A stretch of 64,000 bases of DNA from Janibacter sp. HTCC2649. Lineage in GTDB: Bacteria > Actinomycetota > Actinomycetes > Actinomycetales > Dermatophilaceae. A program made the position numbers and the translations under genes. A model generated the notes under the pieces. The model was not told the DNA's origin, ran no database searches, and was given only the letters and a program-made list of their open reading frames with translations. Below are positions 1 through 64,000 of the stretch, piece by piece (the stretch's first letter is position 1; the number at the start of each line of letters is the position of its first letter). Location: NCBI RefSeq assembly GCF_000152705.1, contig NZ_CH672413.1:2021978-2085977 (forward strand), written 5' to 3'.

Positions 1-1974
1 GCTGATCTGCACGGGCGAGGTGATGGCCGCGTCGGCGACGAGGAGGTCGCGGACGCTCTGCCGGAGCAGGACGCGGTCGGCCGGCAGCGGGAGAGAGGTG
101 ATGATGCGGGCGAGCCCGGAGTCGTCGATCTGCTTGAAGGGGCACGGGGCGGTGCCGGTCCCGGGGTCGCAGTCGAGGACGACCTCGTTGGCCGCGTTCG
201 TGTACGTGTCGGGATCCCTGAGGTCCAGGACCATCGGCAGCGTGACGACGACGTCAGGGGTGATCTTCGCCGTGGAGACCTCGGCGTTGGCGCCAGCGAT
301 GCCGGTCCGCGTCTTGAGCACGTCGGCGAACTGGGGCGCGCCGGTCTTGGGGTCGGCCGCCTCGATCGCGAAGAGCGTGCCGTTCGTGGGTGTGCCACCT
401 GTCCAACCGTCGGCGGTGAGGGTGAGCTTGGTCCCGCTGTCGATCGTGGCGACCGTGCCGGTCGAGGTGCCGGCAGTGACCTTGCGGCCCGCGAGGAGCG
501 CGGCGCCGTCGTTCTTCGGGCCGTCGAGGTCGACTCCCGAGGCCGTGAGACCCGTGGCCGTGTATGCCGTGCCCGTGCCGGACGTTGCCGCGCCGAGTGG
601 GTTGAGCTCGAGGTCGGTCTTCCCACCGCGGGTCGTGACGACGGTGAAGTTGACCTTCTTGGTCCCCGGGTCATAGGTCGCGGCCTCGGTGCCGTCGCCG
701 TCATCGCTGTCGAGGACGTCGATGGACCAGCCTCCGTCGGTGTACTCCGCCGCGTCGAGGGCGGCGAGCATGTCCTGGAGGGAGGCGAACTTCGGCTGCC
801 CGGGGGTGGCGTCGTCGGGGTCGGCGTCCGGCACCTGGTCGGCGAGGAAGGTCTTGATGCCGCCGACGGCGTCGATGGCGTTCGACAGGGAGCCACGCAT
901 GAGGGGGAGGTCGCCGTCTCCGGCGTTCTGCATGCCGAGGACGGCGGAGGCCGCCTGGGACAGCGCGGCAGCGAGGTCGCGCGGGGTCATGGTGAGGAAC
1001 GGCTTCGCGGCCTCTGGGACGACGGCCGTCACGAGCGGCGCCTCGAACGAGGCCGGCGCGGCCGAGCTCAGGGTCACGGTCGTCCCCACGCTCGGGAGGC
1101 CGGCGACTCGGTCGCTGGCCCGGGGCTTCGCATCGAGGCTGCCGGCCAGGCTGCCCGTCTGCGTGGCGGTGACGATGCCCGTGCCCGCGCCCTCGGCGGC
1201 GAGCTCGCCGTCATCGGGCGCCGCGGTGTCGGGGTTGTCGAAGGCGAGCAGGCCGGCGGCGTCGTTGTCCGGGTTGGACCAGCTGGTGCTGACGTTGCTC
1301 TGGAGGCGGTAGTCGTCGGTGTCGGCAGTGCCCGTCACGCTGACGCCGAGGATGCCGAGGCCGGCGTTGATCGTGGTGGTGGCCGGCAGGTCGGCGCTGG
1401 TGGCGATGGACAGCGAGGGCGCGGTCAGGCTGGCCTTGCCGGAGGTGGAGTCGAAGACGAAGGTGAACGAGCCGGTCAACGTCCCCGTGACGACGATCCC
1501 GGTGCCGCTCGACAGGCTGAGGGTGCCGCTCTCGTCGCGGATGTCGAGGCCGGCGTTCTGGGTGAGCGTGCGGGTGAAGCCGACGGTGAGGGAGGTGTCG
1601 CTGGGGTTGCTCGACGTGAAGACCCAGCCACTGTCGTCCGCGTCGTCGACGTAGTCCTTGAGGTCCGCCAGGGTGTCCTGCGTGCCGAAGTCCTTGAGCG
1701 GTCCGGTGGCTCCCAGCGCCGAGGAGAACGCGGTCTTGAGCCCGACGGACTCGGCCGGGGTGACGGCCAGTGTCGGCAGCTGCTTGGCCACGGCCGTGCC
1801 CGACGCGACCTGCGGCAGGAAGTCGGTGGCGAGCCGGGTGAACAGGGCACCGACCGCCGTGGTCGCGGCGTCCGGTCCCGCCGCCTGAGCGGACGGTGCC
1901 GCCGCGATGCCCAGGGTCCCGAGCATGGCGAGAGTGACGGTGGATGCGAGAGCAGATCTGCGCAGAGCGAGCAC
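1..1974 (-). CDS. Large secreted repeat-rich protein, N-terminal 658 residues (runs off left edge)
   Basis: A single minus-strand frame stays open from a GTG at 1974 to base 1, so the protein continues beyond the window. The GTG follows a GGGGA ribosome site. Residues 1 to about 31 form a signal peptide (arginines, hydrophobic stretch, cleavage after Ala-Gln-Ala). The rest is rich in Thr, Ser, Gly, Ala and Asp, with alternating short beta-type segments such as TVTLSS and TLSLSSGTG, acidic turns (DSDDGDG) and almost no Lys or Cys. It looks like an extracellular adhesin or calcium-binding surface protein. I do not recognise the family, and the C-terminus that would show an anchor is outside the window. 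The frame is seen; the role is inferred. Confidence 0.75.
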   Translation of the reverse strand, partial: MLALRRSALASTVTLAMLGTLGIAAAPSAQAAGPDAATTAVGALFTRLATDFLPQVASGTAVAKQLPTLAVTPAESVGLKTAFSSALGATGPLKDFGTQDTLADLKDYVDDADDSGWVFTSSNPSDTSLTVGFTRTLTQNAGLDIRDESGTLSLSSGTGIVVTGTLTGSFTFVFDSTSGKASLTAPSLSIATSADLPATTTINAGLGILGVSVTGTADTDDYRLQSNVSTSWSNPDNDAAGLLAFDNPDTAAPDDGELAAEGAGTGIVTATQTGSLAGSLDAKPRASDRVAGLPSVGTTVTLSSAAPASFEAPLVTAVVPEAAKPFLTMTPRDLAAALSQAASAVLGMQNAGDGDLPLMRGSLSNAIDAVGGIKTFLADQVPDADPDDATPGQPKFASLQDMLAALDAAEYTDGGWSIDVLDSDDGDGTEAATYDPGTKKVNFTVVTTRGGKTDLELNPLGAATSGTGTAYTATGLTASGVDLDGPKNDGAALLAGRKVTAGTSTGTVATIDSGTKLTLTADGWTGGTPTNGTLFAIEAADPKTGAPQFADVLKTRTGIAGANAEVSTAKITPDVVVTLPMVLDLRDPDTYTNAANEVVLDCDPGTGTAPCPFKQIDDSGLARIITSLPLPADRVLLRQSVRDLLVADAAITSPVQIS

Positions 1975-2175
1975 GTGAGTTCCCCGACGTGAGGCTCGGG
2001 GTCTTGACAGGCCCTGAGTGGCGGCGGCTACCGGAGTCGCTAGCCGAAATTGGTGCCGGTCCTTCACCTCAAGGATCGTCATTTTTGGGTCATCCCAACG
2101 GCACTCGCTGGCCACCCAGAGAGCACAGTCCCACTGCCCGGTCAACCGCCGATATGACCTTTTGTGACTATGTTT

Positions 2176-2187
2176 ACTAGTTACTTT
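2176..2187 (-). promoter_or_regulatory. 12-mer shared with the whiB/ponA2 intergenic region
   Basis: In the 288-base gap upstream of the giant secreted protein, the minus strand reads AAAGTAACTAGT. The identical 12-mer lies on the plus strand at 57255-57266, upstream of the class A penicillin-binding protein gene. Both copies point toward genes for envelope or secreted proteins. Such an AT-rich 12-mer is unlikely to repeat by chance at this base composition. Its role as an operator is inference. Confidence 0.3.
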
Positions 2188-2262
2188 CTTCCCGGGAGCG
2201 CCCTCGGGGCCGAATCGGGCATTCCTGCAGGTCCGGGACCTGCGTCCGCGCGTGACTCACGA

Positions 2263-3675
2263 TCAACCCCCGATTCCGCGCCGTTCCCCCGACGTGGCAT
2301 CTGGTCCGAATTGGCCAGCCTGCACGACTCCGACTCCGGCCAGCATTGGGGTGGCACGGCTGCTCGTGATGGTCACCTCGATCTGCTGCGCACGAGTCGG
2401 CGGGAACTCGATGAAGCGCTGGTATCCCACGCTTCCGGCCGTGGCCAGGAGCACGCGTTCGTCGCCGTCGACGCGATGGATCTCGACGCCCTCGATGCGT
2501 TGCCCCAGGCGGATGTCCTCCTTGAGCACCACCGCCCTGACCTCGCGTTCGGCGGGCCACCGGAGCGTCACGCAGGGGCCGACAGAGTTCGCGGAGAACG
2601 TCGTCTCGGCCTCCCCGGCGATGTCGCTCGCCTCCCACTCCCGGATGAGGGCGCCCAGGCCGCGCAGCGCGACGGCGTCCTCCGCCGCGATCGTGCCGTC
2701 ACGTCGCGGCGGCACGTTGAGCAGCAGCGTCGCATTGCCCCCGACGCTGCGCCGGTAGATCTCGAAAAGCTCATGCGCAGAACGCACTTCGGCATCTTCG
2801 TGGTCGTGGTGGAACCAGCCGGGACGGATCGAGGTGTTCACCTCCGCCGGATACCAGACCGGCTCACCCGGATAGCCCTCGAGCGCCTCGCGACTGCCGA
2901 GGTCCTCGTCCGCCGACCGCACCGCCCGGGAGAACGCACCGTCGTCGGCCTGCTGCGACAGGCTTGCCGTGAGTTCGGCCGACCGCAGCTCCCACGGCAC
3001 GACGCTCCACTCGTCGGGGCGCGTGTGCCCGGCTTCGTTGCCGCACCACCGCACGTCCGGTCCGCACACGCTGATGACCGCCTCGGGCTGCAACGCCCGC
3101 ACCACGCGGTGGTAGCGGTCCCAGTCGTACTCCTGCCGCCGCCCACTCGGCCCCTCACCGTTGGCGCCATCGAGCCACACGCAGAAGATCGGCCCATACC
3201 CCGTCAGCAACTCGGTCAGCTGGGCTACATAGAAGTCGTCGTAGGCCGTCCCCTCCCCATACGTCTTTTCCGCCCGGTCCCACGGCGAGAGATAGATCCC
3301 GAACTTGAGGCCGGCCCGGGCGCACGCCTGCGCCACCTCGCGCACGAGATCCCCTGAACCCGAGCGCCACGGGCTCGACCGCACCGAATGGTCACTGTGC
3401 CGGGTGGGCCACAGCGCGAACCCGTCGTGGTGCTTGCAGGTGAGGATGACCGCCGACATCCCCGCTTCAGCGCACAGCGCCACCCAGTCGTCGGCATCCA
3501 CCGTCTCCGGCGCGAACAGCGCAGGACTCTCGGTGCCGTCGCCCCACTCCCGATCCGTCATCGTGTTCATCCCGAAGTGCAGGAACCCATAGAACTCGAG
3601 CTCCTGCCACGCGAGCTGCCGCGCCGACGGGACGACATGGGCGAGATGGGTGAGGTCCGGGCCTGGCTCAGCCAT
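2263..3675 (-). CDS. Alpha-L-fucosidase, GH29 family
   Basis: The 470-residue product matches glycoside hydrolase family 29. Motifs include HFGMNTMTDREWG (about residues 33-45), CKHHDGFALWP (80-90), and WLDG around the likely nucleophile Asp169; the C-terminal part looks like a beta-sandwich. GH29 enzymes release L-fucose from glycans by a retaining mechanism. I place the start at 3675 because GGAAGGA lies six bases upstream; a longer open frame upstream overlaps the divergent regulator gene. No signal peptide is visible, so it is probably cytoplasmic and would act on imported oligosaccharides. No sugar transporter lies nearby. The family is sure; the exact substrate is not. Confidence 0.88.
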   Translation of the reverse strand: MAEPGPDLTHLAHVVPSARQLAWQELEFYGFLHFGMNTMTDREWGDGTESPALFAPETVDADDWVALCAEAGMSAVILTCKHHDGFALWPTRHSDHSVRSSPWRSGSGDLVREVAQACARAGLKFGIYLSPWDRAEKTYGEGTAYDDFYVAQLTELLTGYGPIFCVWLDGANGEGPSGRRQEYDWDRYHRVVRALQPEAVISVCGPDVRWCGNEAGHTRPDEWSVVPWELRSAELTASLSQQADDGAFSRAVRSADEDLGSREALEGYPGEPVWYPAEVNTSIRPGWFHHDHEDAEVRSAHELFEIYRRSVGGNATLLLNVPPRRDGTIAAEDAVALRGLGALIREWEASDIAGEAETTFSANSVGPCVTLRWPAEREVRAVVLKEDIRLGQRIEGVEIHRVDGDERVLLATAGSVGYQRFIEFPPTRAQQIEVTITSSRATPMLAGVGVVQAGQFGPDATSGERRGIGG

Positions 3676-3729
3676 GAGCGGTCCTTCCGAGACGAGTTCC
3701 TGGGCAACGGCCATGACTATCCTCGGTGC

Positions 3730-4539
3730 ATGGCCAATGACGGCTCCTTGAGGGCCCTCGTCGTCGATGACGAGCTCCCCGCCCTCTCCGAGGTGCGCTT
3801 CCTGCTCGACTCCGACCCGCGGATCGGAGCGGTCCTGACGGCCACCAACGGCACCGAGGCCCTCCAGATGCTCGAGGACCACGAGATCGACGTCATCTTC
3901 AGCGACATCTCGATGCCGGGTCTCGACGGGATGGCCCTGGGCCGGGTTCTGGCTCGCTTCGCCTCTCCCCCGCAGCTCGTCTTCGTCACGGCCCACGAGC
4001 AGCACGCGGTTGACGCCTTCGCCCTCGCCGCAACGGATTACGTGATGAAGCCCGTGCGCGGCGAACGTCTCGCTGAAGCCGTCCGTCGCGTCGTGGCCAA
4101 GCAGGACGAGGCGGGTATGCCGCCCGCTCCCGTCGGTGAGACCGGCTCACCTTCCGCTCCGGGAGGGTCTGCAGGCGGGGCTGGCCCGGCGCCGGCCGAG
4201 GACGAGACGATCCCCGTCGAGCTCGGTGGCGTCACCCGCTTCATCACCCGGTCCCAGATCCGCTACGCCCAGGCGTCCGGCGACTACGCCCGGCTGCACA
4301 CTGCCGAGGGGTCGCATCTTGTGCGGATCCCTCTCGCCGTCCTCGAGGAGAAGTGGGCCGACCACGGCTTCATTCGGATCCACCGGTCGACCCTCGTGGC
4401 ACTGCCGCACGTCACCGAGGTACGGATGGACCACGGACGGTGCTCGATCGTCATCGGTGACGTCGAGCTGCAGGTGAGCAGACGGCATACGCGACAGCTT
4501 CGGGACGTGCTGCTGAGGCGACCAGGCACGGGAAGCTGA
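3730..4539 (+). CDS. LytTR-family response regulator
   Basis: A 269-residue DNA-binding regulator. The receiver domain (about residues 7-125) has the acidic pair Asp13/Asp14 and phospho-acceptor Asp59 in the context FSDISMPG. A proline/glycine linker follows (about 135-160), then a LytTR domain (about 165-265) with FITRSQIRYAQASGDYARLHT and IRIHRSTLVAL. The gene overlaps the next one by TGATG and so heads an operon with two membrane proteins. In E. coli the LytTR regulators BtsR and YpdB control pyruvate-responsive transporters, which suggests this one controls the symporter downstream. No partner kinase is next to it: the upstream neighbour is the divergent fucosidase, 54 bases away. Confidence 0.9.
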   Translation: MANDGSLRALVVDDELPALSEVRFLLDSDPRIGAVLTATNGTEALQMLEDHEIDVIFSDISMPGLDGMALGRVLARFASPPQLVFVTAHEQHAVDAFALAATDYVMKPVRGERLAEAVRRVVAKQDEAGMPPAPVGETGSPSAPGGSAGGAGPAPAEDETIPVELGGVTRFITRSQIRYAQASGDYARLHTAEGSHLVRIPLAVLEEKWADHGFIRIHRSTLVALPHVTEVRMDHGRCSIVIGDVELQVSRRHTRQLRDVLLRRPGTGS

Positions 4540-4958
4540 TGGCCGCCGAGCGGTCCGGTGTGCCGCCGCGGGTGCGGGTCACGAGCTCGCGGCGTTCAGC
4601 GGTGACGGCGGTGACGGCGCACGCCCGGGTGCGTGCCAGCGACCTCGACGACCAGACCGACTTGGGTGACGTCTACATCGACGGGTTGCGGCGGGCCCAA
4701 TTGCGCTTGGCCCTAACCGTTTTGGCGTTGATGGCGGGGGCGATCGGGGGCTTCCCCTTGCTCCTGACGCTCGTGCCCTCCACGCGGACGATGACGTTGG
4801 CGGGGGTGCCGTTCCCGTGGCTCGTGCTCGGGGTGCTCGTCTATCCGGCGGCGTGGTTGCTGGCGCGCGCGTATGTGCGGCAGGCCGAGCGGATCGAGTC
4901 GGAGTTCGCCGACATCGTCGAGCCCGGGCGTGAGGGTCGCGAGGCTCGGGATGGCTGA
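4539..4958 (+). CDS. Small two-helix membrane protein, DUF485-like symporter partner
   Basis: A 139-residue protein with a charged N-terminal region (1-50), two transmembrane helices (about 53-80 and 87-110), and a charged tail ending in EFADIVEPGREGREARDG. Size, two-helix layout and position directly before a sodium/solute symporter match the DUF485 proteins that precede acetate symporters; compare the gene at 27357. Similarity to that copy is weak, so this is a divergent member. Start and stop overlap both neighbours (TGATG upstream, eight bases downstream), indicating translational coupling. It probably assists or stabilises the symporter. Confidence 0.75.
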   Translation: MAAERSGVPPRVRVTSSRRSAVTAVTAHARVRASDLDDQTDLGDVYIDGLRRAQLRLALTVLALMAGAIGGFPLLLTLVPSTRTMTLAGVPFPWLVLGVLVYPAAWLLARAYVRQAERIESEFADIVEPGREGREARDG

Positions 4959-6483
4959 CGCCTTCTCGATCGTCGCGGTCGCGCTCGTGTGCCTGACGAC
5001 GATGGTCGTGGGGGCGTGGGGATTGCGGTTGTCGCGGCGGACCTCGGACTTCTATGTGGCCGGTCGGACGGTGTCGCCGCGCTTGAACGCGAGTGCGATC
5101 TCGGGCGAATACCTTTCTGCCGCTTCGTTTTTGGGTGTTGCCGGGCTGATCTATGACCAGGGCGTCGACCTGTTGTGGCTGCCGGTGGGCTACACGTTGG
5201 GGTATCTCGTTTTGTTGGTGATGGTGGCGGCGCCGATGCGGCGGTCGGGGGCGTACACGTTGCCCGACTTCGCCGAGGCGCGGCTCGGGTCGGTGCTGGT
5301 GCGGCGGCTTGCGGCGGTGCTCGTCGTGGCGATCGGCTGGATGTATCTCGTGCCGCAGTTCCAGGGCGCGTCGTTGGCGTTGCAGCTCGTGACTGGGGCG
5401 CCGCAGTGGGTGGGGTCGCTGCTGGTTGCTGTGGTCGTTGCCGTGGCGGTTGGCGCGGGTGGGATGCGGTCGATCACGTTCGTCCAGGCGATGCAGTACT
5501 GGATCAAGCTCACGTGTCTGGCGGTGCCGGCGTTCGTGCTCATCGCGCTCTGGATGCGTTCTGGCGGTGGGGCGCCCGTCGTGTCGGAGTCATGGTCGGA
5601 GCCGTTCGCGGGGCGCGGTCCTGGCGACCATCCGTTCTATCGGACCGGCTCGATGATGCTCGCGTTGTGCCTCGGGACGATGGGGCTACCGCACGTGTTG
5701 GTGCGCTACTACACGAACCCCGATGGGGTGGCCGCGCGACGCACGACCGTGTCCGTCGTGGCCCTGTTGGGCGTCTTCTATCTGTTGCCCCCGGTGTATG
5801 CCGTGTTCGGTCGTCTGCACCTACCGTCACTGCCCGCTGGGGTGCGGTCCGACACGATCGTGCTGCAGCTGCCGGCGCGGGTCGTGGATGGTCTTGGTGG
5901 CGATGTGTTGACGGCGATGTTGGCTGGTGGCGCCTTTGCCGCGCTGCTGTCGACGGCGTCAGGGTTGGCGATGTCGGTCACGGGGGTGCTGCACCAGGAG
6001 TTCCTGCGGCCCCGGCTTTCGCGCCTGACGGGTGGGGACGCTTTTGGGTTTGGCGGGTTCCGGCTGGCGGCGGTGGCTGCGGTGGCGGTGCCGTTCATCG
6101 CTGCACGGTTCGTCGAGCAGATCGGGATCGCGACGACGGTGGGGTTCGCGTTCTCGTTGGCAGCGGCGACGTTCGCGCCGTTGCTGATCCTGGGGGTGTG
6201 GTGGAAGCGGTTGAGTCGAGCGGGGGCGGTGTCGGGGCTGGTCGTCGGGGCACTGGCAGCGACCTCAGCGGCGGTGACGACGTATGCGGCCGGGCCCCTG
6301 GATGGATGGGCCGGCGCACTACTGGCGAACCCGGCGGCGTGGTGTACGCCCTTGGCCTTCGCGACCGCGATCATCGTGTCGCTCGCCACGCCGGCCACGA
6401 TCCCCCGCGAGACCGCTCGGCTCATGGTTCGTCTCCACACCCCCGAGAAGGTCCACCTGGCCCGAAGCCGCCTCGCCGACTGA
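4951..6483 (+). CDS. Sodium/solute symporter (SSS family), probable monocarboxylate carrier
   Basis: A 510-residue protein with about 13 transmembrane helices. Family signatures are visible: SEYLSAASFLGVAGL-type motif near residue 50, IRSITFVQAMQYW around residue 170, and GLPHVLVRYYTNPD near residue 250. These are typical of the acetate/pyruvate branch (ActP, MctC). The ATG at 4951 overlaps the preceding stop. Control by the LytTR regulator at the head of the operon is likely. A decayed second copy lies at 11490-12382. The codons use T and G at third positions more than the neighbours do (many GTG, TTG and GGG), giving this gene a different texture from the actP copy at 27702. Confidence 0.88.
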   Translation: MADAFSIVAVALVCLTTMVVGAWGLRLSRRTSDFYVAGRTVSPRLNASAISGEYLSAASFLGVAGLIYDQGVDLLWLPVGYTLGYLVLLVMVAAPMRRSGAYTLPDFAEARLGSVLVRRLAAVLVVAIGWMYLVPQFQGASLALQLVTGAPQWVGSLLVAVVVAVAVGAGGMRSITFVQAMQYWIKLTCLAVPAFVLIALWMRSGGGAPVVSESWSEPFAGRGPGDHPFYRTGSMMLALCLGTMGLPHVLVRYYTNPDGVAARRTTVSVVALLGVFYLLPPVYAVFGRLHLPSLPAGVRSDTIVLQLPARVVDGLGGDVLTAMLAGGAFAALLSTASGLAMSVTGVLHQEFLRPRLSRLTGGDAFGFGGFRLAAVAAVAVPFIAARFVEQIGIATTVGFAFSLAAATFAPLLILGVWWKRLSRAGAVSGLVVGALAATSAAVTTYAAGPLDGWAGALLANPAAWCTPLAFATAIIVSLATPATIPRETARLMVRLHTPEKVHLARSRLAD

Positions 6484-6684
6484 CCCGTCGGTCCGAGCTC
6501 GTCTCTTTTTGGACGGAGGCACCTGCGTCTTTGACTTGGACGTGAGGTGCCAGCATCGGCACTCGCTGCAGATGTAGGCACCCGTTGGCACCTTGACGTC
6601 TTTCCCCTCGCTCCGACGGACGATGGCGCGCATCGCCCGCAGCGCCATCCATTGAGTCTTGTAAGGCAATTTCGAGCACGACAT
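6319..6684 (-). CDS. Small putative zinc-ribbon protein; 3' part overlaps the symporter gene
   Basis: The first about 65 residues look genuine: basic, with YKTQWMALRAMRAIVRR followed by YICSECRCWHLTSK. The Cys-x2-Cys and Trp-His-Leu-Thr-Ser signature recalls short phage and actinobacterial proteins that end in a 'C..C..WHLTS' ribbon. The ATG at 6684 has GAGGA nine bases upstream. Beyond about residue 70 the frame runs 165 bases into the 3' end of the convergent symporter gene and turns into low-complexity sequence. The natural stop may have been lost by a frameshift near 6480-6500, so the C-terminus is uncertain. No function is assigned. Confidence 0.5.
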   Translation of the reverse strand: MSCSKLPYKTQWMALRAMRAIVRRSEGKDVKVPTGAYICSECRCWHLTSKSKTQVPPSKKRRARTDGSVGEAASGQVDLLGGVETNHEPSGLAGDRGRRGERHDDRGREGQGRTPRRRVRQ

Positions 6685-6915
6685 GTCGGTGTTCCTCGAC
6701 TTGTCGCACTCGGCCGGCTCACATCCGGCCCGGTGCGCGGTTCACGCCTCATAGCGCTCGGCCACCAAGGAGCCTGAAGGCTCCACTCGCACCAACGGTA
6801 GGGCAATGAGGCCTGCGGACCTAGGGACCGTCGCAAGAACATCGCCGACGAAGGTGCGTCTCCCCCTGCTCGCGAATGCGTCGGCAGGTTTGTGCTCCGG
6901 TGCCACAATCTCCCC

Positions 6916-7428
6916 ATGTCGCAGCCGCCCGTCCTTGCCTCGGCCTGGGATCCGCCTACGGGTGCGATGTGGGTCCCGATGGCGCTGTACGGCGGGGTCC
7001 TGAGTTTGGTTATCTGGGCTCTACCCATTGCTGGGTGGTGGAATGCGGCAGCGCTCATTTCTGGCTGGGTCGCGGTGATCTTTGCGGGCTCACGCCTCTA
7101 CGCCAGCGCCGAGTACGTACTCACCCGCGACGCACTGACGCGACGCAGCCGAGGAACAGTCGAGACGCTCCCAGTCGCATCCATCACCACGGTCTACGGC
7201 CATTACGACCACGCCGGCGACGTCCTGTCGATCAGTGGCGAGACGGTTGGCTTCAGCCTCCAGCTGGGGACCGACGACGTCAGTGGATTGCTGGCGGCTC
7301 TGGGGCCACTCCTGGTGGAATTGGGGCGAGACCAGAAGGTCATCGAGGACGAGCGAGCGCGACGGTGGCTTGGGCTACCGGGCGGTGGTCTCCGCGACCC
7401 GTGGATCGCGCCTCCCTCCAACACTTGA
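6916..7428 (+). CDS. Membrane protein with two N-terminal helices and a PH-like soluble domain
   Basis: A 170-residue protein. Two transmembrane helices lie at about residues 17-40 and 43-62. They are followed by SAEYVLTRDALTRRSRG, the kind of strand that opens bacterial PH-like domains (bPH), and a short C-terminal helix. I start at the ATG at 6916; the frame extends a few codons upstream without a better start. It stands alone between the zinc-ribbon gene (divergent) and the iron transport operon. Function unknown. Confidence 0.6.
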   Translation: MSQPPVLASAWDPPTGAMWVPMALYGGVLSLVIWALPIAGWWNAAALISGWVAVIFAGSRLYASAEYVLTRDALTRRSRGTVETLPVASITTVYGHYDHAGDVLSISGETVGFSLQLGTDDVSGLLAALGPLLVELGRDQKVIEDERARRWLGLPGGGLRDPWIAPPSNT

Positions 7429-7462
7429 CCCCGTCCATCAAGCTTCTTTCGGCGGACGGAAG

Positions 7463-7481
7463 CAAGGTAAGCCTTGCCTAT
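7463..7481 (+). promoter_or_regulatory. Putative IdeR/DtxR iron box
   Basis: The sequence AAGGTAAGCCTTGCCTA is centred on C7472. It matches 16 of 19 positions of the consensus TWAGGTWAGSCTWACCTWA. It lies about 60 bases upstream of the first gene of a ferric-iron ABC operon, where an iron-responsive repressor would act. Repression in iron-replete cells is the expected behaviour; binding has not been shown. Confidence 0.7.
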
Positions 7482-7542
7482 GTCATATGCTCTGGTCGTC
7501 CCGTCCGGGATGCACGCACCCGACCAGGAAGTCGCTTCGCTC

Positions 7543-8595
7543 ATGACTCATCGCCCACTTCGCCTCGTGGTCGCCACGGCAGCCATCTCCGCTGCAGCGC
7601 TGCTGCTGTCCGCCTGCGGCGGCGACGCCACTGACACCAGCGCCCCGTCCTCTAACGCCAAGGTCGAGGGCGCCATCACGGTGTACAACGCCCAGCACGA
7701 GGAACTCAGCCAGGCGTGGGTCGATGCCTTCACCAAGGAGACCGGCGTCAAGGTCACCATCCGCAACGGCTCCGACACCGAGCTGTCGAACCAGATCGTG
7801 GCTGAAGGCAAGGCCTCGCCCGCCGACGTCTTCCTCACCGAGAACTCCCCGGCGATGGCCCAGGTCGAGAATGCCGACCTCTTCGCCGACGTCGACAAGG
7901 CGACGCTGGAGCAGGTGCCCAGCCAGTTCCGACCGTCCACCGCCAAGTGGACCGGCATCGCGGCACGGTCCACCGTGCTCGTCTACGACAAGCGCAAGGT
8001 CAAAGAAGACGAGTTGCCGAAGTCGATGCTCGACCTGGCCAAGCCCGAGTGGAAGGGACGCTGGGCCGCGTCGCCGACCGGCGCCGACTTCCAGGCCATC
8101 GTTGCCGCGCTGATCGAGCTCAAGGGTGCCGACGCCGCCGAGCAGTGGCTGACCGCCATGAAGCAGAACGCGAAGCCCTACAAGGGCAACAGCACGGCCA
8201 TGAAGGCCGTCAACGCTGGCGAGGTCGAGACTGCGCTGATCTACCACTACTACTACTACGGCGACCAAGCCGGCACCGGCGAGAACTCGGCCAACGTCGC
8301 GCCGTACTTCTTCAAGAACCAGGACCCCGGAGCCTTCCTGTCCGTGTCCGGTGGTGGCGTGCTCAAGTCCTCGAAGAACCCTGCCGCCGCGCAGGCCCTG
8401 CTCAAGTTCATCACCGGCAAGGCTGGCCAGGAAGTGCTCCACACGGGCGACTCCTTCGAGTACGCCATCGCCTCCGACGTCCCGGCCAACGCGGCTCTGG
8501 TCCCGATCGCGGACCTGCAGTCCCCCACGGTCGACCCGGCAAAGCTGAACTCCAAGACGGTCACCGATCTGATGACCAAGGCTGGTCTGCTGTAG
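7543..8595 (+). CDS. Ferric-iron ABC transporter substrate-binding lipoprotein
   Basis: A 350-residue protein with a lipoprotein signal: LLLSACGG places the acylated cysteine near residue 22. The mature part begins ITVYNAQHEELSQAW, the usual start of Fbp/FutA-type iron-binding proteins, and contains the tyrosine-rich HYYYYGDQ (about residues 234-241) of the ferric ligand site. Its gene lies just ahead of a permease and an ATPase gene. I chose ATG 7543 because it gives a proper signal peptide; upstream codons in frame would add an unrelated leader. An iron box lies upstream. The product would capture Fe3+ outside the membrane. Confidence 0.9.
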   Translation: MTHRPLRLVVATAAISAAALLLSACGGDATDTSAPSSNAKVEGAITVYNAQHEELSQAWVDAFTKETGVKVTIRNGSDTELSNQIVAEGKASPADVFLTENSPAMAQVENADLFADVDKATLEQVPSQFRPSTAKWTGIAARSTVLVYDKRKVKEDELPKSMLDLAKPEWKGRWAASPTGADFQAIVAALIELKGADAAEQWLTAMKQNAKPYKGNSTAMKAVNAGEVETALIYHYYYYGDQAGTGENSANVAPYFFKNQDPGAFLSVSGGGVLKSSKNPAAAQALLKFITGKAGQEVLHTGDSFEYAIASDVPANAALVPIADLQSPTVDPAKLNSKTVTDLMTKAGLL

Positions 8596-8603
8596 TTCTC
8601 CCT

Positions 8604-10199
8604 GTGACCAGCACCAACACGAGCTCCACCGTCGACGCCGATCGGCGGACCGCGACGGGTCAGGGCATTCGCCCTCGCCCGTCGCGGGCCTTGCTCGCGC
8701 TCGGCGCCCTGGCCACCGCAACGGCCTTGCTGTCACTCCTGCCTCTGGCCTACGTCATCGGCGCGACAGCAGAGACCGGTTGGGGCACCGCCGCCGAGCT
8801 GATCTTCCGACCTCGTGTGGGTGAGCTCCTCGTCAACACCCTTCTCCTCGTCGCCTGCACGGTTCCCCTGTGCATCGTCATCGGGGTGGGCGGTGCGTGG
8901 TTGGTGGAGCGAACCCAACTCGCGGGCGCGCGGTGGTGGTCGCTCGCCCTGGCCGCTCCCTTGGCGATCCCCGCCTTCGTCAACAGCTATGGCTGGGTGT
9001 CCGTCGTGCCCTCTCTGGGCGGCCTGCACGCGGGAGTCCTGATCGCCACGCTGTCGTACTTCCCTCTGGTCTACATCCCGGTGGCGGCCACCCTGACGCG
9101 GTTGGACCCGGCACTGGAGGAGTCGGCCGCAGCCCTCGGGCTCGGCCCTTGGGCCGTCTTTCGCCGGGTGGTGCTGCCGCAGCTGCGGCTGGCCATCAGC
9201 GGAGGATCATTGCTGGTCGGCCTGCACCTGCTGGCCGAGTACGGCGCCTTCGCCATGATCCAGTTCGACACCTTCACCACCGCGATCATGAGCCAGTACC
9301 AGTCGACCTTCAACGGCGTCGCTGGCTCGATGCTGGCGGGCGTCCTCGTCCTGTTGTGCTTCCTCATGCTCTGGCTCGAAGCGCGCACTCGCGGCCGGGC
9401 CCGCCTGTCCCGGATCGGCTCGGGGTCGCAGGCTCTGCCCCCGCGGGCGCGTCTGCACCGCTTCCAGGCTCCGGCACAGCTGGCACTGGTGGCCGTCACC
9501 GTCCTCGCCTTCGTGCTGCCCGTGTCATTCGTGCTTCGGTGGGCCTTTGCCGGACGCCCCGGCACCTGGGTCGCCGATGACCTGCTGACGGCACTGGCCC
9601 AGACCCTCGGTTACGCCTCGGCCGGGGCCGTGGTCACGGTGATCCTCGCGTTCCCGTTGGCCTTCCTCGCCGTTCGCCACTCCACCGTCTTCAGCCGCTT
9701 CCTCGAGCTGTCCAACTACGTCACGAGCTCGATGCCCGGCATCGTTGTGGGCCTGGCCTTCGTGACGATCAGCATTCGCGTCGTCCCCGATCTGTACCAG
9801 TCAGCGGCAGTCCTGATCACGGCATACTCACTGCTCTTTCTCCCGAGGGCACTCGTGAGCCTGCGCTCCGGGCTGGCCCAGGCCCCGCCCGAGCTGGAGG
9901 AGGCGGCCCAGACCCTGGGATGGCACCCCGCGATGGCCTTCGTGAGGGTGACCCTGCGACTCTCCGCACCCGCCGCAGCCGGTGGCGCAGCCCTCGTGTT
10001 CCTCGCCGTCGTGAACGAGCTGACGGCCACCTTGCTCCTCGCGCCCAACGGCACCCGGACGCTCGCGACGGCGTTCTGGAGCAAGAGCAGCGAGATCAAC
10101 TACACGGGCGCCGCGCCCTACGCCCTGCTGATGATTGTGTTGTCGATGCCCATGACCTACATCCTGTTCCGCCAGTCCCGAAAGGTCGCCGGCCAGTGA
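8604..10199 (+). CDS. Ferric-iron ABC transporter permease, two fused transmembrane domains
   Basis: A 531-residue membrane protein with about 12 helices in two homologous halves. Each half carries the cytoplasmic coupling motif of binding-protein-dependent permeases: LEESAAALGLGPWAVFRRVVLP in the first and LEEAAQTLGWHPAMAFVRVTL in the second. Fused two-domain permeases are typical of the FbpB/SfuB/FutB iron group. The GTG at 8604 lies eight bases after the binding-protein stop. The gene overlaps the ATPase gene by GTGA, so the three are co-translated. Confidence 0.9.
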   Translation: MTSTNTSSTVDADRRTATGQGIRPRPSRALLALGALATATALLSLLPLAYVIGATAETGWGTAAELIFRPRVGELLVNTLLLVACTVPLCIVIGVGGAWLVERTQLAGARWWSLALAAPLAIPAFVNSYGWVSVVPSLGGLHAGVLIATLSYFPLVYIPVAATLTRLDPALEESAAALGLGPWAVFRRVVLPQLRLAISGGSLLVGLHLLAEYGAFAMIQFDTFTTAIMSQYQSTFNGVAGSMLAGVLVLLCFLMLWLEARTRGRARLSRIGSGSQALPPRARLHRFQAPAQLALVAVTVLAFVLPVSFVLRWAFAGRPGTWVADDLLTALAQTLGYASAGAVVTVILAFPLAFLAVRHSTVFSRFLELSNYVTSSMPGIVVGLAFVTISIRVVPDLYQSAAVLITAYSLLFLPRALVSLRSGLAQAPPELEEAAQTLGWHPAMAFVRVTLRLSAPAAAGGAALVFLAVVNELTATLLLAPNGTRTLATAFWSKSSEINYTGAAPYALLMIVLSMPMTYILFRQSRKVAGQ

Positions 10200-11317
10200 C
10201 GACACCCATCTCCTCAGGGACGAACTCCGGCGGAGGCCACCTCACCGTCTCCGGCGTCGTCAAGGCCTTCGGCGAACAGACCGTGTTGCGCGACGTGTCG
10301 CTGACGGTTCGGCCCGGGTCGACCACGGCGATCGTCGGTCCGTCGGGCGCGGGTAAGACCACTCTGCTTCGCGTCATTGCCGGTTTTGAACGGCCCGGTG
10401 GCGGGGTCGTGGACCTCGACGGCACCGTCCTTGCCGGTGACGGCCGGTGGGTGCCGCCGCACCAGCGGGCGATCGGCTACGTGGCGCAGGACGGGGCGCT
10501 CTTCCCGCACCTGAGCGTCGGTCAGAACATCGCCTTCGGGATGGAGTCGGCGTCCGGTCGCGCGGGCAAGGCCCAGACGCGGGCACGTGTCGACGAACTC
10601 CTCGAGATGGTTTCGCTGGACCCGTCGCTCGCCCGTCGAGGCCCGCATGAGATCTCTGGTGGCCAGCAGCAACGGGTGGCGCTGGCACGTGCCCTGGCCC
10701 GAGAGCCACAACTGCTGCTCCTCGACGAGTCCTTCTCCTCGCTCGATGCTGGCCTTCGAGTCGCGACCCGTCGTGCCGTCGCCGCCGTCCTCGAGCGAGC
10801 CGGCGTCACCACCATCCTGGTCACGCACGACCAAGGTGAAGCCCTGTCGTTCGCTGATCAGGTTGCCGTCATCCGCGACGGGTCCCTGACCCAGGTGTCC
10901 GCGCCGATGACCGTCTATCAGCAGCCGGCAGACCTGGGCACGGCTGAGTTCCTCGGTGAGGCCGTCGTGCTTGACGCCTGGGTCGAGGGGACCGTGGCTC
11001 GCAGCGCCTTCGGAGACCTGTCGGTCCGCGCCGATTCGCCCCAAGGTCGCGTGCGGCTGATGCTGCGGCCTGAGCAGGTGCGGGTGGTTGACGACGGGCC
11101 CATCAGCGCAACGGTGGTGTCGACGGAGTTCTATGGGCCCGAGGTCATCGTGCGGTTCCGCCTCGAACCCGACGTTGTTGCGGGTGCTGGCAATGGGCAC
11201 ACGGCTGCGGCCGACTTCACCGTCCGTCACTGGGAGCCAGCAGGCGTGCGGGTCGGCGCTCAGCTGAAGCTGCGGGTGTTCGGCGATGGCGTCGCTTACC
11301 CCTCCGCGCAGGCCTAG
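10196..11317 (+). CDS. Ferric-iron ABC transporter ATP-binding protein
   Basis: A 373-residue ATPase of the FbpC type. Walker A is GPSGAGKTT (about residues 44-52), the signature is SGGQQQR (about 150), and Walker B is LLLLDESFSSLD (about 172). The C-terminal third (from about residue 255) resembles a TOBE-type regulatory domain (MLRPEQVRV). The start overlaps the permease stop by four bases. It drives iron uptake together with the two preceding genes. Confidence 0.9.
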   Translation: MTTPISSGTNSGGGHLTVSGVVKAFGEQTVLRDVSLTVRPGSTTAIVGPSGAGKTTLLRVIAGFERPGGGVVDLDGTVLAGDGRWVPPHQRAIGYVAQDGALFPHLSVGQNIAFGMESASGRAGKAQTRARVDELLEMVSLDPSLARRGPHEISGGQQQRVALARALAREPQLLLLDESFSSLDAGLRVATRRAVAAVLERAGVTTILVTHDQGEALSFADQVAVIRDGSLTQVSAPMTVYQQPADLGTAEFLGEAVVLDAWVEGTVARSAFGDLSVRADSPQGRVRLMLRPEQVRVVDDGPISATVVSTEFYGPEVIVRFRLEPDVVAGAGNGHTAAADFTVRHWEPAGVRVGAQLKLRVFGDGVAYPSAQA

Positions 11318-11338
11318 CCTCACCGACGCCCGCAGGCT

Positions 11339-11488
11339 CTAGCTGCCGGACCAGGCGGGTTCGCGCTTCTCGATGAACGCTCGGGCGCCCTCGGCCGCGT
11401 CACTTGAGGTTGCGGATCGGTGCCGCGTGGTCCTGTCCCTGTGCATGTCGGCAGTGCGAGCTGCAGCCATTTTCGTCGCGGCAAGCGG
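11339..11488 (-). pseudogene. Enoyl-CoA hydratase 3'-end remnant
   Basis: Fifty codons remain in frame, reading PLAATKMAAARTAD at the broken edge and SSDAAEGARAFIEKREPAW before the stop. This is the characteristic C-terminus of crotonase-family enoyl-CoA hydratases (compare EG..AFLEKR.P). The rest of the gene, including the catalytic region, is missing. The break point is at base 11488/11489, exactly where homology to the symporter pseudogene begins on the other strand. A deletion or recombination event therefore joined two gene fragments here. Confidence 0.75.
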
Positions 11489-11489
11489 C

Positions 11490-12382
11490 CGATCACGTTC
11501 GTCCAGGCGATGCAGTACTGGATCAAGCTGACCTGCTTGGCGGTGCCGGCGTTCGTGCTCATCGCGTTGTGGATCCGTTCTGGCGGTGAGGCGCCCGTCG
11601 TGTAGGAGTCGTTCGCGGGGCGCGGGCCGGGCGACCACCCGTTCTATCGGACGGGCTCGATGATGCTCGCGTTGTGTCTCGGGACGATGGGGCTGCTGCA
11701 CGTGCTGGTGCGGTTCGACACGAACGCGGACGGGGTGGCCGCGCGGCGCACGACGGTCTCGGTCGTGGCCCTGCTGGCGATCTTCTGTCTCTGGCCGCCG
11801 GTGCATGCCGTGCTCGGCCGTCTGCACCTTCCGTCACTGCCGCCGGGGGCGCGGTCCGACACGATCGTCATCCAGCTGCCGGCGCGAGTCGTGGATGGCT
11901 TGGGCGCGGACCTGCTGACGGCGATGCTGGCGGGTGGGGATGCCTTTGGGTTTGGAGGGTTCCGGTTGGTCGCCGTAGCTGCGGTGGCCGTGCCGTTTGT
12001 TGCTGCACGGTTCGTCGAGCAGATCGGTATCGCGACGACGGTGGGGTTCGCGTTCTCGTTGGCGGCGGCGACGTTCGCGCCGCTGCTGATCCTGGGGGTG
12101 TGGTGGAAGGGGTTGAGCCGGGCCGGGGCTGTTGCCGGGCCCGTTGTCGGCGCGCTGGCGGCGACGTCAGCTGCGGTGACGACCTATGCGGCCGGGCCGC
12201 TGGACGGTTGGGCCGGAGCGCTACTGGCCAACCCGGTCGCGTCCCATACGCCCTTGGCCTTCGCCACGGCAATCCTCGTCTCGCTCGCCACCCAGCCACC
12301 ACCCCCCGTGACACGGCAAGGCTCATGGTCCGCCTCCACACCCCCGAAAAGGTCCACCTCGCCCAAAGGCGCCTCAGCGAAT
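11490..12382 (+). pseudogene. Decayed duplicate of the SSS symporter gene
   Basis: From 11490 the sequence follows 5471-6483 of the intact symporter closely. The 5' third is absent. TCG has become TAG at 11603-11605. Twelve bases are missing just after that stop. A 105-base in-frame piece (5931-6035 in the intact gene) is deleted between two GGTGG repeats. A frameshift lies in the C-rich tract near 12295-12305. With four independent lesions the copy cannot encode a working carrier. It probably came from an intact paralogue that once stood beside the enoyl-CoA hydratase gene. Confidence 0.9.
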
Positions 12383-12404
12383 CGTCCTTTCGGCGAGCCG
12401 ATGG

Positions 12405-13151
12405 TCAGCGAGCGCTCGCCGATCGAGGGAAGGCGAAGTCGGTGCGCACGCCAGGGCTGAAGGCCACGTGATCGGGCGGACTGTCGGTCAGGCCCGGCAG
12501 CCCCACCGACGCCACGAGCTCGTCGTCGAGCGCCAGCACCTCGGCATCGTGCACCGGCCACACCTCGTGGTGGTTGGGCACATATAACGTCGTGCCCCAC
12601 CAGTGCACGTGCAATCCCCAGCGTGCGCTGAGGAACTCGTCGAGCTCCGTGCTCTGACGCCGTGCTCCCGCACGGATGACTACATGGCTCTCTGGCCGCT
12701 TCCCGGATCGGCGAAGGCGGGCGTCATACGAGTGAACGTCGCCGCTCACCCCGTAGCGCATCCGCGCCCAGCGATAGGGCAGCCCAAACGCCCCGCGGGC
12801 ACCGAGCACCACAGCCGCCCGGTCGGCATCGAGACTGAGGAACACGATGCCGCGCCGCCCCGTCTCATCGACCGAGTAGAGCCGCACGTTGGTCTCGAGG
12901 AACGACCCGAGCCAAGGGACCCCAGGACCGCTCGCGATTCCAGCGCCGACCATCCGGAAAGGAATCAGTCCGACGTACGTGACCCCGTCGAGGGTGTCGG
13001 GCCGGACGCCGGGCGGCATGAGGCGCGCGACCAGGGCCGGGTCGACAGCCCAGTGCAAGAAGGTCAGGTCGCGCCAGCTCTGGTTCATCATCACGCGCCC
13101 AGTCAGCTCCGGCGCCTCCGGGGAGACAGGCTCGACACCTGGGTCATTCAC
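12405..13151 (-). CDS. DUF2071 (YqjF-like) family protein
   Basis: A 248-residue protein with the DUF2071 pattern: MNQSWRDLTFLHWAVDP near the start, LMPPGVRPDTLDGVTYVGLIPFRM, FLETNVRLYSVDETGRRGIVFLSLDAD and a C-terminal VWPVHDAEV segment. No enzymatic role is firmly known for the family. No signal peptide is visible. It is transcribed toward the symporter pseudogene and has no operon partner. Confidence 0.8.
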   Translation of the reverse strand: MNDPGVEPVSPEAPELTGRVMMNQSWRDLTFLHWAVDPALVARLMPPGVRPDTLDGVTYVGLIPFRMVGAGIASGPGVPWLGSFLETNVRLYSVDETGRRGIVFLSLDADRAAVVLGARGAFGLPYRWARMRYGVSGDVHSYDARLRRSGKRPESHVVIRAGARRQSTELDEFLSARWGLHVHWWGTTLYVPNHHEVWPVHDAEVLALDDELVASVGLPGLTDSPPDHVAFSPGVRTDFAFPRSASAR

Positions 13152-13408
13152 GCTCCCACCCTAGGCTTGCTTCGCAACGCTGCAGTACCCCTGGAGCCGA
13201 GTCACGGAATGACGATCCCGTTGCGAAGTTGAACCTCACGCAACTCGTTGACTCCTGAAGATCTCAAACCCGTGTCGCACCGCCGCGAATGACCTCTGCC
13301 AACCGGCCCTTCTCGTTCGGAGCCGTTTAGATCCCTTGGCCGCAAGTTACGCTCAGCCGAGGCGTACTGAACCCTCAACGGGCAAGGGCACAGGGAGGAT
13401 CAACAGCG

Positions 13409-13885
13409 ATGTCAGCACAGGAAGCGTGGCCCAAGCTAGACGACCTTCTCCAAGAAGAGTCAGAGAGTGTGCTTCCGGCTCTCTCGGAGAAGATCGCCTA
13501 TGACCTGGGTCGGCGCGCGACCGATGCTGCTTGGGCCGAGGGCCTCACTGTGGTGGTCGGCATTTGGCGAGGCGATCACCAGTTGTTCCATTCCGCCCTC
13601 CCTGGTTCGACCCAGGACAACGACGAGTGGTTGCAGCGCAAGGGCCGAACCGTTAGGCGCTTCGAGCACTCGTCGCTCTACATGGGACAGCTCTGCCGCG
13701 ACGCAAACACCACCCTGTCCGAGAAGTTCTTGTTGCCGAGTTCGGAGTACGCGGCGCACGGCGGCGCAGTTCCACTTCGTGTGGAGGGCGCCGGCGTCGT
13801 CGGCTGGATGGGTGTGTCCGGGTTGCCCCAGCTGGACGATCACAGGTTTGTGGTGCGCATCCTGCGTGAGCACCTGCGCGGCTGA
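13409..13885 (+). CDS. UPF0303 / heme-degrading (HbpS-like, former DUF336) domain protein
   Basis: A 158-residue single-domain protein. It has the alpha-helical start with AYDLGRRATDAAWAEGLTV, then VVVGIWRGDHQLFHSALPGST, and the glycine-rich GAVPLRVEGAGVVGWMGVSGLPQLDDH that marks UPF0303/GlcG-HbpS proteins. Some members bind heme or cobalamin, but the role of this branch is open. An ATG at 13409 follows GGAGG at about ten bases. It stands alone, and its end nearly touches the convergent gene at 13889. Confidence 0.75.
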   Translation: MSAQEAWPKLDDLLQEESESVLPALSEKIAYDLGRRATDAAWAEGLTVVVGIWRGDHQLFHSALPGSTQDNDEWLQRKGRTVRRFEHSSLYMGQLCRDANTTLSEKFLLPSSEYAAHGGAVPLRVEGAGVVGWMGVSGLPQLDDHRFVVRILREHLRG

Positions 13886-13888
13886 GCC

Positions 13889-14338
13889 TCAGTCACGCCA
13901 GTAGGACGCTGGCGCGATCGACACACCTTCGACCACGAGGCGCTCGTCATCCTCGTCGAACTTCGCGCCGTCAACGAGTTCGCTGGGGTCTCGGGAGGCC
14001 ATCGAGAACACACAGAAGCCAGCGTCGTAGACCCTCCCGATGTCGACTGGCCGACTCGTGAACCCACCGATTTCCAAGTCCTCCACAACGTCGTCCATGA
14101 GCCGGAACGTCAGTTGGATCTCCCCAAGGAAAGCCTCCGCGGCGCCCTCACCGTGAACGACCTCGATGAGCTCCACCGTTCCGGCACCGTCGTAATGGAC
14201 CGAGAAGTTCGGCTCCCTGTCGAAGTAGAACGCCCGACCCTCTTCGCTCGAGCTCGGTTCACCCAACCTCGATTCGACGTCCGACCTGGAGTCGCCGATG
14301 GAGACCTCAGGGATGCCGACCGCTGGCGTGATCTGCAT
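13889..14338 (-). CDS. Hypothetical acidic protein
   Basis: A 149-residue acidic protein starting MQITPAVGIPEVSIGDSRSDVESRLGEP and ending in SYWRD. The opening segment (a strand, then 'S.SDVESRLGEPSS') recalls small proteins with a SmpA/BamE-like or immunity-protein fold, but I cannot name a family. No signal peptide or membrane helix is present. It ends 20 bases before kbl in the same direction, though any operon would run from kbl into this gene. Confidence 0.6.
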   Translation of the reverse strand: MQITPAVGIPEVSIGDSRSDVESRLGEPSSSEEGRAFYFDREPNFSVHYDGAGTVELIEVVHGEGAAEAFLGEIQLTFRLMDDVVEDLEIGGFTSRPVDIGRVYDAGFCVFSMASRDPSELVDGAKFDEDDERLVVEGVSIAPASYWRD

Positions 14339-14357
14339 GACCGATGACGCCGGCTAC

Positions 14358-15551
14358 TCAGGCGTCCGCGTCGCGAGCCGCCACGAAGGCGTCGACGCAG
14401 CGACGCACGTCTTCCTCAGAGTGAGCAGCGCTGAGTTGCACCCGAATCCGCGCTTTGCCACGGGGCACCACCGGGAACGAGAACGGGATGACATATACGC
14501 CATCCGCCAACATTCGATCCGCAACCTCAGCCGCCAACCGCGCGCCGTCCTCACCCGGGAACATCACCGGCGTGATCGGGTGCGACCCCGGCAGCAGCTC
14601 AAACCCTGCCTCCGTCATCAGCGAACGGAACAACGACGTGTTCGCGACCAACTGCTCCCGCGCCGACGAGGACGAGTCCACCAGCTCCAGCGCCTTCAAC
14701 GACCCGGCCACAACACCAGGCGCCACCGAGTTCGAGAACAGATACGGTCGCGAGCGCTGACGCAGCAAATCCACGATCTCTTGGTGCGCAGCGACATACC
14801 CGCCACTAGCCCCACCCAGCGCCTTGCCCAAAGTCCCCGTCACGATGTCGACGCGGTCCTGCACGCCAAACAGCTCCGGCGTGCCCCGCCCGTTCGGCCC
14901 GACAAACCCCACAGCGTGCGAGTCGTCCACCAACACCATGGCCTCAAACTCATCCGCCAGGTCGCAGATCTCGTCCAACGGCGCATAGAACCCGTCCATC
15001 GAGAACACGCCGTCGGTCACGATGACCTTGCGACGAGCCCCCGCAGCAACAGCCGCCTCGAGCTGCACCCGCAAGTCGGCCATGTCGGCATTGCGATACC
15101 GATAGCGAGCAGCCTTCGACAGCCGCACCCCATCGATGATCGACGCGTGGTTGAGCTCGTCGCTGATGATCGCGTCCTCCGCGCCGAACAGCACCTCGAA
15201 CACTCCCCCATTGGCGTCGAAGCACGACGAATACAGGATCGTCGCCTCCGTACCCAGGAACGCACTGAGCGCCCGCTCCAACACCGAGTGCTGCGTCTGC
15301 GTGCCACAGATGAACCGCACCGACGCCATCCCGAAGCCCCACTCGTCGAGGGCCTTCTTCGATGCCTCGACAACCTCCGGGTGGTCCGCGAACCCAAGGT
15401 AGTTGTTGGCGCAGAAGTTCAGCGCCTGACCGCCACTCGTCCCCACGTGCGATGACTGCGGTGTGGTGAGCTCTCGCTCGCTCTTCCACAACCCCGCGTC
15501 CTTGATCTCGACCAACGTCGCAGCGAGCTCGGCCTTCACGGATCCGTACAC
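14358..15551 (-). CDS. kbl: Glycine C-acetyltransferase (2-amino-3-ketobutyrate CoA ligase)
   Basis: A 397-residue PLP enzyme of the alpha-oxoamine synthase family. The PLP lysine is Lys243 in [10 protein letters not shown]. Other family motifs are [11 protein letters not shown] (about 48-58), [12 protein letters not shown] (77-88), and [17 protein letters not shown] (208-224). It splits 2-amino-3-ketobutyrate with CoA into glycine and acetyl-CoA, the second step of threonine breakdown. Its partner tdh lies 7.6 kb away at 23126 rather than next door. The start is GTG 15551 with GAAGGG upstream; the octamer GTATGCCG overlaps the start codon. Confidence 0.92.
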
Positions 15552-15631
15552 GGCATACCCTTCGTTTGTTCGTCGCAGACGACAGCCAGCGTAGGCCGTC
15601 CGCCCACCTCGGGAACCACCCCCGGCACCCC

Positions 15632-15985
15632 TCAGAAGTACTGCGTCATGCAGAACTCGTGCCCCTCGGGATCGGCCATGACGACGACCACGCCTTCGGG
15701 ATACTCGTGCCGCTCCCCCGTCGCGCTACCCCCGAGCCGCGCCACATCTGCCATGCCCTCGTCGATGCCGTCGACCTCGATGTCGAGGTGCAGCCGCACC
15801 TTGCCCTGCTTGGCCTCCGTCACCGGCTGGAACACCAACCGCGGCAACGCATCCCCGCGCTCGCCGAGATAGACCCAGCCGTCCTGCGACGGCCCTCGCT
15901 CGCGCCCGAGCAGCGCACTCCAGAACCCCGACACCCGCTCGACGTCGAGACAGTCGACGGTCACGCCACTCCATCTGTTGCCCAC
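15632..15985 (-). CDS. VOC-family (glyoxalase/bleomycin resistance-like) protein
   Basis: A 117-residue single VOC module: [24 protein letters not shown] at the start, [22 protein letters not shown] in the middle, and [14 protein letters not shown] at the end. Paired beta-alpha-beta-beta-beta units and the final Asp-Pro-Glu-Gly-His-Glu-Phe signature are typical. The metal site and substrate cannot be deduced. It lies 80 bases upstream of kbl in the same direction and may share its transcript. Confidence 0.8.
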
Positions 15986-16055
15986 AATCGCAGCGTATGC
16001 CGCCCGCTCACCTTCTCGGGTCGCGCTCGGCGCCTCCGCTGGTTACGTTCGACGG

Positions 16056-16490
16056 ATGCTGCGCATCCGAAAGCCCCTGACCCTGCTGGCCGCTGGAGCC
16101 CTCGCGCTCACCCTCACTGCGTGTGGCTCCGAGACCCCTGACGCCCCCTCGGGGACCACGTCCTCGAGCACCACCACGGCGCCCACGACGGGCTCCTCGC
16201 CGGCTCCCACCAACAGCGGCATCGTCCCGGAGAACACGTGGGCGTCCGTGTTCAAGAAGGCCGTACCCCCGCTCGCGAGCAAGAGCGATGAAGAGGTCGC
16301 GACCGCCGCCAAGAAGGTGTGCGCCGACTTCGAGGCCGCCCCGACCGACGCGACGGCTGAGGCGATCCTCCAAGGCGCCCAGTCGGGCCTCGGGCTCGAT
16401 GCCACTCAGGCCCAGATCTTCGCAACGGGTGCGATCACGCAGTTCTGCACTCCGCAGAGTGGCGCTTGGACCAAGGCCGCCATCGGCTGA
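16056..16490 (+). CDS. Small lipoprotein, DUF732-like (paralogue of 21912)
   Basis: A 144-residue lipoprotein: a basic start, hydrophobic core and LTLTACGS lipobox with the cysteine near residue 24. A Ser/Thr/Pro linker (about 28-60) precedes a helical domain with two cysteines (KKVCADFEAAPTDATAEA and ITQFCTP) that could form a disulfide. The same layout and phrase order (FKKAVPPLA, CADF.AAPT, FC) occur in the gene at 21912, so the two are paralogues. Both resemble DUF732 proteins of actinobacteria, whose function is unknown. Confidence 0.75.
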   Translation: MLRIRKPLTLLAAGALALTLTACGSETPDAPSGTTSSSTTTAPTTGSSPAPTNSGIVPENTWASVFKKAVPPLASKSDEEVATAAKKVCADFEAAPTDATAEAILQGAQSGLGLDATQAQIFATGAITQFCTPQSGAWTKAAIG

Positions 16491-16492
16491 GC

Positions 16493-16538
16493 CTTGTGTG
16501 CCTCAGCGGTGTCCCTGGCATCCGCTGAGGCACACAAG
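16493..16538. terminator. Bidirectional hairpin between convergent genes
   Basis: Perfect 17-base arms: CTTGTGTGCCTCAGCGG at 16493-16509 pairs with 16522-16538 around a 12-base loop. It lies between the stop codons of the lipoprotein and peptidoglycan-binding genes, as expected for a shared terminator. There is no T tract. The TGTGCC(C/T)CAGCGG core recurs at 29363-29403. Confidence 0.7.
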
Positions 16539-16552
16539 GAGTAGGTGGGCCA

Positions 16553-17401
16553 TCAGTCGAAGATGGCCAAAGTGAGGGTGTGCCACGTGTTCGGGCCGAC
16601 GATGCCGTCCGATGGCGGGGAGAACATTGTCTGGTAGTTCCGCACCGCCGCATCGGTCGACGGGCCGAACGACCCGTCGACGGTGAGTCCGCCGGGCACC
16701 AGTGTCTGGACCGCCTTGACCGCCTCGCCCTTGTCGCCGAGCTTGACCGTGACGATGAGCGCCGGCCAGTCGAGCTGACCCACGGTCGTGCTGATGAAGG
16801 TCGCTCGCAAGGTCTGCTGGAAGGTCCGGATCGCGTTGCCACTCGCCGGGCCGAAGCTGCCGTCAGCAGTGATCGTGGCGCCGTGTGCCCGCAGCAGGTG
16901 CTGGGCAGCCAGCACCCGCCAGTTGGTGGCCTGCGTGGCGCCCTGTTTGACCAGGGGCCACGGGCGCGGTCCCGGCGCAAAGGTGCTGAGGAACGACCAC
17001 GCTTCCTGCCCCGCGGCCCCGTCCATGGTCAGCCCCCAGGACCGCTGGAGGTCCTTGACCCGGGCCGTGGTGGTTGGTCCGTAGGAGCCGTCGACGACGA
17101 GCGGTTCATCTCCGGGCGAGGACAGGAGTCCGAACTGCTGCACCGCACGAACCGCGTCACCCGCGGACCCGGAGCTCGTCGCAATGACCAGCTTCTGCCA
17201 CGTCACGGTTCCGACGACACCGTCAGCCGGCAGACCCTTGGCCTTCTGGAAGGCGATCACCGCCGCTTTCGTGCCTGGCCCGAACGACCCGTCCGTGGCG
17301 ACCGCGTGCCCGTGCGCCTTCAGGAGGTACTGAATCCCCGACACGGCCTGTGACACAGCACCCTGACTCGCGGTCTTCCACGGCTCAACGTTCATGTGCA
17401 T
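16553..17401 (-). CDS. Protein of four peptidoglycan-binding (PG_binding_1) repeats
   Basis: A 282-residue protein built of four tandem units, each with the pattern VDGSFGP.T..AV..FQ...GL. The repeated DGSFGP or DGSYGP appears near residues 37, 104, 181 and 246, and VG..TW endings close the units. Such modules bind the cell-wall peptide stem and usually accompany a hydrolase domain; none is present here. No signal peptide is visible, so export is unclear. It lies in the block that separates kbl from tdh. Confidence 0.85.
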   Translation of the reverse strand: MHMNVEPWKTASQGAVSQAVSGIQYLLKAHGHAVATDGSFGPGTKAAVIAFQKAKGLPADGVVGTVTWQKLVIATSSGSAGDAVRAVQQFGLLSSPGDEPLVVDGSYGPTTTARVKDLQRSWGLTMDGAAGQEAWSFLSTFAPGPRPWPLVKQGATQATNWRVLAAQHLLRAHGATITADGSFGPASGNAIRTFQQTLRATFISTTVGQLDWPALIVTVKLGDKGEAVKAVQTLVPGGLTVDGSFGPSTDAAVRNYQTMFSPPSDGIVGPNTWHTLTLAIFD

Positions 17402-17492
17402 CCTCCTGCGTCACGGACCTGCCCAGGTGCAGGGTCTCCACGAAGAAGGAGTCAGCCGCCCGCCCCCAGATACATCTCTGCGCCCACAAATC

Positions 17493-17567
17493 CGACTTCG
17501 TGCCCCGTACGGACAGGTTCCGTCGGCCGAAGGCCTCCTTCACGTGTCCGTACGGCGCACGAAGTTG
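17493..17567. repeat. Palindromic element, CGTGCCCCG family
   Basis: The left arm at 17493-17515 begins CGACTTCGTGCCCCGTACGG. The right arm at 17545-17567 is its reverse complement with two mismatches. The 29-base loop lacks the usual GCGAGCGCAGCGAG motif. It lies between the tail of the ABC permease gene and the start of the next minus-strand gene. Other copies are at 22363, 35915, 44261 and 48898. Confidence 0.8.
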
Positions 17568-17584
17568 CAGGCGTCATCAGGGGC

Positions 17585-18508
17585 TCAGGCGACGTCGCGG
17601 CGGCTGGTGACGAACGCGGCGGCGACCACGGCGACGACGAGATAGACGAGCACCGTCACCAACCCACGACTCCCGTCGACCAGCGTGTTCACACCGGGCG
17701 CACCCTCGGCTCCACCGTTGCTCGGCAGGATCGACCCGATGAGCGAACCCGCGTTCACCCCCGGCAGCACATCCCGCAGCCCAGCCAGCGACGTCAGCGT
17801 CGAACGCGACACCGCGGTGATGAGGTTCTCGATCGCGAGGATCCACACGACCCCGAGTCCGATCGGCATCGCCACCGCCCTCAGCAGCGCACCGAGCGCG
17901 GCGCCGATCGCTCCCCACATCGCGAGGATCGCCCACCCGGCCCCGAGCCCGGACGCCAGGTCACCCACGGACGTCCACACGAGCGTCTGCCCTTCAGCGA
18001 GCCCGACGACCACCGCCGACAAGGCACCCGTCAGCGCCAGACCCACGATGCCAACGCCGACCGCCGCGATGACGGCCAGCACCTGACCGATCACCACCGC
18101 GGCATGCCCTGGCCGTTGGGTCAGCAAGGTCTTCAAGGTCCCGCCCGTGTGCTCCGTACCCGTGACGAGCGCCCCGAGCACCAGCGCCAGCGCGCCGACG
18201 AACACCGCGAACGCGCCCACCGTGTTGGCGACGAGCGAGGCCGGCATCATCCCGGCGAGCAGCTGTTCCGGAGTCGACCCACCGTCGGCGAAGTCGCCCG
18301 TGGTGTCGCCGCGATAGGCGAAGTAGGGAATGACGTACGCAAAGATCTGGTTCAGCGCCACGGCCGTACCCACCAGTGCCCACGCCGCCGGTCGACGAGC
18401 CAGCTTGGACAGCTCGGCCCGCGTCACGGCGCCCAAGCCGGTGAAGCTCCGACCGCCGGCAACGCGACTGCCGACGCTCACGCCCGTGATGTCAGTCATG
18501 GTGCTCAT
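17585..18508 (-). CDS. ABC-2 type exporter permease
   Basis: A 307-residue membrane protein with six predicted helices, an N-terminal cytoplasmic segment (about 1-35: LGAVTRAELSKLARRP) and an extracellular loop after helix 1. This is the usual layout of permeases that pair with a stand-alone ATPase (ABC-2 / YhaP-NatB type). Its start overlaps the ATPase stop by ATGA. The substrate cannot be told; possible cargoes are antimicrobial peptides, lipids or ions. Confidence 0.82.
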   Translation of the reverse strand: MSTMTDITGVSVGSRVAGGRSFTGLGAVTRAELSKLARRPAAWALVGTAVALNQIFAYVIPYFAYRGDTTGDFADGGSTPEQLLAGMMPASLVANTVGAFAVFVGALALVLGALVTGTEHTGGTLKTLLTQRPGHAAVVIGQVLAVIAAVGVGIVGLALTGALSAVVVGLAEGQTLVWTSVGDLASGLGAGWAILAMWGAIGAALGALLRAVAMPIGLGVVWILAIENLITAVSRSTLTSLAGLRDVLPGVNAGSLIGSILPSNGGAEGAPGVNTLVDGSRGLVTVLVYLVVAVVAAAFVTSRRDVA

Positions 18509-19431
18509 GACGCCCTCCTTGAGGACAATGCCTCCGGGATGGTGTCGTGGTTGGTCAGGTCGAAGAAGATGTCCTCGAGCTCGCGCTCCGTGCGGCGCAG
18601 CCCGGTGAGTGCGACTCCCGCGCCGACCAGCGCAGAAGCAACAGCTGCCGTATGCCGTGTCGGCACGTCCACGACCAGCCCACCGTCTGCGTCGCGCACC
18701 GACAACACTTCGGGCAACGCCTCCAGGGTGCGGCGAGCCACATCGCGAGGATGGGCCGTGACCTCGAGGTCGGACTGCCCGCGCAGCTCCTCGACGGACG
18801 CATCCGCCACGACGCGACCCCGGTCGATGACCGCCACCCGCGAGCAGATCGCCTGCACCTCACTCATGAGGTGGCTCGACAGGATGACCGTCCGCCCCTC
18901 ACGTCCGAGCGACTGGACCAGGGCGCGCATGTCACGCATCCCCTGCGGGTCAAGGCCATTCGTCGGCTCATCCAAAATCACGAGTTCCGGATCCTTGAGC
19001 AAGGCCGCGGCGACACCGAGTCGCTGCTTCATCCCGAGCGAGTACTTCGAGAACTTGTCACCGGCCCGGTCGGTCAACCCGACCGTCTCGAGAGCCGGGG
19101 CGACCGCGGAACGCGAGACACCGGCATACCGGGCAATGATCTCGAGATTGGCGCGGCCGGTGAGGTACGGATAGAGCCCGGGCCCTTCGACGAGGGAACC
19201 GATGCGGCGCAACGATTCTGGGTGCCCGGGCGCTCGTCCGAGGACGAGCGCCCGACCGGAGGTGGGTGAGACGAGACCGAGCAGCATGCGCAGGGTCGTC
19301 GTCTTGCCGGCACCGTTGGGACCGAGGAAGCCGAAGACTTCGCCGGCCCGAACCTGCAGACTCACGTCGTTGACCGCACCCAGGTCGCCGTAGCGCTTGG
19401 TGAGTCCGTGGACCTCGACGACGTTGGTCAT
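18505..19431 (-). CDS. ABC exporter ATP-binding protein
   Basis: A 308-residue ATPase. Walker A GPNGAGKTTT is at about residues 38-47, the signature region KYSLGMKQRLG near 136, and Walker B LVILDEPTNGLD near 156. The 'SLGMKQR' signature and the C-terminal accessory domain are typical of bacitracin/CcmA-type drug-export ATPases. Overlaps by four bases on both sides join it with the SHOCT gene and the permease gene in one operon. The two-component system immediately upstream is the likely controller. Confidence 0.88.
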   Translation of the reverse strand: MTNVVEVHGLTKRYGDLGAVNDVSLQVRAGEVFGFLGPNGAGKTTTLRMLLGLVSPTSGRALVLGRAPGHPESLRRIGSLVEGPGLYPYLTGRANLEIIARYAGVSRSAVAPALETVGLTDRAGDKFSKYSLGMKQRLGVAAALLKDPELVILDEPTNGLDPQGMRDMRALVQSLGREGRTVILSSHLMSEVQAICSRVAVIDRGRVVADASVEELRGQSDLEVTAHPRDVARRTLEALPEVLSVRDADGGLVVDVPTRHTAAVASALVGAGVALTGLRRTERELEDIFFDLTNHDTIPEALSSRRAS

Positions 19432-19715
19432 GACTGCTGACCACGACGGAGGACGGCGCGACGAGCCTCGTACTCCTGCTCGTCGATCTCGCCCGCTGCG
19501 AACCGCTCGGCCAGCTTGGCCTCACCGGCGCGCGAACCTTCGGCGGCCTGGAAGCGGCGCCAGCGACGCATGCCGCCGAAGCGGGCCATCGTGATGAAGG
19601 CGGCGATGACGATGAACCAGAAGATCGGGAAGAGGATGAACCACGGTCCCGGTCCACCGTGCCAGCGGTCGTCGTGGATGGGGAGGGATGCTGCCGTGGT
19701 GAGAAGGGTGTTCAT
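19428..19715 (-). CDS. SHOCT-domain membrane protein
   Basis: A 95-residue protein: a periplasmic-facing start, one strong transmembrane helix (WFILFPIFWFIVIAAFITMA, about residues 27-46), then a basic stretch. It ends in a SHOCT module (AKLAERFAAGEIDEQEYEARRAVL, about 68-91), a short C-terminal helical hairpin found in oligomerising membrane proteins. ATG 19715 has GGAGC six bases upstream. It leads the ABC exporter operon. Confidence 0.8.
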   Translation of the reverse strand: MNTLLTTAASLPIHDDRWHGGPGPWFILFPIFWFIVIAAFITMARFGGMRRWRRFQAAEGSRAGEAKLAERFAAGEIDEQEYEARRAVLRRGQQS

Positions 19716-19857
19716 GATCGCTCCTGGATCGAGGGGTGAATCTGACCCTTTGATCCTTCGCGGCGGACGCCTCCACCGAATCCCACAGAGGGCGGCACCT
19801 GAAGGCCTCCCCGGGGCGTACGGGTCACCCCTGAGACACACCCGACCCCAACCCCAT

Positions 19858-19933
19858 CGACTTATTGCGCAATCCGTCGGATGCGCGCACGTATTGCGCA
19901 ATCCGTAGGGCCGACGGATTGCGCAATAAGTCG
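19858..19933. repeat. Palindromic element, TATTGCGCAATCCG family, with an extra internal copy
   Basis: Perfect 23-base arms at 19858-19880 and 19911-19933, beginning CGACTTATTGCGCAATCCG. The 30-base interval holds a further direct copy of TATTGCGCAATCCGT (19892-19906). It starts three bases beyond the response-regulator stop, so it could end that transcript. The arms are clearly AT-richer than the surroundings. The sister copy is at 39851-39915. Confidence 0.85.
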
Positions 19934-19935
19934 AG

Positions 19936-20610
19936 CTAGCCCTGGCTCCAGCCCGGCGTGACGAGGCCGGACTCGTAGGCGAGGACGACGAGCTGGGCGC
20001 GGTCGCGGGCGTGGAGCTTGACCATCGCGCGGCTCACGTGGGTCTTCGCAGTCGCCGGCGACACCACGAGCCGAGTCGCGATCTCGTCATTGCTCAGCCC
20101 CTCACCCACGAGCCCGACGATCTCGCGCTCACGGTCGGTGAGCAACGCCAGCTCACGAGCCGCCGGCATCGACGTGTCACGACTCCGGCTGGCGAACTCA
20201 CCAATCAGCCGACGCGTCACCCGGGGACTCAGCAACGCATCTCCCCCGGCCACGGCACGCACACCCCGCAGCAACTCGGTCGGCTCCGTGTCCTTGACGA
20301 GGAACCCACTCGCGCCGATCCGCACCGCCTCAAAAACGTACTCGTCCAGATCGAACGTCGTGAGGATGACGACCTTGGTCTCAGCAAGGCTCTCGTCAGC
20401 GGCAATTCGCCGCGTGGCCTCGAGCCCGTCCGTCCCCGGCATGCGGATGTCCATGAGCACGACGTCGGGCGTGAGCGTCCGCACGAGCTCGACCGCCTCG
20501 GCGCCGTCGCTCGCCTCACCCACCACCTCGATGTCGTCTTCGGCGTCGAGCAGCGCCCTCAACCCGGCCCGAAGCAGAAGCTGGTCGTCAGCCAACACGA
20601 CGCGGATCAT
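19936..20610 (-). CDS. NarL/LuxR-family response regulator
   Basis: A 224-residue regulator. The receiver domain has acidic Asp8/Asp9, phospho-acceptor Asp54 (VVLMDIRMPG) and a conserved Lys near residue 104. The C-terminal LuxR-type helix-turn-helix (about 155-215) contains LTDREREIVGLVGEGLSNDEIATRL. The start overlaps the kinase stop by ATGA. It probably controls the SHOCT/ABC exporter operon that follows in the same direction, as in many actinobacterial drug-stress modules. Confidence 0.92.
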   Translation of the reverse strand: MIRVVLADDQLLLRAGLRALLDAEDDIEVVGEASDGAEAVELVRTLTPDVVLMDIRMPGTDGLEATRRIAADESLAETKVVILTTFDLDEYVFEAVRIGASGFLVKDTEPTELLRGVRAVAGGDALLSPRVTRRLIGEFASRSRDTSMPAARELALLTDREREIVGLVGEGLSNDEIATRLVVSPATAKTHVSRAMVKLHARDRAQLVVLAYESGLVTPGWSQG

Positions 20611-21776
20611 GACGAAACCCGTTCTCCCGCAGGGATGCTCGCGATGATGCGCAGCCCACCGAGCGGCGACTCGTCGATCCGTACGGACCCACCAAGCGCC
20701 CGCGCACGCTCGGTCATCCCGGAGATCCCGTTGCCAACGACGAGTGTGTCCGGATTGGCACCATGACCGTTGTCCTCGACCGTCACAGTGAGGTCGATGT
20801 CGTAGTCGAGCGTGATGACTGCACGCGTCGCGAAGGCGTGTCGAACGACGTTCGTGATCGCCTCCTGGACGATCCGGTATGCCGCGAGGTCGACCGCCGC
20901 GGGCAGCTCCCGTTGGGTGCCCAGCCGCTTCACGGTCACGTCGAGCCCCGCCGCATGGCTCCGCTCCACAAGGTCGCCGAGAGCAGCCAGCCGTACCGTC
21001 GGAGCCCGCGGCGCCGGAGCATGATCGGAACGCAAGACATCCACGAGAGAACGCAATTCGCCCAGCGCCTCACCACTCGCATCGCGGATGGCGCGCAACG
21101 CCGGCTCGACGTGCTCGGGCTTCTCTCGCTGGGACAGGTGCAGCGCCACTCCGGCCTGGACGTTGATGAGTGACATGTGGTGGGCGACAACGTCATGGAG
21201 CTCCTGGGCGATGAGCAGCCGCTCCTCGCCTTCGCGCCGCTTCACCGACTCACGATGCGCCGTCCGCGCAGCCGCGAATCGGTCCCGCCGCGCCCGCACC
21301 AGCTCAGCCACCGCGAGCGCCACGAGCAGCCACGCGACCATCCCGCCCGTCCCCGTCCACGACCACTTCGTCTCGGGCGCGATCCACCCCCGGGCCACCT
21401 GCCCGATCACCGGAAGCACAGCCGCACCCCACGCGGCCCAACGCAGACCGCGAGCGACGCAGATGACGGTGAGAACGGCATACCCGAGAAAGACCGGACC
21501 ATAGGGGTAGCCGAGCGCGAGCCACCCCCCGACCGCCGCCCCGGCCGCGATGACGGCGGGCACCGGCCACCAACGTGCGAGCGCCAGCGAGACCGGGCCC
21601 ACCAGCAACAGGGCGATCCCGAGGGCATCGATGGACCGCGTCCCGTCCTGCCCGCGCGACGCACCAAGGCTGCCGCCGATCGAGATGATCGCGAGGAACG
21701 CCGGCCCGATGACCCACGCGATCGGCGGCAGGCGGCGCGGCGGACCCCAGGTCTCGGCGTCGCGTTCCCAAGGCAT
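20607..21776 (-). CDS. Sensor histidine kinase, HisKA_3 type
   Basis: A 389-residue membrane kinase. About five helices span residues 18-165, followed by a short coiled linker. The dimerisation/phospho-acceptor domain has His194 in AQELHDVVAHHMS. The ATPase domain shows an N box (QEAITNVVRHA), VEDNGHG and GISGMTERARALGG. No large extracellular domain is present, so it probably senses membrane stress or a lipophilic signal. It pairs with the response regulator just downstream. Confidence 0.92.
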   Translation of the reverse strand: MPWERDAETWGPPRRLPPIAWVIGPAFLAIISIGGSLGASRGQDGTRSIDALGIALLLVGPVSLALARWWPVPAVIAAGAAVGGWLALGYPYGPVFLGYAVLTVICVARGLRWAAWGAAVLPVIGQVARGWIAPETKWSWTGTGGMVAWLLVALAVAELVRARRDRFAAARTAHRESVKRREGEERLLIAQELHDVVAHHMSLINVQAGVALHLSQREKPEHVEPALRAIRDASGEALGELRSLVDVLRSDHAPAPRAPTVRLAALGDLVERSHAAGLDVTVKRLGTQRELPAAVDLAAYRIVQEAITNVVRHAFATRAVITLDYDIDLTVTVEDNGHGANPDTLVVGNGISGMTERARALGGSVRIDESPLGGLRIIASIPAGERVSS

Positions 21777-21911
21777 GTCGCCAGCGTAGGGACCTTGGGC
21801 ACTCCAGGACGGCCTGCGACGGGAGGGGTTCGGACTACTCCCTGCGGCGTATGCCGTGACTCACCTCCCCCCATCAGGCACCGTGCGCTCGGGTTGGGTA
21901 GCGTCGGCGGC

Positions 21912-22352
21912 ATGTTGACTACGGGGAAGTCCATCACCAAAACCATGTCCATCACCGCCGGACTTGCGCTGGCGCTCACTCTCACCGCGTGCGGTTCGGA
22001 GAAGGCCGACGACGCGACGTCCGGCAGCACGGGCACGACGCCCGCAGCCACCACGACGGCGTCGCCGGGTGGCGCCTCGGACGGCTCGGCCGACGAACAG
22101 TGGGCCGGCCGCTTCAAGAAGGCCATCCCGCCCCTCGCGGACACCCCCGACGCTGACCTCGTCGCCGCGGGCAAGAAGATGTGCGCGGACTTCACGGCTG
22201 CGCCCACGGCGCCGACGGCCAAGGCGATCATCAAGGACGCCGAGACGACGCTGAAGCTCGACCCCGTCCAGGCGAACCTGTGGACCGGCGGCGCCATTGC
22301 TCACTTCTGCAACGACCAGGGCACTGCCTTCCTGACAGCCTCCGTCGGCTGA
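21912..22352 (+). CDS. Small lipoprotein, DUF732-like (paralogue of 16056)
   Basis: A 146-residue lipoprotein with LTLTACGS lipobox (cysteine near residue 28), a Ser/Thr/Gly linker and the same C-terminal domain as the 16056 product: WAGRFKKAIPPLA, KKMCADFTAAPTAPTAKA, IAHFCNDQG. ATG 21912 is used; ATG 21945 would also leave a signal peptide. Both copies are on the plus strand and bracket the minus-strand peptidoglycan-binding, exporter and two-component genes. Confidence 0.75.
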   Translation: MLTTGKSITKTMSITAGLALALTLTACGSEKADDATSGSTGTTPAATTTASPGGASDGSADEQWAGRFKKAIPPLADTPDADLVAAGKKMCADFTAAPTAPTAKAIIKDAETTLKLDPVQANLWTGGAIAHFCNDQGTAFLTASVG

Positions 22353-22362
22353 CCGGCACGTT

Positions 22363-22427
22363 CGACTTCGTGCCCCGCACGGACAAGGCGAGCCCAGCGA
22401 GCCAGGTCCGTGCGGGGCACGAAGTCG
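22363..22427. repeat. Palindromic element, CGTGCCCCG family
   Basis: Perfect 22-base arms (22363-22384 and 22406-22427) starting CGACTTCGTGCCCCGCACGG. The 21-base loop holds GGCGAGCCCAGCGAGCC. It lies between the convergent lipoprotein and LysE genes and can act as a terminator for both. Confidence 0.85.
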
Positions 22428-22443
22428 GCTGAGGTTCGGGGCC

Positions 22444-23049
22444 TCAGGCCTCGCGCGCGAGCTTGGCGGCGAACCCGACGAGGAACGCCCCACTCACCGC
22501 ATCGATGACCCGACGGGTCCGGCGGCGGAGCAACGTCTCCCGAGCCCGCGAGGCACCGAGCACGATGACCGCGAGCCACGCGCACCCGATGAGCGGCAGC
22601 ATCAGCGCGTGCCCGAGCCAGACCGCCGCGGACGCGCTCGGCTCGACGAACTGCGGCAGTAGCGCGAGATAGAACACGAGCATCTTGGGGTTGGTGAGGT
22701 TGCTCAGCGCACCCGTCCGGAACCCACGCGCCATCCCGGCGTCGGCCGAGCCGTCGATCTCCGCATAGCGGCCGGCCAGCGCCGAACGCCAGGCACTGAT
22801 CCCGAGCCACACGAGGTAGGCGACGCCCGCCCACTTGATCGCCTGGAACAGCGGCTGCACCCGGACGATCAGCGCGCCGACACCCACGGAGACGAGCACT
22901 CCCTGGACCGCCGACCCAGCGCCCACCCCGAGGACCGTGCCGAATCCGGCCCGCCGCCCCGACGTGATCGTGTTGCGCAGGGTGACGAGGACGTCGACGC
23001 CGGGCGTCGCGACAACGGCCAGAACGACGATCAGGTATGCCGGGGACAT
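22444..23049 (-). CDS. LysE/RhtB-family exporter
   Basis: A 201-residue protein with about six helices. The LysE signature is present: VVATPGVDVLVTLRNTITSGRRAG near the start, AYLVWLGISAWRS in the middle and GALSNLTNPKMLVFYLALLPQF at about residue 115. These proteins export amino acids such as lysine, threonine or homoserine. The position next to tdh makes threonine or a homologue a fair guess. The start at 23049 is preceded by GGGAGG. Confidence 0.88.
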   Translation of the reverse strand: MSPAYLIVVLAVVATPGVDVLVTLRNTITSGRRAGFGTVLGVGAGSAVQGVLVSVGVGALIVRVQPLFQAIKWAGVAYLVWLGISAWRSALAGRYAEIDGSADAGMARGFRTGALSNLTNPKMLVFYLALLPQFVEPSASAAVWLGHALMLPLIGCAWLAVIVLGASRARETLLRRRTRRVIDAVSGAFLVGFAAKLAREA

Positions 23050-23125
23050 GCCTCCCAGCCTCCCACCCGCATGCGTCCCGAGCTCACCCAATTGGACGGT
23101 TGGGGACAACGCGGGTCCGGGCCGG

Positions 23126-24178
23126 TCAGCTCCAGTCGAGGACGACCTTGCCGCACTGACCCGAGCGGGCGACCTCGAAGCCCTTGGCCCACTCCTCCGC
23201 CGGGAAGCGGTGGGTGATGACCGACTGGACGGCATCGCGCAGTTCGGCGCTCGTGGCGAGCATCGACCCCATGAGGTACCAGGTCTCGAACATCTCGCGC
23301 CCATAGATCCCGCGGATCGTGATCATGTGCGTGATGACCCGGCCCCAGTCGATCGGGTACGGGTCCTTGGGCAGGCCGAGCATCGCGACGCGGGCGCCGT
23401 GGTTGAGGTTGGCGAGCATGTCCTCGACGGCCTTGGGCGCGCCACTCATCTCGAGGCCGATGTCGAAGCCTTCGAGCATGCCGAGCTGCTTCTGCGCCCA
23501 TTCGAGGTTCTCGCCGCGGCCGACGTTCACGCACAGGTCGGCACCGGCAACCTTGGCCAACGCCAGCCGCTCGTCGCTCATGTCCGTGACCGCGATGCGA
23601 CGCGCCCCCGCATGCCGCGCAATCGCCACAGCCATGACACCGATCGGCCCGGCGCCAGTGACGACGACATCCTCCCCGATGACCGGCCACTGCAGAGCCG
23701 TGTGGGTTGCGTTGCCCAGCGGGTCGAAGATCGCGCCGAGGTCGGGGTCGAGGTCAGCCGGTTGCACCCACGCGTTCATCGCCGGGATGACGACGTAGTC
23801 CGCGAACGCGCCGTCCCGATTGACGCCCACCCCAACGGTTTTGATGCAGAGGTGGCGGCGGCCGGCCCGGCAGTTGCGGCAGTTCCCGCAGATGAGGTGC
23901 CCCTCGCCGGAGACCCGGTCGCCAACCTTGATGTGGTCCACGAGCGCGCCGGTCTCGACGACCTCGCCATAGAACTCGTGACCGATCGTCATCGGCGCCT
24001 TGACCACTGACGCCGCCCAGTCATCCCACTGCTCGAGGTGGAGGTCGGTGCCGCAGAGCCCCGCCCGCAGCACGCGGATCTTGACGTCAGCGTCACCACA
24101 CGTGGGTTCGGGGACGTCGATGAACTGGAGGCCAGGACCGGCTTCGGTCTTCACGAGTGCGCGCACGGCACCCATCAT
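23126..24178 (-). CDS. tdh: L-threonine 3-dehydrogenase
   Basis: A 350-residue zinc alcohol dehydrogenase-type enzyme. The catalytic zinc site begins AGLCGTDLHL (about residues 38-47) with GHE near 68. The structural zinc cysteines are in ICGNCRNCRAGRRHLC (about 96-111). The Rossmann motif is VTGAGPIGVMA (about 172-182). Together with kbl it turns threonine into glycine and acetyl-CoA, with NADH. In most genomes the two genes are neighbours; here VOC, lipoprotein, exporter and regulator genes intervene. Confidence 0.92.
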   Translation of the reverse strand: MMGAVRALVKTEAGPGLQFIDVPEPTCGDADVKIRVLRAGLCGTDLHLEQWDDWAASVVKAPMTIGHEFYGEVVETGALVDHIKVGDRVSGEGHLICGNCRNCRAGRRHLCIKTVGVGVNRDGAFADYVVIPAMNAWVQPADLDPDLGAIFDPLGNATHTALQWPVIGEDVVVTGAGPIGVMAVAIARHAGARRIAVTDMSDERLALAKVAGADLCVNVGRGENLEWAQKQLGMLEGFDIGLEMSGAPKAVEDMLANLNHGARVAMLGLPKDPYPIDWGRVITHMITIRGIYGREMFETWYLMGSMLATSAELRDAVQSVITHRFPAEEWAKGFEVARSGQCGKVVLDWS

Positions 24179-24204
24179 GGCGTGACCACGTCGCCGTCGA
24201 AAAC

Positions 24205-24696
24205 TCAGCCCCGGCGCAGGTCCTTGCCGAAGCAGCGCACCAGGTCCGACTCCGCATAGTGACCGAAAGGTTCCACTCGCTCGTACCCCTGCGACTCGTA
24301 CAGTCCGATCGCGTCCGGCTGCATCAGTCCCGTCTCGAGGATGAGCCGCTCCACCCCATCGGCGTATGCCGTCCGCTCCAGGAACGCGAGTACCTCACGT
24401 GCGTAGCCCCGCCCCCGCACCCGCGCGGGGACGAACATCCGCTTGACCTCGGCCACCCGGTCCCCACCGAAGCGCGCGTCCAGGTCAGGGCGCCAACGCC
24501 ACCCACCCATCGCGACCGGCTCGCCGTCCTGGTCGTCCTCGACACCGAGAACGAACCGCCCCATGGGCGCCGCGAACTCGCGTGGGTCAACCGGCGACTC
24601 GTCCGGCGTGCCATAGATGACGACGTAGTGCGCCTGCACCTCGGCGACGAGTTCCTGCACCCTCGGGTCGACGAAGGGCACCTCCACAAGCGACAT
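24205..24696 (-). CDS. GNAT-family N-acetyltransferase
   Basis: From ATG 24696 the product has 163 residues and one acetyltransferase domain. The acetyl-CoA loop is VPARVRGRGYAREVL (R-x-x-G-x-G/A) and the C-terminal LYESQGYERVEPF is typical. The frame extends upstream to 24795, but that leader has no domain features. The substrate is unknown. It is followed 26 bases later by tdh in the same direction, so co-transcription is possible. Confidence 0.8.
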   Translation of the reverse strand: MSLVEVPFVDPRVQELVAEVQAHYVVIYGTPDESPVDPREFAAPMGRFVLGVEDDQDGEPVAMGGWRWRPDLDARFGGDRVAEVKRMFVPARVRGRGYAREVLAFLERTAYADGVERLILETGLMQPDAIGLYESQGYERVEPFGHYAESDLVRCFGKDLRRG

Positions 24697-24801
24697 CACG
24701 GCGCCATCGTGCCTCAACCGCAAAACGTGCAGACACGGCATACCCAAAAGGGTTCGCGCCGTGAGGTCAGTGGGTCGCTGCCACAGCCGTTCCATGGAGG
24801 C

Positions 24802-26019
24802 CTATGGCTTCAGCGGGAAGGCTGAGCGCCGCCCGGCGAGCGCGATGGTCAGCGCGACCGCGGCGAGGCCAACCATGACCAGAGGCAGGACCAGCCCGGA
24901 GAAGGCGCTGAGCGCGATGGCTCCCAGAATCCCGGCACCAAAGATGGCGAGGTTGAACGCGACTCCGAGCATCAAGTTCGCGACGTCGGCGTTCTCGCCG
25001 CTCGCCATGCTGATGGCGGTCTGCAGCTGAGCCGCCGCACCGCCAAAGGCCAACCCCCACAGGATGATCGCGGCCACCACGGCGACGAGCGACTCGCGAC
25101 CAACGATGAAGACGGCGCCCGCCACGATGAACAGGCCAATGCTGGCCAGCACCAAGGGTCGCAGCAGGCGATCGATGACGACGCCGGTGATGCCGATGCC
25201 GATCAGCGCCGCGACACCGAAGGTCATCAGCGCGAGGTCCACCGAGAGCTGCAGGTCGCCGGAGCGCAGGTAGGCGGAGATGTAGGTGTACATGGTGTTG
25301 TGCGCCAGCATCCACACGACGATCACCCCCAGGATCACCGCAACGCCGGGAAGACGCACGACGTTCAGCAGTGACATCTGGGAGGTCGCGGCCTGGCCGG
25401 GCGCGTCGGGGACGAGGACCACAACAAGCGCAACGGTGATGAGCGACAGGATCGCCAAGGCCCCGAAGGACCAGCGCCAGTTCAAGGTCGTGCCGAGCCA
25501 GGAGCCGAACGGCGTCCCGACGGCCAGCCCGATCGGCGTGCCGAGCGACGCAATCGCAAGTGCCCGCCCGGCATACTCCGGGGCGGTGATGCGGCGGGCG
25601 TAGCCCGCAGTGATCCCCCAGATCAGTCCGGAGAACGCGCCCGCCACGAAGCGTGCCCCGAGGGACAGCCCCACGTTCCCGGAGAGCGCAACAACGCCGG
25701 TGGCCGCGAGGAACCCCAGCACGGCCACGACGAAGACCGGCTTGCGGCGCATCCTCCGCGTCAGGGCGACGGCCGGAATCGCGGCGATGACCGTTCCGAG
25801 GGCGTAGGCCGTGACGAACTGACCCGCCAGTCCCTCGCTGATGCTCATCCCCGCGGCGATCTGTGGCAGGAGTCCCGCGGGCATGGTCTCGGTGGCGATG
25901 AGGAGAAAGCCGACCAGGGCCATCACCAACAGGGCAGCCAACGGCAGTCGGGCCGGCTCGCGGGAGACGCCATCGCTGCTCTCGAGGCCGGGTGCGCGGT
26001 GTGCGGCTTGCGTGGACAA
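24802..26019 (-). CDS. MFS efflux transporter (arabinose-efflux / drug:H+ type)
   Basis: A 405-residue protein with 12 predicted helices. Motifs include ETMPAGLLPQIAAGMSISEGLAGQFVTAYALGT in helices 1-2, LTRRMRRKPVF in the loop after helix 2, and LGTPIGLAVGTPFGSWLG in helix 5 (motif C-like, antiporter). The gene is divergent from an XRE-type regulator 131 bases away, which probably controls it. A second MFS protein of the same subfamily is at 44882. Confidence 0.88.
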   Translation of the reverse strand: MSTQAAHRAPGLESSDGVSREPARLPLAALLVMALVGFLLIATETMPAGLLPQIAAGMSISEGLAGQFVTAYALGTVIAAIPAVALTRRMRRKPVFVVAVLGFLAATGVVALSGNVGLSLGARFVAGAFSGLIWGITAGYARRITAPEYAGRALAIASLGTPIGLAVGTPFGSWLGTTLNWRWSFGALAILSLITVALVVVLVPDAPGQAATSQMSLLNVVRLPGVAVILGVIVVWMLAHNTMYTYISAYLRSGDLQLSVDLALMTFGVAALIGIGITGVVIDRLLRPLVLASIGLFIVAGAVFIVGRESLVAVVAAIILWGLAFGGAAAQLQTAISMASGENADVANLMLGVAFNLAIFGAGILGAIALSAFSGLVLPLVMVGLAAVALTIALAGRRSAFPLKP

Positions 26020-26150
26020 GGTGGATTTCCTCCAGTTCGAGTGCGGTCTTCATCCATGACACCGAACTTCCGAGACCGCAGGAAGTCACCGCTAAGAGGT
26101 GTACCGGCAGGGCATCCCTCACGCCTCCGCGACGCCTTACGGTGAAACCC

Positions 26151-27035
26151 ATGGACAACCGATCCGAGGTCCGCGAGTTCCTCACCACGCGACGGGCCAA
26201 ACTCACGCCACGCGACGTCGGCCTCCCGGATGTCGGCCAGCGTCGGGTGTCGGGCCTGCGTCGCGGCGAAGTCGCAGCACTCGCCGGCGTCAGCATCGAG
26301 TACTACTCCAAGCTCGAGCGTGGGGCCATCGCCGGCGCGAGTCCCTCTGTGCTGGAGGCGATTGCGCGCGCCCTGCAACTCGACGACGCCGAGCGCGAGC
26401 ACCTCTTCCACCTCGCCCAGACCGCGGCCGGCTCCAGCCCGCTGGCCAGCCCCCGACGCCGAACTCGGGCCGTGTGGACGCCTCCCCCGACGCTGCAATG
26501 GGTACTCGACAGCATCACCGGAGGACCCGCCATCGTCCGCAACGGTCGGATGGACCTGCTCGCCACGAACCAGCTCGGTCGGGCGATGCACGCCTCCCTC
26601 TACGAGCGCGCGACCGGGCCCGTGCCCAACTTCGCCCGCTACACGTTCCTGGACGAGGACTCGCACACCTTCTACAGGGACTGGGACACCGCCGCGGACA
26701 CGTGCGTCTCAATCCTTCGCACCGAGGCCGGTCGGGACCCGCGCGACCCCCACCTGCACGACCTTGTCGGTGAGCTGTCGACCCGCAGCGACGACTTCCG
26801 CCTGCGCTGGGGTCGGCACGACGTGCGACTCCACGGAGCCGGCACCAAGACCTTCCACCACACCGCAGTTGGCGACCTCGACCTGGCCTACGAGAGCGTC
26901 GACATGCTGTCCGAGCCGGGTCTGACGCTCACCATCTACGCAGCCGAACCCGCCTCACGCACCGCCGAAGCCCTCGCCCTGCTGGCCTCACTGACCGCGC
27001 CGGCGCCGGCACGTAACACCCCCAGCCAGCACTGA
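26151..27035 (+). CDS. XRE-family regulator with MLTR ligand-binding domain
   Basis: A 294-residue regulator. The helix-turn-helix (about 25-85) carries VSGLRRGEVAALAGVSIEYYSKLERG. The C-terminal part (about 105-275), with NGRMDLLATNQLGRAM, FLDEDSHTFYRDWD and LSTRSDDFRLRWGRHDV, is the MmyB-like ligand-binding domain that often senses fatty acids or small hydrophobic molecules. ATG 26151 was chosen because the domain begins right after it. Its divergent neighbour is the MFS pump, the probable target. Confidence 0.88.
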   Translation: MDNRSEVREFLTTRRAKLTPRDVGLPDVGQRRVSGLRRGEVAALAGVSIEYYSKLERGAIAGASPSVLEAIARALQLDDAEREHLFHLAQTAAGSSPLASPRRRTRAVWTPPPTLQWVLDSITGGPAIVRNGRMDLLATNQLGRAMHASLYERATGPVPNFARYTFLDEDSHTFYRDWDTAADTCVSILRTEAGRDPRDPHLHDLVGELSTRSDDFRLRWGRHDVRLHGAGTKTFHHTAVGDLDLAYESVDMLSEPGLTLTIYAAEPASRTAEALALLASLTAPAPARNTPSQH

Positions 27036-27356
27036 GACCGCGTCACGCCGGGCACGGTGAGCGGCAAAGGGCTCGAATCGCTCCGGTTCCACGCTCAGCA
27101 GACCCCGACAGACCGTCGTTTGCCGCGCGCTGTGCCCGGTCGGGTCCGACCCAACGAAACCAGCAGCGCGTATGCCGCCCGCCTGACCGCTCGTCGCACC
27201 TCACCTGCCGCTCGGCGCGAGGACCTCAGCCACCGAACGAAGGTGCGCATCCGCCCGGCGAGAGGCGGTCACGAACGGGAGCGGACGGCATACCCATGCA
27301 TCGACAGTGTGGGGTGACCCGGACCCCAACCGGGACCGACCACTGGAGGTGCACCC
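27036..27356. other. Intergenic region without a convincing gene
   Basis: The 321 bases between the XRE gene and the acetate symporter operon contain only short, low-complexity open frames. Two copies of the GTATGCCG octamer in opposite orientation (27170-27177 and about 27286-27293) are the only structure I see. A promoter for the downstream operon must lie here, but no clear -35/-10 pair stands out. GGAGG lies eight bases before the GTG at 27357. Confidence 0.5.
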
Positions 27357-27698
27357 GTGAGCAACGACGCTCGCATTGGCAGTGACGAGGACCCCTACGT
27401 CGCACTGCAAGCCACCGACGAGTTCCAGGACCTGCGCCGCAAGTTCCGCGGCTTCGTCTTCCCCATGACGGCGTTCTTCCTCGTCTGGTACTTCGTCTAC
27501 GTCCTGCTGTCGATCTTCGCGCCCGGCTTCATGGGCACCAAGGTCTTCGGCAACATCAACATCGGGCTGCTGTTCGGCCTGGGCCAGTTCGTGACGACCT
27601 TCGCCATCACCTTCATCTATGCCCGGTGGGCCAACCGTGAGCTCGACCCCTTGGCCGACGCCCTGGGTGCCCGACTCGACGGCGACAAGGAGCACTGA
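27357..27698 (+). CDS. DUF485 membrane protein
   Basis: A 113-residue protein of the DUF485 family: a short acidic N-terminus, FQDLRRKFRGFVFPMTAFFLVWYFVYVLL (first helix), GLLFGLGQFVTTFAITFIYARWANRELDPLAD (second helix and conserved tail). Members sit directly upstream of actP-type symporters, as here with a three-base gap. The GTG start has GGAGG at good spacing. Confidence 0.92.
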   Translation: MSNDARIGSDEDPYVALQATDEFQDLRRKFRGFVFPMTAFFLVWYFVYVLLSIFAPGFMGTKVFGNINIGLLFGLGQFVTTFAITFIYARWANRELDPLADALGARLDGDKEH

Positions 27699-27701
27699 GC
27701 C

Positions 27702-29348
27702 ATGACCTCCCTCATCACCGCCGACACCACGGCGGCAGTCGGCTCCCCCGCCCTCAACATCTCGATCTTCATCGGCTTCGTCCTCGTCACCCTCGTCATC
27801 ATCATCAAGCTGGCGTCGGGCAAGAAGTCGGCCGGCGAGTTCTACACCGCCAGTGGTGGCTTCTCCGGTCGCCAGAACGGTGTCGCGATCGCTGGCGACT
27901 ACCTGTCGGCCGCGAGCTTCCTCGGCATCGCCGGCGCCATCGCATTGCAGGGTTATGACGGCTTCCTCTACTCGATTGGCTTCCTCGTCGCGTGGCTCGT
28001 CGCCTTGCTGCTCGTCGCCGAACTGATGCGCAACACAGGGCGATTGACGATGGCTGATGTTCTCAGCTATCGCCTCAAGCAGCGCCCGGTCCGCATCGCC
28101 ACCGCGATCTCGGTGCTGTGTGTGTCGTTCTTCTACCTGCTCGCGCAGATGGCTGGAGCCGGTGGCCTCGTGTCCCTGCTCCTCGGTGTCTCGGGTGAGA
28201 CGGCGCAGAACCTCGTCATCGCCCTCGTCGGCTTCGTGATGATCGCCTACGTTCTCATCGGCGGCATGCGTGGCACGACCTGGGTCCAGATCATCAAGGC
28301 GGTCCTGCTCATCACGGCCACCGCGATCATGACGGTCTGGCTGCTCGGCAAGTACGGCTTCAACTTCTCGGCCCTGCTCCAGGCAGCCGTCGACAAGAAC
28401 CCGAAGGTGGGCGAGAAGCTCCTCGCTCCCGGCGTGAAGTACGGCGCCTCGACCACCACGAAGATCGACTTCATCTCGCTGTCGCTCGCGTTGGTGCTCG
28501 GCACCGCCGGTCTGCCGCACGTGCTGCAGCGCTTCTACACGGTCCCGACTTCGCGTCAGGCTCGCAAGTCCGTCGAGTGGGCCATCTGGCTGATCGGTGG
28601 CTTCTACCTGTTGACGCTCGTCGTCGGCTACGGCGCCGGAGCCCTCGTGGGTTCGGCCGAGATCAACGCCGCACCTGGCAAGGCCAACTCGGCCGCACCG
28701 CTGCTCGCGTTCCACCTCGGCGGTTCGCCCCTGCTGGGCATCGTCTCGGGTATCGCGTTCGCCACGATCCTCGCGGTCGTCGCTGGTCTGACGATCACGG
28801 CTTCGGCCACCTACGCGCACGACATCTACAAGGAAGTCATCAAGCGCGGCAAGTCCACGTCTGACCAAGAGGTGCGGGTCGCTCGCATCGCGGCCGTCGT
28901 CATCGGCCTCGTCGCGATCCTCGGTGGCATGTTCGCCAAGAGCCAGAACATCGCGTTCCTGGTCGCCCTGGCGTTCGCTGTCGCGGCCTCGGCCAACCTG
29001 CCGACGATTCTCTACTCGCTGTTCTGGAAGCGGTTCAACACCCAGGGCGCACTGTGGTCGATCTACGGCGGACTCATCTCGACGATCGGCCTGATCATCT
29101 TCAGCCCGGTCGTGTCGGGCAAGCCGGCGGATCCCAAGACCGGCCTCAGCCCGTCGATGATCACGAACCCGGACATCGACTTCTCCTGGTTCCCGCTCGA
29201 CAACCCTGGTCTCGTCACGATCCCGCTGGCCTTCTTCCTCGGCTGGCTCGGAACCGTCATGAGCAAGGAGCACAACGCGCAGAAGTACGCCGAGATGGAG
29301 GTGCGCAGCCTCACCGGTCACGGCGTGGGCAAGGCCCTCGACCACTGA
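27702..29348 (+). CDS. actP: Cation/acetate symporter
   Basis: A 548-residue symporter with about 14 helices. Signatures of the acetate/pyruvate branch are strong: FYTASGGFSGRQNGVAIAGDYLSAASFLG (about 47-75), GGMRGTTWVQIIKAVLL (about 187-203) and GTAGLPHVLQRFYTVP (about 267-282). It takes up acetate and related monocarboxylates with Na+ or H+. Acetyl-CoA synthetase (37882) would activate the imported acetate. A distinct second symporter of the family is at 4951. Confidence 0.92.
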   Translation: MTSLITADTTAAVGSPALNISIFIGFVLVTLVIIIKLASGKKSAGEFYTASGGFSGRQNGVAIAGDYLSAASFLGIAGAIALQGYDGFLYSIGFLVAWLVALLLVAELMRNTGRLTMADVLSYRLKQRPVRIATAISVLCVSFFYLLAQMAGAGGLVSLLLGVSGETAQNLVIALVGFVMIAYVLIGGMRGTTWVQIIKAVLLITATAIMTVWLLGKYGFNFSALLQAAVDKNPKVGEKLLAPGVKYGASTTTKIDFISLSLALVLGTAGLPHVLQRFYTVPTSRQARKSVEWAIWLIGGFYLLTLVVGYGAGALVGSAEINAAPGKANSAAPLLAFHLGGSPLLGIVSGIAFATILAVVAGLTITASATYAHDIYKEVIKRGKSTSDQEVRVARIAAVVIGLVAILGGMFAKSQNIAFLVALAFAVAASANLPTILYSLFWKRFNTQGALWSIYGGLISTIGLIIFSPVVSGKPADPKTGLSPSMITNPDIDFSWFPLDNPGLVTIPLAFFLGWLGTVMSKEHNAQKYAEMEVRSLTGHGVGKALDH

Positions 29349-29362
29349 CCCTCGGTTGACTC

Positions 29363-29403
29363 GTGTGCCCCAGCGGCCCCTTCCCGGGACCGCTGGGGCA
29401 CAC
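29363..29403 (+). terminator. Hairpin terminator after actP
   Basis: Perfect 14-base arms GTGTGCCCCAGCGG (29363-29376) and 29390-29403 around a 13-base loop, 15 bases after the actP stop. No T tract follows. The core TGTGCCCCAGCGG is nearly the same as that of the hairpin at 16493-16538. Confidence 0.75.
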
Positions 29404-29466
29404 TACGTTGTGCGGCGTATGCCGCCCGCTCCCCTCCCGCTGCCAACCTTCGCCCGGCCATATGAC

Positions 29467-29488
29467 TACCCAAATTTGGGTATATGAT
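29467..29488 (+). promoter_or_regulatory. Operator palindrome and leaderless promoter of the toxin-antitoxin pair
   Basis: A perfect 16-base palindrome, TACCCAAATTTGGGTA (29467-29482), is followed directly by a -10-like TATGAT (29483-29488). A transcript starting about seven bases later would begin at or next to the ATG at 29496, so the mRNA would be leaderless. The palindrome sits where the spacer and -10 upstream edge lie, so a repressor bound there would block the promoter. Autorepression by the helix-turn-helix product is the obvious model. Confidence 0.7.
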
Positions 29489-29495
29489 CGTTGGT

Positions 29496-30053
29496 ATGGA
29501 CTCGCACTACCGCCTTCGTCAGCGCCTTGCGGCGCTCATCGACGCTGCCGGTTTCAACCGGAGCCAGGCCGCCCACGCCGTCGGGTGCACGCCGTCCCGA
29601 CTCGGGGACTACTTGGCCGGACGCACCATCCCCTCAGCCCTGGTTCTGCTCGAGCTCGAAGACGCAGCAGGCCAGGCAGAGAACCGCACCTGGATGCGAG
29701 CCGCAGACGTCATTGACGCAGTCGCCTCATATTCCGAGTCTGATCCGATGTGGGCGATGCGAATGCTGCTCCAAGGACGCGACCAGTCACTCGCACTGAG
29801 CACCCCCGCTCGCCGCGCGATCTGGGCCACGGGATCCCCACGGCGCCCTTTGACTGGCCCTTGGAAGACCTTGGCCCACACAGTCCTGCGTGAGAGTGCC
29901 CGCGATGGGCGGCCGATTCCCAAGTGGCTCGCCGCTCCCATGCCCCTGCGCGAACCTTGGGCCCCATTGCCAGTGAAGCCGGGACGGCACTTGGACGAGA
30001 ACCTCGCCAGGCTCGGGATCGAGATCAACGAGCGCGAGTTGGTTACGGCGTGA
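29496..30053 (+). CDS. Helix-turn-helix protein, probable antitoxin/autorepressor
   Basis: A 185-residue protein. The N-terminal XRE-like helix-turn-helix (about residues 5-55) reads RLAALIDAAGFNRSQAAHAVGC, then TPSRLGDYLAGRTIPSA. The C-terminal two thirds have no motif I know. An upstream in-frame ATG at 29484 lies inside the -10 element, so 29496 is the likely start and there is no ribosome site, as expected for a leaderless message. The stop overlaps the start of the nucleotidyltransferase gene by GTGA, the tight coupling usual for toxin-antitoxin pairs. Confidence 0.75.
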   Translation: MDSHYRLRQRLAALIDAAGFNRSQAAHAVGCTPSRLGDYLAGRTIPSALVLLELEDAAGQAENRTWMRAADVIDAVASYSESDPMWAMRMLLQGRDQSLALSTPARRAIWATGSPRRPLTGPWKTLAHTVLRESARDGRPIPKWLAAPMPLREPWAPLPVKPGRHLDENLARLGIEINERELVTA

Positions 30054-30589
30054 ACTTCGACTTCGACGCAACGCAAATCCGACAGCTGCTGGACGAACTC
30101 GACGAACGACTTCGCGCTGCGGGGATCGCGGCGACGGTCTACGTCGTCGGAGGCGCCGCGATCTCACTTCACCTTCCCGAGACCGAACGCCGGACCCAAG
30201 ACATCGATGGCATCACATCCGAGGTTCGCCTGGCCGAGATCATCGCGCAGATGGCCGACGAGCTCGGCCTGCCGGAGGGGTGGCTCAACGGTGCTGCTCG
30301 CCCCTTCCTCCCGCCCATCCCCGCGGATGCCCTCACACCGCCCACCTCCCCTGGGCTGCGAGTTCAGTTGGCGTCACTCGAGCAACTTCTCGCCATGAAA
30401 CTGGCGGCGGGCCGAGCGCGCGACCGAGGGGACATCGTTGCACTGGCCAACGCGTTGCAAGTTGACCCGGACGAAGCGATCCTGCTGACGCACGAGGCAT
30501 ATGGAACGGATGCACTCGAGCTGCTGACCACCTTGGAAGACGTGAAGTCCGACGCCCACGCCTTGATCCCACGGCGCCCCAAACACTGA
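30050..30589 (+). CDS. Nucleotidyltransferase-fold protein (AbiEii/DUF6036-like), probable toxin
   Basis: A 179-residue protein with the minimal nucleotidyltransferase signature: VVGGAAISLH (Gly34-Gly35), then RRTQDIDGI with Asp51 and Asp53. The later LEQLLAMKLAAGRARDRGDIVAL is typical of AbiEii/DUF6036-type proteins, where Lys and Arg-Asp lie near the active site. Related NTase toxins (MenT, AbiEii) transfer nucleotides to tRNA or other targets. The GTG at 30050 overlaps the preceding stop. The gene ends 83 bases before a convergent gene. Confidence 0.75.
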   Translation: MNFDFDATQIRQLLDELDERLRAAGIAATVYVVGGAAISLHLPETERRTQDIDGITSEVRLAEIIAQMADELGLPEGWLNGAARPFLPPIPADALTPPTSPGLRVQLASLEQLLAMKLAAGRARDRGDIVALANALQVDPDEAILLTHEAYGTDALELLTTLEDVKSDAHALIPRRPKH

Positions 30590-30672
30590 TGGGAAGGGGC
30601 CCGAACGCTGCCCTGTGGGACGTGGAGGCCGGCTCTTTCACGGATCACGCGCGACGGGGCAAACGACAACAT

Positions 30673-31341
30673 TCAGCTTGGGTGCTGATCGAGCCAGGTT
30701 TCGGGCCTCAGGGATCGGGGAGCGGGTTTAGCGATCGCGTCCACCACTGGTTTCCAAGTCTTGTCCGGCACGTCCTCGGCGAACCAACCAAAACGGAGAA
30801 GGCTTGGGTGCTCTCGTATGGCCGACACATCGTGGGTGTCGAGTTTGACCATCCGAGACAGTTGGAGCTCTTGGAGCCCGGGCGCCGCCAAGATAGGGGT
30901 GATCGAGGACAACCCCTTCATCGAGCCCAGTTCGACGCGGGTCAACGATCGCAATCGTTCAGTCGACGGGAGGGACTGAACGCGTGGCAAGCCATACAGG
31001 CTGAGCAGTTCTAGAGTGGCGAGTTGTCCAATGGCGGTGAGGTCACTCATGCCACGGACCTGGTTGACGACGAGCACACGTAGTGCCCGACAGCCCGAAA
31101 CTCGGCTGATGCTGGCGCCAGACCCGCCGCGAATGTCCAAGAATTCCAAACGTGGCAGTCGTGCCAAGAAGTCGACCGGATGCTTCACCGCCCAAAGGGT
31201 CACTCGCTTGGCGGACCTGAGCCACTCCTCATCCGAGTCGACGAGAGTGGCGTGATCGATCCAGACGTCATCTTGGGATCTCCACCGGGCGACCTCGGAT
31301 GCACCACGGGAACCAGACACGACAAGGATCGTCTCAGACAC
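30673..31341 (-). CDS. Leucine-rich-repeat-like protein
   Basis: A 222-residue protein with about five degenerate repeats of 22-24 residues after residue 45: LPRLEFLDIRGGS, CRALRVLVVNQVRG, LATLELLSLYGLPR, LRSLTRVELGSMKG, APGLQELQLSRM. The spacing of L-x-x-L-x-L fits a leucine-rich-repeat solenoid. No signal peptide is seen. Such domains mediate protein contacts; this one has no recognisable effector domain. It is convergent with the toxin-antitoxin pair and could belong to the same accessory patch. Confidence 0.65.
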   Translation of the reverse strand: MSETILVVSGSRGASEVARWRSQDDVWIDHATLVDSDEEWLRSAKRVTLWAVKHPVDFLARLPRLEFLDIRGGSGASISRVSGCRALRVLVVNQVRGMSDLTAIGQLATLELLSLYGLPRVQSLPSTERLRSLTRVELGSMKGLSSITPILAAPGLQELQLSRMVKLDTHDVSAIREHPSLLRFGWFAEDVPDKTWKPVVDAIAKPAPRSLRPETWLDQHPS

Positions 31342-31466
31342 GTCCTCGTTCAGAGGGAAATCAGGCAGCAGGTATCTGGTGGGGCCCTCGAGTCTCCTTC
31401 TGTGTCAACCGGGCAGGGCGGCATACGCGTCTTCTCCGTATAGGCACACCAACGCAGGAGGACACC

Positions 31467-32003
31467 ATGAACCGCAGGACCATCCGACGAAGTGCCGCCG
31501 CCCTGGCCATCGGCCTCGCAGCTGCCACCGCACCCGCCGCCATCGGCGCCACCACCGCTTCTGCCGCTCCCTACTGCGGCATCACCTGGGGCTCGCTCGC
31601 CAAGACGAACGCGACCATGAACGTCACGTCCGTCGCGGGCCTCCGCGCCGGCCGGCACGACTGCTACGACCGACTCGTCATCGACCAGAAGGGCAAGGCA
31701 ACGGGCTACGACGTCCGCTACGTCTCGGTCGTCACCCAGGACGGCTCGGGCAACCCCGTACCCGTCGCCGGTGGTGCTGCTCTGCAGGTCATCACCAGGG
31801 CCTCGCGCAACACGACGGCGCCGGCGATGCCGAACGTCTCGGGTTTCACCACGTTCCGTGAGGTCAAGTGGGCCGGCTCGTTCGAGGGCCAGTCCACGAT
31901 CGCTCTCGGGGTGCGGGCGAAGCTGCCCTTCCGGGTGCTCAGCTACAACGACACCGCAACCGGCACGAGCCGCCTCGTCATCGACGTCGCCCACAAGTGG
32001 TGA
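31467..32003 (+). CDS. Secreted AMIN-like domain protein
   Basis: A 178-residue exported protein. The signal peptide (about 1-34) ends in TTASAAP. The mature part, with two cysteines (PYCGITWGS and HDCYDRLVID), GYDVRYV, FREVKWAGSFEGQSTIALGVRAKLPFRV and a final SRLVIDVAH, matches the actinobacterial AMIN-like domain. That domain is thought to bind cell-wall or envelope components. GCAGGAGGA lies just before ATG 31467. Confidence 0.8.
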   Translation: MNRRTIRRSAAALAIGLAAATAPAAIGATTASAAPYCGITWGSLAKTNATMNVTSVAGLRAGRHDCYDRLVIDQKGKATGYDVRYVSVVTQDGSGNPVPVAGGAALQVITRASRNTTAPAMPNVSGFTTFREVKWAGSFEGQSTIALGVRAKLPFRVLSYNDTATGTSRLVIDVAHKW

Positions 32004-32021
32004 CCTGATCCCGCCTCACGC

Positions 32022-32087
32022 AAGTCGAGGTAGTACGAAACGCCGAGCCCGGTCGACTGGGTTCGGCGTTTCGTACTACCTCGACTT
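32022..32087. terminator. Long perfect hairpin between convergent genes
   Basis: The arms are 25 bases long and perfect (32022-32046 and 32063-32087), beginning AAGTCGAGGTAGTACGAAAC. The 16-base loop can pair further. It fills the gap between the AMIN-like gene and phhA. The arm sequence is unique in the window, but arm length and position match the other palindromes. Confidence 0.8.
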
Positions 32088-32092
32088 CACAT

Positions 32093-32986
32093 TCAGCGGG
32101 CGTCGGCCTCGGCGCGCAGCCGGGCCGCGAGATCGTCGTCGACCTCGTCGAAGAACGTGCCCACGACATCCTCGAGCTGGTCCATGCCCTCGGCGCAGAA
32201 CAGCACCGGCTGATAGCTCGTGATGTCGTAGTTGAGCGTGCCCATGTCGACCAGGTCCAGCGCCCGGTGCTCCATGTGCCCGAACTCGTCCATCTCGCCA
32301 TAGCTGGACAAGATCCCGGCGCCATAGGCCTTGACCTCGCCGTGCTCGCGCATGATGCCGAACTCCATCGAGAACCAGAAGACGTCGGCGATGAACTTCA
32401 TCGCGTCGTCAGTCTCCACTCGCAGCGACGCCTTGCCCGCGGCTTCGGTGATCCGCGCGAATCGCGGTGAGGCGAGCTGGTTTCCGTGCCCGATGACCTC
32501 GTGGATGATGTCCGGCTCGGGCGTGTAGAGCGGTTGGGTGCCGTAGCGGAGGTACTGCGTCGAGTTGAACGTGTTCGCCCCGAGGTCGCCATAGAAGTCG
32601 CGCAACGGGACGAGCCCCGGCGCGGCCACATAGGTCCATCCGGTCAGCGGTTCGAGCCGCTCGCTCACCTCGTGCAGCTGGGGCACGTGCTCGGTCGGCA
32701 GACGCAGCGCGTGCTTGGCCGCGAGGTACTCACTGTGCGCGTACTTCTCGTGCTTCGGCGCAAGCTGGTGACTCACCGTCCGCCAGATCTCGTGCTCGGC
32801 CTCTGCGTAGTCGATCACCGGGATCGGCTCGCCGCGCGTCCAAGACATCGCGGCTGCTGCGATCTCACCGCGACGTTCCATGTAGGCGGGATCGTCGCGC
32901 CCAGGGTGGTTGTCACTCAGGTGGACCTCAACGGTCCCGTCCTCGCGCCGGGTCACGGGCGAGTACAGCTGGCCTTCTTCGAACAT
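32093..32986 (-). CDS. phhA: Phenylalanine 4-monooxygenase (aromatic amino acid hydroxylase)
   Basis: A 297-residue iron- and pterin-dependent hydroxylase. The iron ligands lie in IIHEVIGHGNQ (two His) and in FWFSMEFGIM (Glu). TPEPDIIHE and YFGDLGAN-like FYGDLGANTFNSTQYLRYG are family motifs. It converts phenylalanine to tyrosine. ATG 32986 has a perfect GGAGG. No pterin-4a-carbinolamine dehydratase gene is adjacent. The gene is divergent from the lipoprotein gene at 33240. Confidence 0.9.
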   Translation of the reverse strand: MFEEGQLYSPVTRREDGTVEVHLSDNHPGRDDPAYMERRGEIAAAAMSWTRGEPIPVIDYAEAEHEIWRTVSHQLAPKHEKYAHSEYLAAKHALRLPTEHVPQLHEVSERLEPLTGWTYVAAPGLVPLRDFYGDLGANTFNSTQYLRYGTQPLYTPEPDIIHEVIGHGNQLASPRFARITEAAGKASLRVETDDAMKFIADVFWFSMEFGIMREHGEVKAYGAGILSSYGEMDEFGHMEHRALDLVDMGTLNYDITSYQPVLFCAEGMDQLEDVVGTFFDEVDDDLAARLRAEADAR

Positions 32987-33239
32987 GGCCCACCTCCTTG
33001 TGGTCGTGTTGACCTCAGGGAACCATTCGACAGCGCAAAGCGACACCGTTGCCGGACACACTGGGCACAGAGTGCACGTTCCGACCAGCCTGAGTGACGG
33101 CATACCCGACATCTTGTCCAACAGACCAAAGAACGGGGTATGCCGCCCGCTCGCCTCCCTGTGGACAACTCAAGTCGCGCTGTGCGCACCTTTCTCTAAA
33201 CTGGATGCAGTCCTTGACACACGACGGGTGGGGAAATCC

Positions 33240-33842
33240 GTGAACAAGACCTGGGGCCGTACTGCGGCCATGCTGTCCATCGCTGCGCTCGCGTTGACCG
33301 CGTGCAGCGACAAGGACGAGCCAATTGCGACACCAACGCCGAGCGCGTCAACGTCGGCTGCGTCGCCGTCGAGCTCGGGTTCGACGAGCCCGTCGGCGTC
33401 CGCGAGCCCGTCGCCGTCGACCAACGCGAGCGTCCCGGCAGCAGCACGAGCCCGCACCGAAGCCGGCGCCATCGCCTTCCTCACGTTCTTCCTCGAGTTG
33501 TCGAACAAGGCACTCCTTGATCCACCGAATGCGCCAAACCTCTTCGCCTACGCGGACAAGGACTGCATCGCGTGCAAGAAGACTCAGGCCCTGTTCGCCG
33601 AGTACGCCAAGGGCGGATGGAGTCTGCGTCAGTCGGGTATTCGCATCGAGAACGCCGCCCTCGCGACGAAGGTCTCGGATCCGAAGGTCATCGTCAACTT
33701 CACCTATGTGGAGGCGTCACAAACGCTCTATCAGCATGGCAAGAAAACGACGAACACCGTCCCTGCAGCGAGCACGAAGAAGGGCGCCGCGTTGAAGTGG
33801 GTGAACGACGCATGGCAGATGTACGACATCGAAAATATGTGA
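33240..33842 (+). CDS. DUF6318-type lipoprotein
   Basis: A 200-residue lipoprotein. The lipobox ALTACSD puts the acylated cysteine near residue 20. A long Ser/Pro/Thr linker (about 25-62) leads to a domain with AIAFLTFFLELSNKAL and the cysteine pair DKDCIACKKT, followed by a beta-rich part, as in DUF6318 proteins. The start is GTG 33240. It overlaps the next gene by about 30 bases, which makes co-translation likely. Confidence 0.8.
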   Translation: MNKTWGRTAAMLSIAALALTACSDKDEPIATPTPSASTSAASPSSSGSTSPSASASPSPSTNASVPAAARARTEAGAIAFLTFFLELSNKALLDPPNAPNLFAYADKDCIACKKTQALFAEYAKGGWSLRQSGIRIENAALATKVSDPKVIVNFTYVEASQTLYQHGKKTTNTVPAASTKKGAALKWVNDAWQMYDIENM

Positions 33843-34807
33843 CCGCCTCACTACTTCTTGCGATCGCGGTGAGTGGAACCGGTCCGGCCTCCGCGGAGCC
33901 AGAAGCTCCTCCACCTGGAACAACCACAGGAACAACCACGGGCGGCGGATCCAAAGTCCAGCTGACCTTGAGGCAGATGCAAGGGGCGCGCGACGAAGCA
34001 GCGAAGGCTGCGGCCGCGGCGGCCACTGGCAAGCCGGTGCCGCGCTGGGAGTACAAGACCCACATCAACTGCGCCACCGGCAACACCAACCCCGATGCTG
34101 GCTGTGGCACCGCCGCGCAGGCCTGCACCAACGGTCAGTTCCAAGCGGTCGTCCTTCGCCGCCTGATGGTGCCGGTGCAGCGGACCAATGCCCCCGCTCC
34201 GTTGCCGAGTGGCAGCAGCACCGGGCCGGGCTCGGCGGTGCCGGTTCCCGGCGGGTCGACCATGGCTCCCGCACCGGGTGCGCAGGGGCAGTGGCACGTC
34301 TGGGGCGTCACCTGCTACCCGCAACTGCTCCCTGGCAACGCCCTTCCGACGATGGCGCAGGTCCTCAAGGCGTTCCGGGAGATCGACTTCGCCAAGGGCG
34401 ACGTGAGCATCCAGCCCGTCGGCAACGTCACCCTCGTCAACCTCCCGACCTACTTCGCGGCGACGTGGCCCCAAGCCGGTGTCGGGCCCGACGAGAGTGA
34501 CGTGACCAACCTTCTCGGGTACCGCCTCGAGATCCAGCCGTTGGCGCGCTCACTCACCTACGTCTACGGCGACGGCAACAGCAGCGGCCCCACCACGTCG
34601 CTGGGCGGCCCCCACCCCGACGGCGACATCCGCTGGACGTACAAGCGGCCGGGCACCATGGCGACGCGCGTTGACACCTTCTATGGCGGCCGCTTCCGGT
34701 TCGGGACCGGCGCCTGGATGACCATCCCCGAGACCGTCACCGTCCAGGGGACGCCGGTGAACTTGACCGTTCGTGAGGCCAAGGCGCGCCTCTACAACAA
34801 CGGCTGA
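33812..34807 (+). CDS. Secreted protein of unknown function, partner of the DUF6318 lipoprotein
   Basis: From ATG 33812 the product has 331 residues, with a signal peptide MADVRHRKYVTASLLLAIAV ending at ASAEP. GTG 33839 would give a shorter start without basic residues, so I prefer the ATG. The mature protein has four cysteines in a CATG..CGTAAQAC cluster plus VTCYPQ, a Pro/Gly/Ser linker, and a C-terminal region with YKRPGTMATRVDTFYGGRFRFGTG and IPETVTVQGTPVNLTVREAKA. I do not recognise a named family. Confidence 0.7.
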   Translation: MADVRHRKYVTASLLLAIAVSGTGPASAEPEAPPPGTTTGTTTGGGSKVQLTLRQMQGARDEAAKAAAAAATGKPVPRWEYKTHINCATGNTNPDAGCGTAAQACTNGQFQAVVLRRLMVPVQRTNAPAPLPSGSSTGPGSAVPVPGGSTMAPAPGAQGQWHVWGVTCYPQLLPGNALPTMAQVLKAFREIDFAKGDVSIQPVGNVTLVNLPTYFAATWPQAGVGPDESDVTNLLGYRLEIQPLARSLTYVYGDGNSSGPTTSLGGPHPDGDIRWTYKRPGTMATRVDTFYGGRFRFGTGAWMTIPETVTVQGTPVNLTVREAKARLYNNG

Positions 34808-34811
34808 CGCA

Positions 34812-34867
34812 CACCTTGCGTCTGCGCATGCGGCTGTTCTCACCACCAGATGCGCAGACGCAAGGTG
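34812..34867. terminator. Hairpin between convergent genes
   Basis: Perfect 18-base arms CACCTTGCGTCTGCGCAT (34812-34829) and 34850-34867 around a 20-base loop, between the secreted-protein gene and the convergent membrane-protein gene. No T tract. It is a probable bidirectional terminator. Confidence 0.75.
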
Positions 34868-34886
34868 CGCCGCTCAGGTCAGGCGG

Positions 34887-35834
34887 TCACTTTGCCTTGG
34901 TGCTCGTCGTGGTGCTCGTCTTCGCGCACTGACGCTTGAGGACCTCGGCGGCCACGACGAACACGATCGCCAGCACGACAGCGAGCCAGATCCAGTCGGT
35001 GTAGGCGCGAGCGGATGCCTCGACGATCTCCGACCACTGGGAGCGCAGGTACGTCACGAACTCGCGCCCGACGACCTTCGCCGCCTCGAGCGGATCATCG
35101 CCCAGCACTCCCGGACGCAGCTTGGACCACCCGGCGTGCAACCCCACGGCGATGAGCACCGCAAAGAGCCACGTGAGGACAACTCGAACGACCGCAAGAA
35201 TGGTCGGGGCCAGGCGGTCCTTGCTCGCGACCCAGAACGGCAACGCGACCGCCACCGTGAGGAGCGGGCCCCTCCCCCAGGTCGCCGGCGAGAGCCCGGC
35301 CACCAAGGCGAGGAAGCTGGCGATCGCCACGGGTCCGCCGTGAGCCCGGGCGCCGACCCAGAGGCCGAGCAGCATGCCGAGCCCGGCCAGGGCAGCAAGC
35401 GCCGTCCGCTCTCCCGGAAGTCCGGGAGCCACGTCCGTCATCACCCAGCCGATGGCGGTCAGTCCGAACGCACTGCCAAAGCGGGGCCACGGGGACTTCA
35501 CCAGGGCAGACACGACCGCAGCGCCGACGAGAGTGCCGAGGAAGAGGAACGAGCCGGTCTTCGCGCTGACCGGAAGGGTCATCCAGTCGCCCGTGCCGGA
35601 GAACGCGGCAGGCCACCACAGGACAACCGCGAGCGCCATGGCGGCGATGGGCCAGACCTTCCCCGCGAGCGCATTCCAGTCACGCGCGACCACGGGAGTC
35701 GCCGGAGCCTCGCTCACTGCCGCCGGCGTCGCGGTCTCTGATGTCGCTGTGCTCGCGGTGGTGGCGGTGCTCGTGCCAGTCGCGGTGGTGTCGGCGTCAG
35801 CTGTGACGTCGGCGTGTGTCTTTGCGTCGCCCAT
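34887..35834 (-). CDS. Multi-pass membrane protein of unknown function
   Basis: A 315-residue protein. An Ala/Thr-rich N-terminal tail (about 1-50) is followed by roughly eight transmembrane helices. A short soluble stretch near the C-terminus (DDPLEAAKVVGREFVTYLRSQWSEIVEASARAYTDW) precedes the last helix. ATG 35834 is the natural start; a longer frame upstream runs into the palindromic repeat region. No family recognised. Confidence 0.7.
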   Translation of the reverse strand: MGDAKTHADVTADADTTATGTSTATTASTATSETATPAAVSEAPATPVVARDWNALAGKVWPIAAMALAVVLWWPAAFSGTGDWMTLPVSAKTGSFLFLGTLVGAAVVSALVKSPWPRFGSAFGLTAIGWVMTDVAPGLPGERTALAALAGLGMLLGLWVGARAHGGPVAIASFLALVAGLSPATWGRGPLLTVAVALPFWVASKDRLAPTILAVVRVVLTWLFAVLIAVGLHAGWSKLRPGVLGDDPLEAAKVVGREFVTYLRSQWSEIVEASARAYTDWIWLAVVLAIVFVVAAEVLKRQCAKTSTTTSTKAK

Positions 35835-35914
35835 GAACTCGAGGTTACTGCGAGTCGCCAGACCCAAGGCGTCAGAAGCGGTCCGGATCACCCGAACCCG
35901 TGACCCTCCTGCGT

Positions 35915-35995
35915 CTTCGTGCCCCGGACGGACATCGGCGCCTGTGCTCGCGTGTCCGTCTGGGGCACGAAGTGCAGGTCCGTCTGGGGCACGGA
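35915..35995. repeat. Triple-arm palindromic element, CGTGCCCCG family, in a divergent promoter region
   Basis: The left arm is CTTCGTGCCCCGGACGGACA (35915-35934). A right arm at 35953-35972 pairs with it with one mismatch, and another right-arm-like copy, GTCCGTCTGGGGCACGG, lies at 35978-35995. The element sits between two divergent genes (starts at 35834 and 36037), where a terminator is not expected. Confidence 0.8.
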
Positions 35996-36036
35996 ATGCA
36001 CCCGTCCGTCGCGGCCGTGCGGCATGCTCAAGACCC

Positions 36037-36966
36037 ATGACCATGATCGAGGTGCGGGGCCTCCGCAAGACCTACGGCAAGGTCGTGGCGGTCGACGGCA
36101 TTGACCTCGACGTGGCCGAGGGCGAGATCCTGGGCATCCTCGGACCCAACGGCTCGGGCAAGACGACGACGGTGGAGTGCATCGCCGGCCTCCGCACGCC
36201 TGATGCGGGCACCGTGCGCGTCGCCGGACTGGACCCAGCACGGGACCGCACCGGCATCACCCCCGTCCTCGGCGTGCAGCTCCAGCAGGCCGGCCTCCAG
36301 GCCAAGCTCACGGTCCGCGAGGCACTCGGGCTCTATGCCTCCTTCTACCCCAACCCCGTCAACGGCGTTTCCCTCGCCGGACGACTCGGCCTCGGCGACA
36401 AGCTCGATGCCCGCTACGGGAAGCTCTCCGGCGGTCAACAGCAACGCCTCGCCATCGCCCTTGCCCTCATCGGTCGGCCGCGCATCGCCCTCCTCGACGA
36501 GCTGACCACCGGGCTCGACCCGAGGTCCCGGCGCGCCGTGTGGGGCCTGATCGAGGAGGCCCGCAACAACGGCATCACGATCGTCCTCGTCACCCACTTC
36601 ATGGATGAGGCACGCCACCTCTGCGACCGTGTCGCACTGATCGACCGTGGCCAGATCACGGCACTCGACACCCCCGACGGGCTCATCGGCAGCACGACCG
36701 CCCCGACGATGATGAGCTTCGCCGCGCCCGACGGACTCGACGTCAGCCTCCTCGCAGACCTGGCGGGCGTGACCTCCGCCCGCCGTCGCGATGGGGGCCG
36801 CGTCGAACTCAGCCTCGACGACGACGCCGTCCTCGATGTCCTCGCCTGGCTCACCGCGCAAGGCGTCCGGCCAGAGCGGCTGCGCATCGTCGACTCCACC
36901 CTCGACGACGCCTTCCTCGACCTCACCGACCATGCGCCCGAGCGAGACCTCGAGGTGCCGTCATGA
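36037..36966 (+). CDS. ABC transporter ATP-binding protein
   Basis: A 309-residue ATPase. Walker A is GPNGSGKTTT (about residues 36-45), the signature LSGGQQQR (about 131-138) and Walker B RIALLDELTTGLD (about 150-162). In Walker B's extension 'ELTTGLD', the usual Pro of EP(T/L) is absent. A C-terminal domain of about 80 residues follows. It overlaps the permease gene by ATGA. It is probably a drug or lipid exporter ATPase. Confidence 0.88.
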   Translation: MTMIEVRGLRKTYGKVVAVDGIDLDVAEGEILGILGPNGSGKTTTVECIAGLRTPDAGTVRVAGLDPARDRTGITPVLGVQLQQAGLQAKLTVREALGLYASFYPNPVNGVSLAGRLGLGDKLDARYGKLSGGQQQRLAIALALIGRPRIALLDELTTGLDPRSRRAVWGLIEEARNNGITIVLVTHFMDEARHLCDRVALIDRGQITALDTPDGLIGSTTAPTMMSFAAPDGLDVSLLADLAGVTSARRRDGGRVELSLDDDAVLDVLAWLTAQGVRPERLRIVDSTLDDAFLDLTDHAPERDLEVPS

Positions 36967-37706
36967 GTTCACCGACCGGCGCTCTCATCCGCACCGAGTT
37001 CAGGCTCTTCCTGCGCGAGCCGGGCGCCCTCTTCTGGATCATCGCCTTCCCGAGCATCGTCGTCGGACTGCTCGGTCTCGTCCCCGCGATGAAGGAGCCG
37101 ATCAAGGATCTCGACGGCGTCCCCCTCATCACGCTCTATGTCCCGATCGCCATCCTGATGGCGATGTTGTTCGCCGGTGTCTCGACGATGCCGATCGTGC
37201 TCGCGGCCTACCGGGAGCAACGGATCCTGCGCCGGATCGCGACCACTCCTGCTCGCCCGGGCCACCTGCTCTTCGCGCAGTTCACCATCCACGCGGGGGC
37301 CGCCATCCTCGGTGGCGCCCTCGCCCTGACGCTGGCCAAGGTCGCCCACGGCGTTCCCCTTCCGGGTGACGCCCTGGCCTATGTCCTCGTGCTGCTGCTC
37401 ATCCTCGCGGTCTGCCTCGCCGTCGGCGCGCTCGTCGCCGGGGTCGCGAGCACCACCAAGGTCGCCACCACCTTGGGGTCGGTTGTGCTCTTCCCACTCA
37501 TGTTCACCGCCGGCGTCTGGTTGCCCGTCCAAACCATGCCCGGGCTCCTGGGCGACATCGTCTCGTGGACGCCACTGGGCGCCGCCGCCCTCGCCCTGCA
37601 GGAGGCGGCCGCCGGCTTCTCGCCCTCGTGGGAGCACCTCGCCGTCATCAGCGGATGGCTCGTCGTCCTCTGGGGACTCGCGATCCGGTCCTTCCGCTGG
37701 GAGTGA
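36963..37706 (+). CDS. ABC-2 type permease
   Basis: A 247-residue protein with six helices and the ABC-2 layout: a cytoplasmic start LIRTEFRLFLREPGALFW, then MPIVLAAYREQRILRRIATTPARPGHLL after helix 2, and MFTAGVWLPVQTMPGLLGDIVSWTPLGAAALALQ in the last third. It partners the ATPase just upstream. Cargo unknown. Confidence 0.88.
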   Translation: MSSPTGALIRTEFRLFLREPGALFWIIAFPSIVVGLLGLVPAMKEPIKDLDGVPLITLYVPIAILMAMLFAGVSTMPIVLAAYREQRILRRIATTPARPGHLLFAQFTIHAGAAILGGALALTLAKVAHGVPLPGDALAYVLVLLLILAVCLAVGALVAGVASTTKVATTLGSVVLFPLMFTAGVWLPVQTMPGLLGDIVSWTPLGAAALALQEAAAGFSPSWEHLAVISGWLVVLWGLAIRSFRWE

Positions 37707-37741
37707 ACTGGACGGCATACGCCGTCTGTCCTTGTATGCCG
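37707..37741. repeat. Inverted pair of the GTATGCCG octamer
   Basis: Directly after the permease stop, CGGCATAC (37713-37720) and GTATGCCG (37734-37741) form an inverted repeat with a 13-base spacer. Similar face-to-face pairs occur at 27170/27286 and at about 33097/33138. It could act as a weak hairpin or reflect the general excess of the octamer. Confidence 0.45.
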
Positions 37742-37881
37742 CTCGGCGCACCGTCCGTCGCAGGTCTCCCGCCTCCGGGCGACAAGGAGCGGACCCACTG
37801 TTGATGCACGGGGCCGGACACGGTTGGCTGGGCACCAAGACGTGTCCCGTATCGCAGTCCCCCATGACGAGGAGCCCCGAA

Positions 37882-39846
<1,965 letters not shown>

Positions 39847-39850
39847 GAAG

Positions 39851-39915
39851 CCGACTTATTGCGCAATCCGTCGGAGCGAGCGCAGCGAGTGACGACGGAT
39901 TGCGCAATAAGTCGG
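39851..39915. repeat. Palindromic element, TATTGCGCAATCCG family, with shared loop motif
   Basis: Perfect 23-base arms (39851-39873 and 39893-39915) with the core CGACTTATTGCGCAATCCG. The 19-base loop is GAGCGAGCGCAGCGAGTGA, which matches the loop of the other family at 44287-44297. It lies between the convergent acsA and acyl-CoA synthetase genes. Confidence 0.85.
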
Positions 39916-39921
39916 TGTAGG

Positions 39922-41454
39922 TCAGGCGAGGAGGGTGGTCTTGATCTCGGACTTGAGGACCTTGCCGACCTTGGACCTCGGCAGGTCCTCCCAGACCCAG
40001 ACGTCCTTGGGGGTCTTGACGCTGCCGATCCGTTCCTTGACGAAGGCGATGATGGCGGCGGGCTCAGGCTCGGCGTCGGGCTGGGCCTGGACGACGGCGA
40101 CGACCCGCTCGCCCCACTTCTCGTCGGGGAGCCCGACAACTGCACAGTCGCGTATGCCGGGGTGCGCCATGAGCGCCTGCTCGACTTCCGTGGAATAGAC
40201 GTTGAAACCGCCCGTGATGATCATGTCCTTGGCGCGGTCGACGATGAACAGGTAGTTGTCGTCGTCGAGGTAGCCGATGTCACCGGTGTGGTGCCAGCCG
40301 TGGCGCGACGCCTCGGCCGTCGCCTCGGGGTTGCGGTGGTAGCCGCGCATGACGAGCGAGCCGCGCACGACGATCTCGCCGCGCTCCCCCGCCGGCAGCA
40401 GCGTGCCGTCGTCGTCCATGATCGCGACGGTGACCAGGGGCGCGGGGCGTCCGGCCGAGGCCAGGCGCGACTCCGCGATCTGGCCATCGGGCGTGAAGTG
40501 CTCGCGGGGTGGCAGGAGCGAGACCATCATCGGCGCCTCGGTCTGTCCGAAGAGCTGGGCCATGACCGGCCCGATCCGGGTCAGCGCCTCCCGCAACCGG
40601 TCGACCGACATGGGCGCGGCGCCGTACCAGAAGCATTGCAACGAGGACAGATCCGCGCCGTCGAGCGACTCGTGGCCGAGCACCATGTAGATCAGCGTCG
40701 GCGGCAGGAAGGTGTGCGTCACGCGATGCTTCTCGAGGTTGGTGATGAAGCCGCCGACGTCCGGGGCACGCATGATGACGATGGATCCGCCGCGGCAGAG
40801 GATCGGAAAGCACAGGACACCGGCGGCGTGGGTGAGTGGTGCGAGGGCGAGATAGGTCGGCACGCCCTCGAACGGATAGCCCATCAGCGTGATCGCGGTC
40901 ATCGCCTCGAGGTTGGCCCCGGTGAGGACCACCCCCTTGGGCCGGCCCGTCGTGCCACCGGTGCCGACAATCATGGCGACGTCATCGACAGCGGGGCGAT
41001 CGACGGTCTCGACCTCGCCACCTCGCCTCAGGAACTCGTCCCAGGTCAACGATTCCGGGACCTCCCCGTCGAAGCACACCCAGGTGTGCACCTCTGGCAG
41101 GGAGTCCCGGATGGCCGCCACCATCGGCGCGAACGACTGCTGGTGGATGACCACCACGCAGTCGAACAACGCCAACAGCTCCGCGTTCTCGGCGGCCTCG
41201 TTGCGTGGGTTGATCGGACACCAGACACCCCCGGCCCGGCTGATCCCGAACACTGTCGAGAAGCCGAGGGGGTCGTTCGCGGAGAGAATGGCGACGGACT
41301 GGCCCGGTGCGACGCCGGACCCGACCAGAGCGGCAGCGACGGCATACGACGTCGCCTGCACCGCGGCATACGACATGGTTGTGTCGTCCGTGACGAGGCA
41401 CGGCGCAGCCGGGTCGAGCGAGGCGCCCTTGTCGAGGAAGCTGACGAGGCGCAT
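39922..41454 (-). CDS. Acyl-CoA synthetase (AMP-binding, FadD-like)
   Basis: A 510-residue adenylate-forming ligase. The P-loop is VGTGGTTGRPKGVVLT (about residues 166-181), FGQTEAP is at about 314, HHTGDIGYLDDD at about 400, and PRSKVGKVLK carries the C-terminal lysine. This is the fatty- or aromatic-acyl ligase class; chain length cannot be read from sequence. It ends a minus-strand run with a saccharopine dehydrogenase-like gene (four bases apart) and an SDR gene, suggesting one catabolic route. Confidence 0.88.
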   Translation of the reverse strand: MRLVSFLDKGASLDPAAPCLVTDDTTMSYAAVQATSYAVAAALVGSGVAPGQSVAILSANDPLGFSTVFGISRAGGVWCPINPRNEAAENAELLALFDCVVVIHQQSFAPMVAAIRDSLPEVHTWVCFDGEVPESLTWDEFLRRGGEVETVDRPAVDDVAMIVGTGGTTGRPKGVVLTGANLEAMTAITLMGYPFEGVPTYLALAPLTHAAGVLCFPILCRGGSIVIMRAPDVGGFITNLEKHRVTHTFLPPTLIYMVLGHESLDGADLSSLQCFWYGAAPMSVDRLREALTRIGPVMAQLFGQTEAPMMVSLLPPREHFTPDGQIAESRLASAGRPAPLVTVAIMDDDGTLLPAGERGEIVVRGSLVMRGYHRNPEATAEASRHGWHHTGDIGYLDDDNYLFIVDRAKDMIITGGFNVYSTEVEQALMAHPGIRDCAVVGLPDEKWGERVVAVVQAQPDAEPEPAAIIAFVKERIGSVKTPKDVWVWEDLPRSKVGKVLKSEIKTTLLA

Positions 41455-41458
41455 GGGC

Positions 41459-42586
41459 TCAATCCTGAACTGTGAGAACGGGTTCCGAGACGAGACCGAA
41501 GGTCCGGAGCACCCCGAGCAGCTCGCGGTGGCCGAACGCCTGGCAACCCGACGCGAACCCGACGCGCTTGGGCGGAGCCTGAAGGAGGCTGTATGCCGCG
41601 TAGGCCTGCAGCAACCCCGTCTGCTTGTAGTTGCTGTTGCCGTGGATGACGCAGTGCGCCCGACCGAGCGGCCCGGAGGCGTGCACCGAGTCGAGGGACT
41701 TGTTGACGCGGGGGTTCTCGCGCGGCGGCATCTGGTTCATGACCTGAGCGGCTGTGGCCGTCAGCGCGGCGTCGCGATCCTCCTCGGACATGTCCTTGGT
41801 CGCCTCGAGGGCAGCCGCGACGATCTGGGGCACGCCGTGCATGAGGGCCGTGTTGAAGACGCCGCCCTGGGCCTTGACGTTCGCCACCCGAGGGTCGCGC
41901 CTGAACCAGATCGGGTGCGACGTGCCACCCCAGGGCAGCGAGAGCGCGAGCTCGTGCTGCCCGGGGACGACGAGGGGAACGAGCCCGGCCGCAGCGTCAA
42001 AGGCCACGAGCTGGTTCTGCTCGAGGTAGTGCGCAGTGGACGTCGCGGCGTTGACGAGGATGGTCTGGGTCGAGGCGATCGTCGGGCTGCCACCCCAGAA
42101 GACTGCGATGTCGAGGGTGTCCAGTCCCGGCTTCTCGAGGGCGACCTGAGCCGCGATCTCACCGGTCGTGTACATCTGCGCGATGCCCGGCGAGAGCAGC
42201 AAACCCTTGTCGGCAAAGGCTTCTCCCCACTTCTCGTCACAGGTGATGAGCCAGTCCTGCTCACCCGTGGTGTCGGTGTAGTGAACCCCCGCGGCGAGAG
42301 CTGCCTCGACGACCGGCGGACCCCACTTGCTGAAGGGCCCCACCGTGTTGAGGACGACCTTGGCGCCCTTGAAGAGTTCGGTGAGGGCCTCGACGTCGTG
42401 GTCGACGACTGTGACTTCGTAGTCAGCGGTCTCGATGCCGGCGACGTGGGAACTCATCGACTCGTTGAGTCGGTCCTCGTTGCGACCGGCCGCGACGAAC
42501 GGCACGCCGTATTCGCGGAGGTACTCACAGACGAGGCGTCCGGTGTAGCCGGAGGCGCCGTAGACGACGACGGGCTTGTCACTCAT
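41459..42586 (-). CDS. Saccharopine dehydrogenase-like NAD(P)-binding oxidoreductase
   Basis: A 375-residue protein. The N-terminal Rossmann fold reads VVVYGASGYTGRLVCEYLRE, then VVLNTVGPFSKWGPPVVEAALAAGVHYTDTTGE, the hallmark of the saccharopine dehydrogenase / trans-acting enoyl reductase family. The start is ATG 42586 with GAAAGG upstream. In this family the true substrates are mostly unknown. The position between an acyl-CoA ligase gene and an SDR gene suggests acyl-CoA or polyketide-like reduction. Confidence 0.82.
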   Translation of the reverse strand: MSDKPVVVYGASGYTGRLVCEYLREYGVPFVAAGRNEDRLNESMSSHVAGIETADYEVTVVDHDVEALTELFKGAKVVLNTVGPFSKWGPPVVEAALAAGVHYTDTTGEQDWLITCDEKWGEAFADKGLLLSPGIAQMYTTGEIAAQVALEKPGLDTLDIAVFWGGSPTIASTQTILVNAATSTAHYLEQNQLVAFDAAAGLVPLVVPGQHELALSLPWGGTSHPIWFRRDPRVANVKAQGGVFNTALMHGVPQIVAAALEATKDMSEEDRDAALTATAAQVMNQMPPRENPRVNKSLDSVHASGPLGRAHCVIHGNSNYKQTGLLQAYAAYSLLQAPPKRVGFASGCQAFGHRELLGVLRTFGLVSEPVLTVQD

Positions 42587-42674
42587 GGTGTGCCTTTCGT
42601 GTTGCAAGAGAAAAGAATTCGGGTATGCCGTCCGCCCACCGCGGCGTGTCGCGCACGGTGGGCGGAGGCGTCCT

Positions 42675-43466
42675 TTACATCCCCATGCCGCCGTCGACAG
42701 CGAGGCCGGCACCGGTGATGAACTTCGAGGCGTCCGAGGCGAGGAAGACGACGGCGTCCGCCATGTCGTCGACCTGGCCCAACCGCCCGCTGGGGGTCTG
42801 GTCGATGACCGCGGCGACGGCCGCGTCGGCCGACTCGAACAGCCCGATCGCCGCGACGTCGTTGGCCAGGCCGGCGCCCATGGCGGTGGGGACGAGTCCG
42901 GGATAGATGCAGTTGACCCGCACGCCGTAGCCGAGCTTGCCGGCCTCCATGGCGGCCACCCGGGTGAGCCGGTCGACCGCCGACTTCGTGGCCGAGTAGA
43001 CACCGATGCCGGGGAAGGCGATGGTCGCGGCGACCGACGCGATGTTGATGATCGAGCCGCCCTTGCCTGCGGCGCCGTCGGGTCGCATCGCGCGCAGGCC
43101 GTGCTTGATGCCGAGCGTGGTGCCGAGGATGTTGACGTTGAGCATCGCGCGGACGTCGTCGGCCTTGATCTCGGTGAAGAGCGACGTGATCTCGACACCG
43201 GCGTTGTTGACGAGGATGTCGAAGCCGCCGAGCTGCTCGACGGTCGCGGCGACGGCGGCCTCCCACGCGCCGTCGTCGGTGATGTCGAGCTTGACGAAGC
43301 CGTGGCCCTCACCGAGAGCGGCTGCGGTGTCGGCTCCGGACTCCTGGAGGTCGGCGATCATCACGCGGGCACCGGCGGCGGCGAGCGCCTGGGCCATGCC
43401 TTCGCCCAGTCCCTGGGCTCCACCGGTGACGAGGGCAACGCGACCAGTGAGGTCGATCGAAGTCAT
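42675..43466 (-). CDS. Short-chain dehydrogenase/reductase (classical SDR)
   Basis: A 263-residue SDR: cofactor motif TGGAQGLG (about 14-21), NNAG (about 87-90), active-site Ser in IASVAATIAFPG, YSATK (about 159-163) and the C-terminal ITGAGLAVDGGMGM. Asp40 after strand 2 (MIADLQ) suggests NAD(H). It heads the three-gene cluster and is divergent from a TetR gene, the likely regulator. Confidence 0.9.
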   Translation of the reverse strand: MTSIDLTGRVALVTGGAQGLGEGMAQALAAAGARVMIADLQESGADTAAALGEGHGFVKLDITDDGAWEAAVAATVEQLGGFDILVNNAGVEITSLFTEIKADDVRAMLNVNILGTTLGIKHGLRAMRPDGAAGKGGSIINIASVAATIAFPGIGVYSATKSAVDRLTRVAAMEAGKLGYGVRVNCIYPGLVPTAMGAGLANDVAAIGLFESADAAVAAVIDQTPSGRLGQVDDMADAVVFLASDASKFITGAGLAVDGGMGM

Positions 43467-43566
43467 GGGCTTCTCGCTTCTTCAAGAGTTGGCGGTGGCC
43501 CGGGTCCATCACGTCGATGGGCGGACCCCGACCCCTCAGGGGGCCGTGGGCTCACCCTTGCCCAAA

Positions 43567-43619
43567 GTCTTGACACTCGTCAAGACCATCTGGTCAGAAA
43601 ACTTTGCGCACCGTAGAGT
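43567..43619. promoter_or_regulatory. Operator inverted repeat and leaderless promoter of the TetR gene
   Basis: GTCTTGAC (43567-43574), a four-base spacer and GTCAAGAC (43579-43586) form a perfect inverted repeat in the divergent SDR/TetR gap. Further on, TGGTCA (43591-43596) and TAGAGT (43614-43619) are spaced 17 bases apart, and transcription would begin at the ATG at 43627. There is no ribosome site before that ATG, consistent with a leaderless message. Repression by the TetR product is inferred. Confidence 0.55.
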
Positions 43620-43626
43620 GGCGCCC

Positions 43627-44250
43627 ATGTCCGTCCACGCGACCACGTCGAAGCCAGGGCGCAGCCGTGCCCAGAAGTCGGCCAACCGCCGCGACGAGCT
43701 TGTCGACTCCGCCCTCGTCACCCTCGGGGAGCTCGGGTTCGCGCGCACCTCGCTGCGAGAGATCGCGGCCAACTCGACGTTCAGCCACGGAGTCGTGCAC
43801 TACTACTTCAGCGACAAGGCGGAGCTGATCATTGCCAGCGTGCGCCGCTACAAGGCCACGTGCGTTACCCGCTACGACGACGTCGTCGCCTCGGCCACCA
43901 CCCCGGACGAGCTGGTCACCGGATTCGCCGCCAAGCTCGCCGAGACCATCGTCGACGACGCGGCGATGCACCGCCTCTGGTACGACCTGCGCACCCAGAG
44001 CATGTTCGACGAGGCCATGCGTCACGACGTCCTCGAGATCGACGCGAGCCTCGAGTCCATGATCCAGCGGGTCCTCGCGCGTTATGCAGAGCTCAGCGAC
44101 ACGAGCCTCACCGTGCCCAGCGCCACGGCCTACGCCATGCTCGACGGCATCTTCGAACGCGCCCTGCTCCGGCACATCGCCGGCGTCGACGGCGTCCTCG
44201 ACGACCTGAAGGCGACGACGATCAAGCTCCTCCCCCGCCTCTTCGCCTGA
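43627..44250 (+). CDS. TetR-family regulator
   Basis: A 207-residue repressor. The helix-turn-helix (about 20-65) reads SALVTLGELGFARTSLREIAANSTFSHGVVHYYFSDKAELI. The C-terminal ligand domain is helical. It is divergent from the SDR, saccharopine dehydrogenase-like and acyl-CoA ligase genes and probably controls them in response to a pathway acyl-CoA. A longer open frame upstream is antisense to the SDR gene and was not used. Confidence 0.88.
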   Translation: MSVHATTSKPGRSRAQKSANRRDELVDSALVTLGELGFARTSLREIAANSTFSHGVVHYYFSDKAELIIASVRRYKATCVTRYDDVVASATTPDELVTGFAAKLAETIVDDAAMHRLWYDLRTQSMFDEAMRHDVLEIDASLESMIQRVLARYAELSDTSLTVPSATAYAMLDGIFERALLRHIAGVDGVLDDLKATTIKLLPRLFA

Positions 44251-44260
44251 CTCCACCCCC

Positions 44261-44323
44261 CGACTTCGTGCCCCGCACGGACACGCGAGCGCAGCGAGCG
44301 TGTCCGTATCGGGCACGAAGTCG
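44261..44323. repeat. Palindromic element, CGTGCCCCG family, with shared loop motif
   Basis: The left arm 44261-44286 begins CGACTTCGTGCCCCGCACGG. The right arm 44298-44323 is its reverse complement with three central mismatches. The loop and flank together read GCGAGCGCAGCGAGCG, as in the element at 39851. It lies between the convergent TetR and MarR genes. Confidence 0.85.
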
Positions 44324-44328
44324 GTCGT

Positions 44329-44787
44329 TCAGCTGGCGGTCAGCGCTCCGGTGAGCTCGGGGAGGGCGGCGACGAGATCGGTGAGCTCAGGTGTCACCTC
44401 GGCCGCCTCCACTGCGGCGGCCAGCGCGCGATCGTGCGTCGGTCGGGCCTTCTTGAGCAGGGCCCGACCGGGCGCCGTGAGCTCGGTGTAGATCCCCCGC
44501 CGGTCGTCATCGCAGAGGATTCGTGTGAGCAGTCCGCGATCCTCGAGTCGGTTCACCAGACGCGTCGAAGCGCTCGGCGAGAGTGCCGCGGCGCGGGCAA
44601 GCTGGGACATGCGCATGTGCCAGCCGTCCTGTCGCGAGAGCGAGTCGAGGACGCTGAACTCGACGACCGAGAGAGCGTGCTTGTCCTGCAGCGCGCGCTC
44701 CAACTCGGACTCGATCATCTGGTGCAGCGCAGCGAGCCGCCGCCAGCCCTGGGACCGGATCTGCACCGCGTCATCGGAGATACCCAT
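44329..44787 (-). CDS. MarR-family regulator
   Basis: A 152-residue regulator. The winged helix (about 45-105) includes FSVLDSLSRQDGWHMRMSQLARAAALSPSASTRLVNRLEDRGLLTR and the wing ILCDDDRRGIYTELT. ATG 44787 gives the standard MarR length. It is divergent from the MFS gene, with a large palindrome between, so it probably represses both genes. Confidence 0.9.
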   Translation of the reverse strand: MGISDDAVQIRSQGWRRLAALHQMIESELERALQDKHALSVVEFSVLDSLSRQDGWHMRMSQLARAAALSPSASTRLVNRLEDRGLLTRILCDDDRRGIYTELTAPGRALLKKARPTHDRALAAAVEAAEVTPELTDLVAALPELTGALTAS

Positions 44788-44814
44788 GGCCCAATAGTAG
44801 CGCTTGCAATATCC

Positions 44815-44854
44815 CGCGTGTGCAACTAACGTCCTCTTGGTAGTTGCACACGCG
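44815..44854. promoter_or_regulatory. MarR operator: 14-base inverted repeat
   Basis: CGCGTGTGCAACTA (44815-44828) and TAGTTGCACACGCG (44841-44854) are perfect inverted arms with a 12-base spacer in the marR/MFS divergent gap. Each arm contains a TTGCA core; a related TTGCAATAT lies just upstream (44804-44812). Two dimers or one large complex could bind here. Confidence 0.65.
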
Positions 44855-44881
44855 CTATATTTCGTTTGGGAAGGAACCGCA

Positions 44882-46102
44882 GTGGCGTCCACGCTCGCAC
44901 TGCCCGAGGACACGACCACACAGCGGCGTATGCCGCTCGGCCTGCTTGCGCTCGCCGTCGGCGGCTTCGGCATCGGACTCACCGAGTTCGTCATTGCCGG
45001 CCTGCTCCCCGAGGTGGCCCGTGACTTCGACGTCACCGAGACCGCGGCCGGCTGGCTCATCTCCGGCTACGCGCTGAGCGTCGCCGTCGGCGGTGTCGGC
45101 CTCACCCTCGCCGCGGCCAGGCTCCCCCGCAAGCAGGTCCTCATCGGCCTCATGGTGCTCTTCATCATCGGCAACCTGCTCTCTGCCGTCGGCACGAACT
45201 ACACGCTGATGATGATCGGCCGGATCGTCGCCGCCCTGTGTCACGGCGCCTTCTTCGGCATCGGCTCGGTCGTCGCCGCGAGCCTCGTCACCAAGGAGCG
45301 CGCGGCCAGCGCCATCGCGCTGATGTTCGCCGGGCTCACCACCGCCAACGTCCTCGGCGTCCCACTCGGCACCCTTCTCGGTCAGGCCTACGGCTGGCGC
45401 TCGACCTTCTGGGCCATCACCGCCATCGGCATCCTCGCGCTCGTCGCCATCGCCACCCTCGTGCCCGCCTCGGTCAACGACCACGCCCACGAAGGCGCAG
45501 CCGACGGCGCAAGCCAGCCGACCGGCATACGCCATGAGCTGTCTGCTTTTGCGAACCGCCAGGTGTGGTTCTCGCTGCTCGTGACCGTCCTCGGCTTCGG
45601 CGGGATGTTCGGGGCCTTCACCTACATCGCGTTCACGCTCACCGAGGTCTCAGGCTTCTCGAGCGGCGCGGTGCCGTGGCTGCTCATCCTCTTCGGGGTC
45701 GGCCTGTTCGTCGGCAACCTGCTCGGCGGACGCGCCGCCAACCGCTCCGTGCCGCGCACCCTCATCACGGTGCTCGCGATCCTCACCGTCGTCATGATCG
45801 GCTTCGCGCTCACAGCCGAATCGCAGGTCGCCACAATGGTTTCGCTCGTGCTCATGGGTGCCTTCGGGTTTGCCACCGTGCCCGGTCTGCAGCTGCGGAT
45901 CATGACGTATGCCGGCTCCGCACCCACCCTGGCGAGCGGTGCCAACATCGCGGCGTTCAACGTCGGCAACGCCCTGGGCGCCTGGCTCGGCGGCGTGACG
46001 ATCGCGGCCGGACTGGGCTACGTGTCGACGATCTGGGCCGGTGCCGCGATGGCTGCGGCCGCCTTGGTCACCCTGCTCGTCGCGGAGCGGGTTCGGACCT
46101 GA
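44882..46102 (+). CDS. MFS efflux transporter
   Basis: A 406-residue protein with 12 predicted helices in the same subfamily as the one at 24802: GLTEFVIAGLLPEVARDFDVTETAAGWLISGYALSV, then RLPRKQVLI in the loop and LGVPLGTLLGQAYGWRSTFW in helix 5. GTG 44882 has AAGGA eight bases upstream. Control by the divergent MarR gene is likely. It probably expels a toxic compound or sugar. Its last 35 bases overlap the convergent GDPD gene. Confidence 0.88.
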   Translation: MASTLALPEDTTTQRRMPLGLLALAVGGFGIGLTEFVIAGLLPEVARDFDVTETAAGWLISGYALSVAVGGVGLTLAAARLPRKQVLIGLMVLFIIGNLLSAVGTNYTLMMIGRIVAALCHGAFFGIGSVVAASLVTKERAASAIALMFAGLTTANVLGVPLGTLLGQAYGWRSTFWAITAIGILALVAIATLVPASVNDHAHEGAADGASQPTGIRHELSAFANRQVWFSLLVTVLGFGGMFGAFTYIAFTLTEVSGFSSGAVPWLLILFGVGLFVGNLLGGRAANRSVPRTLITVLAILTVVMIGFALTAESQVATMVSLVLMGAFGFATVPGLQLRIMTYAGSAPTLASGANIAAFNVGNALGAWLGGVTIAAGLGYVSTIWAGAAMAAAALVTLLVAERVRT

Positions 46103-46871
46103 GGGTGGGAAACGTTGGCATTGGCTCCCAGATGCCGCGGCGAATGTAGTTCTCCCGCAACAGGTCTGGGCGATCGGTGATGATGCCGTCGACACCCGCA
46201 TCGAGGAGCCGGTCCATGAGCGCCGGCTCGTCGACGGTCCAGACGATGACGCGTATGCCGTGTGCGTGCGCCTTGTCGACGAGCCGGTCGACGAACACCG
46301 GCACCCGGCCGAGCGACACGGGCACATGCGCGAACTCCGCGGTGCGCACCCACCGCGGAGCGCTCACGCCGGCCCGGGCACAGGAGATGAGGGTCGTGAG
46401 CGAGCGCCAACCCAGGGCAGTGTGCGCATGGGGTGCGAGCTCGCGCAGACGACGCAACCAGCCATCCCATGCCCCCGCGACACAGACACGCTCACCGACG
46501 GAGCGGCTGGTGAGCACCCGTGCCATCGGCACGATCGCCTCCGCCTCCTTGAGGTCCACCGTGAACCTCGAGTGAGGGAAGGCCTCCAACGCCTCGGACA
46601 GGGTGACGACGGGTTCACCACCGACGCCGAGGCGGCGCAGGTCGGCCATGGTGTGGCCCCGCACCGGACCACGCGCCGTCGTCACCCGGTCGAGTGTCTC
46701 GTCGTGGAAGCACGCGAGCTGGCCATCGCTCGTGAGGCGGACATCGGTCTCGAGGTAGCGGATGCCGAGGGCGGTCGACCGCGCGAACGCCGCCAACGTG
46801 TTCTCTGGTGCGAGTCCTGCGCCACCGCGGTGGGCGATGGCGAGCGGGCCGACCTGCGAGGGGTACGCCAT
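46068..46871 (-). CDS. Glycerophosphodiester phosphodiesterase
   Basis: About 267 residues from ATG 46871 (ATG 46880 also possible; neither has a clear ribosome site). GDPD motifs: [18 protein letters not shown] with catalytic His, [22 protein letters not shown] with the metal-binding Glu/Asp and second His, then TVDLKE, and VIVWTVDEP near the end. It hydrolyses glycerophosphodiesters to glycerol 3-phosphate. No signal peptide is seen. Confidence 0.88.
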
Positions 46872-47043
46872 GACAACCATGGTCGCGAGGCGAGATGGAC
46901 CACGGATGACGGGCACACGGCATACCGCCGACTGTTCACCCACAGTTCAGCGGAGCAGACCTCGGCGACCCGCCGCTAGAATGGACGTCAGGTGCGCCGG
47001 GAAGTCTGGTCGGCAACGTTGCCATCGACCCCGAAAGGGCCTC

Positions 47044-48399
47044 ATGACCACCCGCAAGCACCAGGATCGCCTCTTCCGTCGACCGACCTGGGTCGAGAAC
47101 CAGGCCGTCACCAAGGCCTTGCGCACCGAGACCGTCGGCGGCGCGATCCTCCTCGTCGCAGCGGTTGCCGCGCTCGTCTGGGCGAACTCACCCTGGCGTG
47201 AGGCGTATGCCGCGTTGCGCGAGTTCCGCGTGGGGTTCGAGCCGTGGCACCTCGAGCTGTCGCTCGGGCAGTGGGCGGCGGACGGGTTGTTGGCGATCTT
47301 CTTCTTCGTCGCTGGGCTCGAGCTGAAGCGCGAGTTCCTCGTCGGTGACCTGCGGAGTCCGGCCAAGGCGGCCGTGCCCGTCATCGCCGCGGCTGCTGGC
47401 GTGGCGGTGCCGGCAATCGTCTTCACCGTGGTCGTGCTCGTCGGTGGCGGCGACGCGGAGGCGCTGCGCGGCTGGGCGGTCCCGACGGCGACGGACATCG
47501 CGTTCGCCCTCGCCGTGCTCGCGGTCATCGGGTCACACCTGCCCTCGGGGCTGCGCTCGTTCCTGCTGACCCTGGCCGTCGTCGATGACCTCATCGCCAT
47601 CACGATCATCGCGATCTTCTACACGTCCGGGCTCGACGTCACCGCGCTGCTCTTGGCGTTGGTGCCGCTGGCGGCGTTCGGGTTCCTCGTGCAGCGGCGG
47701 ATCGCCATCGCGTGGTTGCTCGTGCCCTTGGCGTTGGCGACCTGGGCGCTGGTCCACGCGTCGGGGATCCACGCGACCGTGGCCGGAGTGCTCCTCGGCC
47801 TCATCGTCCCGGTCAAGCCGCGGGCGAGTGTGCCGTCGGTGTCGACGTTGTCGGCGGAGACGGATGTGGCCCAGCGGTTCGAGCACCGGCTCCGGCCCCT
47901 GTCGGCGGGGGTGGCGGTACCGGTCTTCGCCTTCTTCGCAGCCGGTGTGACCGTCGTCGGCGGAGGGGTGGGCGAGGTCCTGCGTGACCCGGTCGCGATC
48001 GGGATCGTCCTGGCCCTCGTCCTCGGCAAGGTCATCGGCGTGCTGGGCAGCACCTACGTCATGGCCCGCTTCACCCGCGCCGAACTCGACGACGACCTGT
48101 CCTGGAGTGACGTCGTGGGGCTGTCGTTGCTCACCGGCATCGGGTTCACCGTGTCGCTCCTCGTGGGCGAGTTGGCCTTCGGGCCGGGGTCGCCGCGTGA
48201 CGAGCACGCGAAGCTCGCGGTCATCGCCGGCTCCGTGTTGGCGGCTGTCCTGGCCTCGATCGTGCTGCGCCGACGCAACGCCATCTATCGCCGGATCGCG
48301 CAGGAGGACACCGTCGATGACGACGGCGACGGCGTCCCCGATGCCTTCCAGGACCGGTCCGAGGTGGACGGCTCACCCCGGCCGGATACCACTCGGTAA
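47044..48399 (+). CDS. nhaA: Na+/H+ antiporter NhaA with an acidic C-terminal extension
   Basis: A 451-residue antiporter with 12 helices. The transport site is [11 protein letters not shown] (two adjacent Asp), preceded by [21 protein letters not shown], both strictly conserved in NhaA. The last about 30 residues add [15 protein letters not shown], a Dx(D)xDG calcium-loop-like motif, which is not part of ordinary NhaA. AAAGGG lies before ATG 47044. It uses the proton gradient to expel Na+. Confidence 0.92.
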
Positions 48400-48446
48400 G
48401 GTCGGGGCAGTCGCACCAGCCCGTCACAACCTGCAAAGGTGAGCGC

Positions 48447-48833
48447 ATGACAACCGAAACCGGACCCGAGCGGACCATCGGCCAGCTCGTCGCCGATGCC
48501 ACCCATGACGTGCAGGGCATCGTCCGCAGCGAGATCGCCCTGGCCAAGGCCGAGGTCTCCTCCGGCGCCAAGGTCATGGGCAAGGGTGTCGGCCTCCTTG
48601 CAGGAGCGGGCTTCATCGGCCTGCTCGGCCTGATCTTCCTGTTCCACACCCTGGCCCGCGTCATTGCCGTGTGGCTGCCCGTGTGGGCCGGCTACGGCAT
48701 CGTCACCCTCATCATGTTCATCGTCGCGGGAGTGCTCGGCCTCCTCGGCAAGAACGCCCTCGCCAAGGCCAAGCCCGCGCCGAGCCGCGCGATCGCCGAG
48801 GCCCAGCAGACGATCGCCACCCTCAAGTCCTGA
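48447..48833 (+). CDS. Actinobacterial Holin-X family membrane protein
   Basis: A 128-residue protein: an N-terminal amphipathic part (TIGQLVADATHDVQGIVRSEIALAKAEV), two helices (about 45-68 and 74-98), and an Ala/Lys-rich tail. This is the putative Holin-X (PF07332) pattern, widespread in actinobacterial chromosomes and not a prophage sign in itself. It follows nhaA by 47 bases. Confidence 0.82.
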   Translation: MTTETGPERTIGQLVADATHDVQGIVRSEIALAKAEVSSGAKVMGKGVGLLAGAGFIGLLGLIFLFHTLARVIAVWLPVWAGYGIVTLIMFIVAGVLGLLGKNALAKAKPAPSRAIAEAQQTIATLKS

Positions 48834-48897
48834 CGGTGCGTGCGGCACTTCGGCGGGTATGCCGTTGAGTCGCCGGACGTTGTCACCGCACCTTCGT

Positions 48898-48957
48898 CTT
48901 CGTGCCCCGCACGGACATGAGGAGCGCAGCGACGACGTGTCCGTGCCGGGCACGAAG
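48898..48957. repeat. Palindromic element, CGTGCCCCG family
   Basis: The left arm is CTTCGTGCCCCGCACGGACA (48898-48917). The right arm 48938-48957 pairs with one mismatch. The 20-base loop contains GGAGCGCAGCGACGACG, a variant of the shared loop motif. It lies between the convergent Holin-X and nudL genes. Confidence 0.85.
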
Positions 48958-48968
48958 TCAGGCTGTGG

Positions 48969-49649
48969 TCAGGTGCGCTTGCGCATCCAGTCGGACAGGA
49001 CGTGCTCGGGGATCGGGCGTTCGACCTTCGCGTCCCACGGCTGACTCAGCTCGGCGAGGTCGAAGACCGCACCGAGCAGCAACGCGGTGAAACCCCACAC
49101 GAACAGCCCGCCCGCCTCGAACCCGGGCCCGCGATAGCCCGACGGGTGCGCCACGGTGAACCTGCGCGCAGGGTCCACCAAATCGGCTACCGGCACTCGC
49201 TCGACCCGCTCGACCTCGGCCGGGTCCACGACGCGAACTTCACCGGGTGTCGGCCACCAGCCGAGCACCGGTGTCACGGCGTTGCCGCTCGGGGTGAGGA
49301 ACAGGGCGGGCATCTCGACCACGACATCGACCGTCGCCGGATCGACCCCGACCTCTTCCTCCGTCTCGCGCAGTGCCGCCTCGACCGGCCCGGCATCCGT
49401 GGCATCCACACGTCCTCCGGGGAACGACACCTGCCCCGGGTGGGCGCGCAGGTCACGCGATCGCGCGGTCAGCACGACGTCCGTACCCCCGTCGGTCGAA
49501 GGCGCAAAGAGCATGAGCACAGCGGAGCGACGGTCCGGGTCCTCCGGCGGCTTGAACGTGGCGAAGGCCGCGGGCAGCTCGTCGCCGACGGAGGCGAGCA
49601 CCCGGGCCATCCACTCGGGCCGCGGCGCACCCTCTGGCGCTGCTCTCAC
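48969..49649 (-). CDS. nudL: NUDIX hydrolase, probable CoA pyrophosphatase
   Basis: A 226-residue NUDIX protein. The box reads [25 protein letters not shown]; an aspartate takes the place of the usual first glutamate. The preceding [16 protein letters not shown] is the UPF0035 signature of CoA/acyl-CoA pyrophosphatases. It overlaps nth by four bases. The same pair (Rv3672c/Rv3674c region) occurs in M. tuberculosis. Confidence 0.88.
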
Positions 49650-50440
49650 GCCGTCTCCACGCGCTGTTCACCAGGCAACGGACCGGGCGGCGGGGTGGGC
49701 AGCTCGGCGCCGGGAGCCAGTTCGTACTTGAGCAGCTTCAACGCCGTCGCCGGGTCCGTCTCGCCCTCGCCATAGGACGGGCACCACTGCGACACCGGGC
49801 AGGCCCCACACGCCGGCCGCCGGGCGTGACACGTGCGCCGCCCGTGGAAGATCAGGACGTGACTGAGCATGACCCAGTCCTTGCGCGGGAAGAGCGCACC
49901 GATGGCGTGCTCGACCTTGACCGGGTCGGTCTCCTCGGTCCAACCAAACCGGCGCACCAACCGTCCGAAGTGCGTGTCCACCGTGATGCCCGGCACCTCG
50001 AAGGCATTGCCCAGAACCACATTGGCCGTCTTGCGACCCACGCCGGGCAGAGTCACCAGGTCCTTGAGCCGCGGCGGCACCTCCCCGCCAAAGCGATCCA
50101 CCAGGGCCTGGCCCAACGTGATGACCGAGTTGGTCTTGGCCCGGAAGAAGCCGGTCGGCTTGAGCACGGCCTCCATCTCCTCGCGGTCCGCGGCCGCGAG
50201 CGCCTCGGCGGTGGGCCAGCGTCGGAACAGTTCCGGTGTCACCTTGTTGACCGTGACGTCCGTCGTCTGGGCCGACAACACCGTCGCGAGCAGCAACTGG
50301 AGCGGCGTCTCGAAGTCGAGCTCGGCATGCGCGTAGGGATAACGGTCGACGAGCGCTCGGTAGATCTTGCGGGCCCGCCGCGTACGAGCGACAGGTGACT
50401 CAGCGGCATACGAAAGGGTGGTGGCAGGCACGCCCATCAC
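49646..50440 (-). CDS. nth: Endonuclease III
   Basis: A 264-residue DNA glycosylase/AP lyase. The helix-hairpin-helix has the catalytic lysine ([14 protein letters not shown], Lys137) and catalytic Asp155 (TVDTHFGRL). The 4Fe-4S cysteines are Cys203, 210, 213 and 219 (C-x6-C-x2-C-x5-C). It removes oxidised pyrimidines. The gene is divergent from crp with a 77-base gap, as in mycobacteria. Confidence 0.95.
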
Positions 50441-50517
50441 CCTACGGCGAGGCTCTGACGACGACCGGACCTCGGCAGACCCCCCGGCACACCCGCCGCT
50501 CGTGGCACACTGGCGCC

Positions 50518-51195
50518 GTGAATCACGACGTCGTGCGCAAAGCCCCGCTCTTCGCGGCTCTCGATGACGAGACCGCCGACAGCCTCATCGCGTCCATGAC
50601 GCCTCAGCACATGGAGCGCGGTGACGTCCTCTTCCGCGAGGGCGATTCCGGCGACCGTCTGTATGTCATCGGAGAGGGCAAGATCAAGCTCGGCCGCTCG
50701 TCGCCGGACGGTCGCGAGAACCTCCTCGCCATCCTCGGCCCGGGTGAGATGTTCGGTGAGCTGAGCCTGTTCGACCCGGGCCCCCGCACCGCCACCGCGA
50801 CGGCCGTGGCCGAGACGCAGATCGTCGGCTTCACCCACGACCAGCTCAAGTCGTTCCTCGCGGAGCGACCCGGTGTCGGCACCACGTTGCTTGCAGCCCT
50901 GGCTCGACGCCTTCGCCGCACCAACGAGTCGCTCGCCGACCTCGTCTTCACCGACGTCCCCGGTCGGGTCGCCAAGGCCCTGATCGACCTGGCCGAGCGG
51001 TTCGGTCGTCCGGTCGACGGTGGCGTGATGGTGAGCCACGACCTCACGCAGGAGGAGCTCGCCCAGCTCGTCGGCGCCTCCCGTGAGACGGTCAACAAGG
51101 CGCTCGCCGACTTCGCGACTCGCGGTTGGCTCAAGCTCGAGGCCCGCGCCGTGCTCGTCCAGGACATGGAGCGTCTGCAGCGCCGCGCGCGCTGA
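50518..51195 (+). CDS. crp: Crp/Fnr-family regulator (Crp/GlxR type)
   Basis: A 225-residue cAMP-receptor-type regulator. The cyclic-nucleotide domain has [21 protein letters not shown] and the binding-site segment [19 protein letters not shown]. The C-terminal helix-turn-helix reads [24 protein letters not shown]. The start is GTG 50518. Position next to nth corresponds to Rv3676, a global regulator in mycobacteria. The target sites here are unknown. Confidence 0.92.
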
Positions 51196-51198
51196 CGC

Positions 51199-51990
51199 TC
51201 ACACCCCCAGGTAGTCCAGCTGGGCTCGAATGCTCATACGTGCCGCCGGCCACACAGCCGGCGGCACGTCTGCATACACGCGCGTCAGCACGCCCTCGAC
51301 CGGGTCTGACTCCTGTGCCGCGCCGTCCCTGAGCGCCTGGCGCACCTGCTCGAGCCGCTCCCGCCGGTGGGTGCGATAGAACGCGACCATCGCTGCTGCG
51401 TCGGACACGACGGGACCGTGGCCGGGAAGGATGCTCGTCACCTCTCCGTTGCCCGTCAGGTTCGCGAGCTTTTCCAAAGACGCGAGGTATGCCGTGAGCT
51501 CACCGTCCGGGTGCGCCACCACTGTCGTGCCCCTCCCGAGGACGGTGTCGCCGGTGAGCAGGGTGTGGTCCGCGGCGAGGGCGAAGGACACGGAGTCGCT
51601 GGTGTGACCCGGGGTGGCGACGACGCGGATCTCGAGACCGCCGGCGGTGATGAGGTCGCCGTCGGCGAGGTCGTCGTGGCCACGGCCGACAGCACGGGTT
51701 GGTGCGCCGGTGAGCTCGGCGAAGCGCGGGGCAGCCTCGGCGTGGTCGTGGTGGCCGTGCGTGAGGATCGTGTGCGTGACGCGAGCGCCGGCGTCGGCGA
51801 CCACACGGCATACGCGCTGGAGGTGGCCCTCGTCGAGCGGGCCCGGGTCGATGACGATGGCCTCGGTGGAGCCGGGCTCGAGCAGCACCCACGTGTTCGT
51901 GCCGTCAAGTGTCATCGGCCCCGGGTTGGGCGCGAGGACACAGTGGGCCCGGGTCGTGATCTGCCCACCGGCCCAGCTCAGTTCAGCCAT
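51199..51990 (-). CDS. MBL-fold metal-dependent hydrolase
   Basis: A 263-residue metallo-beta-lactamase-fold protein. The zinc motif is LTHGHHDHAEA (HxHxDH), with VVATPGHTSDSVSF and LLTGDTVLG as further ligands and an ILPGHG segment. C-terminal helices match the Rv3677c / LACTB2-type group, some of which cleave RNA or thioesters. It lies convergent with crp, as in M. tuberculosis. Confidence 0.88.
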   Translation of the reverse strand: MAELSWAGGQITTRAHCVLAPNPGPMTLDGTNTWVLLEPGSTEAIVIDPGPLDEGHLQRVCRVVADAGARVTHTILTHGHHDHAEAAPRFAELTGAPTRAVGRGHDDLADGDLITAGGLEIRVVATPGHTSDSVSFALAADHTLLTGDTVLGRGTTVVAHPDGELTAYLASLEKLANLTGNGEVTSILPGHGPVVSDAAAMVAFYRTHRRERLEQVRQALRDGAAQESDPVEGVLTRVYADVPPAVWPAARMSIRAQLDYLGV

Positions 51991-52026
51991 GCCCCCACCC
52001 TGCCACCCTCGCCGCGTCGCCCACGA

Positions 52027-52110
52027 GCACCATGCGCAGCAATGGACACCATGCACCTCACCGCTGAGCGTGGGTTCCGCGGCCATCGGACCGCTTGCTG
52101 CGCATGGTGC
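52027..52110. repeat. Palindrome upstream of the endonuclease-like gene (GCGCAGCAA family)
   Basis: Perfect 16-base arms GCACCATGCGCAGCAA (52027-52042) and 52095-52110 enclose a 52-base loop. It lies between divergent genes (starts 51990 and 52173), so it cannot be a simple terminator. A near-identical element flanks the other side of the gene at 53076-53169. Confidence 0.8.
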
Positions 52111-52172
52111 CCGCGTTCTTCCTCTGTGGAAAACCAGACAGTCGATTCCGGCGATTCGGTCAGGCTGAGCAG

Positions 52173-53075
52173 GTGACAGTGGGACGGACGGTGGAGCGAC
52201 TGGGCGGCTTCGCGACATGGCGGGAGCTGCGCCGTCAGCATTCTCGTCGCGCCATCGAACGCGGCATGCGCGAAGGCTCAGTCATCCGCGTGGCGCACAA
52301 CAGCTACACCGTGCCCGGCACGGTCCAGGCCGTGCAGACGGCATTGCGCGTGGGCGGCATCGTGAGTCACCTCAGTGCGGCCCTCCACCACGGCTGGAAG
52401 GTCAAGACGGTCCCCGAGCAGACCTGGATCACGCTGCCACGCACGCGAGGAGCGCTGCGGAAGAGCACCCATGGCGTCCATGTCCACCACAGCGATCTGC
52501 CCGCCGACCAGATGCGGGACCGTGTCACCACACCGCTCAGGACGGTCATTGACTGCGCCCGGACCCTTCCCTTCGACGAGGCTCTGGCGGTCGCGGACTC
52601 GGCCCTGCGCTCGCGCAAGGTGTCCCGGTCGGAGTTGATCGCCGCTGGCGCCGCCGCTCGTGGGCCGGGGTCAGTTGCCGTGAAACTCGTCGCCAAGCAC
52701 GCGAGCGACAAGGCCGACAACCCGTTGGAGTCCGTGCTGCGGGCACTGACGATCGAGGTGGGGCTCGAACTGACGCCGCAGCTCCACGTGGCCGAGCCGG
52801 GGGTGTTTGCCGTGGTCGACCTGGGCAGCGAACACCTGCGACTCATCATCGAGGCCGAGGGGTACGAGACCCATGGGACGCGCAAGGGGTTGAGGCGGGA
52901 TTGCTGCCGGCACACCGAGTTCGCCATCTTCGGCTGGACGTCCCTGCGCTATGCCTACGAGGACACGATGTTCGAGCAGGACTGGGTGCGCTGGACGTTG
53001 TTGGCCTGGTTGGCCCACCGAGCCGGAACGAAGATTCCCGCCTGCCCGAAGCACGTTCTGCCGCGCGCCGCCTGA
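52173..53075 (+). CDS. AbiEi-like winged-helix protein with DUF559 (Vsr-like) endonuclease domain
   Basis: A 300-residue protein. Residues about 1-55 resemble the AbiEi N-terminal winged helix (GGFATWRELRRQHSRRAIERGM...VIRVAHNSYTV). The middle (about 60-165) is an AbiEi-type antitoxin region. Residues about 205-280 have the DUF559 PD-(D/E)xK layout: Asp216, then IIEAEGYETHGTRKGLRRDCCRH with Glu227 and Glu229, then FGWTSLRYAYED. The start is GTG 52173. It sits between the MBL and NUDIX genes of a conserved block and is flanked by two related palindromes. No cognate AbiEii gene is adjacent. Confidence 0.78.
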   Translation: MTVGRTVERLGGFATWRELRRQHSRRAIERGMREGSVIRVAHNSYTVPGTVQAVQTALRVGGIVSHLSAALHHGWKVKTVPEQTWITLPRTRGALRKSTHGVHVHHSDLPADQMRDRVTTPLRTVIDCARTLPFDEALAVADSALRSRKVSRSELIAAGAAARGPGSVAVKLVAKHASDKADNPLESVLRALTIEVGLELTPQLHVAEPGVFAVVDLGSEHLRLIIEAEGYETHGTRKGLRRDCCRHTEFAIFGWTSLRYAYEDTMFEQDWVRWTLLAWLAHRAGTKIPACPKHVLPRAA

Positions 53076-53169
53076 GCACCCTGCGCAGCAAAGGCCCGAC
53101 GACCCGCGCTTCCCGCCAGGTTCTGGGCACGAATGCCCGTGTGGCGCGACTGTTTGCTGCGCACCGTGC
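53076..53169. repeat. Palindrome downstream of the endonuclease-like gene (GCGCAGCAA family)
   Basis: Arms GCACCCTGCGCAGCAAA (53076-53092) and 53153-53169 pair with two mismatches around a 60-base loop. It begins at the base after the stop codon. The same GCGCAGCAA core occurs in the element at 52027, on the other side of the gene. Confidence 0.78.
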
Positions 53170-53183
53170 CCGGGCGGACCGCG

Positions 53184-53882
53184 TCAGGGGATGTGGGAGC
53201 GCATGACGAGGCGGTCGCCGAGGTCGACGAGCTCGGGTGCGACCAGGGTCAAGGCTGGACGATCCATCAAAAACGCGGCCGCCGTGGCGAACTGGGCCAG
53301 CTGCTCGAGCATCACGACGGTCGGCGGCAGCATCACGGCCCTGCCTTCGGCGTATGCCGCGAGCAGACTTTGCGGGGTCACCCACGCATCGTGGTCGGTC
53401 TCCCCAGAGACCCCCACCGGAGTTTGCCCCTCCGGCATGAGGGCCGCGAAGAACCACGTGTCGTAGCGCCGCTTCTCGAACGCAGGCGTCACCCAGTGGG
53501 CACGTGGTACGAGCTCGGTCACGGACAGCTGCAGCCCGCACTCCTCCTCGACCTCACGGATTGCGGCTGCCACCAACGGTTTCGCGTCGATGGCCGGCAA
53601 CTCCATCCGCGCAGCCAACGCCTCGAGCGCACCGGCGTCGAGATCGACGTCGGCATCACCGGCATCGACGCCACCGCCGGGGAAGACGTACATCGACGGT
53701 GCGAACTCCATCGTGGGCACCCGCCGCTGGACGAACACCGACGGGCCATCGGACGTGTCGCGCACGACGAGCACCGTGGCGGCCCTCCGGGGCACCAAGG
53801 GCTCACCCGGCGACGCGAGCCAGGCCCGGGCGTTCTCCACCCACGCACTCGAGAGGGGAGCAGGGAACTCGCGTAGCGGCAT
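53184..53882 (-). CDS. NUDIX hydrolase
   Basis: A 232-residue protein. RRAATVLVVRDTSDGPSVFVQRRVPTMEFAPSMYVFPGGGVD precedes a long insertion. The NUDIX helix is VAAAIREVEEECGLQL. The insertion between the glycine strand and the REVEEE helix is typical of the NUDT19-like group. It is convergent with the endonuclease-like gene and 15 bases upstream of nothing else; the RidA gene lies just beyond it in the same direction. Confidence 0.85.
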   Translation of the reverse strand: MPLREFPAPLSSAWVENARAWLASPGEPLVPRRAATVLVVRDTSDGPSVFVQRRVPTMEFAPSMYVFPGGGVDAGDADVDLDAGALEALAARMELPAIDAKPLVAAAIREVEEECGLQLSVTELVPRAHWVTPAFEKRRYDTWFFAALMPEGQTPVGVSGETDHDAWVTPQSLLAAYAEGRAVMLPPTVVMLEQLAQFATAAAFLMDRPALTLVAPELVDLGDRLVMRSHIP

Positions 53883-53897
53883 ACCCGAACGGTCTGG

Positions 53898-54371
53898 TCA
53901 GTTAACGACGTGGACGATGACCTCGACCTCGACAGGCGCGTCGAGGGGAAGCACCGCGACACCGACGGCGGAACGGGCGTGGATGCCCTTGTCGCCGAAG
54001 GCATGGCCGAACAGCTCACTGGCGCCGTTGATGACACCCGGCTGACCGGTGAACGACGGGTCGGACGCGACGAAGCCGACGACCTTGACCACGCGCTCGA
54101 CCTTGTCGAGGTCACCGACGATGGACTTCACGGCGGCGATGGCGTTGAGGGCGCAGATCTGGGCGAGCTCCTTGGCGCGCTCGGGCGACACCTGCCCGTC
54201 GCCCTCGCCCACCTTGCCGGTCTCGGCGAGCGCACCCGACACCATCGGCAGCTGGCCCGAGGTGAAGATGCGCGACCCGTCCTGGATGGCCGGCACGTAG
54301 GCCGCAACGGGCGCAGCCACATCCGGCACGGTCAGGCCCAGCTCGGCCAGACGATCCTCGACAGCACTCAT
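53898..54371 (-). CDS. RidA/YjgF-family protein
   Basis: A 157-residue protein of the Rid superfamily (long form with a C-terminal HARSAVGVAVLPLDAPVEVEVIVHV containing the conserved Arg). The N-terminal part has VPAIQDGSRIFTSGQLPMV. RidA proteins deaminate reactive enamines/imines from PLP enzymes. It corresponds by position to Rv3678c. It is preceded two bases upstream by the DUF4177 gene. Confidence 0.88.
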   Translation of the reverse strand: MSAVEDRLAELGLTVPDVAAPVAAYVPAIQDGSRIFTSGQLPMVSGALAETGKVGEGDGQVSPERAKELAQICALNAIAAVKSIVGDLDKVERVVKVVGFVASDPSFTGQPGVINGASELFGHAFGDKGIHARSAVGVAVLPLDAPVEVEVIVHVVN

Positions 54372-54373
54372 GG

Positions 54374-54532
54374 TCAGGCTCCCTTCGGGCGCTTGAAGTA
54401 GGCCACGAGACCATTGCCGTCCGGACCTGTCACCACCTGGACGAGCTCCCAGCCGTCTTCACCCCAGTTGTCGAGGATCTGCTTCGTGGCGTGGATCATC
54501 AGCGGCACCGTTGCGTACTCCCACTTCTGCAT
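54374..54532 (-). CDS. DUF4177 small protein
   Basis: A 52-residue protein from ATG 54532: QKWEYATVPLMIHATKQIL, then NWGEDGWELVQVVTGPDG, then an aromatic-basic end (YFKRPKG). The W-E-Y ... GWELV signature defines DUF4177. In-frame upstream ATG codons exist (54541 and beyond) but the domain begins at Met-Gln-Lys-Trp. It corresponds to Rv3678A by position. Function unknown. Confidence 0.82.
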   Translation of the reverse strand: MQKWEYATVPLMIHATKQILDNWGEDGWELVQVVTGPDGNGLVAYFKRPKGA

Positions 54533-54570
54533 GTGGCCCACCATAGTGCCGGTCACCGTACGCTGAGCCC

Positions 54571-55590
54571 GTGCCCTCACCGACCCTTCCCGCCGAGTTC
54601 GCGGGCGCCCGACTGCACGTCGTCACGGGCAAGGGAGGCGTCGGCAAGACCACCGTCGCTGCCGCCCTGGCCCTCGCCCTCGCGAGCACCGGCAAGCGCG
54701 TGCTCATCGTCGAGGTGGAGGGGCGCCAAGGGCTCTCGCAGACCTTCGACGTCCCGCCGCTCGGCACCGGCGAGGTCCGCCTCGTCGCCCACAAGAGCGG
54801 CGGTGAGCTGTGGGGGCTGTCGGTCGACGCGAAGGCTGCACTGCTCGAATACCTCCAGATGTTCTACAAGCTCGGGCGCGCGGGCTCGGCCCTCGAGAAG
54901 ATCGGCGCCATCGACTTCGCGACGACGATCGCGCCGGGCGTGCGCGACGTCCTGCTGATCGGCAAGGTCTACGAGGCGGCCGGGCGACCCAGGGGCGGGC
55001 GCGGCAGTGGCAAGAGCAGCGGACTGCACTACGACGCCGTCGTCCTCGATGCGCCGCCCACGGGCCGCGCCGTGCGCTTCCTCAACGTCAACGCGGGGGT
55101 CGCCGATGTTGCCAAGATGGGCCCGATCAAGACCCAGGCCGACTCGATCACCCGGATGCTGCGCGACAAACGCACTCTCATCCACATGGTCACGCTGCTC
55201 GAGGAGATGCCGGTCCAGGAGAGCCTCGACGGACTGCGCGATCTCGCCGACGTCGGCCTCCACATCGGCGCGCTCATCGTCAACCAGATCCGCGAGCCGC
55301 GCCTCACGCCCGCCCACGTCGAGGCCCTCAGCGGCAGCGATGCCGAGCTGGACGAGCTGCTCCGCACCCAGCTCACCGCCGCCGGCCTGCGCCCCACCAA
55401 CCCCATGGTGCGAGGGCTCATCAGCGAGGGCCGCGACCACGCCCAACGCCTCGCCCTCCAGGACGACATGGCGCGTGAGATTGCTGGCGCCGGGCCGCCC
55501 GTCATCGAGCTGCCCGCCCTCGTCGGCGGCATCGAGGACGGCGGCGTCGCGGTCCTGGCCGACGAACTCCTCGAGCAAAGGATCGTCTGA
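54571..55590 (+). CDS. Get3/ArsA-like ATPase, first of a pair
   Basis: A 339-residue ATPase. The deviant Walker A is GKGGVGKTT (about 20-28). Switch regions include VVLDAPPTGRAVRFLNV (about 158-174). It is the first of two tandem homologues joined by TGATG, corresponding to Rv3679-Rv3680 of M. tuberculosis, a Get3-like heterocomplex. The role is not an arsenite pump here: no ars genes are near. Membrane-protein targeting or metabolite handling are the proposed roles. Confidence 0.9.
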   Translation: MPSPTLPAEFAGARLHVVTGKGGVGKTTVAAALALALASTGKRVLIVEVEGRQGLSQTFDVPPLGTGEVRLVAHKSGGELWGLSVDAKAALLEYLQMFYKLGRAGSALEKIGAIDFATTIAPGVRDVLLIGKVYEAAGRPRGGRGSGKSSGLHYDAVVLDAPPTGRAVRFLNVNAGVADVAKMGPIKTQADSITRMLRDKRTLIHMVTLLEEMPVQESLDGLRDLADVGLHIGALIVNQIREPRLTPAHVEALSGSDAELDELLRTQLTAAGLRPTNPMVRGLISEGRDHAQRLALQDDMAREIAGAGPPVIELPALVGGIEDGGVAVLADELLEQRIV

Positions 55591-56750
55591 TGGCCACCAC
55601 CAAGAGTCCCGAGCACCCGCGGCTCGACATCGACGCGCTGCTCGCCGACCCCGGCGTCGGCATCATCGTGTGCTGCGGTGCCGGCGGCGTCGGCAAGACG
55701 ACGACCGCCGCAGCGCTGGGCATCCGCGCTGCTGAGGCCGGTCGCAAGGTCGTCGTCCTCACCATCGACCCCGCCCGCCGCCTCGCCCAGGCCCTCGGCC
55801 TCACCGAGCTCGACAACACGCCCCGCCCGGTGGCCGGAGTCGACCTCTCCAGCGGTGGCTCGCTCGACGCGATGATGCTCGACATGAAGCGGACCTTCGA
55901 CGAGGTCGTCGAGGCTCACGCCACGCCCGAGAAGGCTGCGCAGATCCTGGAGAACCCCTTCTACCAGGCGGTGTCGAGCTCGTTCGCGGGCACGCAGGAG
56001 TACATGGCGATGGAGAAGCTCGGCCAGCTCCGCGCTCAGGCCGAACACGAGGGCACCTGGGACCTCATCGTCGTCGACACTCCCCCGTCACGCTCGGCGC
56101 TCGACTTCCTCGACGCACCGAAGCGGCTCGGCTCCTTCCTCGACGGTCGCTTCGTCCGGCTGCTCATGGCGCCGGCCAAGGTCGGCGGTCGCGCCTATCT
56201 CAAGGTGTTCAGCGTCGGCGTCGACCTGGCGCAGCGCACGCTCAGCCGGGTGCTCGGTGGCCAGATGCTGCAGGACGTGCAGACGTTCGTCGCCGCGCTC
56301 GACACGATGTTCGGCGGGTTCCGCGAGCGCGCCGACGTCACCTACGCGTTGCTCAAGGAACACACGACGGCCTTCGTCGTCGTCGCCTCCCCCGATCGGG
56401 ATGCGCTGCGCGAGGCGGCGTTCTTCGTGGACCGTTTGGGCGAGGAGCGTATGCCGCTCGCCGGGGTTGTCGTGAACCGTCTCCAGTCGCTCGGGGCGGC
56501 TGCGTTGTCCGCGTCGCGCGCGGAGGATGGTGCCCAACAGCTGGCCGACGATGGTGCCGACGACGCCCTCACGGCTGGCCTGCTGGCCCTGCACGCCGAC
56601 CTGGCTTCGACTGCATCGCGCCAGCACGCCGTCGTCACCCGCTTCGCGGCGGCCCACCCCGACGTCGAGCTGTCTACGGTGGCCGCGTCGGCGACGGACG
56701 TGCACGACCTCGACGGACTGCGAGAGGTCGGTCGACTGCTCGCCGGCTGA
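55590..56750 (+). CDS. Get3/ArsA-like ATPase, second of a pair
   Basis: A 386-residue ATPase with deviant Walker A GAGGVGKTT (about 30-38), LTIDPARRLAQALGL (about 56-70), and IVVDTPPSRSALDFLDAP (about 155-172). The length and the inserted region (about 180-225, KVGGRAYLKVFSVGVDLAQRTLSRVLGG) match Rv3680. It overlaps the first ATPase gene by TGATG. The two products are expected to form a complex. Confidence 0.9.
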   Translation: MATTKSPEHPRLDIDALLADPGVGIIVCCGAGGVGKTTTAAALGIRAAEAGRKVVVLTIDPARRLAQALGLTELDNTPRPVAGVDLSSGGSLDAMMLDMKRTFDEVVEAHATPEKAAQILENPFYQAVSSSFAGTQEYMAMEKLGQLRAQAEHEGTWDLIVVDTPPSRSALDFLDAPKRLGSFLDGRFVRLLMAPAKVGGRAYLKVFSVGVDLAQRTLSRVLGGQMLQDVQTFVAALDTMFGGFRERADVTYALLKEHTTAFVVVASPDRDALREAAFFVDRLGEERMPLAGVVVNRLQSLGAAALSASRAEDGAQQLADDGADDALTAGLLALHADLASTASRQHAVVTRFAAAHPDVELSTVAASATDVHDLDGLREVGRLLAG

Positions 56751-56751
56751 C

Positions 56752-56775
56752 CCGGCACACGCCGGTTGTTTCTTT
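56752..56775 (+). terminator. Intrinsic terminator of the ATPase pair
   Basis: A CCGGC/GCCGG hairpin (56752-56765) is followed by TTGTTTCTTT. This is one of the few T-tailed terminators in the window. It ends the plus-strand ATPase transcript. Confidence 0.65.
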
Positions 56776-56788
56776 GCCCAGACACGCG

Positions 56789-56823
56789 AAAACCGGGCCT
56801 TCACCACGAAGGTGACGACCCGG
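56789..56823 (-). terminator. Intrinsic terminator of whiB4
   Basis: Read on the minus strand, a stem of CCGGG and CACC pairing with GGTG and CCCGG is followed by TTTTCG. It lies 19-53 bases past the whiB4 stop. Confidence 0.6.
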
Positions 56824-56841
56824 CATACGCAGCAGAATGTG

Positions 56842-57144
56842 TCAGAGCGGCGGACGGCCCATCGTCTTGCTGAGGACCTCGCGCCAGGAGCGAACTCCGG
56901 GGTGGCGACGCAGCAGAGCGCGGCGCTCACGCTCGGTCATGCCGCCCCAGACCCCGAACTCGGTGCGGTTGTCGAGGGCGTCGGAAAGACATTCGAGAGC
57001 AACGGGGCACTCGCGGCACACGACCTTGGCCGTGCGCTGTTCCTTCCCCTGCACGAACAGCGCGTCCGGGTCGGTTCCGACGCACGTGCCGCGCGTGGAC
57101 CAGTCGGATGAGCTCTGGGCGAGTGGTGCTGTGGTGATCGTCAT
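56842..57144 (-). CDS. whiB4: WhiB-family iron-sulfur regulator (WhiB4 type)
   Basis: A 100-residue Wbl protein. The cluster cysteines are Cys21, Cys43, Cys46 and Cys52 (C...C-x2-C-x5-C). GVWGG (about 64-68) precedes a basic C-terminal tail (RERRALLRRHPGVRSW). Its position between the Get3-like pair and ponA2 equals that of Rv3681c (whiB4), a redox-sensitive regulator in mycobacteria. Orthology is inferred from context. Confidence 0.92.
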   Translation of the reverse strand: MTITTAPLAQSSSDWSTRGTCVGTDPDALFVQGKEQRTAKVVCRECPVALECLSDALDNRTEFGVWGGMTERERRALLRRHPGVRSWREVLSKTMGRPPL

Positions 57145-57238
57145 GCGTATTTTCCCTTTGGCTGGTGGCCGGTCCCTCCCGACTGGCGCTAAACGAAAAC
57201 TAGGCAGTTGGTGAAATCGACACCATGACGAATTTGGG

Positions 57239-57269
57239 ACTAGTTATATGGCTAAAAGTAACTAGTTAT
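57239..57269. promoter_or_regulatory. AT-rich repeat pair between whiB4 and ponA2
   Basis: ACTAGTTAT occurs twice in direct orientation (57239-57247 and 57261-57269), 22 bases apart, two turns of the helix. The second copy is preceded by AAAGTA, giving the 12-mer also found at 2176-2187. In this GC-rich genome such a patch marks a promoter or a regulator site. The divergent whiB4 and ponA2 genes share it. Confidence 0.5.
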
Positions 57270-57355
57270 TGGGCTAGACACCACCCCAGACCCCGCCCGG
57301 ACCGCCTCCGGTGCGGCTCGGTAGCCCTCACGGATTCGGCGGTTACCCTGATGGT

Positions 57356-59791
57356 ATGGAAGGTCGCGCCCACAACTTGCCCCATGTCCTCCGTCTGCTG
57401 ACGGGGCTCGTCGTCCTGAGCGCGCTCATGGGCCTGCTCATGGCCGGGCTGGCGATCCCCGCGATCGGGGCCGGCGGCAGCGCGACCAAGAGCGGGGTCC
57501 AGGCCTTCAACGACCTGCCGAGCGAGTTCACCGTCTCGCCCCTGGCGCAGCAGTCGCGGATCGTCGACGCCAGCAACAAGCTCATTGCGAACCCCTACGA
57601 CGAGAACCGCATCATCGTTCCGCTCAAGAACATCTCGCCGTGGATGCGCAAGGCGCAGATCGCCATCGAGGACTCACGCTTCTACGAGCACGGCGGCCTC
57701 GACGTTCGCGGCTTCACCCGTGCGATGGTCTCCAACTTCTCCAGCGGTGACGTCCAGGGCGCCTCGACGATCACGCAGCAGTACGTCAAGATCACCGTGC
57801 AGGAGAACGCCCTGCGCCGAGACGACAAGGAAGCCGCCAAGGCCGCGGTCGAGAAGACCTACACCCGCAAGCTCCAGGAGCTGAAGTACGCCCTGGATGT
57901 CGAGCGCAACTACACCAAGGACCAGATCCTCACCGGGTACCTCAACCTCGTCTACTACGGCGACCAGGCCTACGGCGTGGAAGCGGCGGCGCAGAACTAC
58001 TTCGGGATCAGCGCCGGCAAGCTCAACCTCGGCCAGGCCGCTCTCCTCGCCGGCATCGTGCAGCAGCCGACCAAGTTCAACCCGGTCCTGAACCCCAAGG
58101 ACTCGCAGGCTCGACGCAACGCCGTGCTCGACCGCATGCAGGTCGTCGGCTCGGCGACAGCCGCCGAGGTCGCTGCTGCCAAGAAGGTCCCAGTGGCCGC
58201 CATGCTGGGCAACCGCAAGCCACCCAAGGGCGTCTGCCAGCGTTCGAGCGAGCCGTTCTTCTGCGCGTACATGATGGAGTACCTCCAGAAGTCGCCGCAG
58301 ATGGCCGTCCTCGGCAAGACGCCGGCGGAGCGTCTCAAGAACATCAACCAGGGCGGACTCGTCATCAAGACGACCCTGAACCCCACCCTGCAGAAGGCCA
58401 CTCTGGCCGAGCTCACCAAGGCCGTGCCCATCGGCAACAGGAGCAACCTCGGGGCCGCCTCGACCGTCCTCGAGCCCGGCACCGGCAAGATCCTCGCGAT
58501 GGCCCAGGCCACCGACTTCGCCAAGAGCCAGCTCAACCTCAACGTCGACCAGAAGTACGGCGGTAGCCAGTACGGCTTCCAGTTCGGGTCGACGGCCAAG
58601 ATGTACGCCCTCGTCACCGCGCTGGAGTCGGGAATGCCGCTCAGTGGCACGGTGGATGCACCGACGGCGTCCCCCAGCAGCCCCTACCTCTTCACGCCCA
58701 GTGTGATGAAGGACAAGTGCGGCACCTCCCCGCCCGGGTGGAAGGTCGAGAACGACTACAAGAGTGGCGGCGACCTGTCCTTGGCCAAGATGACGGCCGA
58801 GTCCATCAACACCGCGTTCGCCCAGCTCGTCATCGACCTCGGCGGCTGCAAGGTCCACGAGACGATGAACCGCATGGGCCTGCACCAGGGTGATGGCAAG
58901 CCGATCGACACGGCGATCCCGGCCATCGCCCTCGGCGCCGGCGTCGTCACGCCGATGACGATCGCCAACTCCTACGCCACCCTTGCCGCACGCGGCAAGT
59001 TCTGCGAGCCGACCCCGATCGACTCGATCACCACGTCGAACGGCAAGGCCATCAAGGTTCCGCCGACCACGTGCAAGCAGGTCATCCAGGCCGATGTCGC
59101 CGACGGCGTCAACGCGCTGCTGCAGGGCCCCCTCCGCGACCCCCGCGGCACGGCCAAGGGCTCGTGGACGAGCAGCCGTCCGGCCGCCGGCAAGACCGGC
59201 ACGACCAACGCCCACAACCAGTCGTGGTTCGTCGGCTACACCCCGCAGCGCGCCGCGGCAGTGTGGGTCGGAAACCTCAAGATCAGCAAGCCCAATGGCG
59301 ATCTCACAACCCTCAACGGCAAGTGCTTCGGCACCTACGGCTGCAAGAAGAGCGTCTTTGGTGGCACGATCGCCGGTCCGGTCTGGGGCAAGATCATGAC
59401 GGCCGCGACCAACGGGCTGCCGATCGTGCCGTTCACGACCCCGTCGGAGCGGGTCAAGAACGGCAACTACGTCGCGATCCCCGACGTCATCGGCAACAGC
59501 ATCGGCACCGCCACCTCCAAGCTCGAGGGCGCCGGCTTCAAGGTCAAGGTCGGCTCGCGCGTCGACAGCTCCGTCACGGAGGGCCGCGTCGCGAGCACCA
59601 GCCCCGGCAGCCGGGCCATGGCGGGCGGCACGATCACCCTGCTGATCTCCCGCGGATTCACGGCGCAACCGCAGACCCAGACGCAGTCGAAGCCGCGGAC
59701 GAACACGCCCAAACCCACGGTTGCCGTCCCGACGATCCCGACCTTCCCCAAGCCCACCAAGGGGCCCAAGCCACCCAAACCCACGGGCTGA
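57356..59791 (+). CDS. ponA2: Class A penicillin-binding protein (glycosyltransferase/transpeptidase) with PASTA domain
   Basis: An 811-residue bifunctional cell-wall synthase. One N-terminal membrane anchor (about 10-35). The GT51 domain has catalytic Glu105 in AIEDSRFYEHGG and QGASTITQQYVK. The transpeptidase domain has Ser412-Thr-Ala-Lys415, ESIN and GKTGTTNAHNQSWFVGYTP. A PASTA domain follows (about 700-765), then a Pro/Lys/Thr tail. Start ATG 57356. It corresponds by position to Rv3682 (ponA2). Confidence 0.92.
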   Translation: MEGRAHNLPHVLRLLTGLVVLSALMGLLMAGLAIPAIGAGGSATKSGVQAFNDLPSEFTVSPLAQQSRIVDASNKLIANPYDENRIIVPLKNISPWMRKAQIAIEDSRFYEHGGLDVRGFTRAMVSNFSSGDVQGASTITQQYVKITVQENALRRDDKEAAKAAVEKTYTRKLQELKYALDVERNYTKDQILTGYLNLVYYGDQAYGVEAAAQNYFGISAGKLNLGQAALLAGIVQQPTKFNPVLNPKDSQARRNAVLDRMQVVGSATAAEVAAAKKVPVAAMLGNRKPPKGVCQRSSEPFFCAYMMEYLQKSPQMAVLGKTPAERLKNINQGGLVIKTTLNPTLQKATLAELTKAVPIGNRSNLGAASTVLEPGTGKILAMAQATDFAKSQLNLNVDQKYGGSQYGFQFGSTAKMYALVTALESGMPLSGTVDAPTASPSSPYLFTPSVMKDKCGTSPPGWKVENDYKSGGDLSLAKMTAESINTAFAQLVIDLGGCKVHETMNRMGLHQGDGKPIDTAIPAIALGAGVVTPMTIANSYATLAARGKFCEPTPIDSITTSNGKAIKVPPTTCKQVIQADVADGVNALLQGPLRDPRGTAKGSWTSSRPAAGKTGTTNAHNQSWFVGYTPQRAAAVWVGNLKISKPNGDLTTLNGKCFGTYGCKKSVFGGTIAGPVWGKIMTAATNGLPIVPFTTPSERVKNGNYVAIPDVIGNSIGTATSKLEGAGFKVKVGSRVDSSVTEGRVASTSPGSRAMAGGTITLLISRGFTAQPQTQTQSKPRTNTPKPTVAVPTIPTFPKPTKGPKPPKPTG

Positions 59792-59803
59792 GCCGCAGCG
59801 CAG

Positions 59804-59851
59804 GAGCGACGGGCCGGAGTGACTCACCTGAGTCCCTCCGGCCCGTCGCTC
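59804..59851. terminator. Hairpin between ponA2 and the GatB/YqeY gene
   Basis: Perfect 16-base arms GAGCGACGGGCCGGAG (59804-59819) and 59836-59851 around a 16-base loop, in the gap between convergent genes. A likely bidirectional terminator, GC-rich and without T tract. Confidence 0.75.
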
Positions 59852-59877
59852 GTTGTCAGGGTTTGCGTGCCAGGCGT

Positions 59878-60339
59878 TCAGCCTGCGAGGACCTGCTTGA
59901 CGATGGCTGCGACCCGGCCACCGTCGGCGCGGCCGGCGATCTCGCCCTGGGCGGCCTTCATGACCTGCCCCATCTGCGCCATGCCCGTCGCCCCCGTCGA
60001 CTCGACGGCGGCCCGCACGATGCGCTCGAGCTCGGCATCGTCGAGCTGCTTCGGAAGGTAGGCCTCGAGGATGACCAGCTCGGCCTCCTCGATGGCGGCC
60101 AGCTCGGGCCGATCCGCATCCGTGTATGCCGTGAACGACTCCTTGCGCTTCTTGGCCTCCTTGGCGATGACCTTGAGGACCTCGTCGTCGCTGAGCTCCT
60201 TGGCCTCGACCCCGGCCACTTCGGCGTTGGTGATGGCGGTGAGCGTCATGCGCAACGTGCCGGCGCGGACCTTGTCCTTGGTGCGCATGGCGTCGTGGAG
60301 GTCGCTCCGGAGCGTGCCCTTGAGAGTCGTGTCGGTCAT
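59878..60339 (-). CDS. GatB/YqeY domain protein
   Basis: A 153-residue protein made of one GatB/YqeY domain: LRSDLHDAMRTKDKVRAGTLRMTLTAITNAEV, KEAKKRKESFTAYTDADRPELAAIEEAELVILEAYLPKQL and MGQVMKAAQGEIAGRADGG. The domain is related to the tRNA-binding tail of amidotransferase GatB, and the stand-alone form is common in bacteria. ATG 60339 is chosen because the domain begins there; the frame continues upstream antisense to the next gene. Confidence 0.88.
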   Translation of the reverse strand: MTDTTLKGTLRSDLHDAMRTKDKVRAGTLRMTLTAITNAEVAGVEAKELSDDEVLKVIAKEAKKRKESFTAYTDADRPELAAIEEAELVILEAYLPKQLDDAELERIVRAAVESTGATGMAQMGQVMKAAQGEIAGRADGGRVAAIVKQVLAG

Positions 60340-60381
60340 GGCTCCAGTCTCGCACTCAGGGTCAACCGGGATACTGGGTCG

Positions 60382-61323
60382 ATGACGTCGACGACCCGGG
60401 CAGTCCTGCAGACCCTTGCCGGGGTCACGGCCGCCGGAGTGGCGGGCGTGGCGTATGCCGGGCTCGTCGAACGCAACCTCTTCACCCTGCGTCGCTTCGA
60501 GGTGCCGGTCCTGCCGTCGGGTTCCGCTCCGTTGCGCATCCTGCAGGTGAGCGACTTGCACCTGACACCGGGCCAGCGCCGCAAGATCGAGTGGGTTCGT
60601 GAACTCGCCTCTCTCACACCGGATTTCGTCGTCAACTCCGGAGACAACCTGGCCGCAGTCGACGCCGTCCCCGGGTTGCTCCGGGCCATGGAGCCGCTCA
60701 TGGACTTCCCCGGAGCGTTCGTCCTGGGGTCCAACGACCGCTACGGCCCCGTCCCCAAGAACCCGGCCCGCTACCTCACCCGCGACCACGCCCGCGCTCC
60801 GCGCGCGACCCGGCCGAACCTCCCCGTCGACGACCTCACTGCGGGCCTGCGCGCCGGCGGATGGCTCGACCTCGACAACGCCAGGACCACCGTGGCCGTC
60901 GGCCCCCACCGCATCGAGCTCGTCGGAGTCGACGACCCACACATACAACGCGACAGGTATGCCGCGGTGTCGGCTCCCGCTGCCGCGGACGTTGCGCTCA
61001 CCCTGGGTCTCGTGCACGCGCCCTACCAGCGGGTCCTCGACGCGATGACCGCCGACGGGGTCGGTCTCATCCTCGCCGGGCACACCCACGGCGGGCAGCT
61101 GGCGCTCCCCTTCTACGGCGCACTCGTGACCAACTGCGATCTCGACACGGGCCGGGCCAAGGGACTGTCCCGGTGGTGGCCCGGAGCGGGAGGCGACGTG
61201 CCGACGCAACCGGAGCGGGCGGCATACCTCCATGTTTCTGCGGGTCTGGGGACCTCGCCGTACGCGCCGGTGCGCTTCGCGTGCCGCCCCGAGGCGACCC
61301 TGCTCACCCTGGTGTCGTGCTGA
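60382..61323 (+). CDS. Metallophosphoesterase
   Basis: A 313-residue calcineurin-type phosphoesterase with an N-terminal membrane-associated helix (about 5-28). Motifs: VSDLHLTPGQ, VVNSGDNLA, LGSNDRYG (the usual GNHD box has Ser-Asn here) and LAGHTHGGQLALP. The layout matches Rv3683, next to ponA2 in mycobacteria. Substrate unknown. It overlaps the convergent lipoprotein gene by 20 bases. Confidence 0.88.
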   Translation: MTSTTRAVLQTLAGVTAAGVAGVAYAGLVERNLFTLRRFEVPVLPSGSAPLRILQVSDLHLTPGQRRKIEWVRELASLTPDFVVNSGDNLAAVDAVPGLLRAMEPLMDFPGAFVLGSNDRYGPVPKNPARYLTRDHARAPRATRPNLPVDDLTAGLRAGGWLDLDNARTTVAVGPHRIELVGVDDPHIQRDRYAAVSAPAAADVALTLGLVHAPYQRVLDAMTADGVGLILAGHTHGGQLALPFYGALVTNCDLDTGRAKGLSRWWPGAGGDVPTQPERAAYLHVSAGLGTSPYAPVRFACRPEATLLTLVSC

Positions 61324-62323
61324 CGGGCACCGCGTCGGGGAAGCGTTGGCGATAGGCGGCTTCCCAGTCGGCTGACCCGCTGCCGCCGTCGACGAGGTCC
61401 CCGTCGCCGGACCCGCCGTTCTGCTCGCCCCTCTCGGAGCGGCCGAGCTCGAGGTCGAGCCTGTGGCCGGCGGGCATGGCGTCGTTGATCGCCTCGACGA
61501 TGGGCCAGATCGCAGCGCCATGCGCGGTCTCGGTGAGGGGGCCGCTGACGGCCGGGAAGGAGACCTGGACCCGGACCTTGCGGACATCCGCGACGTCCTC
61601 GACCACGACCACGCGCGCGATGGATGCGGCACCGGTGTCACCGGCATACGTCGTCTCGATGGCCTTCCAGTCCGCGACCATGGACGCGGTGAGGGGCCGA
61701 CCGGGGGCAAAGCGGACGTAGGGCGTGCCCGGGGTCTGGTACTCGGCGATGTCCCAGTCGAGGTCGGTGAGCTCCGTGGTGAGCGCCCAGGTGAGCGATT
61801 CGCCGACGGGTTCATGGGTGGAGATCGACGCCCGCGGGGTGCGGGGTGCCGGCCAGACCTGGACGCGGAGTCCGCCGGTGGAGGAGGTCGCCACGGCGTT
61901 GGCCCACCTGGTGGCGAGACCGGGCGGGGTGAGCTCCGGGCCGAACGCAAGGCTGGCTCCCACCGTCGCCGCCTCAGCACCCTCGGCGGGGCGCACCGTG
62001 ATGACGAACTCGTCGTAGCCGTCGGCATTCTTGATGCCCCGCAGGGAGGTGGGGAGGAGGCGAACGAGGTCCTCGACCTGCTGGGCGTCGGGTGGGCTCG
62101 CGACCTCGACCTCGAGCGACTGGTCCCCTGCCCCACCGAGACTCGTGCCTGTGAAGGACGCATCAACGGCCACGACGCCGGATAGTTTGCCGACGGCAGC
62201 AGCGACGCGTTGCTCGTCAGGTTCGGGCTGCGAGCAGCCCGAAGTCGCCATCAACAGGGCTGCACATCCGACGGCTGCGAGTCCGCTCCTCAGGCTTCGA
62301 CCGGTCCCCGCTGTCCGTCGCAT
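61304..62323 (-). CDS. Lipoprotein of unknown function
   Basis: A 339-residue lipoprotein: [19 protein letters not shown] at the start and LMATSGCSQ lipobox with Cys near residue 30. The mature part contains two related beta-alpha halves ([18 protein letters not shown]..., and [11 protein letters not shown]...), reminiscent of tandem BON- or secretin-like folds, but I cannot name a family. ATG 62323 was chosen for the signal peptide; the frame runs upstream through the tRNA region and is not used. Confidence 0.7.
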
Positions 62324-62420
62324 GGACCCCAGCCTGCCCTGTTTGCGGAACGGATTTCGGGAGGTGGGTCGGCGTCGGCTATCCTCTGGTGTCGCTGCCT
62401 GCAAGGGCGGTGACAGCCAC

Positions 62421-62494
<74 letters not shown>

Positions 62495-62500
62495 AAAAAT

Positions 62501-62545
62501 GAGTGGGCCTGCTGGATCGACGAGAATCGAGCGGCAGGCCCACTC
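62501..62545 (+). terminator. Terminator after tRNA-Pro
   Basis: Perfect 12-base arms GAGTGGGCCTGC (62501-62512) and 62534-62545 start eight bases past the tRNA. The loop is 21 bases; no strong T tract. Confidence 0.65.
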
Positions 62546-62634
62546 TCATGTCAACGACCTCCCCCACCTCGAGCGCCGCTCCCACGGTTGAGACGGATTT
62601 CTCCGGACCGCCGCCCGTCGGTAGTCTGGAGGCA

Positions 62635-62723
62635 CGAAAGGGAGTAGTCCCCAATCAGCGCGTCGACATACTGACCCCGGGTCCGGTGCCTGAGCCACGT
62701 TCTCGTGGCGGACGAGACTTTCG
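62635..62723 (+). promoter_or_regulatory. yybP-ykoY (Mn2+) riboswitch
   Basis: The element starts CGAAAGGGAGTAGTCCCC (62635-62652) and ends GGACGAGACTTTCG (62710-62723), matching the conserved 5' AAAGGGGAGUAG and 3' GGAUGAGACUUU parts of yybP-ykoY aptamers. CGAAAG pairs with CTTTCG to close P1. The 3' strand can instead pair further with CTGGTCGAAAG at about 62754-62764, giving an alternative stem CTTTCGACCAG/CTGGTCGAAAG, a plausible switch. It precedes a GDT1/UPF0016 gene, a known target of this riboswitch class. Confidence 0.8.
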
Positions 62724-62815
62724 ACCAGATTCACGACCCATCCAACGGACGTGCCTGGTCGAAAGGGACGTCCTACTCCGTTCTCCTTCGGCCGGGCTGC
62801 GAGGAGAACACCCAG

Positions 62816-63394
62816 ATGTACGCCTTCCTGCTCAGCACCGCCGTCATCTTCGTTGCCGAACTCGGCGACAAGAGCCAACTCATGGCCATGACGTTTGCGA
62901 CCCGCTACACCGTCCGACAAGTCCTCATCGGGATCACGGTCGCCACCGCCATCGTGCACCTGGCATCCGTGGGCATCGGCCGCCTCGTCGGCGCCCAGTT
63001 CGCCGACAGCCAGTGGATCATCAACATCGTCGCGGGCGTCGCCTTCCTCGCCTTCGCCGCCTGGACCCTGCGCGGAGACGAGCTGACCGACGACGAGGCC
63101 GCCAAGGCGGGCCGGAGCAAGGGTGCCGCGATCGTCGCCGTCGGTGTCGCCTTCTTCCTCGCCGAGCTCGGCGACAAGACCATGCTCGCGACCATCACCC
63201 TCGCCACGAAGGAGAGCTGGTTCGGGACGTGGGTCGGAAGCACCCTCGGCATGGTGCTCGCCGACGCCCTGGCCATCGCGGTCGGCGCGATGCTCGGCAA
63301 GAAGCTCCCGGAGCGGGTCATCAAGATCGGCGCGACCGTCGCGTTCGTCGTCTTCGGCATCGTCCTCATCATTCAGGGGCTGGCGGCACGCTGA
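62816..63394 (+). CDS. GDT1/TMEM165 (UPF0016) family cation exporter, probably Mn2+
   Basis: A 192-residue protein with six helices in two halves, each with the family motif E-x-G-D-K-[ST]: VAELGDKSQLMAM (about 12-24) and LAELGDKTMLATI (about 118-130). Members export Mn2+ or exchange Ca2+/H+. ATG 62816 has GAGGAGA 11 bases upstream. The Mn2+ riboswitch before it strongly suggests a manganese exporter induced by excess Mn2+. Confidence 0.9.
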   Translation: MYAFLLSTAVIFVAELGDKSQLMAMTFATRYTVRQVLIGITVATAIVHLASVGIGRLVGAQFADSQWIINIVAGVAFLAFAAWTLRGDELTDDEAAKAGRSKGAAIVAVGVAFFLAELGDKTMLATITLATKESWFGTWVGSTLGMVLADALAIAVGAMLGKKLPERVIKIGATVAFVVFGIVLIIQGLAAR

Positions 63395-63998
63395 CGGACG
63401 CTGCCCCTGACCCGGGTCCCGGCGTCGGTGTCGGCGCCAGGGCTGGCGTCGGCGCCGGGGCTGGCGTCGGCGCCGGCGTCGTCGCAGCCTCCTCGGGGAG
63501 ACCGTCTGCCCAGTAGTCGAAGGTCTGCGTGATCCAGAAGGTCGCGAACGCCACGAGCAGGATGACCTCGACCCACAGCACCCACTCGGTCGGTGTGCCG
63601 CCACCCAGGAACTGGTCGACGATCACGAGCACGATGGCCACGGCGAACGTCACCGCCATCACTCCTGCGACGGCGCCATAGACGGCGGTGTACGTCCTGG
63701 CCTCCCTGGTGGGCACACCCTCACGCCGCGCCGACGCCCGACGAGCGTTGACGTAGGCGACGCCGGTGATGAGCCCGAACAACGGCACGGCGGCGCCGAA
63801 GTGCGCACCCCCGAGGAAGGACTCCCGCCCGAACACGAACCACCCCACGAACGCCACCCACGTCAGGGCAGCGACGACGAATCCGATCCGGGTCCCCCGC
63901 GACGTCTCCGGCCGACGGAGGATCGTGACGGCGCCGAGCCCCAGAGCCGCCACCCCCAGCCCGATGAGGCACCACACGTTGTTGACGACCGACGGCAC
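63369..63998 (-). CDS. Membrane protein with Pro/Thr-rich tail (may be partial at right edge)
   Basis: At least 209 residues from a GTG at 63998; the true start may lie beyond the window. Five hydrophobic helices (about 5-25, 38-55, 63-82, 108-130, 140-160). The C-terminal tail is a Pro/Thr/Ala repeat (PAPTPAPAPTP...) encoded by a short GC-rich tandem repeat around 63420-63485. No family recognised. It overlaps the convergent GDT1 gene by 26 bases. Confidence 0.6.
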   Translation of the reverse strand: MPSVVNNVWCLIGLGVAALGLGAVTILRRPETSRGTRIGFVVAALTWVAFVGWFVFGRESFLGGAHFGAAVPLFGLITGVAYVNARRASARREGVPTREARTYTAVYGAVAGVMAVTFAVAIVLVIVDQFLGGGTPTEWVLWVEVILLVAFATFWITQTFDYWADGLPEEAATTPAPTPAPAPTPALAPTPTPGPGSGAASVSVPPAPE

Positions 63999-64000
63999 GA

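Follow-up and report, generated by a model that had tools for sequence, protein, structure and literature searches.

Abundant uptake sequences are reported for two Gram-negative families, the Pasteurellaceae and the Neisseriaceae (PMC7811141), and among the literature matches listed there was no report of such a sequence in Gram-positive bacteria or Actinobacteria. In Neisseria the uptake sequence (DUS, GCCGTCTGAA) is bound by the minor pilin ComP (PMC6370729). The DUS of the Neisseriaceae occurs, like the octamer GTATGCCG considered here, in thousands of copies and in several dialects per family (PMC3630211, PMC7371117), eight of them being described (PMC3630211); it often lies in terminator hairpins (PMC1852404) and is distributed atypically in conjugative elements (PMC7371117), also as GTATGCCG is. 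The two differ in word and in phylum, no pilM match was found in Knoellia, and the uptake role of GTATGCCG is putative. The USS of the Pasteurellaceae is likewise a short high-copy word in terminator hairpins (PMC1852404), with divergent dialects and with the minor pilin PpdA/ComN proposed as receptor (PMC12616744). From GTATGCCG it differs in word, envelope and pilus. The USS has long conserved AT-rich flanks, whereas none were seen around GTATGCCG.

As regards the machinery, the Flp/Tad transformation system of Micrococcus luteus, in which tad-1 and tad-2 are both required, is similar to Knoellia in having comEA/comEC and two Tad clusters with a similar gene order (PMC4322843), and the pilin N-termini given in another work resemble by eye the Knoellia ones (PMC6370729). 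Unlike M. luteus, Knoellia has an extra small flp-like gene in tad-1 and separate tadB and tadC genes in tad-2. The term "uptake sequence" was not found in the four papers considered on transformation in M. luteus or in freshwater actinobacteria.

Abundance and placement of the octamer

We analysed a stretch of 64 kb (the window, GC content 68.0%), in which GTATGCCG, read as CGGCATAC on the opposite strand, occurs 50 times, 28 on the plus and 22 on the minus strand. The expectation under a third-order Markov model is 2.25 copies, hence an excess of about 22-fold, and GTATGCCG ranks first among all the 8-mers of the window by both scores used. A preliminary description of this DNA had counted close to 50 copies (about 28 versus 21) against about 2 expected, an excess of about 20-fold, which agrees with our values, and the nine positions that it gave as examples are all in our list of copies, which is the following (gene strands in brackets):

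562..569, plus, within gene 1-1974(-), antisense
4115..4122, plus, within response-regulator gene 3646-4539(+)
4483..4490, minus, within response-regulator gene 3646-4539(+)
5796..5803, plus, within gene 4951-6483(+), Tyr-Ala frame
9820..9827, minus, within gene 8604-10199(+)
15551..15558, minus, gene edge
15995..16002, plus, intergenic
18650..18657, plus, within gene 18505-19431(-)
19122..19129, minus, within gene 18505-19431(-), Tyr-Ala frame
20877..20884, plus, within gene 20607-21776(-)
21476..21483, minus, within gene 20607-21776(-), Tyr-Ala frame
21849..21856, plus, intergenic
23035..23042, plus, within gene 22444-23049(-)
24364..24371, plus, within gene 24205-24696(-)
24736..24743, minus, intergenic
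25569..25576, minus, within gene 24802-26019(-)
27170..27177, plus, intergenic
27286..27293, minus, intergenic
29417..29424, plus, intergenic
31419..31426, minus, intergenic
33098..33105, minus, within gene 33072-33842(+)
33138..33145, plus, within gene 33072-33842(+)
37713..37720, minus, intergenic, inverted pair with the next copy (left arm)
37734..37741, plus, intergenic, inverted pair with the preceding copy (right arm), folding imperfectly at -16.1 kcal/mol
38214..38221, plus, within acetyl-CoA synthetase gene 37882-39846(+)
38738..38745, minus, within acetyl-CoA synthetase gene 37882-39846(+)
40152..40159, plus, within gene 39922-41454(-)
41340..41347, minus, within gene 39922-41454(-)
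41364..41371, minus, within gene 39922-41454(-)
41591..41598, plus, within gene 41459-42586(-)
42623..42630, plus, intergenic
44928..44935, plus, within gene 44804-46102(+)
45523..45530, minus, within gene 44804-46102(+)
45907..45914, plus, within gene 44804-46102(+)
46253..46260, plus, within gene 46068-46916(-) by first gene calls, intergenic by improved calls
46918..46925, minus, intergenic by first gene calls, not fully intergenic by improved calls
47205..47212, plus, within Na+/H+ antiporter gene 47044-48399(+)
48857..48864, plus, intergenic
50404..50411, minus, within gene 49646-50437(-)
51487..51494, plus, within gene 51199-51990(-)
51806..51813, minus, within gene 51199-51990(-)
53352..53359, plus, within gene 53184-53840(-)
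53877..53884, minus, intergenic
56449..56456, plus, within gene 55590-56750(+)
56821..56828, minus, intergenic
60124..60131, plus, within gene 59863-61323(+) by first calls, later gene start in improved calls
60453..60460, plus, within metallophosphoesterase gene ending at 61323(+)
60957..60964, plus, within metallophosphoesterase gene ending at 61323(+)
61220..61227, minus, within metallophosphoesterase gene ending at 61323(+)
61642..61649, minus, within gene 61304-62251(-)

In the whole genome of this soil actinobacterium (4.24 Mb, genus Knoellia) there are 1486 + 1496 = 2982 copies, balanced between the strands (p = 0.87) and spaced at about one per 1.5 kb; the reversed word, considered as a control, has 35 + 24 = 59 copies in the same genome. 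A count near the Markov expectation, by which the preliminary description would have been overturned, is therefore far from what was observed, and its statement that copies lie in both orientations, within and between genes, is borne out. The over-representation is real and had been understated, and GTATGCCG, as expected of an uptake sequence, is a short word present in thousands of copies, far above expectation.

Coding and intergenic copies were compared in a 424-kb sample of the Knoellia genome, using improved gene calls for the main figures. Within CDSs we counted 204 copies, against a mean of 20.5 and a maximum of 32 in 100 within-gene synonymous shuffles (202 against 19.9 with the first gene calls), and enrichment was present in all six frame/strand placements. 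The density was 1.53 copies per kb in intergenic and 0.53 per kb in coding DNA, about threefold higher (1.56 and 0.53 per kb with the first gene calls). Tyr is otherwise mostly encoded by TAC, as already remarked from the window (1827 TAC versus 454 TAT codons in the sample), and 102 of the 454 TAT codons fall inside GTATGCCG, the Tyr-Ala reading representing 102 of the 202-204 copies in CDSs. A preference for the dicodon TAT-GCC does not explain the excess, given that this reading covers about half of them and that the other placements are enriched too.

Exactness, conservation, hairpins and dialects

The core is exact, since the highest observed/expected ratio among the 24 one-mismatch words tested was 2.04; the most common of them reached at most 67 copies in the 424-kb sample. 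Orientation did not vary with place (chi-square 4.4 on 10 df, 10 sampled places, origin not located), hence there was no polarity. An exact core, near-equal orientation, copies in both coding and intergenic DNA and intergenic enrichment are all features of uptake sequences.

We then aligned the copies of the window with those of relatives. In the relative G003, 29 of 31 aligned copies were identical, compared with 3383 of 9505 (36%) control 8-mers of equal GC count, and in K. sinensis 12 of 13, compared with 30% of the controls; conservation was weaker in two of the four Knoellia comparisons (7/12 and 4/8 copies identical). As judged from aligned identity, copies of GTATGCCG are selectively maintained.

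Inverted GTATGCCG pairs were found in 9 of 252 gaps between genes; convergent gaps had them in 5 of 51 cases, tandem gaps in 4 of 140 and divergent gaps in none of 61. Of nine pairs for which folds were computed, seven gave long hairpins, with energies between -39 and -47 kcal/mol; the pair of the window (37713-37741) has an imperfect fold. According to these predicted folds, inverted pairs at gene ends form terminator-like hairpins, at which transcription may terminate; hairpins built of uptake signals are described for Neisseria and Pasteurellaceae (PMC1852404).

The 424-kb sample, which was partly chosen to include it, contains one stretch of 37.9 kb without any GTATGCCG, with a chance of about 6e-12 at the local rate. 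This stretch encodes a TraG/TraD-type coupling protein, an M23/SLT/NlpC protein, a reverse transcriptase and a Mu-type transposase, and a TrbL/VirB6 match lies just under the cut-off. Uptake sequences are rare in recently acquired mobile DNA, as is GTATGCCG in this single case, and in the Neisseriaceae DUS deserts served to locate conjugative elements (PMC7371117).

In the family, GTATGCCG is dense in 105 of 186 genomes, with a bimodal distribution across 53 genera. Some other genera carry one-letter variants, for which the genome-wide counts were 3816 (G024) and 3949 (G033) for GGATGCCG, 2216 (G030) and 1359 (G031) for GTACGCCG and 1204 (G027) for GTATGCGG; the GTATGACG and GAATGCCG dialects were observed in sequence samples only. 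Related taxa thus differ in dialect, as is typical of uptake sequences, and we considered about seven dialects, five counted genome-wide and two from samples.

Competence and pilus genes

Knoellia has genes for DNA-uptake machinery, namely a comEA (SLBB+HhH)-comEC operon and two Tad clusters that resemble tad-1 and tad-2 of M. luteus; no report of DNA uptake was found in the literature for these bacteria. ComEC is present in 57 of 58 genomes. The tad-1 pilin TadE2 had a strong match in 24 of 27 signal-bearing and in 6 of 9 signal-less family genomes (G010, G016, G017, G018, G026 and G035), a difference that is not significant (Fisher p 0.15); G004 and G008, with about 2540 word copies each, had no strong TadE2 match, and G033, rich in GGATGCCG, had no TadE2 match at all. 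Relaxation of ComEC in signal-less genomes was seen relative to LeuRS (p 0.005, 8 versus 22 genomes) but not relative to DegV (p 0.99, 7 versus 20 genomes). Coevolution of the dialects with ComEA, ComEC and tad-1 proteins was not found, in a weak test (9-18 genomes) in which a control gene scored higher. Across the genomes compared, there is no clear association of the signal with the competence or pilus genes.

PilM (PF11104) was matched in 0 of 9 Knoellia genomes and in 13 of 58 genomes overall. The pilM gene belongs to the pilus type that carries the Neisseria receptor; a type IVa pilus, as used with the neisserial DUS, was by this marker not found in Knoellia, and a ComP-type receptor on such a pilus is therefore not expected there.

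Competing explanations and meaning

GTATGCCG could have no DNA-reading function and result from codon or dicodon preference or from a bias of mutation or mismatch repair; the Tyr-Ala half of the in-CDS copies would agree with this. We consider it highly improbable and rejected the codon effect, as the preliminary description had argued, because the synonymous shuffles fall far below the observed copies; moreover, all placements are enriched, the density is higher between genes, and the one-mismatch words, which are not enriched, suggest no precursor pool. Thousands of copies over the whole chromosome would fit sites bound by a nucleoid protein, a segregation protein or a regulator. Segregation signals, however, show polarity or are restricted to domains, and the motifs bound by nucleoid proteins are loose, whereas this core is exact and without polarity, occurs in coding regions and is missing from the conjugation-gene stretch; such a site, one of the options raised earlier, fits worse and is very unlikely.

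Chi sites, which mark self DNA, are also short words that are exact and abundant, and a Chi-like signal, telling a RecBCD/AdnAB-type nuclease-helicase to stop degrading and to begin recombination, would also fit the conservation and the absence from the conjugation-gene stretch. Chi is active in a single direction and generally follows the orientation of replication; both GTATGCCG and Chi are over-represented octamers, but the orientation of GTATGCCG is balanced genome-wide and over the 10 places (origin not located). Such a signal would not be expected to be three times denser between genes or to form inverted pairs at gene ends, and repeated one-letter dialects in one family would need equally many nuclease changes, so that the recombination hot-spot suggested earlier fits worse and appears unlikely. 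Another reading is a methylation or self-marking motif, HIP1-like or a non-palindromic methyltransferase site, which a role in epigenetics or repair would preserve. HIP1 (GCGATCGC) sets a precedent as an abundant cyanobacterial octamer, and GTATGCCG has adenines on both strands. HIP1 is a palindrome, while GTATGCCG differs from its own reverse complement; restriction targets are usually avoided, whereas GTATGCCG is enriched; and bimodality over 53 genera together with dialects would demand parallel methyltransferase shifts. We regard a methylation motif as improbable.

Among the options of the preliminary description, an uptake-type signal fits best, because of the exact core, the orientation balance, the hairpins, the absence from the conjugation-gene stretch, the dialects and the competence genes. 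By analogy, abundance, exactness, balance, maintenance, hairpins, absence from the conjugation stretch and dialects are hallmarks of DNA uptake sequences, and GTATGCCG is quite probably the core of one, a genome-wide self tag for natural transformation. A putative surface DNA receptor would recognise GTATGCCG while the cell takes up DNA, and fragments with GTATGCCG would preferentially enter the cell and recombine with the chromosome; because such fragments would be favoured, we propose that copies would be kept, restored where lost and multiplied through biased gene conversion, up to about one every 1.5 kb. From the same analogy we infer that uptake may be the selecting force, and the putative reader would be a protein of the ComEA/Tad machinery.

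More broadly, with a Gram-positive cell and Tad pili in place of type IVa pili, we lean towards self-DNA recognition of the uptake-sequence type in at least two actinobacterial families of one order, with about seven dialects, Tad pili and a receptor of a new kind. If this is true, sequence-selective DNA uptake arose independently with a different pilus, or is older than thought, and natural competence would be predicted in many genera without genetic systems. Experimenters would know which word donor DNA needs, word-free stretches would be a simple marker for mobile DNA, and the dialects would be helpful for receptor discovery and for the study of gene-exchange barriers.

Abundance and anatomy of the octamer

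The octamer GTATGCCG occurs 28 times on the forward and 22 times on the reverse strand of the window (GC content 68.0%), against 2.25 copies expected on both strands under a third-order Markov model, and it ranks first among all the 8-mers of the window. This bears out the over-representation noticed in the preliminary description, whose nine example coordinates are all correct. The genome-wide count proposed there as a check gave, for the source genome (4,235,068 bases, genus Knoellia, with the window at C1:2021978-2085977), 1486 forward and 1496 reverse copies, against 59 for the word read backwards, which we used as a reversed control.

For the analysis of genes we considered a sample of 424 kb out of 4.24 Mb (the window plus 360 kb, chosen partly so as to include one observed gap), in which there were 264 copies. 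Gene calls came from a hexamer-based caller of our own making, the first version of which overlooked some genes or cut them short (two of the window's copies scored as intergenic were actually within a gene); hairpin folds and phase labels rest on this first version. With the improved calls, the density of the word was 1.53/kb in intergenic and 0.53/kb in coding DNA. There were 204 copies within CDSs, whereas synonymous shuffling inside each gene, repeated 100 times, gave a mean of 20.5 and a maximum of 32. All six frame/strand placements were enriched; the first calls gave nearly identical values (202 against 19.9). The commonest placement was Tyr-Ala (TAT-GCC), 102 of 202, a reading noted for many copies in the preliminary description, and the word contained 102 of the 454 TAT codons. 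A plain codon or dicodon effect, which the preliminary description had already doubted, is therefore ruled out by the synonymous shuffling.

The core of the word is exact. The 24 one-mismatch words reached 0 to 2.04 times their expectation, the word itself 24 times, where expectations for words with the same first letters are inflated because the motif was left unmasked in the Markov model; a degenerate motif is ruled out, since the one-mismatch words are without enrichment. Flanking preferences were weak (A rare directly after the word, mostly C or G directly before it), and a repeat element as carrier is ruled out for the coding copies, the flanks of which are hardly conserved. No orientation bias was found across 10 sampled places including the window (chi-square 4.4, 10 df).

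Between genes, the density was highest in convergent gaps (2.47/kb), followed by tandem (1.52/kb) and divergent ones (1.15/kb). With the improved calls, inverted pairs at most 60 bases apart occupied 5 of the 51 convergent gaps, 4 of the 140 tandem ones and none of the 61 that were divergent. Seven of the nine folded inverted pairs were long stems (-39.4 to -46.5 kcal/mol); the other two, among which the pair 37713/37734 of the window, were weaker (-16.1 and -22.8 kcal/mol). Some close pairs were intragenic, e.g. 33098/33138.

A repeat centred on a palindrome, TTGCGCAA inside approximately CGACTTATTGCGCAATCCGTCGG, also occurs five times in the window, at 19855-19935 and 39849-39915, both intergenic. 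Its words ATTGCGCA/TGCGCAAT had just 4 further counts in the rest of the 424-kb sample; it may be a REP-like element or a site for a regulator.

Maintenance among relatives and a stretch without the word

In the alignment with the related genome G003, 29 of 31 window copies were kept, against 3383 of 9505 control 8-mers of equal GC count. The values were 12 of 13 copies (30% of controls) for K. sinensis and, with a smaller excess, 7 of 12 (34% of controls) for Knoellia sp. Soil729 and 4 of 8 (30% of controls) for K. aerolata. The acetyl-CoA synthetase of the window has 92-93% identity to its Soil729 and K. sinensis counterparts, in keeping with the assignment of the source genome to Knoellia.

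One stretch of the genome, C1:148598-186525 (L086-L088), has no copy of the word. Given the density elsewhere in the sample, such a gap would arise by chance with a probability of about 6e-12, a value uncorrected for the choice of the region after a gap had been seen. It contains:

TraG/TraD-type coupling protein
M23/SLT/NlpC-P60 protein
Mu-type transposase
Reverse transcriptase
Additional T2SSE ATPase
TadE genes
TrbL/VirB6 match, slightly below the curated cut-off

The stretch is most likely an integrative conjugative element. Conjugative elements of Neisseriaceae have been located through atypical distributions of their DNA uptake sequences (DUS), according to PMC7371117.

Distribution and dialects

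Among 58 genomes including the source genome, the nine of Knoellia had 1971-3277 copies each, the other genera of the family (Dermatophilaceae/Intrasporangiaceae) showed mostly either strong enrichment or near-background counts, and the 22 genomes outside the family had 2-167 copies. In a set of 186 family genomes, 105 had at least 150 copies/Mb, 9 had 60-150 and 72 had <60; 30 of 53 genera had a member at or above 150 copies/Mb. As regards named loci of 11-22 kb, there were 8 to 29 copies in three Knoellia, Pedococcus, Ornithinibacter and an Intrasporangiaceae MAG, 3 in a Dermatophilaceae MAG, and 0 in two Phycicoccus and a Humibacillus MAG; 70 named loci of other groups had 0 to 4 copies each.

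Several word-poor genera use a one-letter variant, here called a dialect. GGATGCCG had 3816 copies in G024 and 3949 in G033, against 253-976 in 54 other genomes, with intermediate counts in G009 (1336) and G055 (1548). GTACGCCG had 2216 copies in G030 and 1359 in G031, with a weaker excess in, e.g., G026, G039 and G057, and GTATGCGG had 1204 in G027. Alongside GTATGCCG, the samples of G011 and G034 carried GTATGACG and that of G020 carried GAATGCCG. Such mixed-word genomes look like dialects in transition. In G053, >50 copies of GTATGCGG lie at C1:28082-31265 with a spacing of about 61 bases. This run, which is likely to be a CRISPR array or some tandem repeat, inflates the forward GTATGCGG count of that genome.

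We surveyed signal-poor genera in 19 regions, two of <1 kb being left out; samples of 13-60 kb per relative may overlook weak dialects. GTACGCCG was found in genus g51 and in one of two g66 genomes, and GTATGCCG in one g54 genome. No known dialect exceeded a few copies in g63, g67, g14 and g50 or in the exceptional members of g52, g68 and g25, the strongest stray case being GTATGCGG in G123 (4 against 0.1 expected); for the other words, several copies were expected. Three sampled g63 and g67 regions (L212, L216, L217), from genera that lack the octamer, had CGAAGGGG/GAAGGGGG over-represented, with 23 copies of GAAGGGGG against 1.5 expected in 20 kb of G100; neither was among the five top words of G097 (g63, L211). 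G065 (g52), G141 (g68) and G118 (g25) are lone signal-poor genomes, the other sampled members of each genus being signal-rich, and possibly represent recent signal loss.

In a second family of the same order, whose genome sizes of 0.9-4.3 Mb suggest Microbacteriaceae, CGGATGCC had up to 3019 copies, and by our tally of the count table 19 of 40 genera reached five times the reversed control. In 40 kb of G055 the T-ending form CGGATGCCT made up 16 of 35 copies. Twelve 15-20 kb samples of other families of the order gave no clear dialect. Two further words stood out: GGACGCCG in G036 (L163; 38 against 10.3 expected), which may be one more dialect, used by another family, and GCGATCGC, which we take to be the HIP1 word, in G048 (L180; 30 against 7.1 expected).

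Predicted uptake machinery and proposed mechanism

In Knoellia, comEA (SLBB plus helix-hairpin-helix) and comEC share one operon, and there are two Tad clusters, the first compact and the second about 13 kb ahead of the window:

C1:1367323-1371920: T2SSE ATPase; tadB and tadC (named by gene order); small flp-like gene; TadE; second TadE-type pilin; Tad/TadG-type protein
About C1:2004734-2009225: T2SSE ATPase; T2SSF protein; DUF4244 Flp-like pilin; sub-cut-off matches to ParA, T2SSF and TadE

Transformation of Micrococcus luteus needs both its tad-1 and tad-2 clusters, as stated in PMC4322843. By eye, the Knoellia pilin N-termini resemble those quoted for M. luteus in a review (PMC6370729), including the processing sites (G/xxxxEF in tad-1, G/xxxxEY in the tad-2 Flp). 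Given comEA-comEC and two Tad clusters like those of M. luteus, Knoellia carries a predicted transformation gene set.

The distribution of the signal does not clearly match that of the machinery. Neither ComEC nor TadE in general discriminates, each being present in 57 of 58 genomes, and a type IVa pilus was rejected as reader, pilM not being found in the nine Knoellia genomes. The tad-1 pilin fails in both directions. A strong match to its profile, TadE2 (E below 1e-40, the profile being built from 18 of the genomes tested), was present in 24 of the 27 family genomes that bear the signal and in 6 of the 9 that lack it (Fisher p 0.15), the latter six being G010, G016, G017, G018, G026 and G035. 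The match was weak in G004 and G008, both Knoellia with about 2540 copies each, for which a recent loss of tad-1 is our conjecture. The profile search found no match in G033, where tadABC is retained and the pilins are absent, nor in G014, G021 and G022, all signal-less; G014 had no T2SSE ATPase above the cut-off. A rate test on ComEC was contradictory, since it hinges on the reference gene (p 0.005 with LeuRS, 0.99 with DegV), and a test of dialect coevolution gave nothing significant for ComEA, ComEC and tad-1 proteins, the LysR control scoring higher (p 0.029).

No report of an uptake sequence in Actinobacteria was among the matches listed from a mainly open-access literature. A term search in papers on transformation of M. 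luteus and freshwater actinobacteria returned no uptake sequence, and the matches listed for the bare octamer were unrelated.

What the data show are genomic footprints; reading, uptake and gene conversion are inferred by analogy with DUS and with the uptake sequences of Pasteurellaceae (USS). Most likely, a protein at the surface or in the membrane would recognise the word on DNA arriving from outside; the tagged DNA would pass in through ComEC and then recombine, and displacement of untagged alleles by tagged ones would outnumber the opposite event, by which the word would be kept and spread. Inverted pairs would be recruited as terminators. A receptor change of a residue or two, followed by the genome, would give a new dialect; G065, G141 and G118, if recent losses, would be useful in tracing this receptor. 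The word appears to behave like an uptake sequence and may be considered a candidate member of this class.
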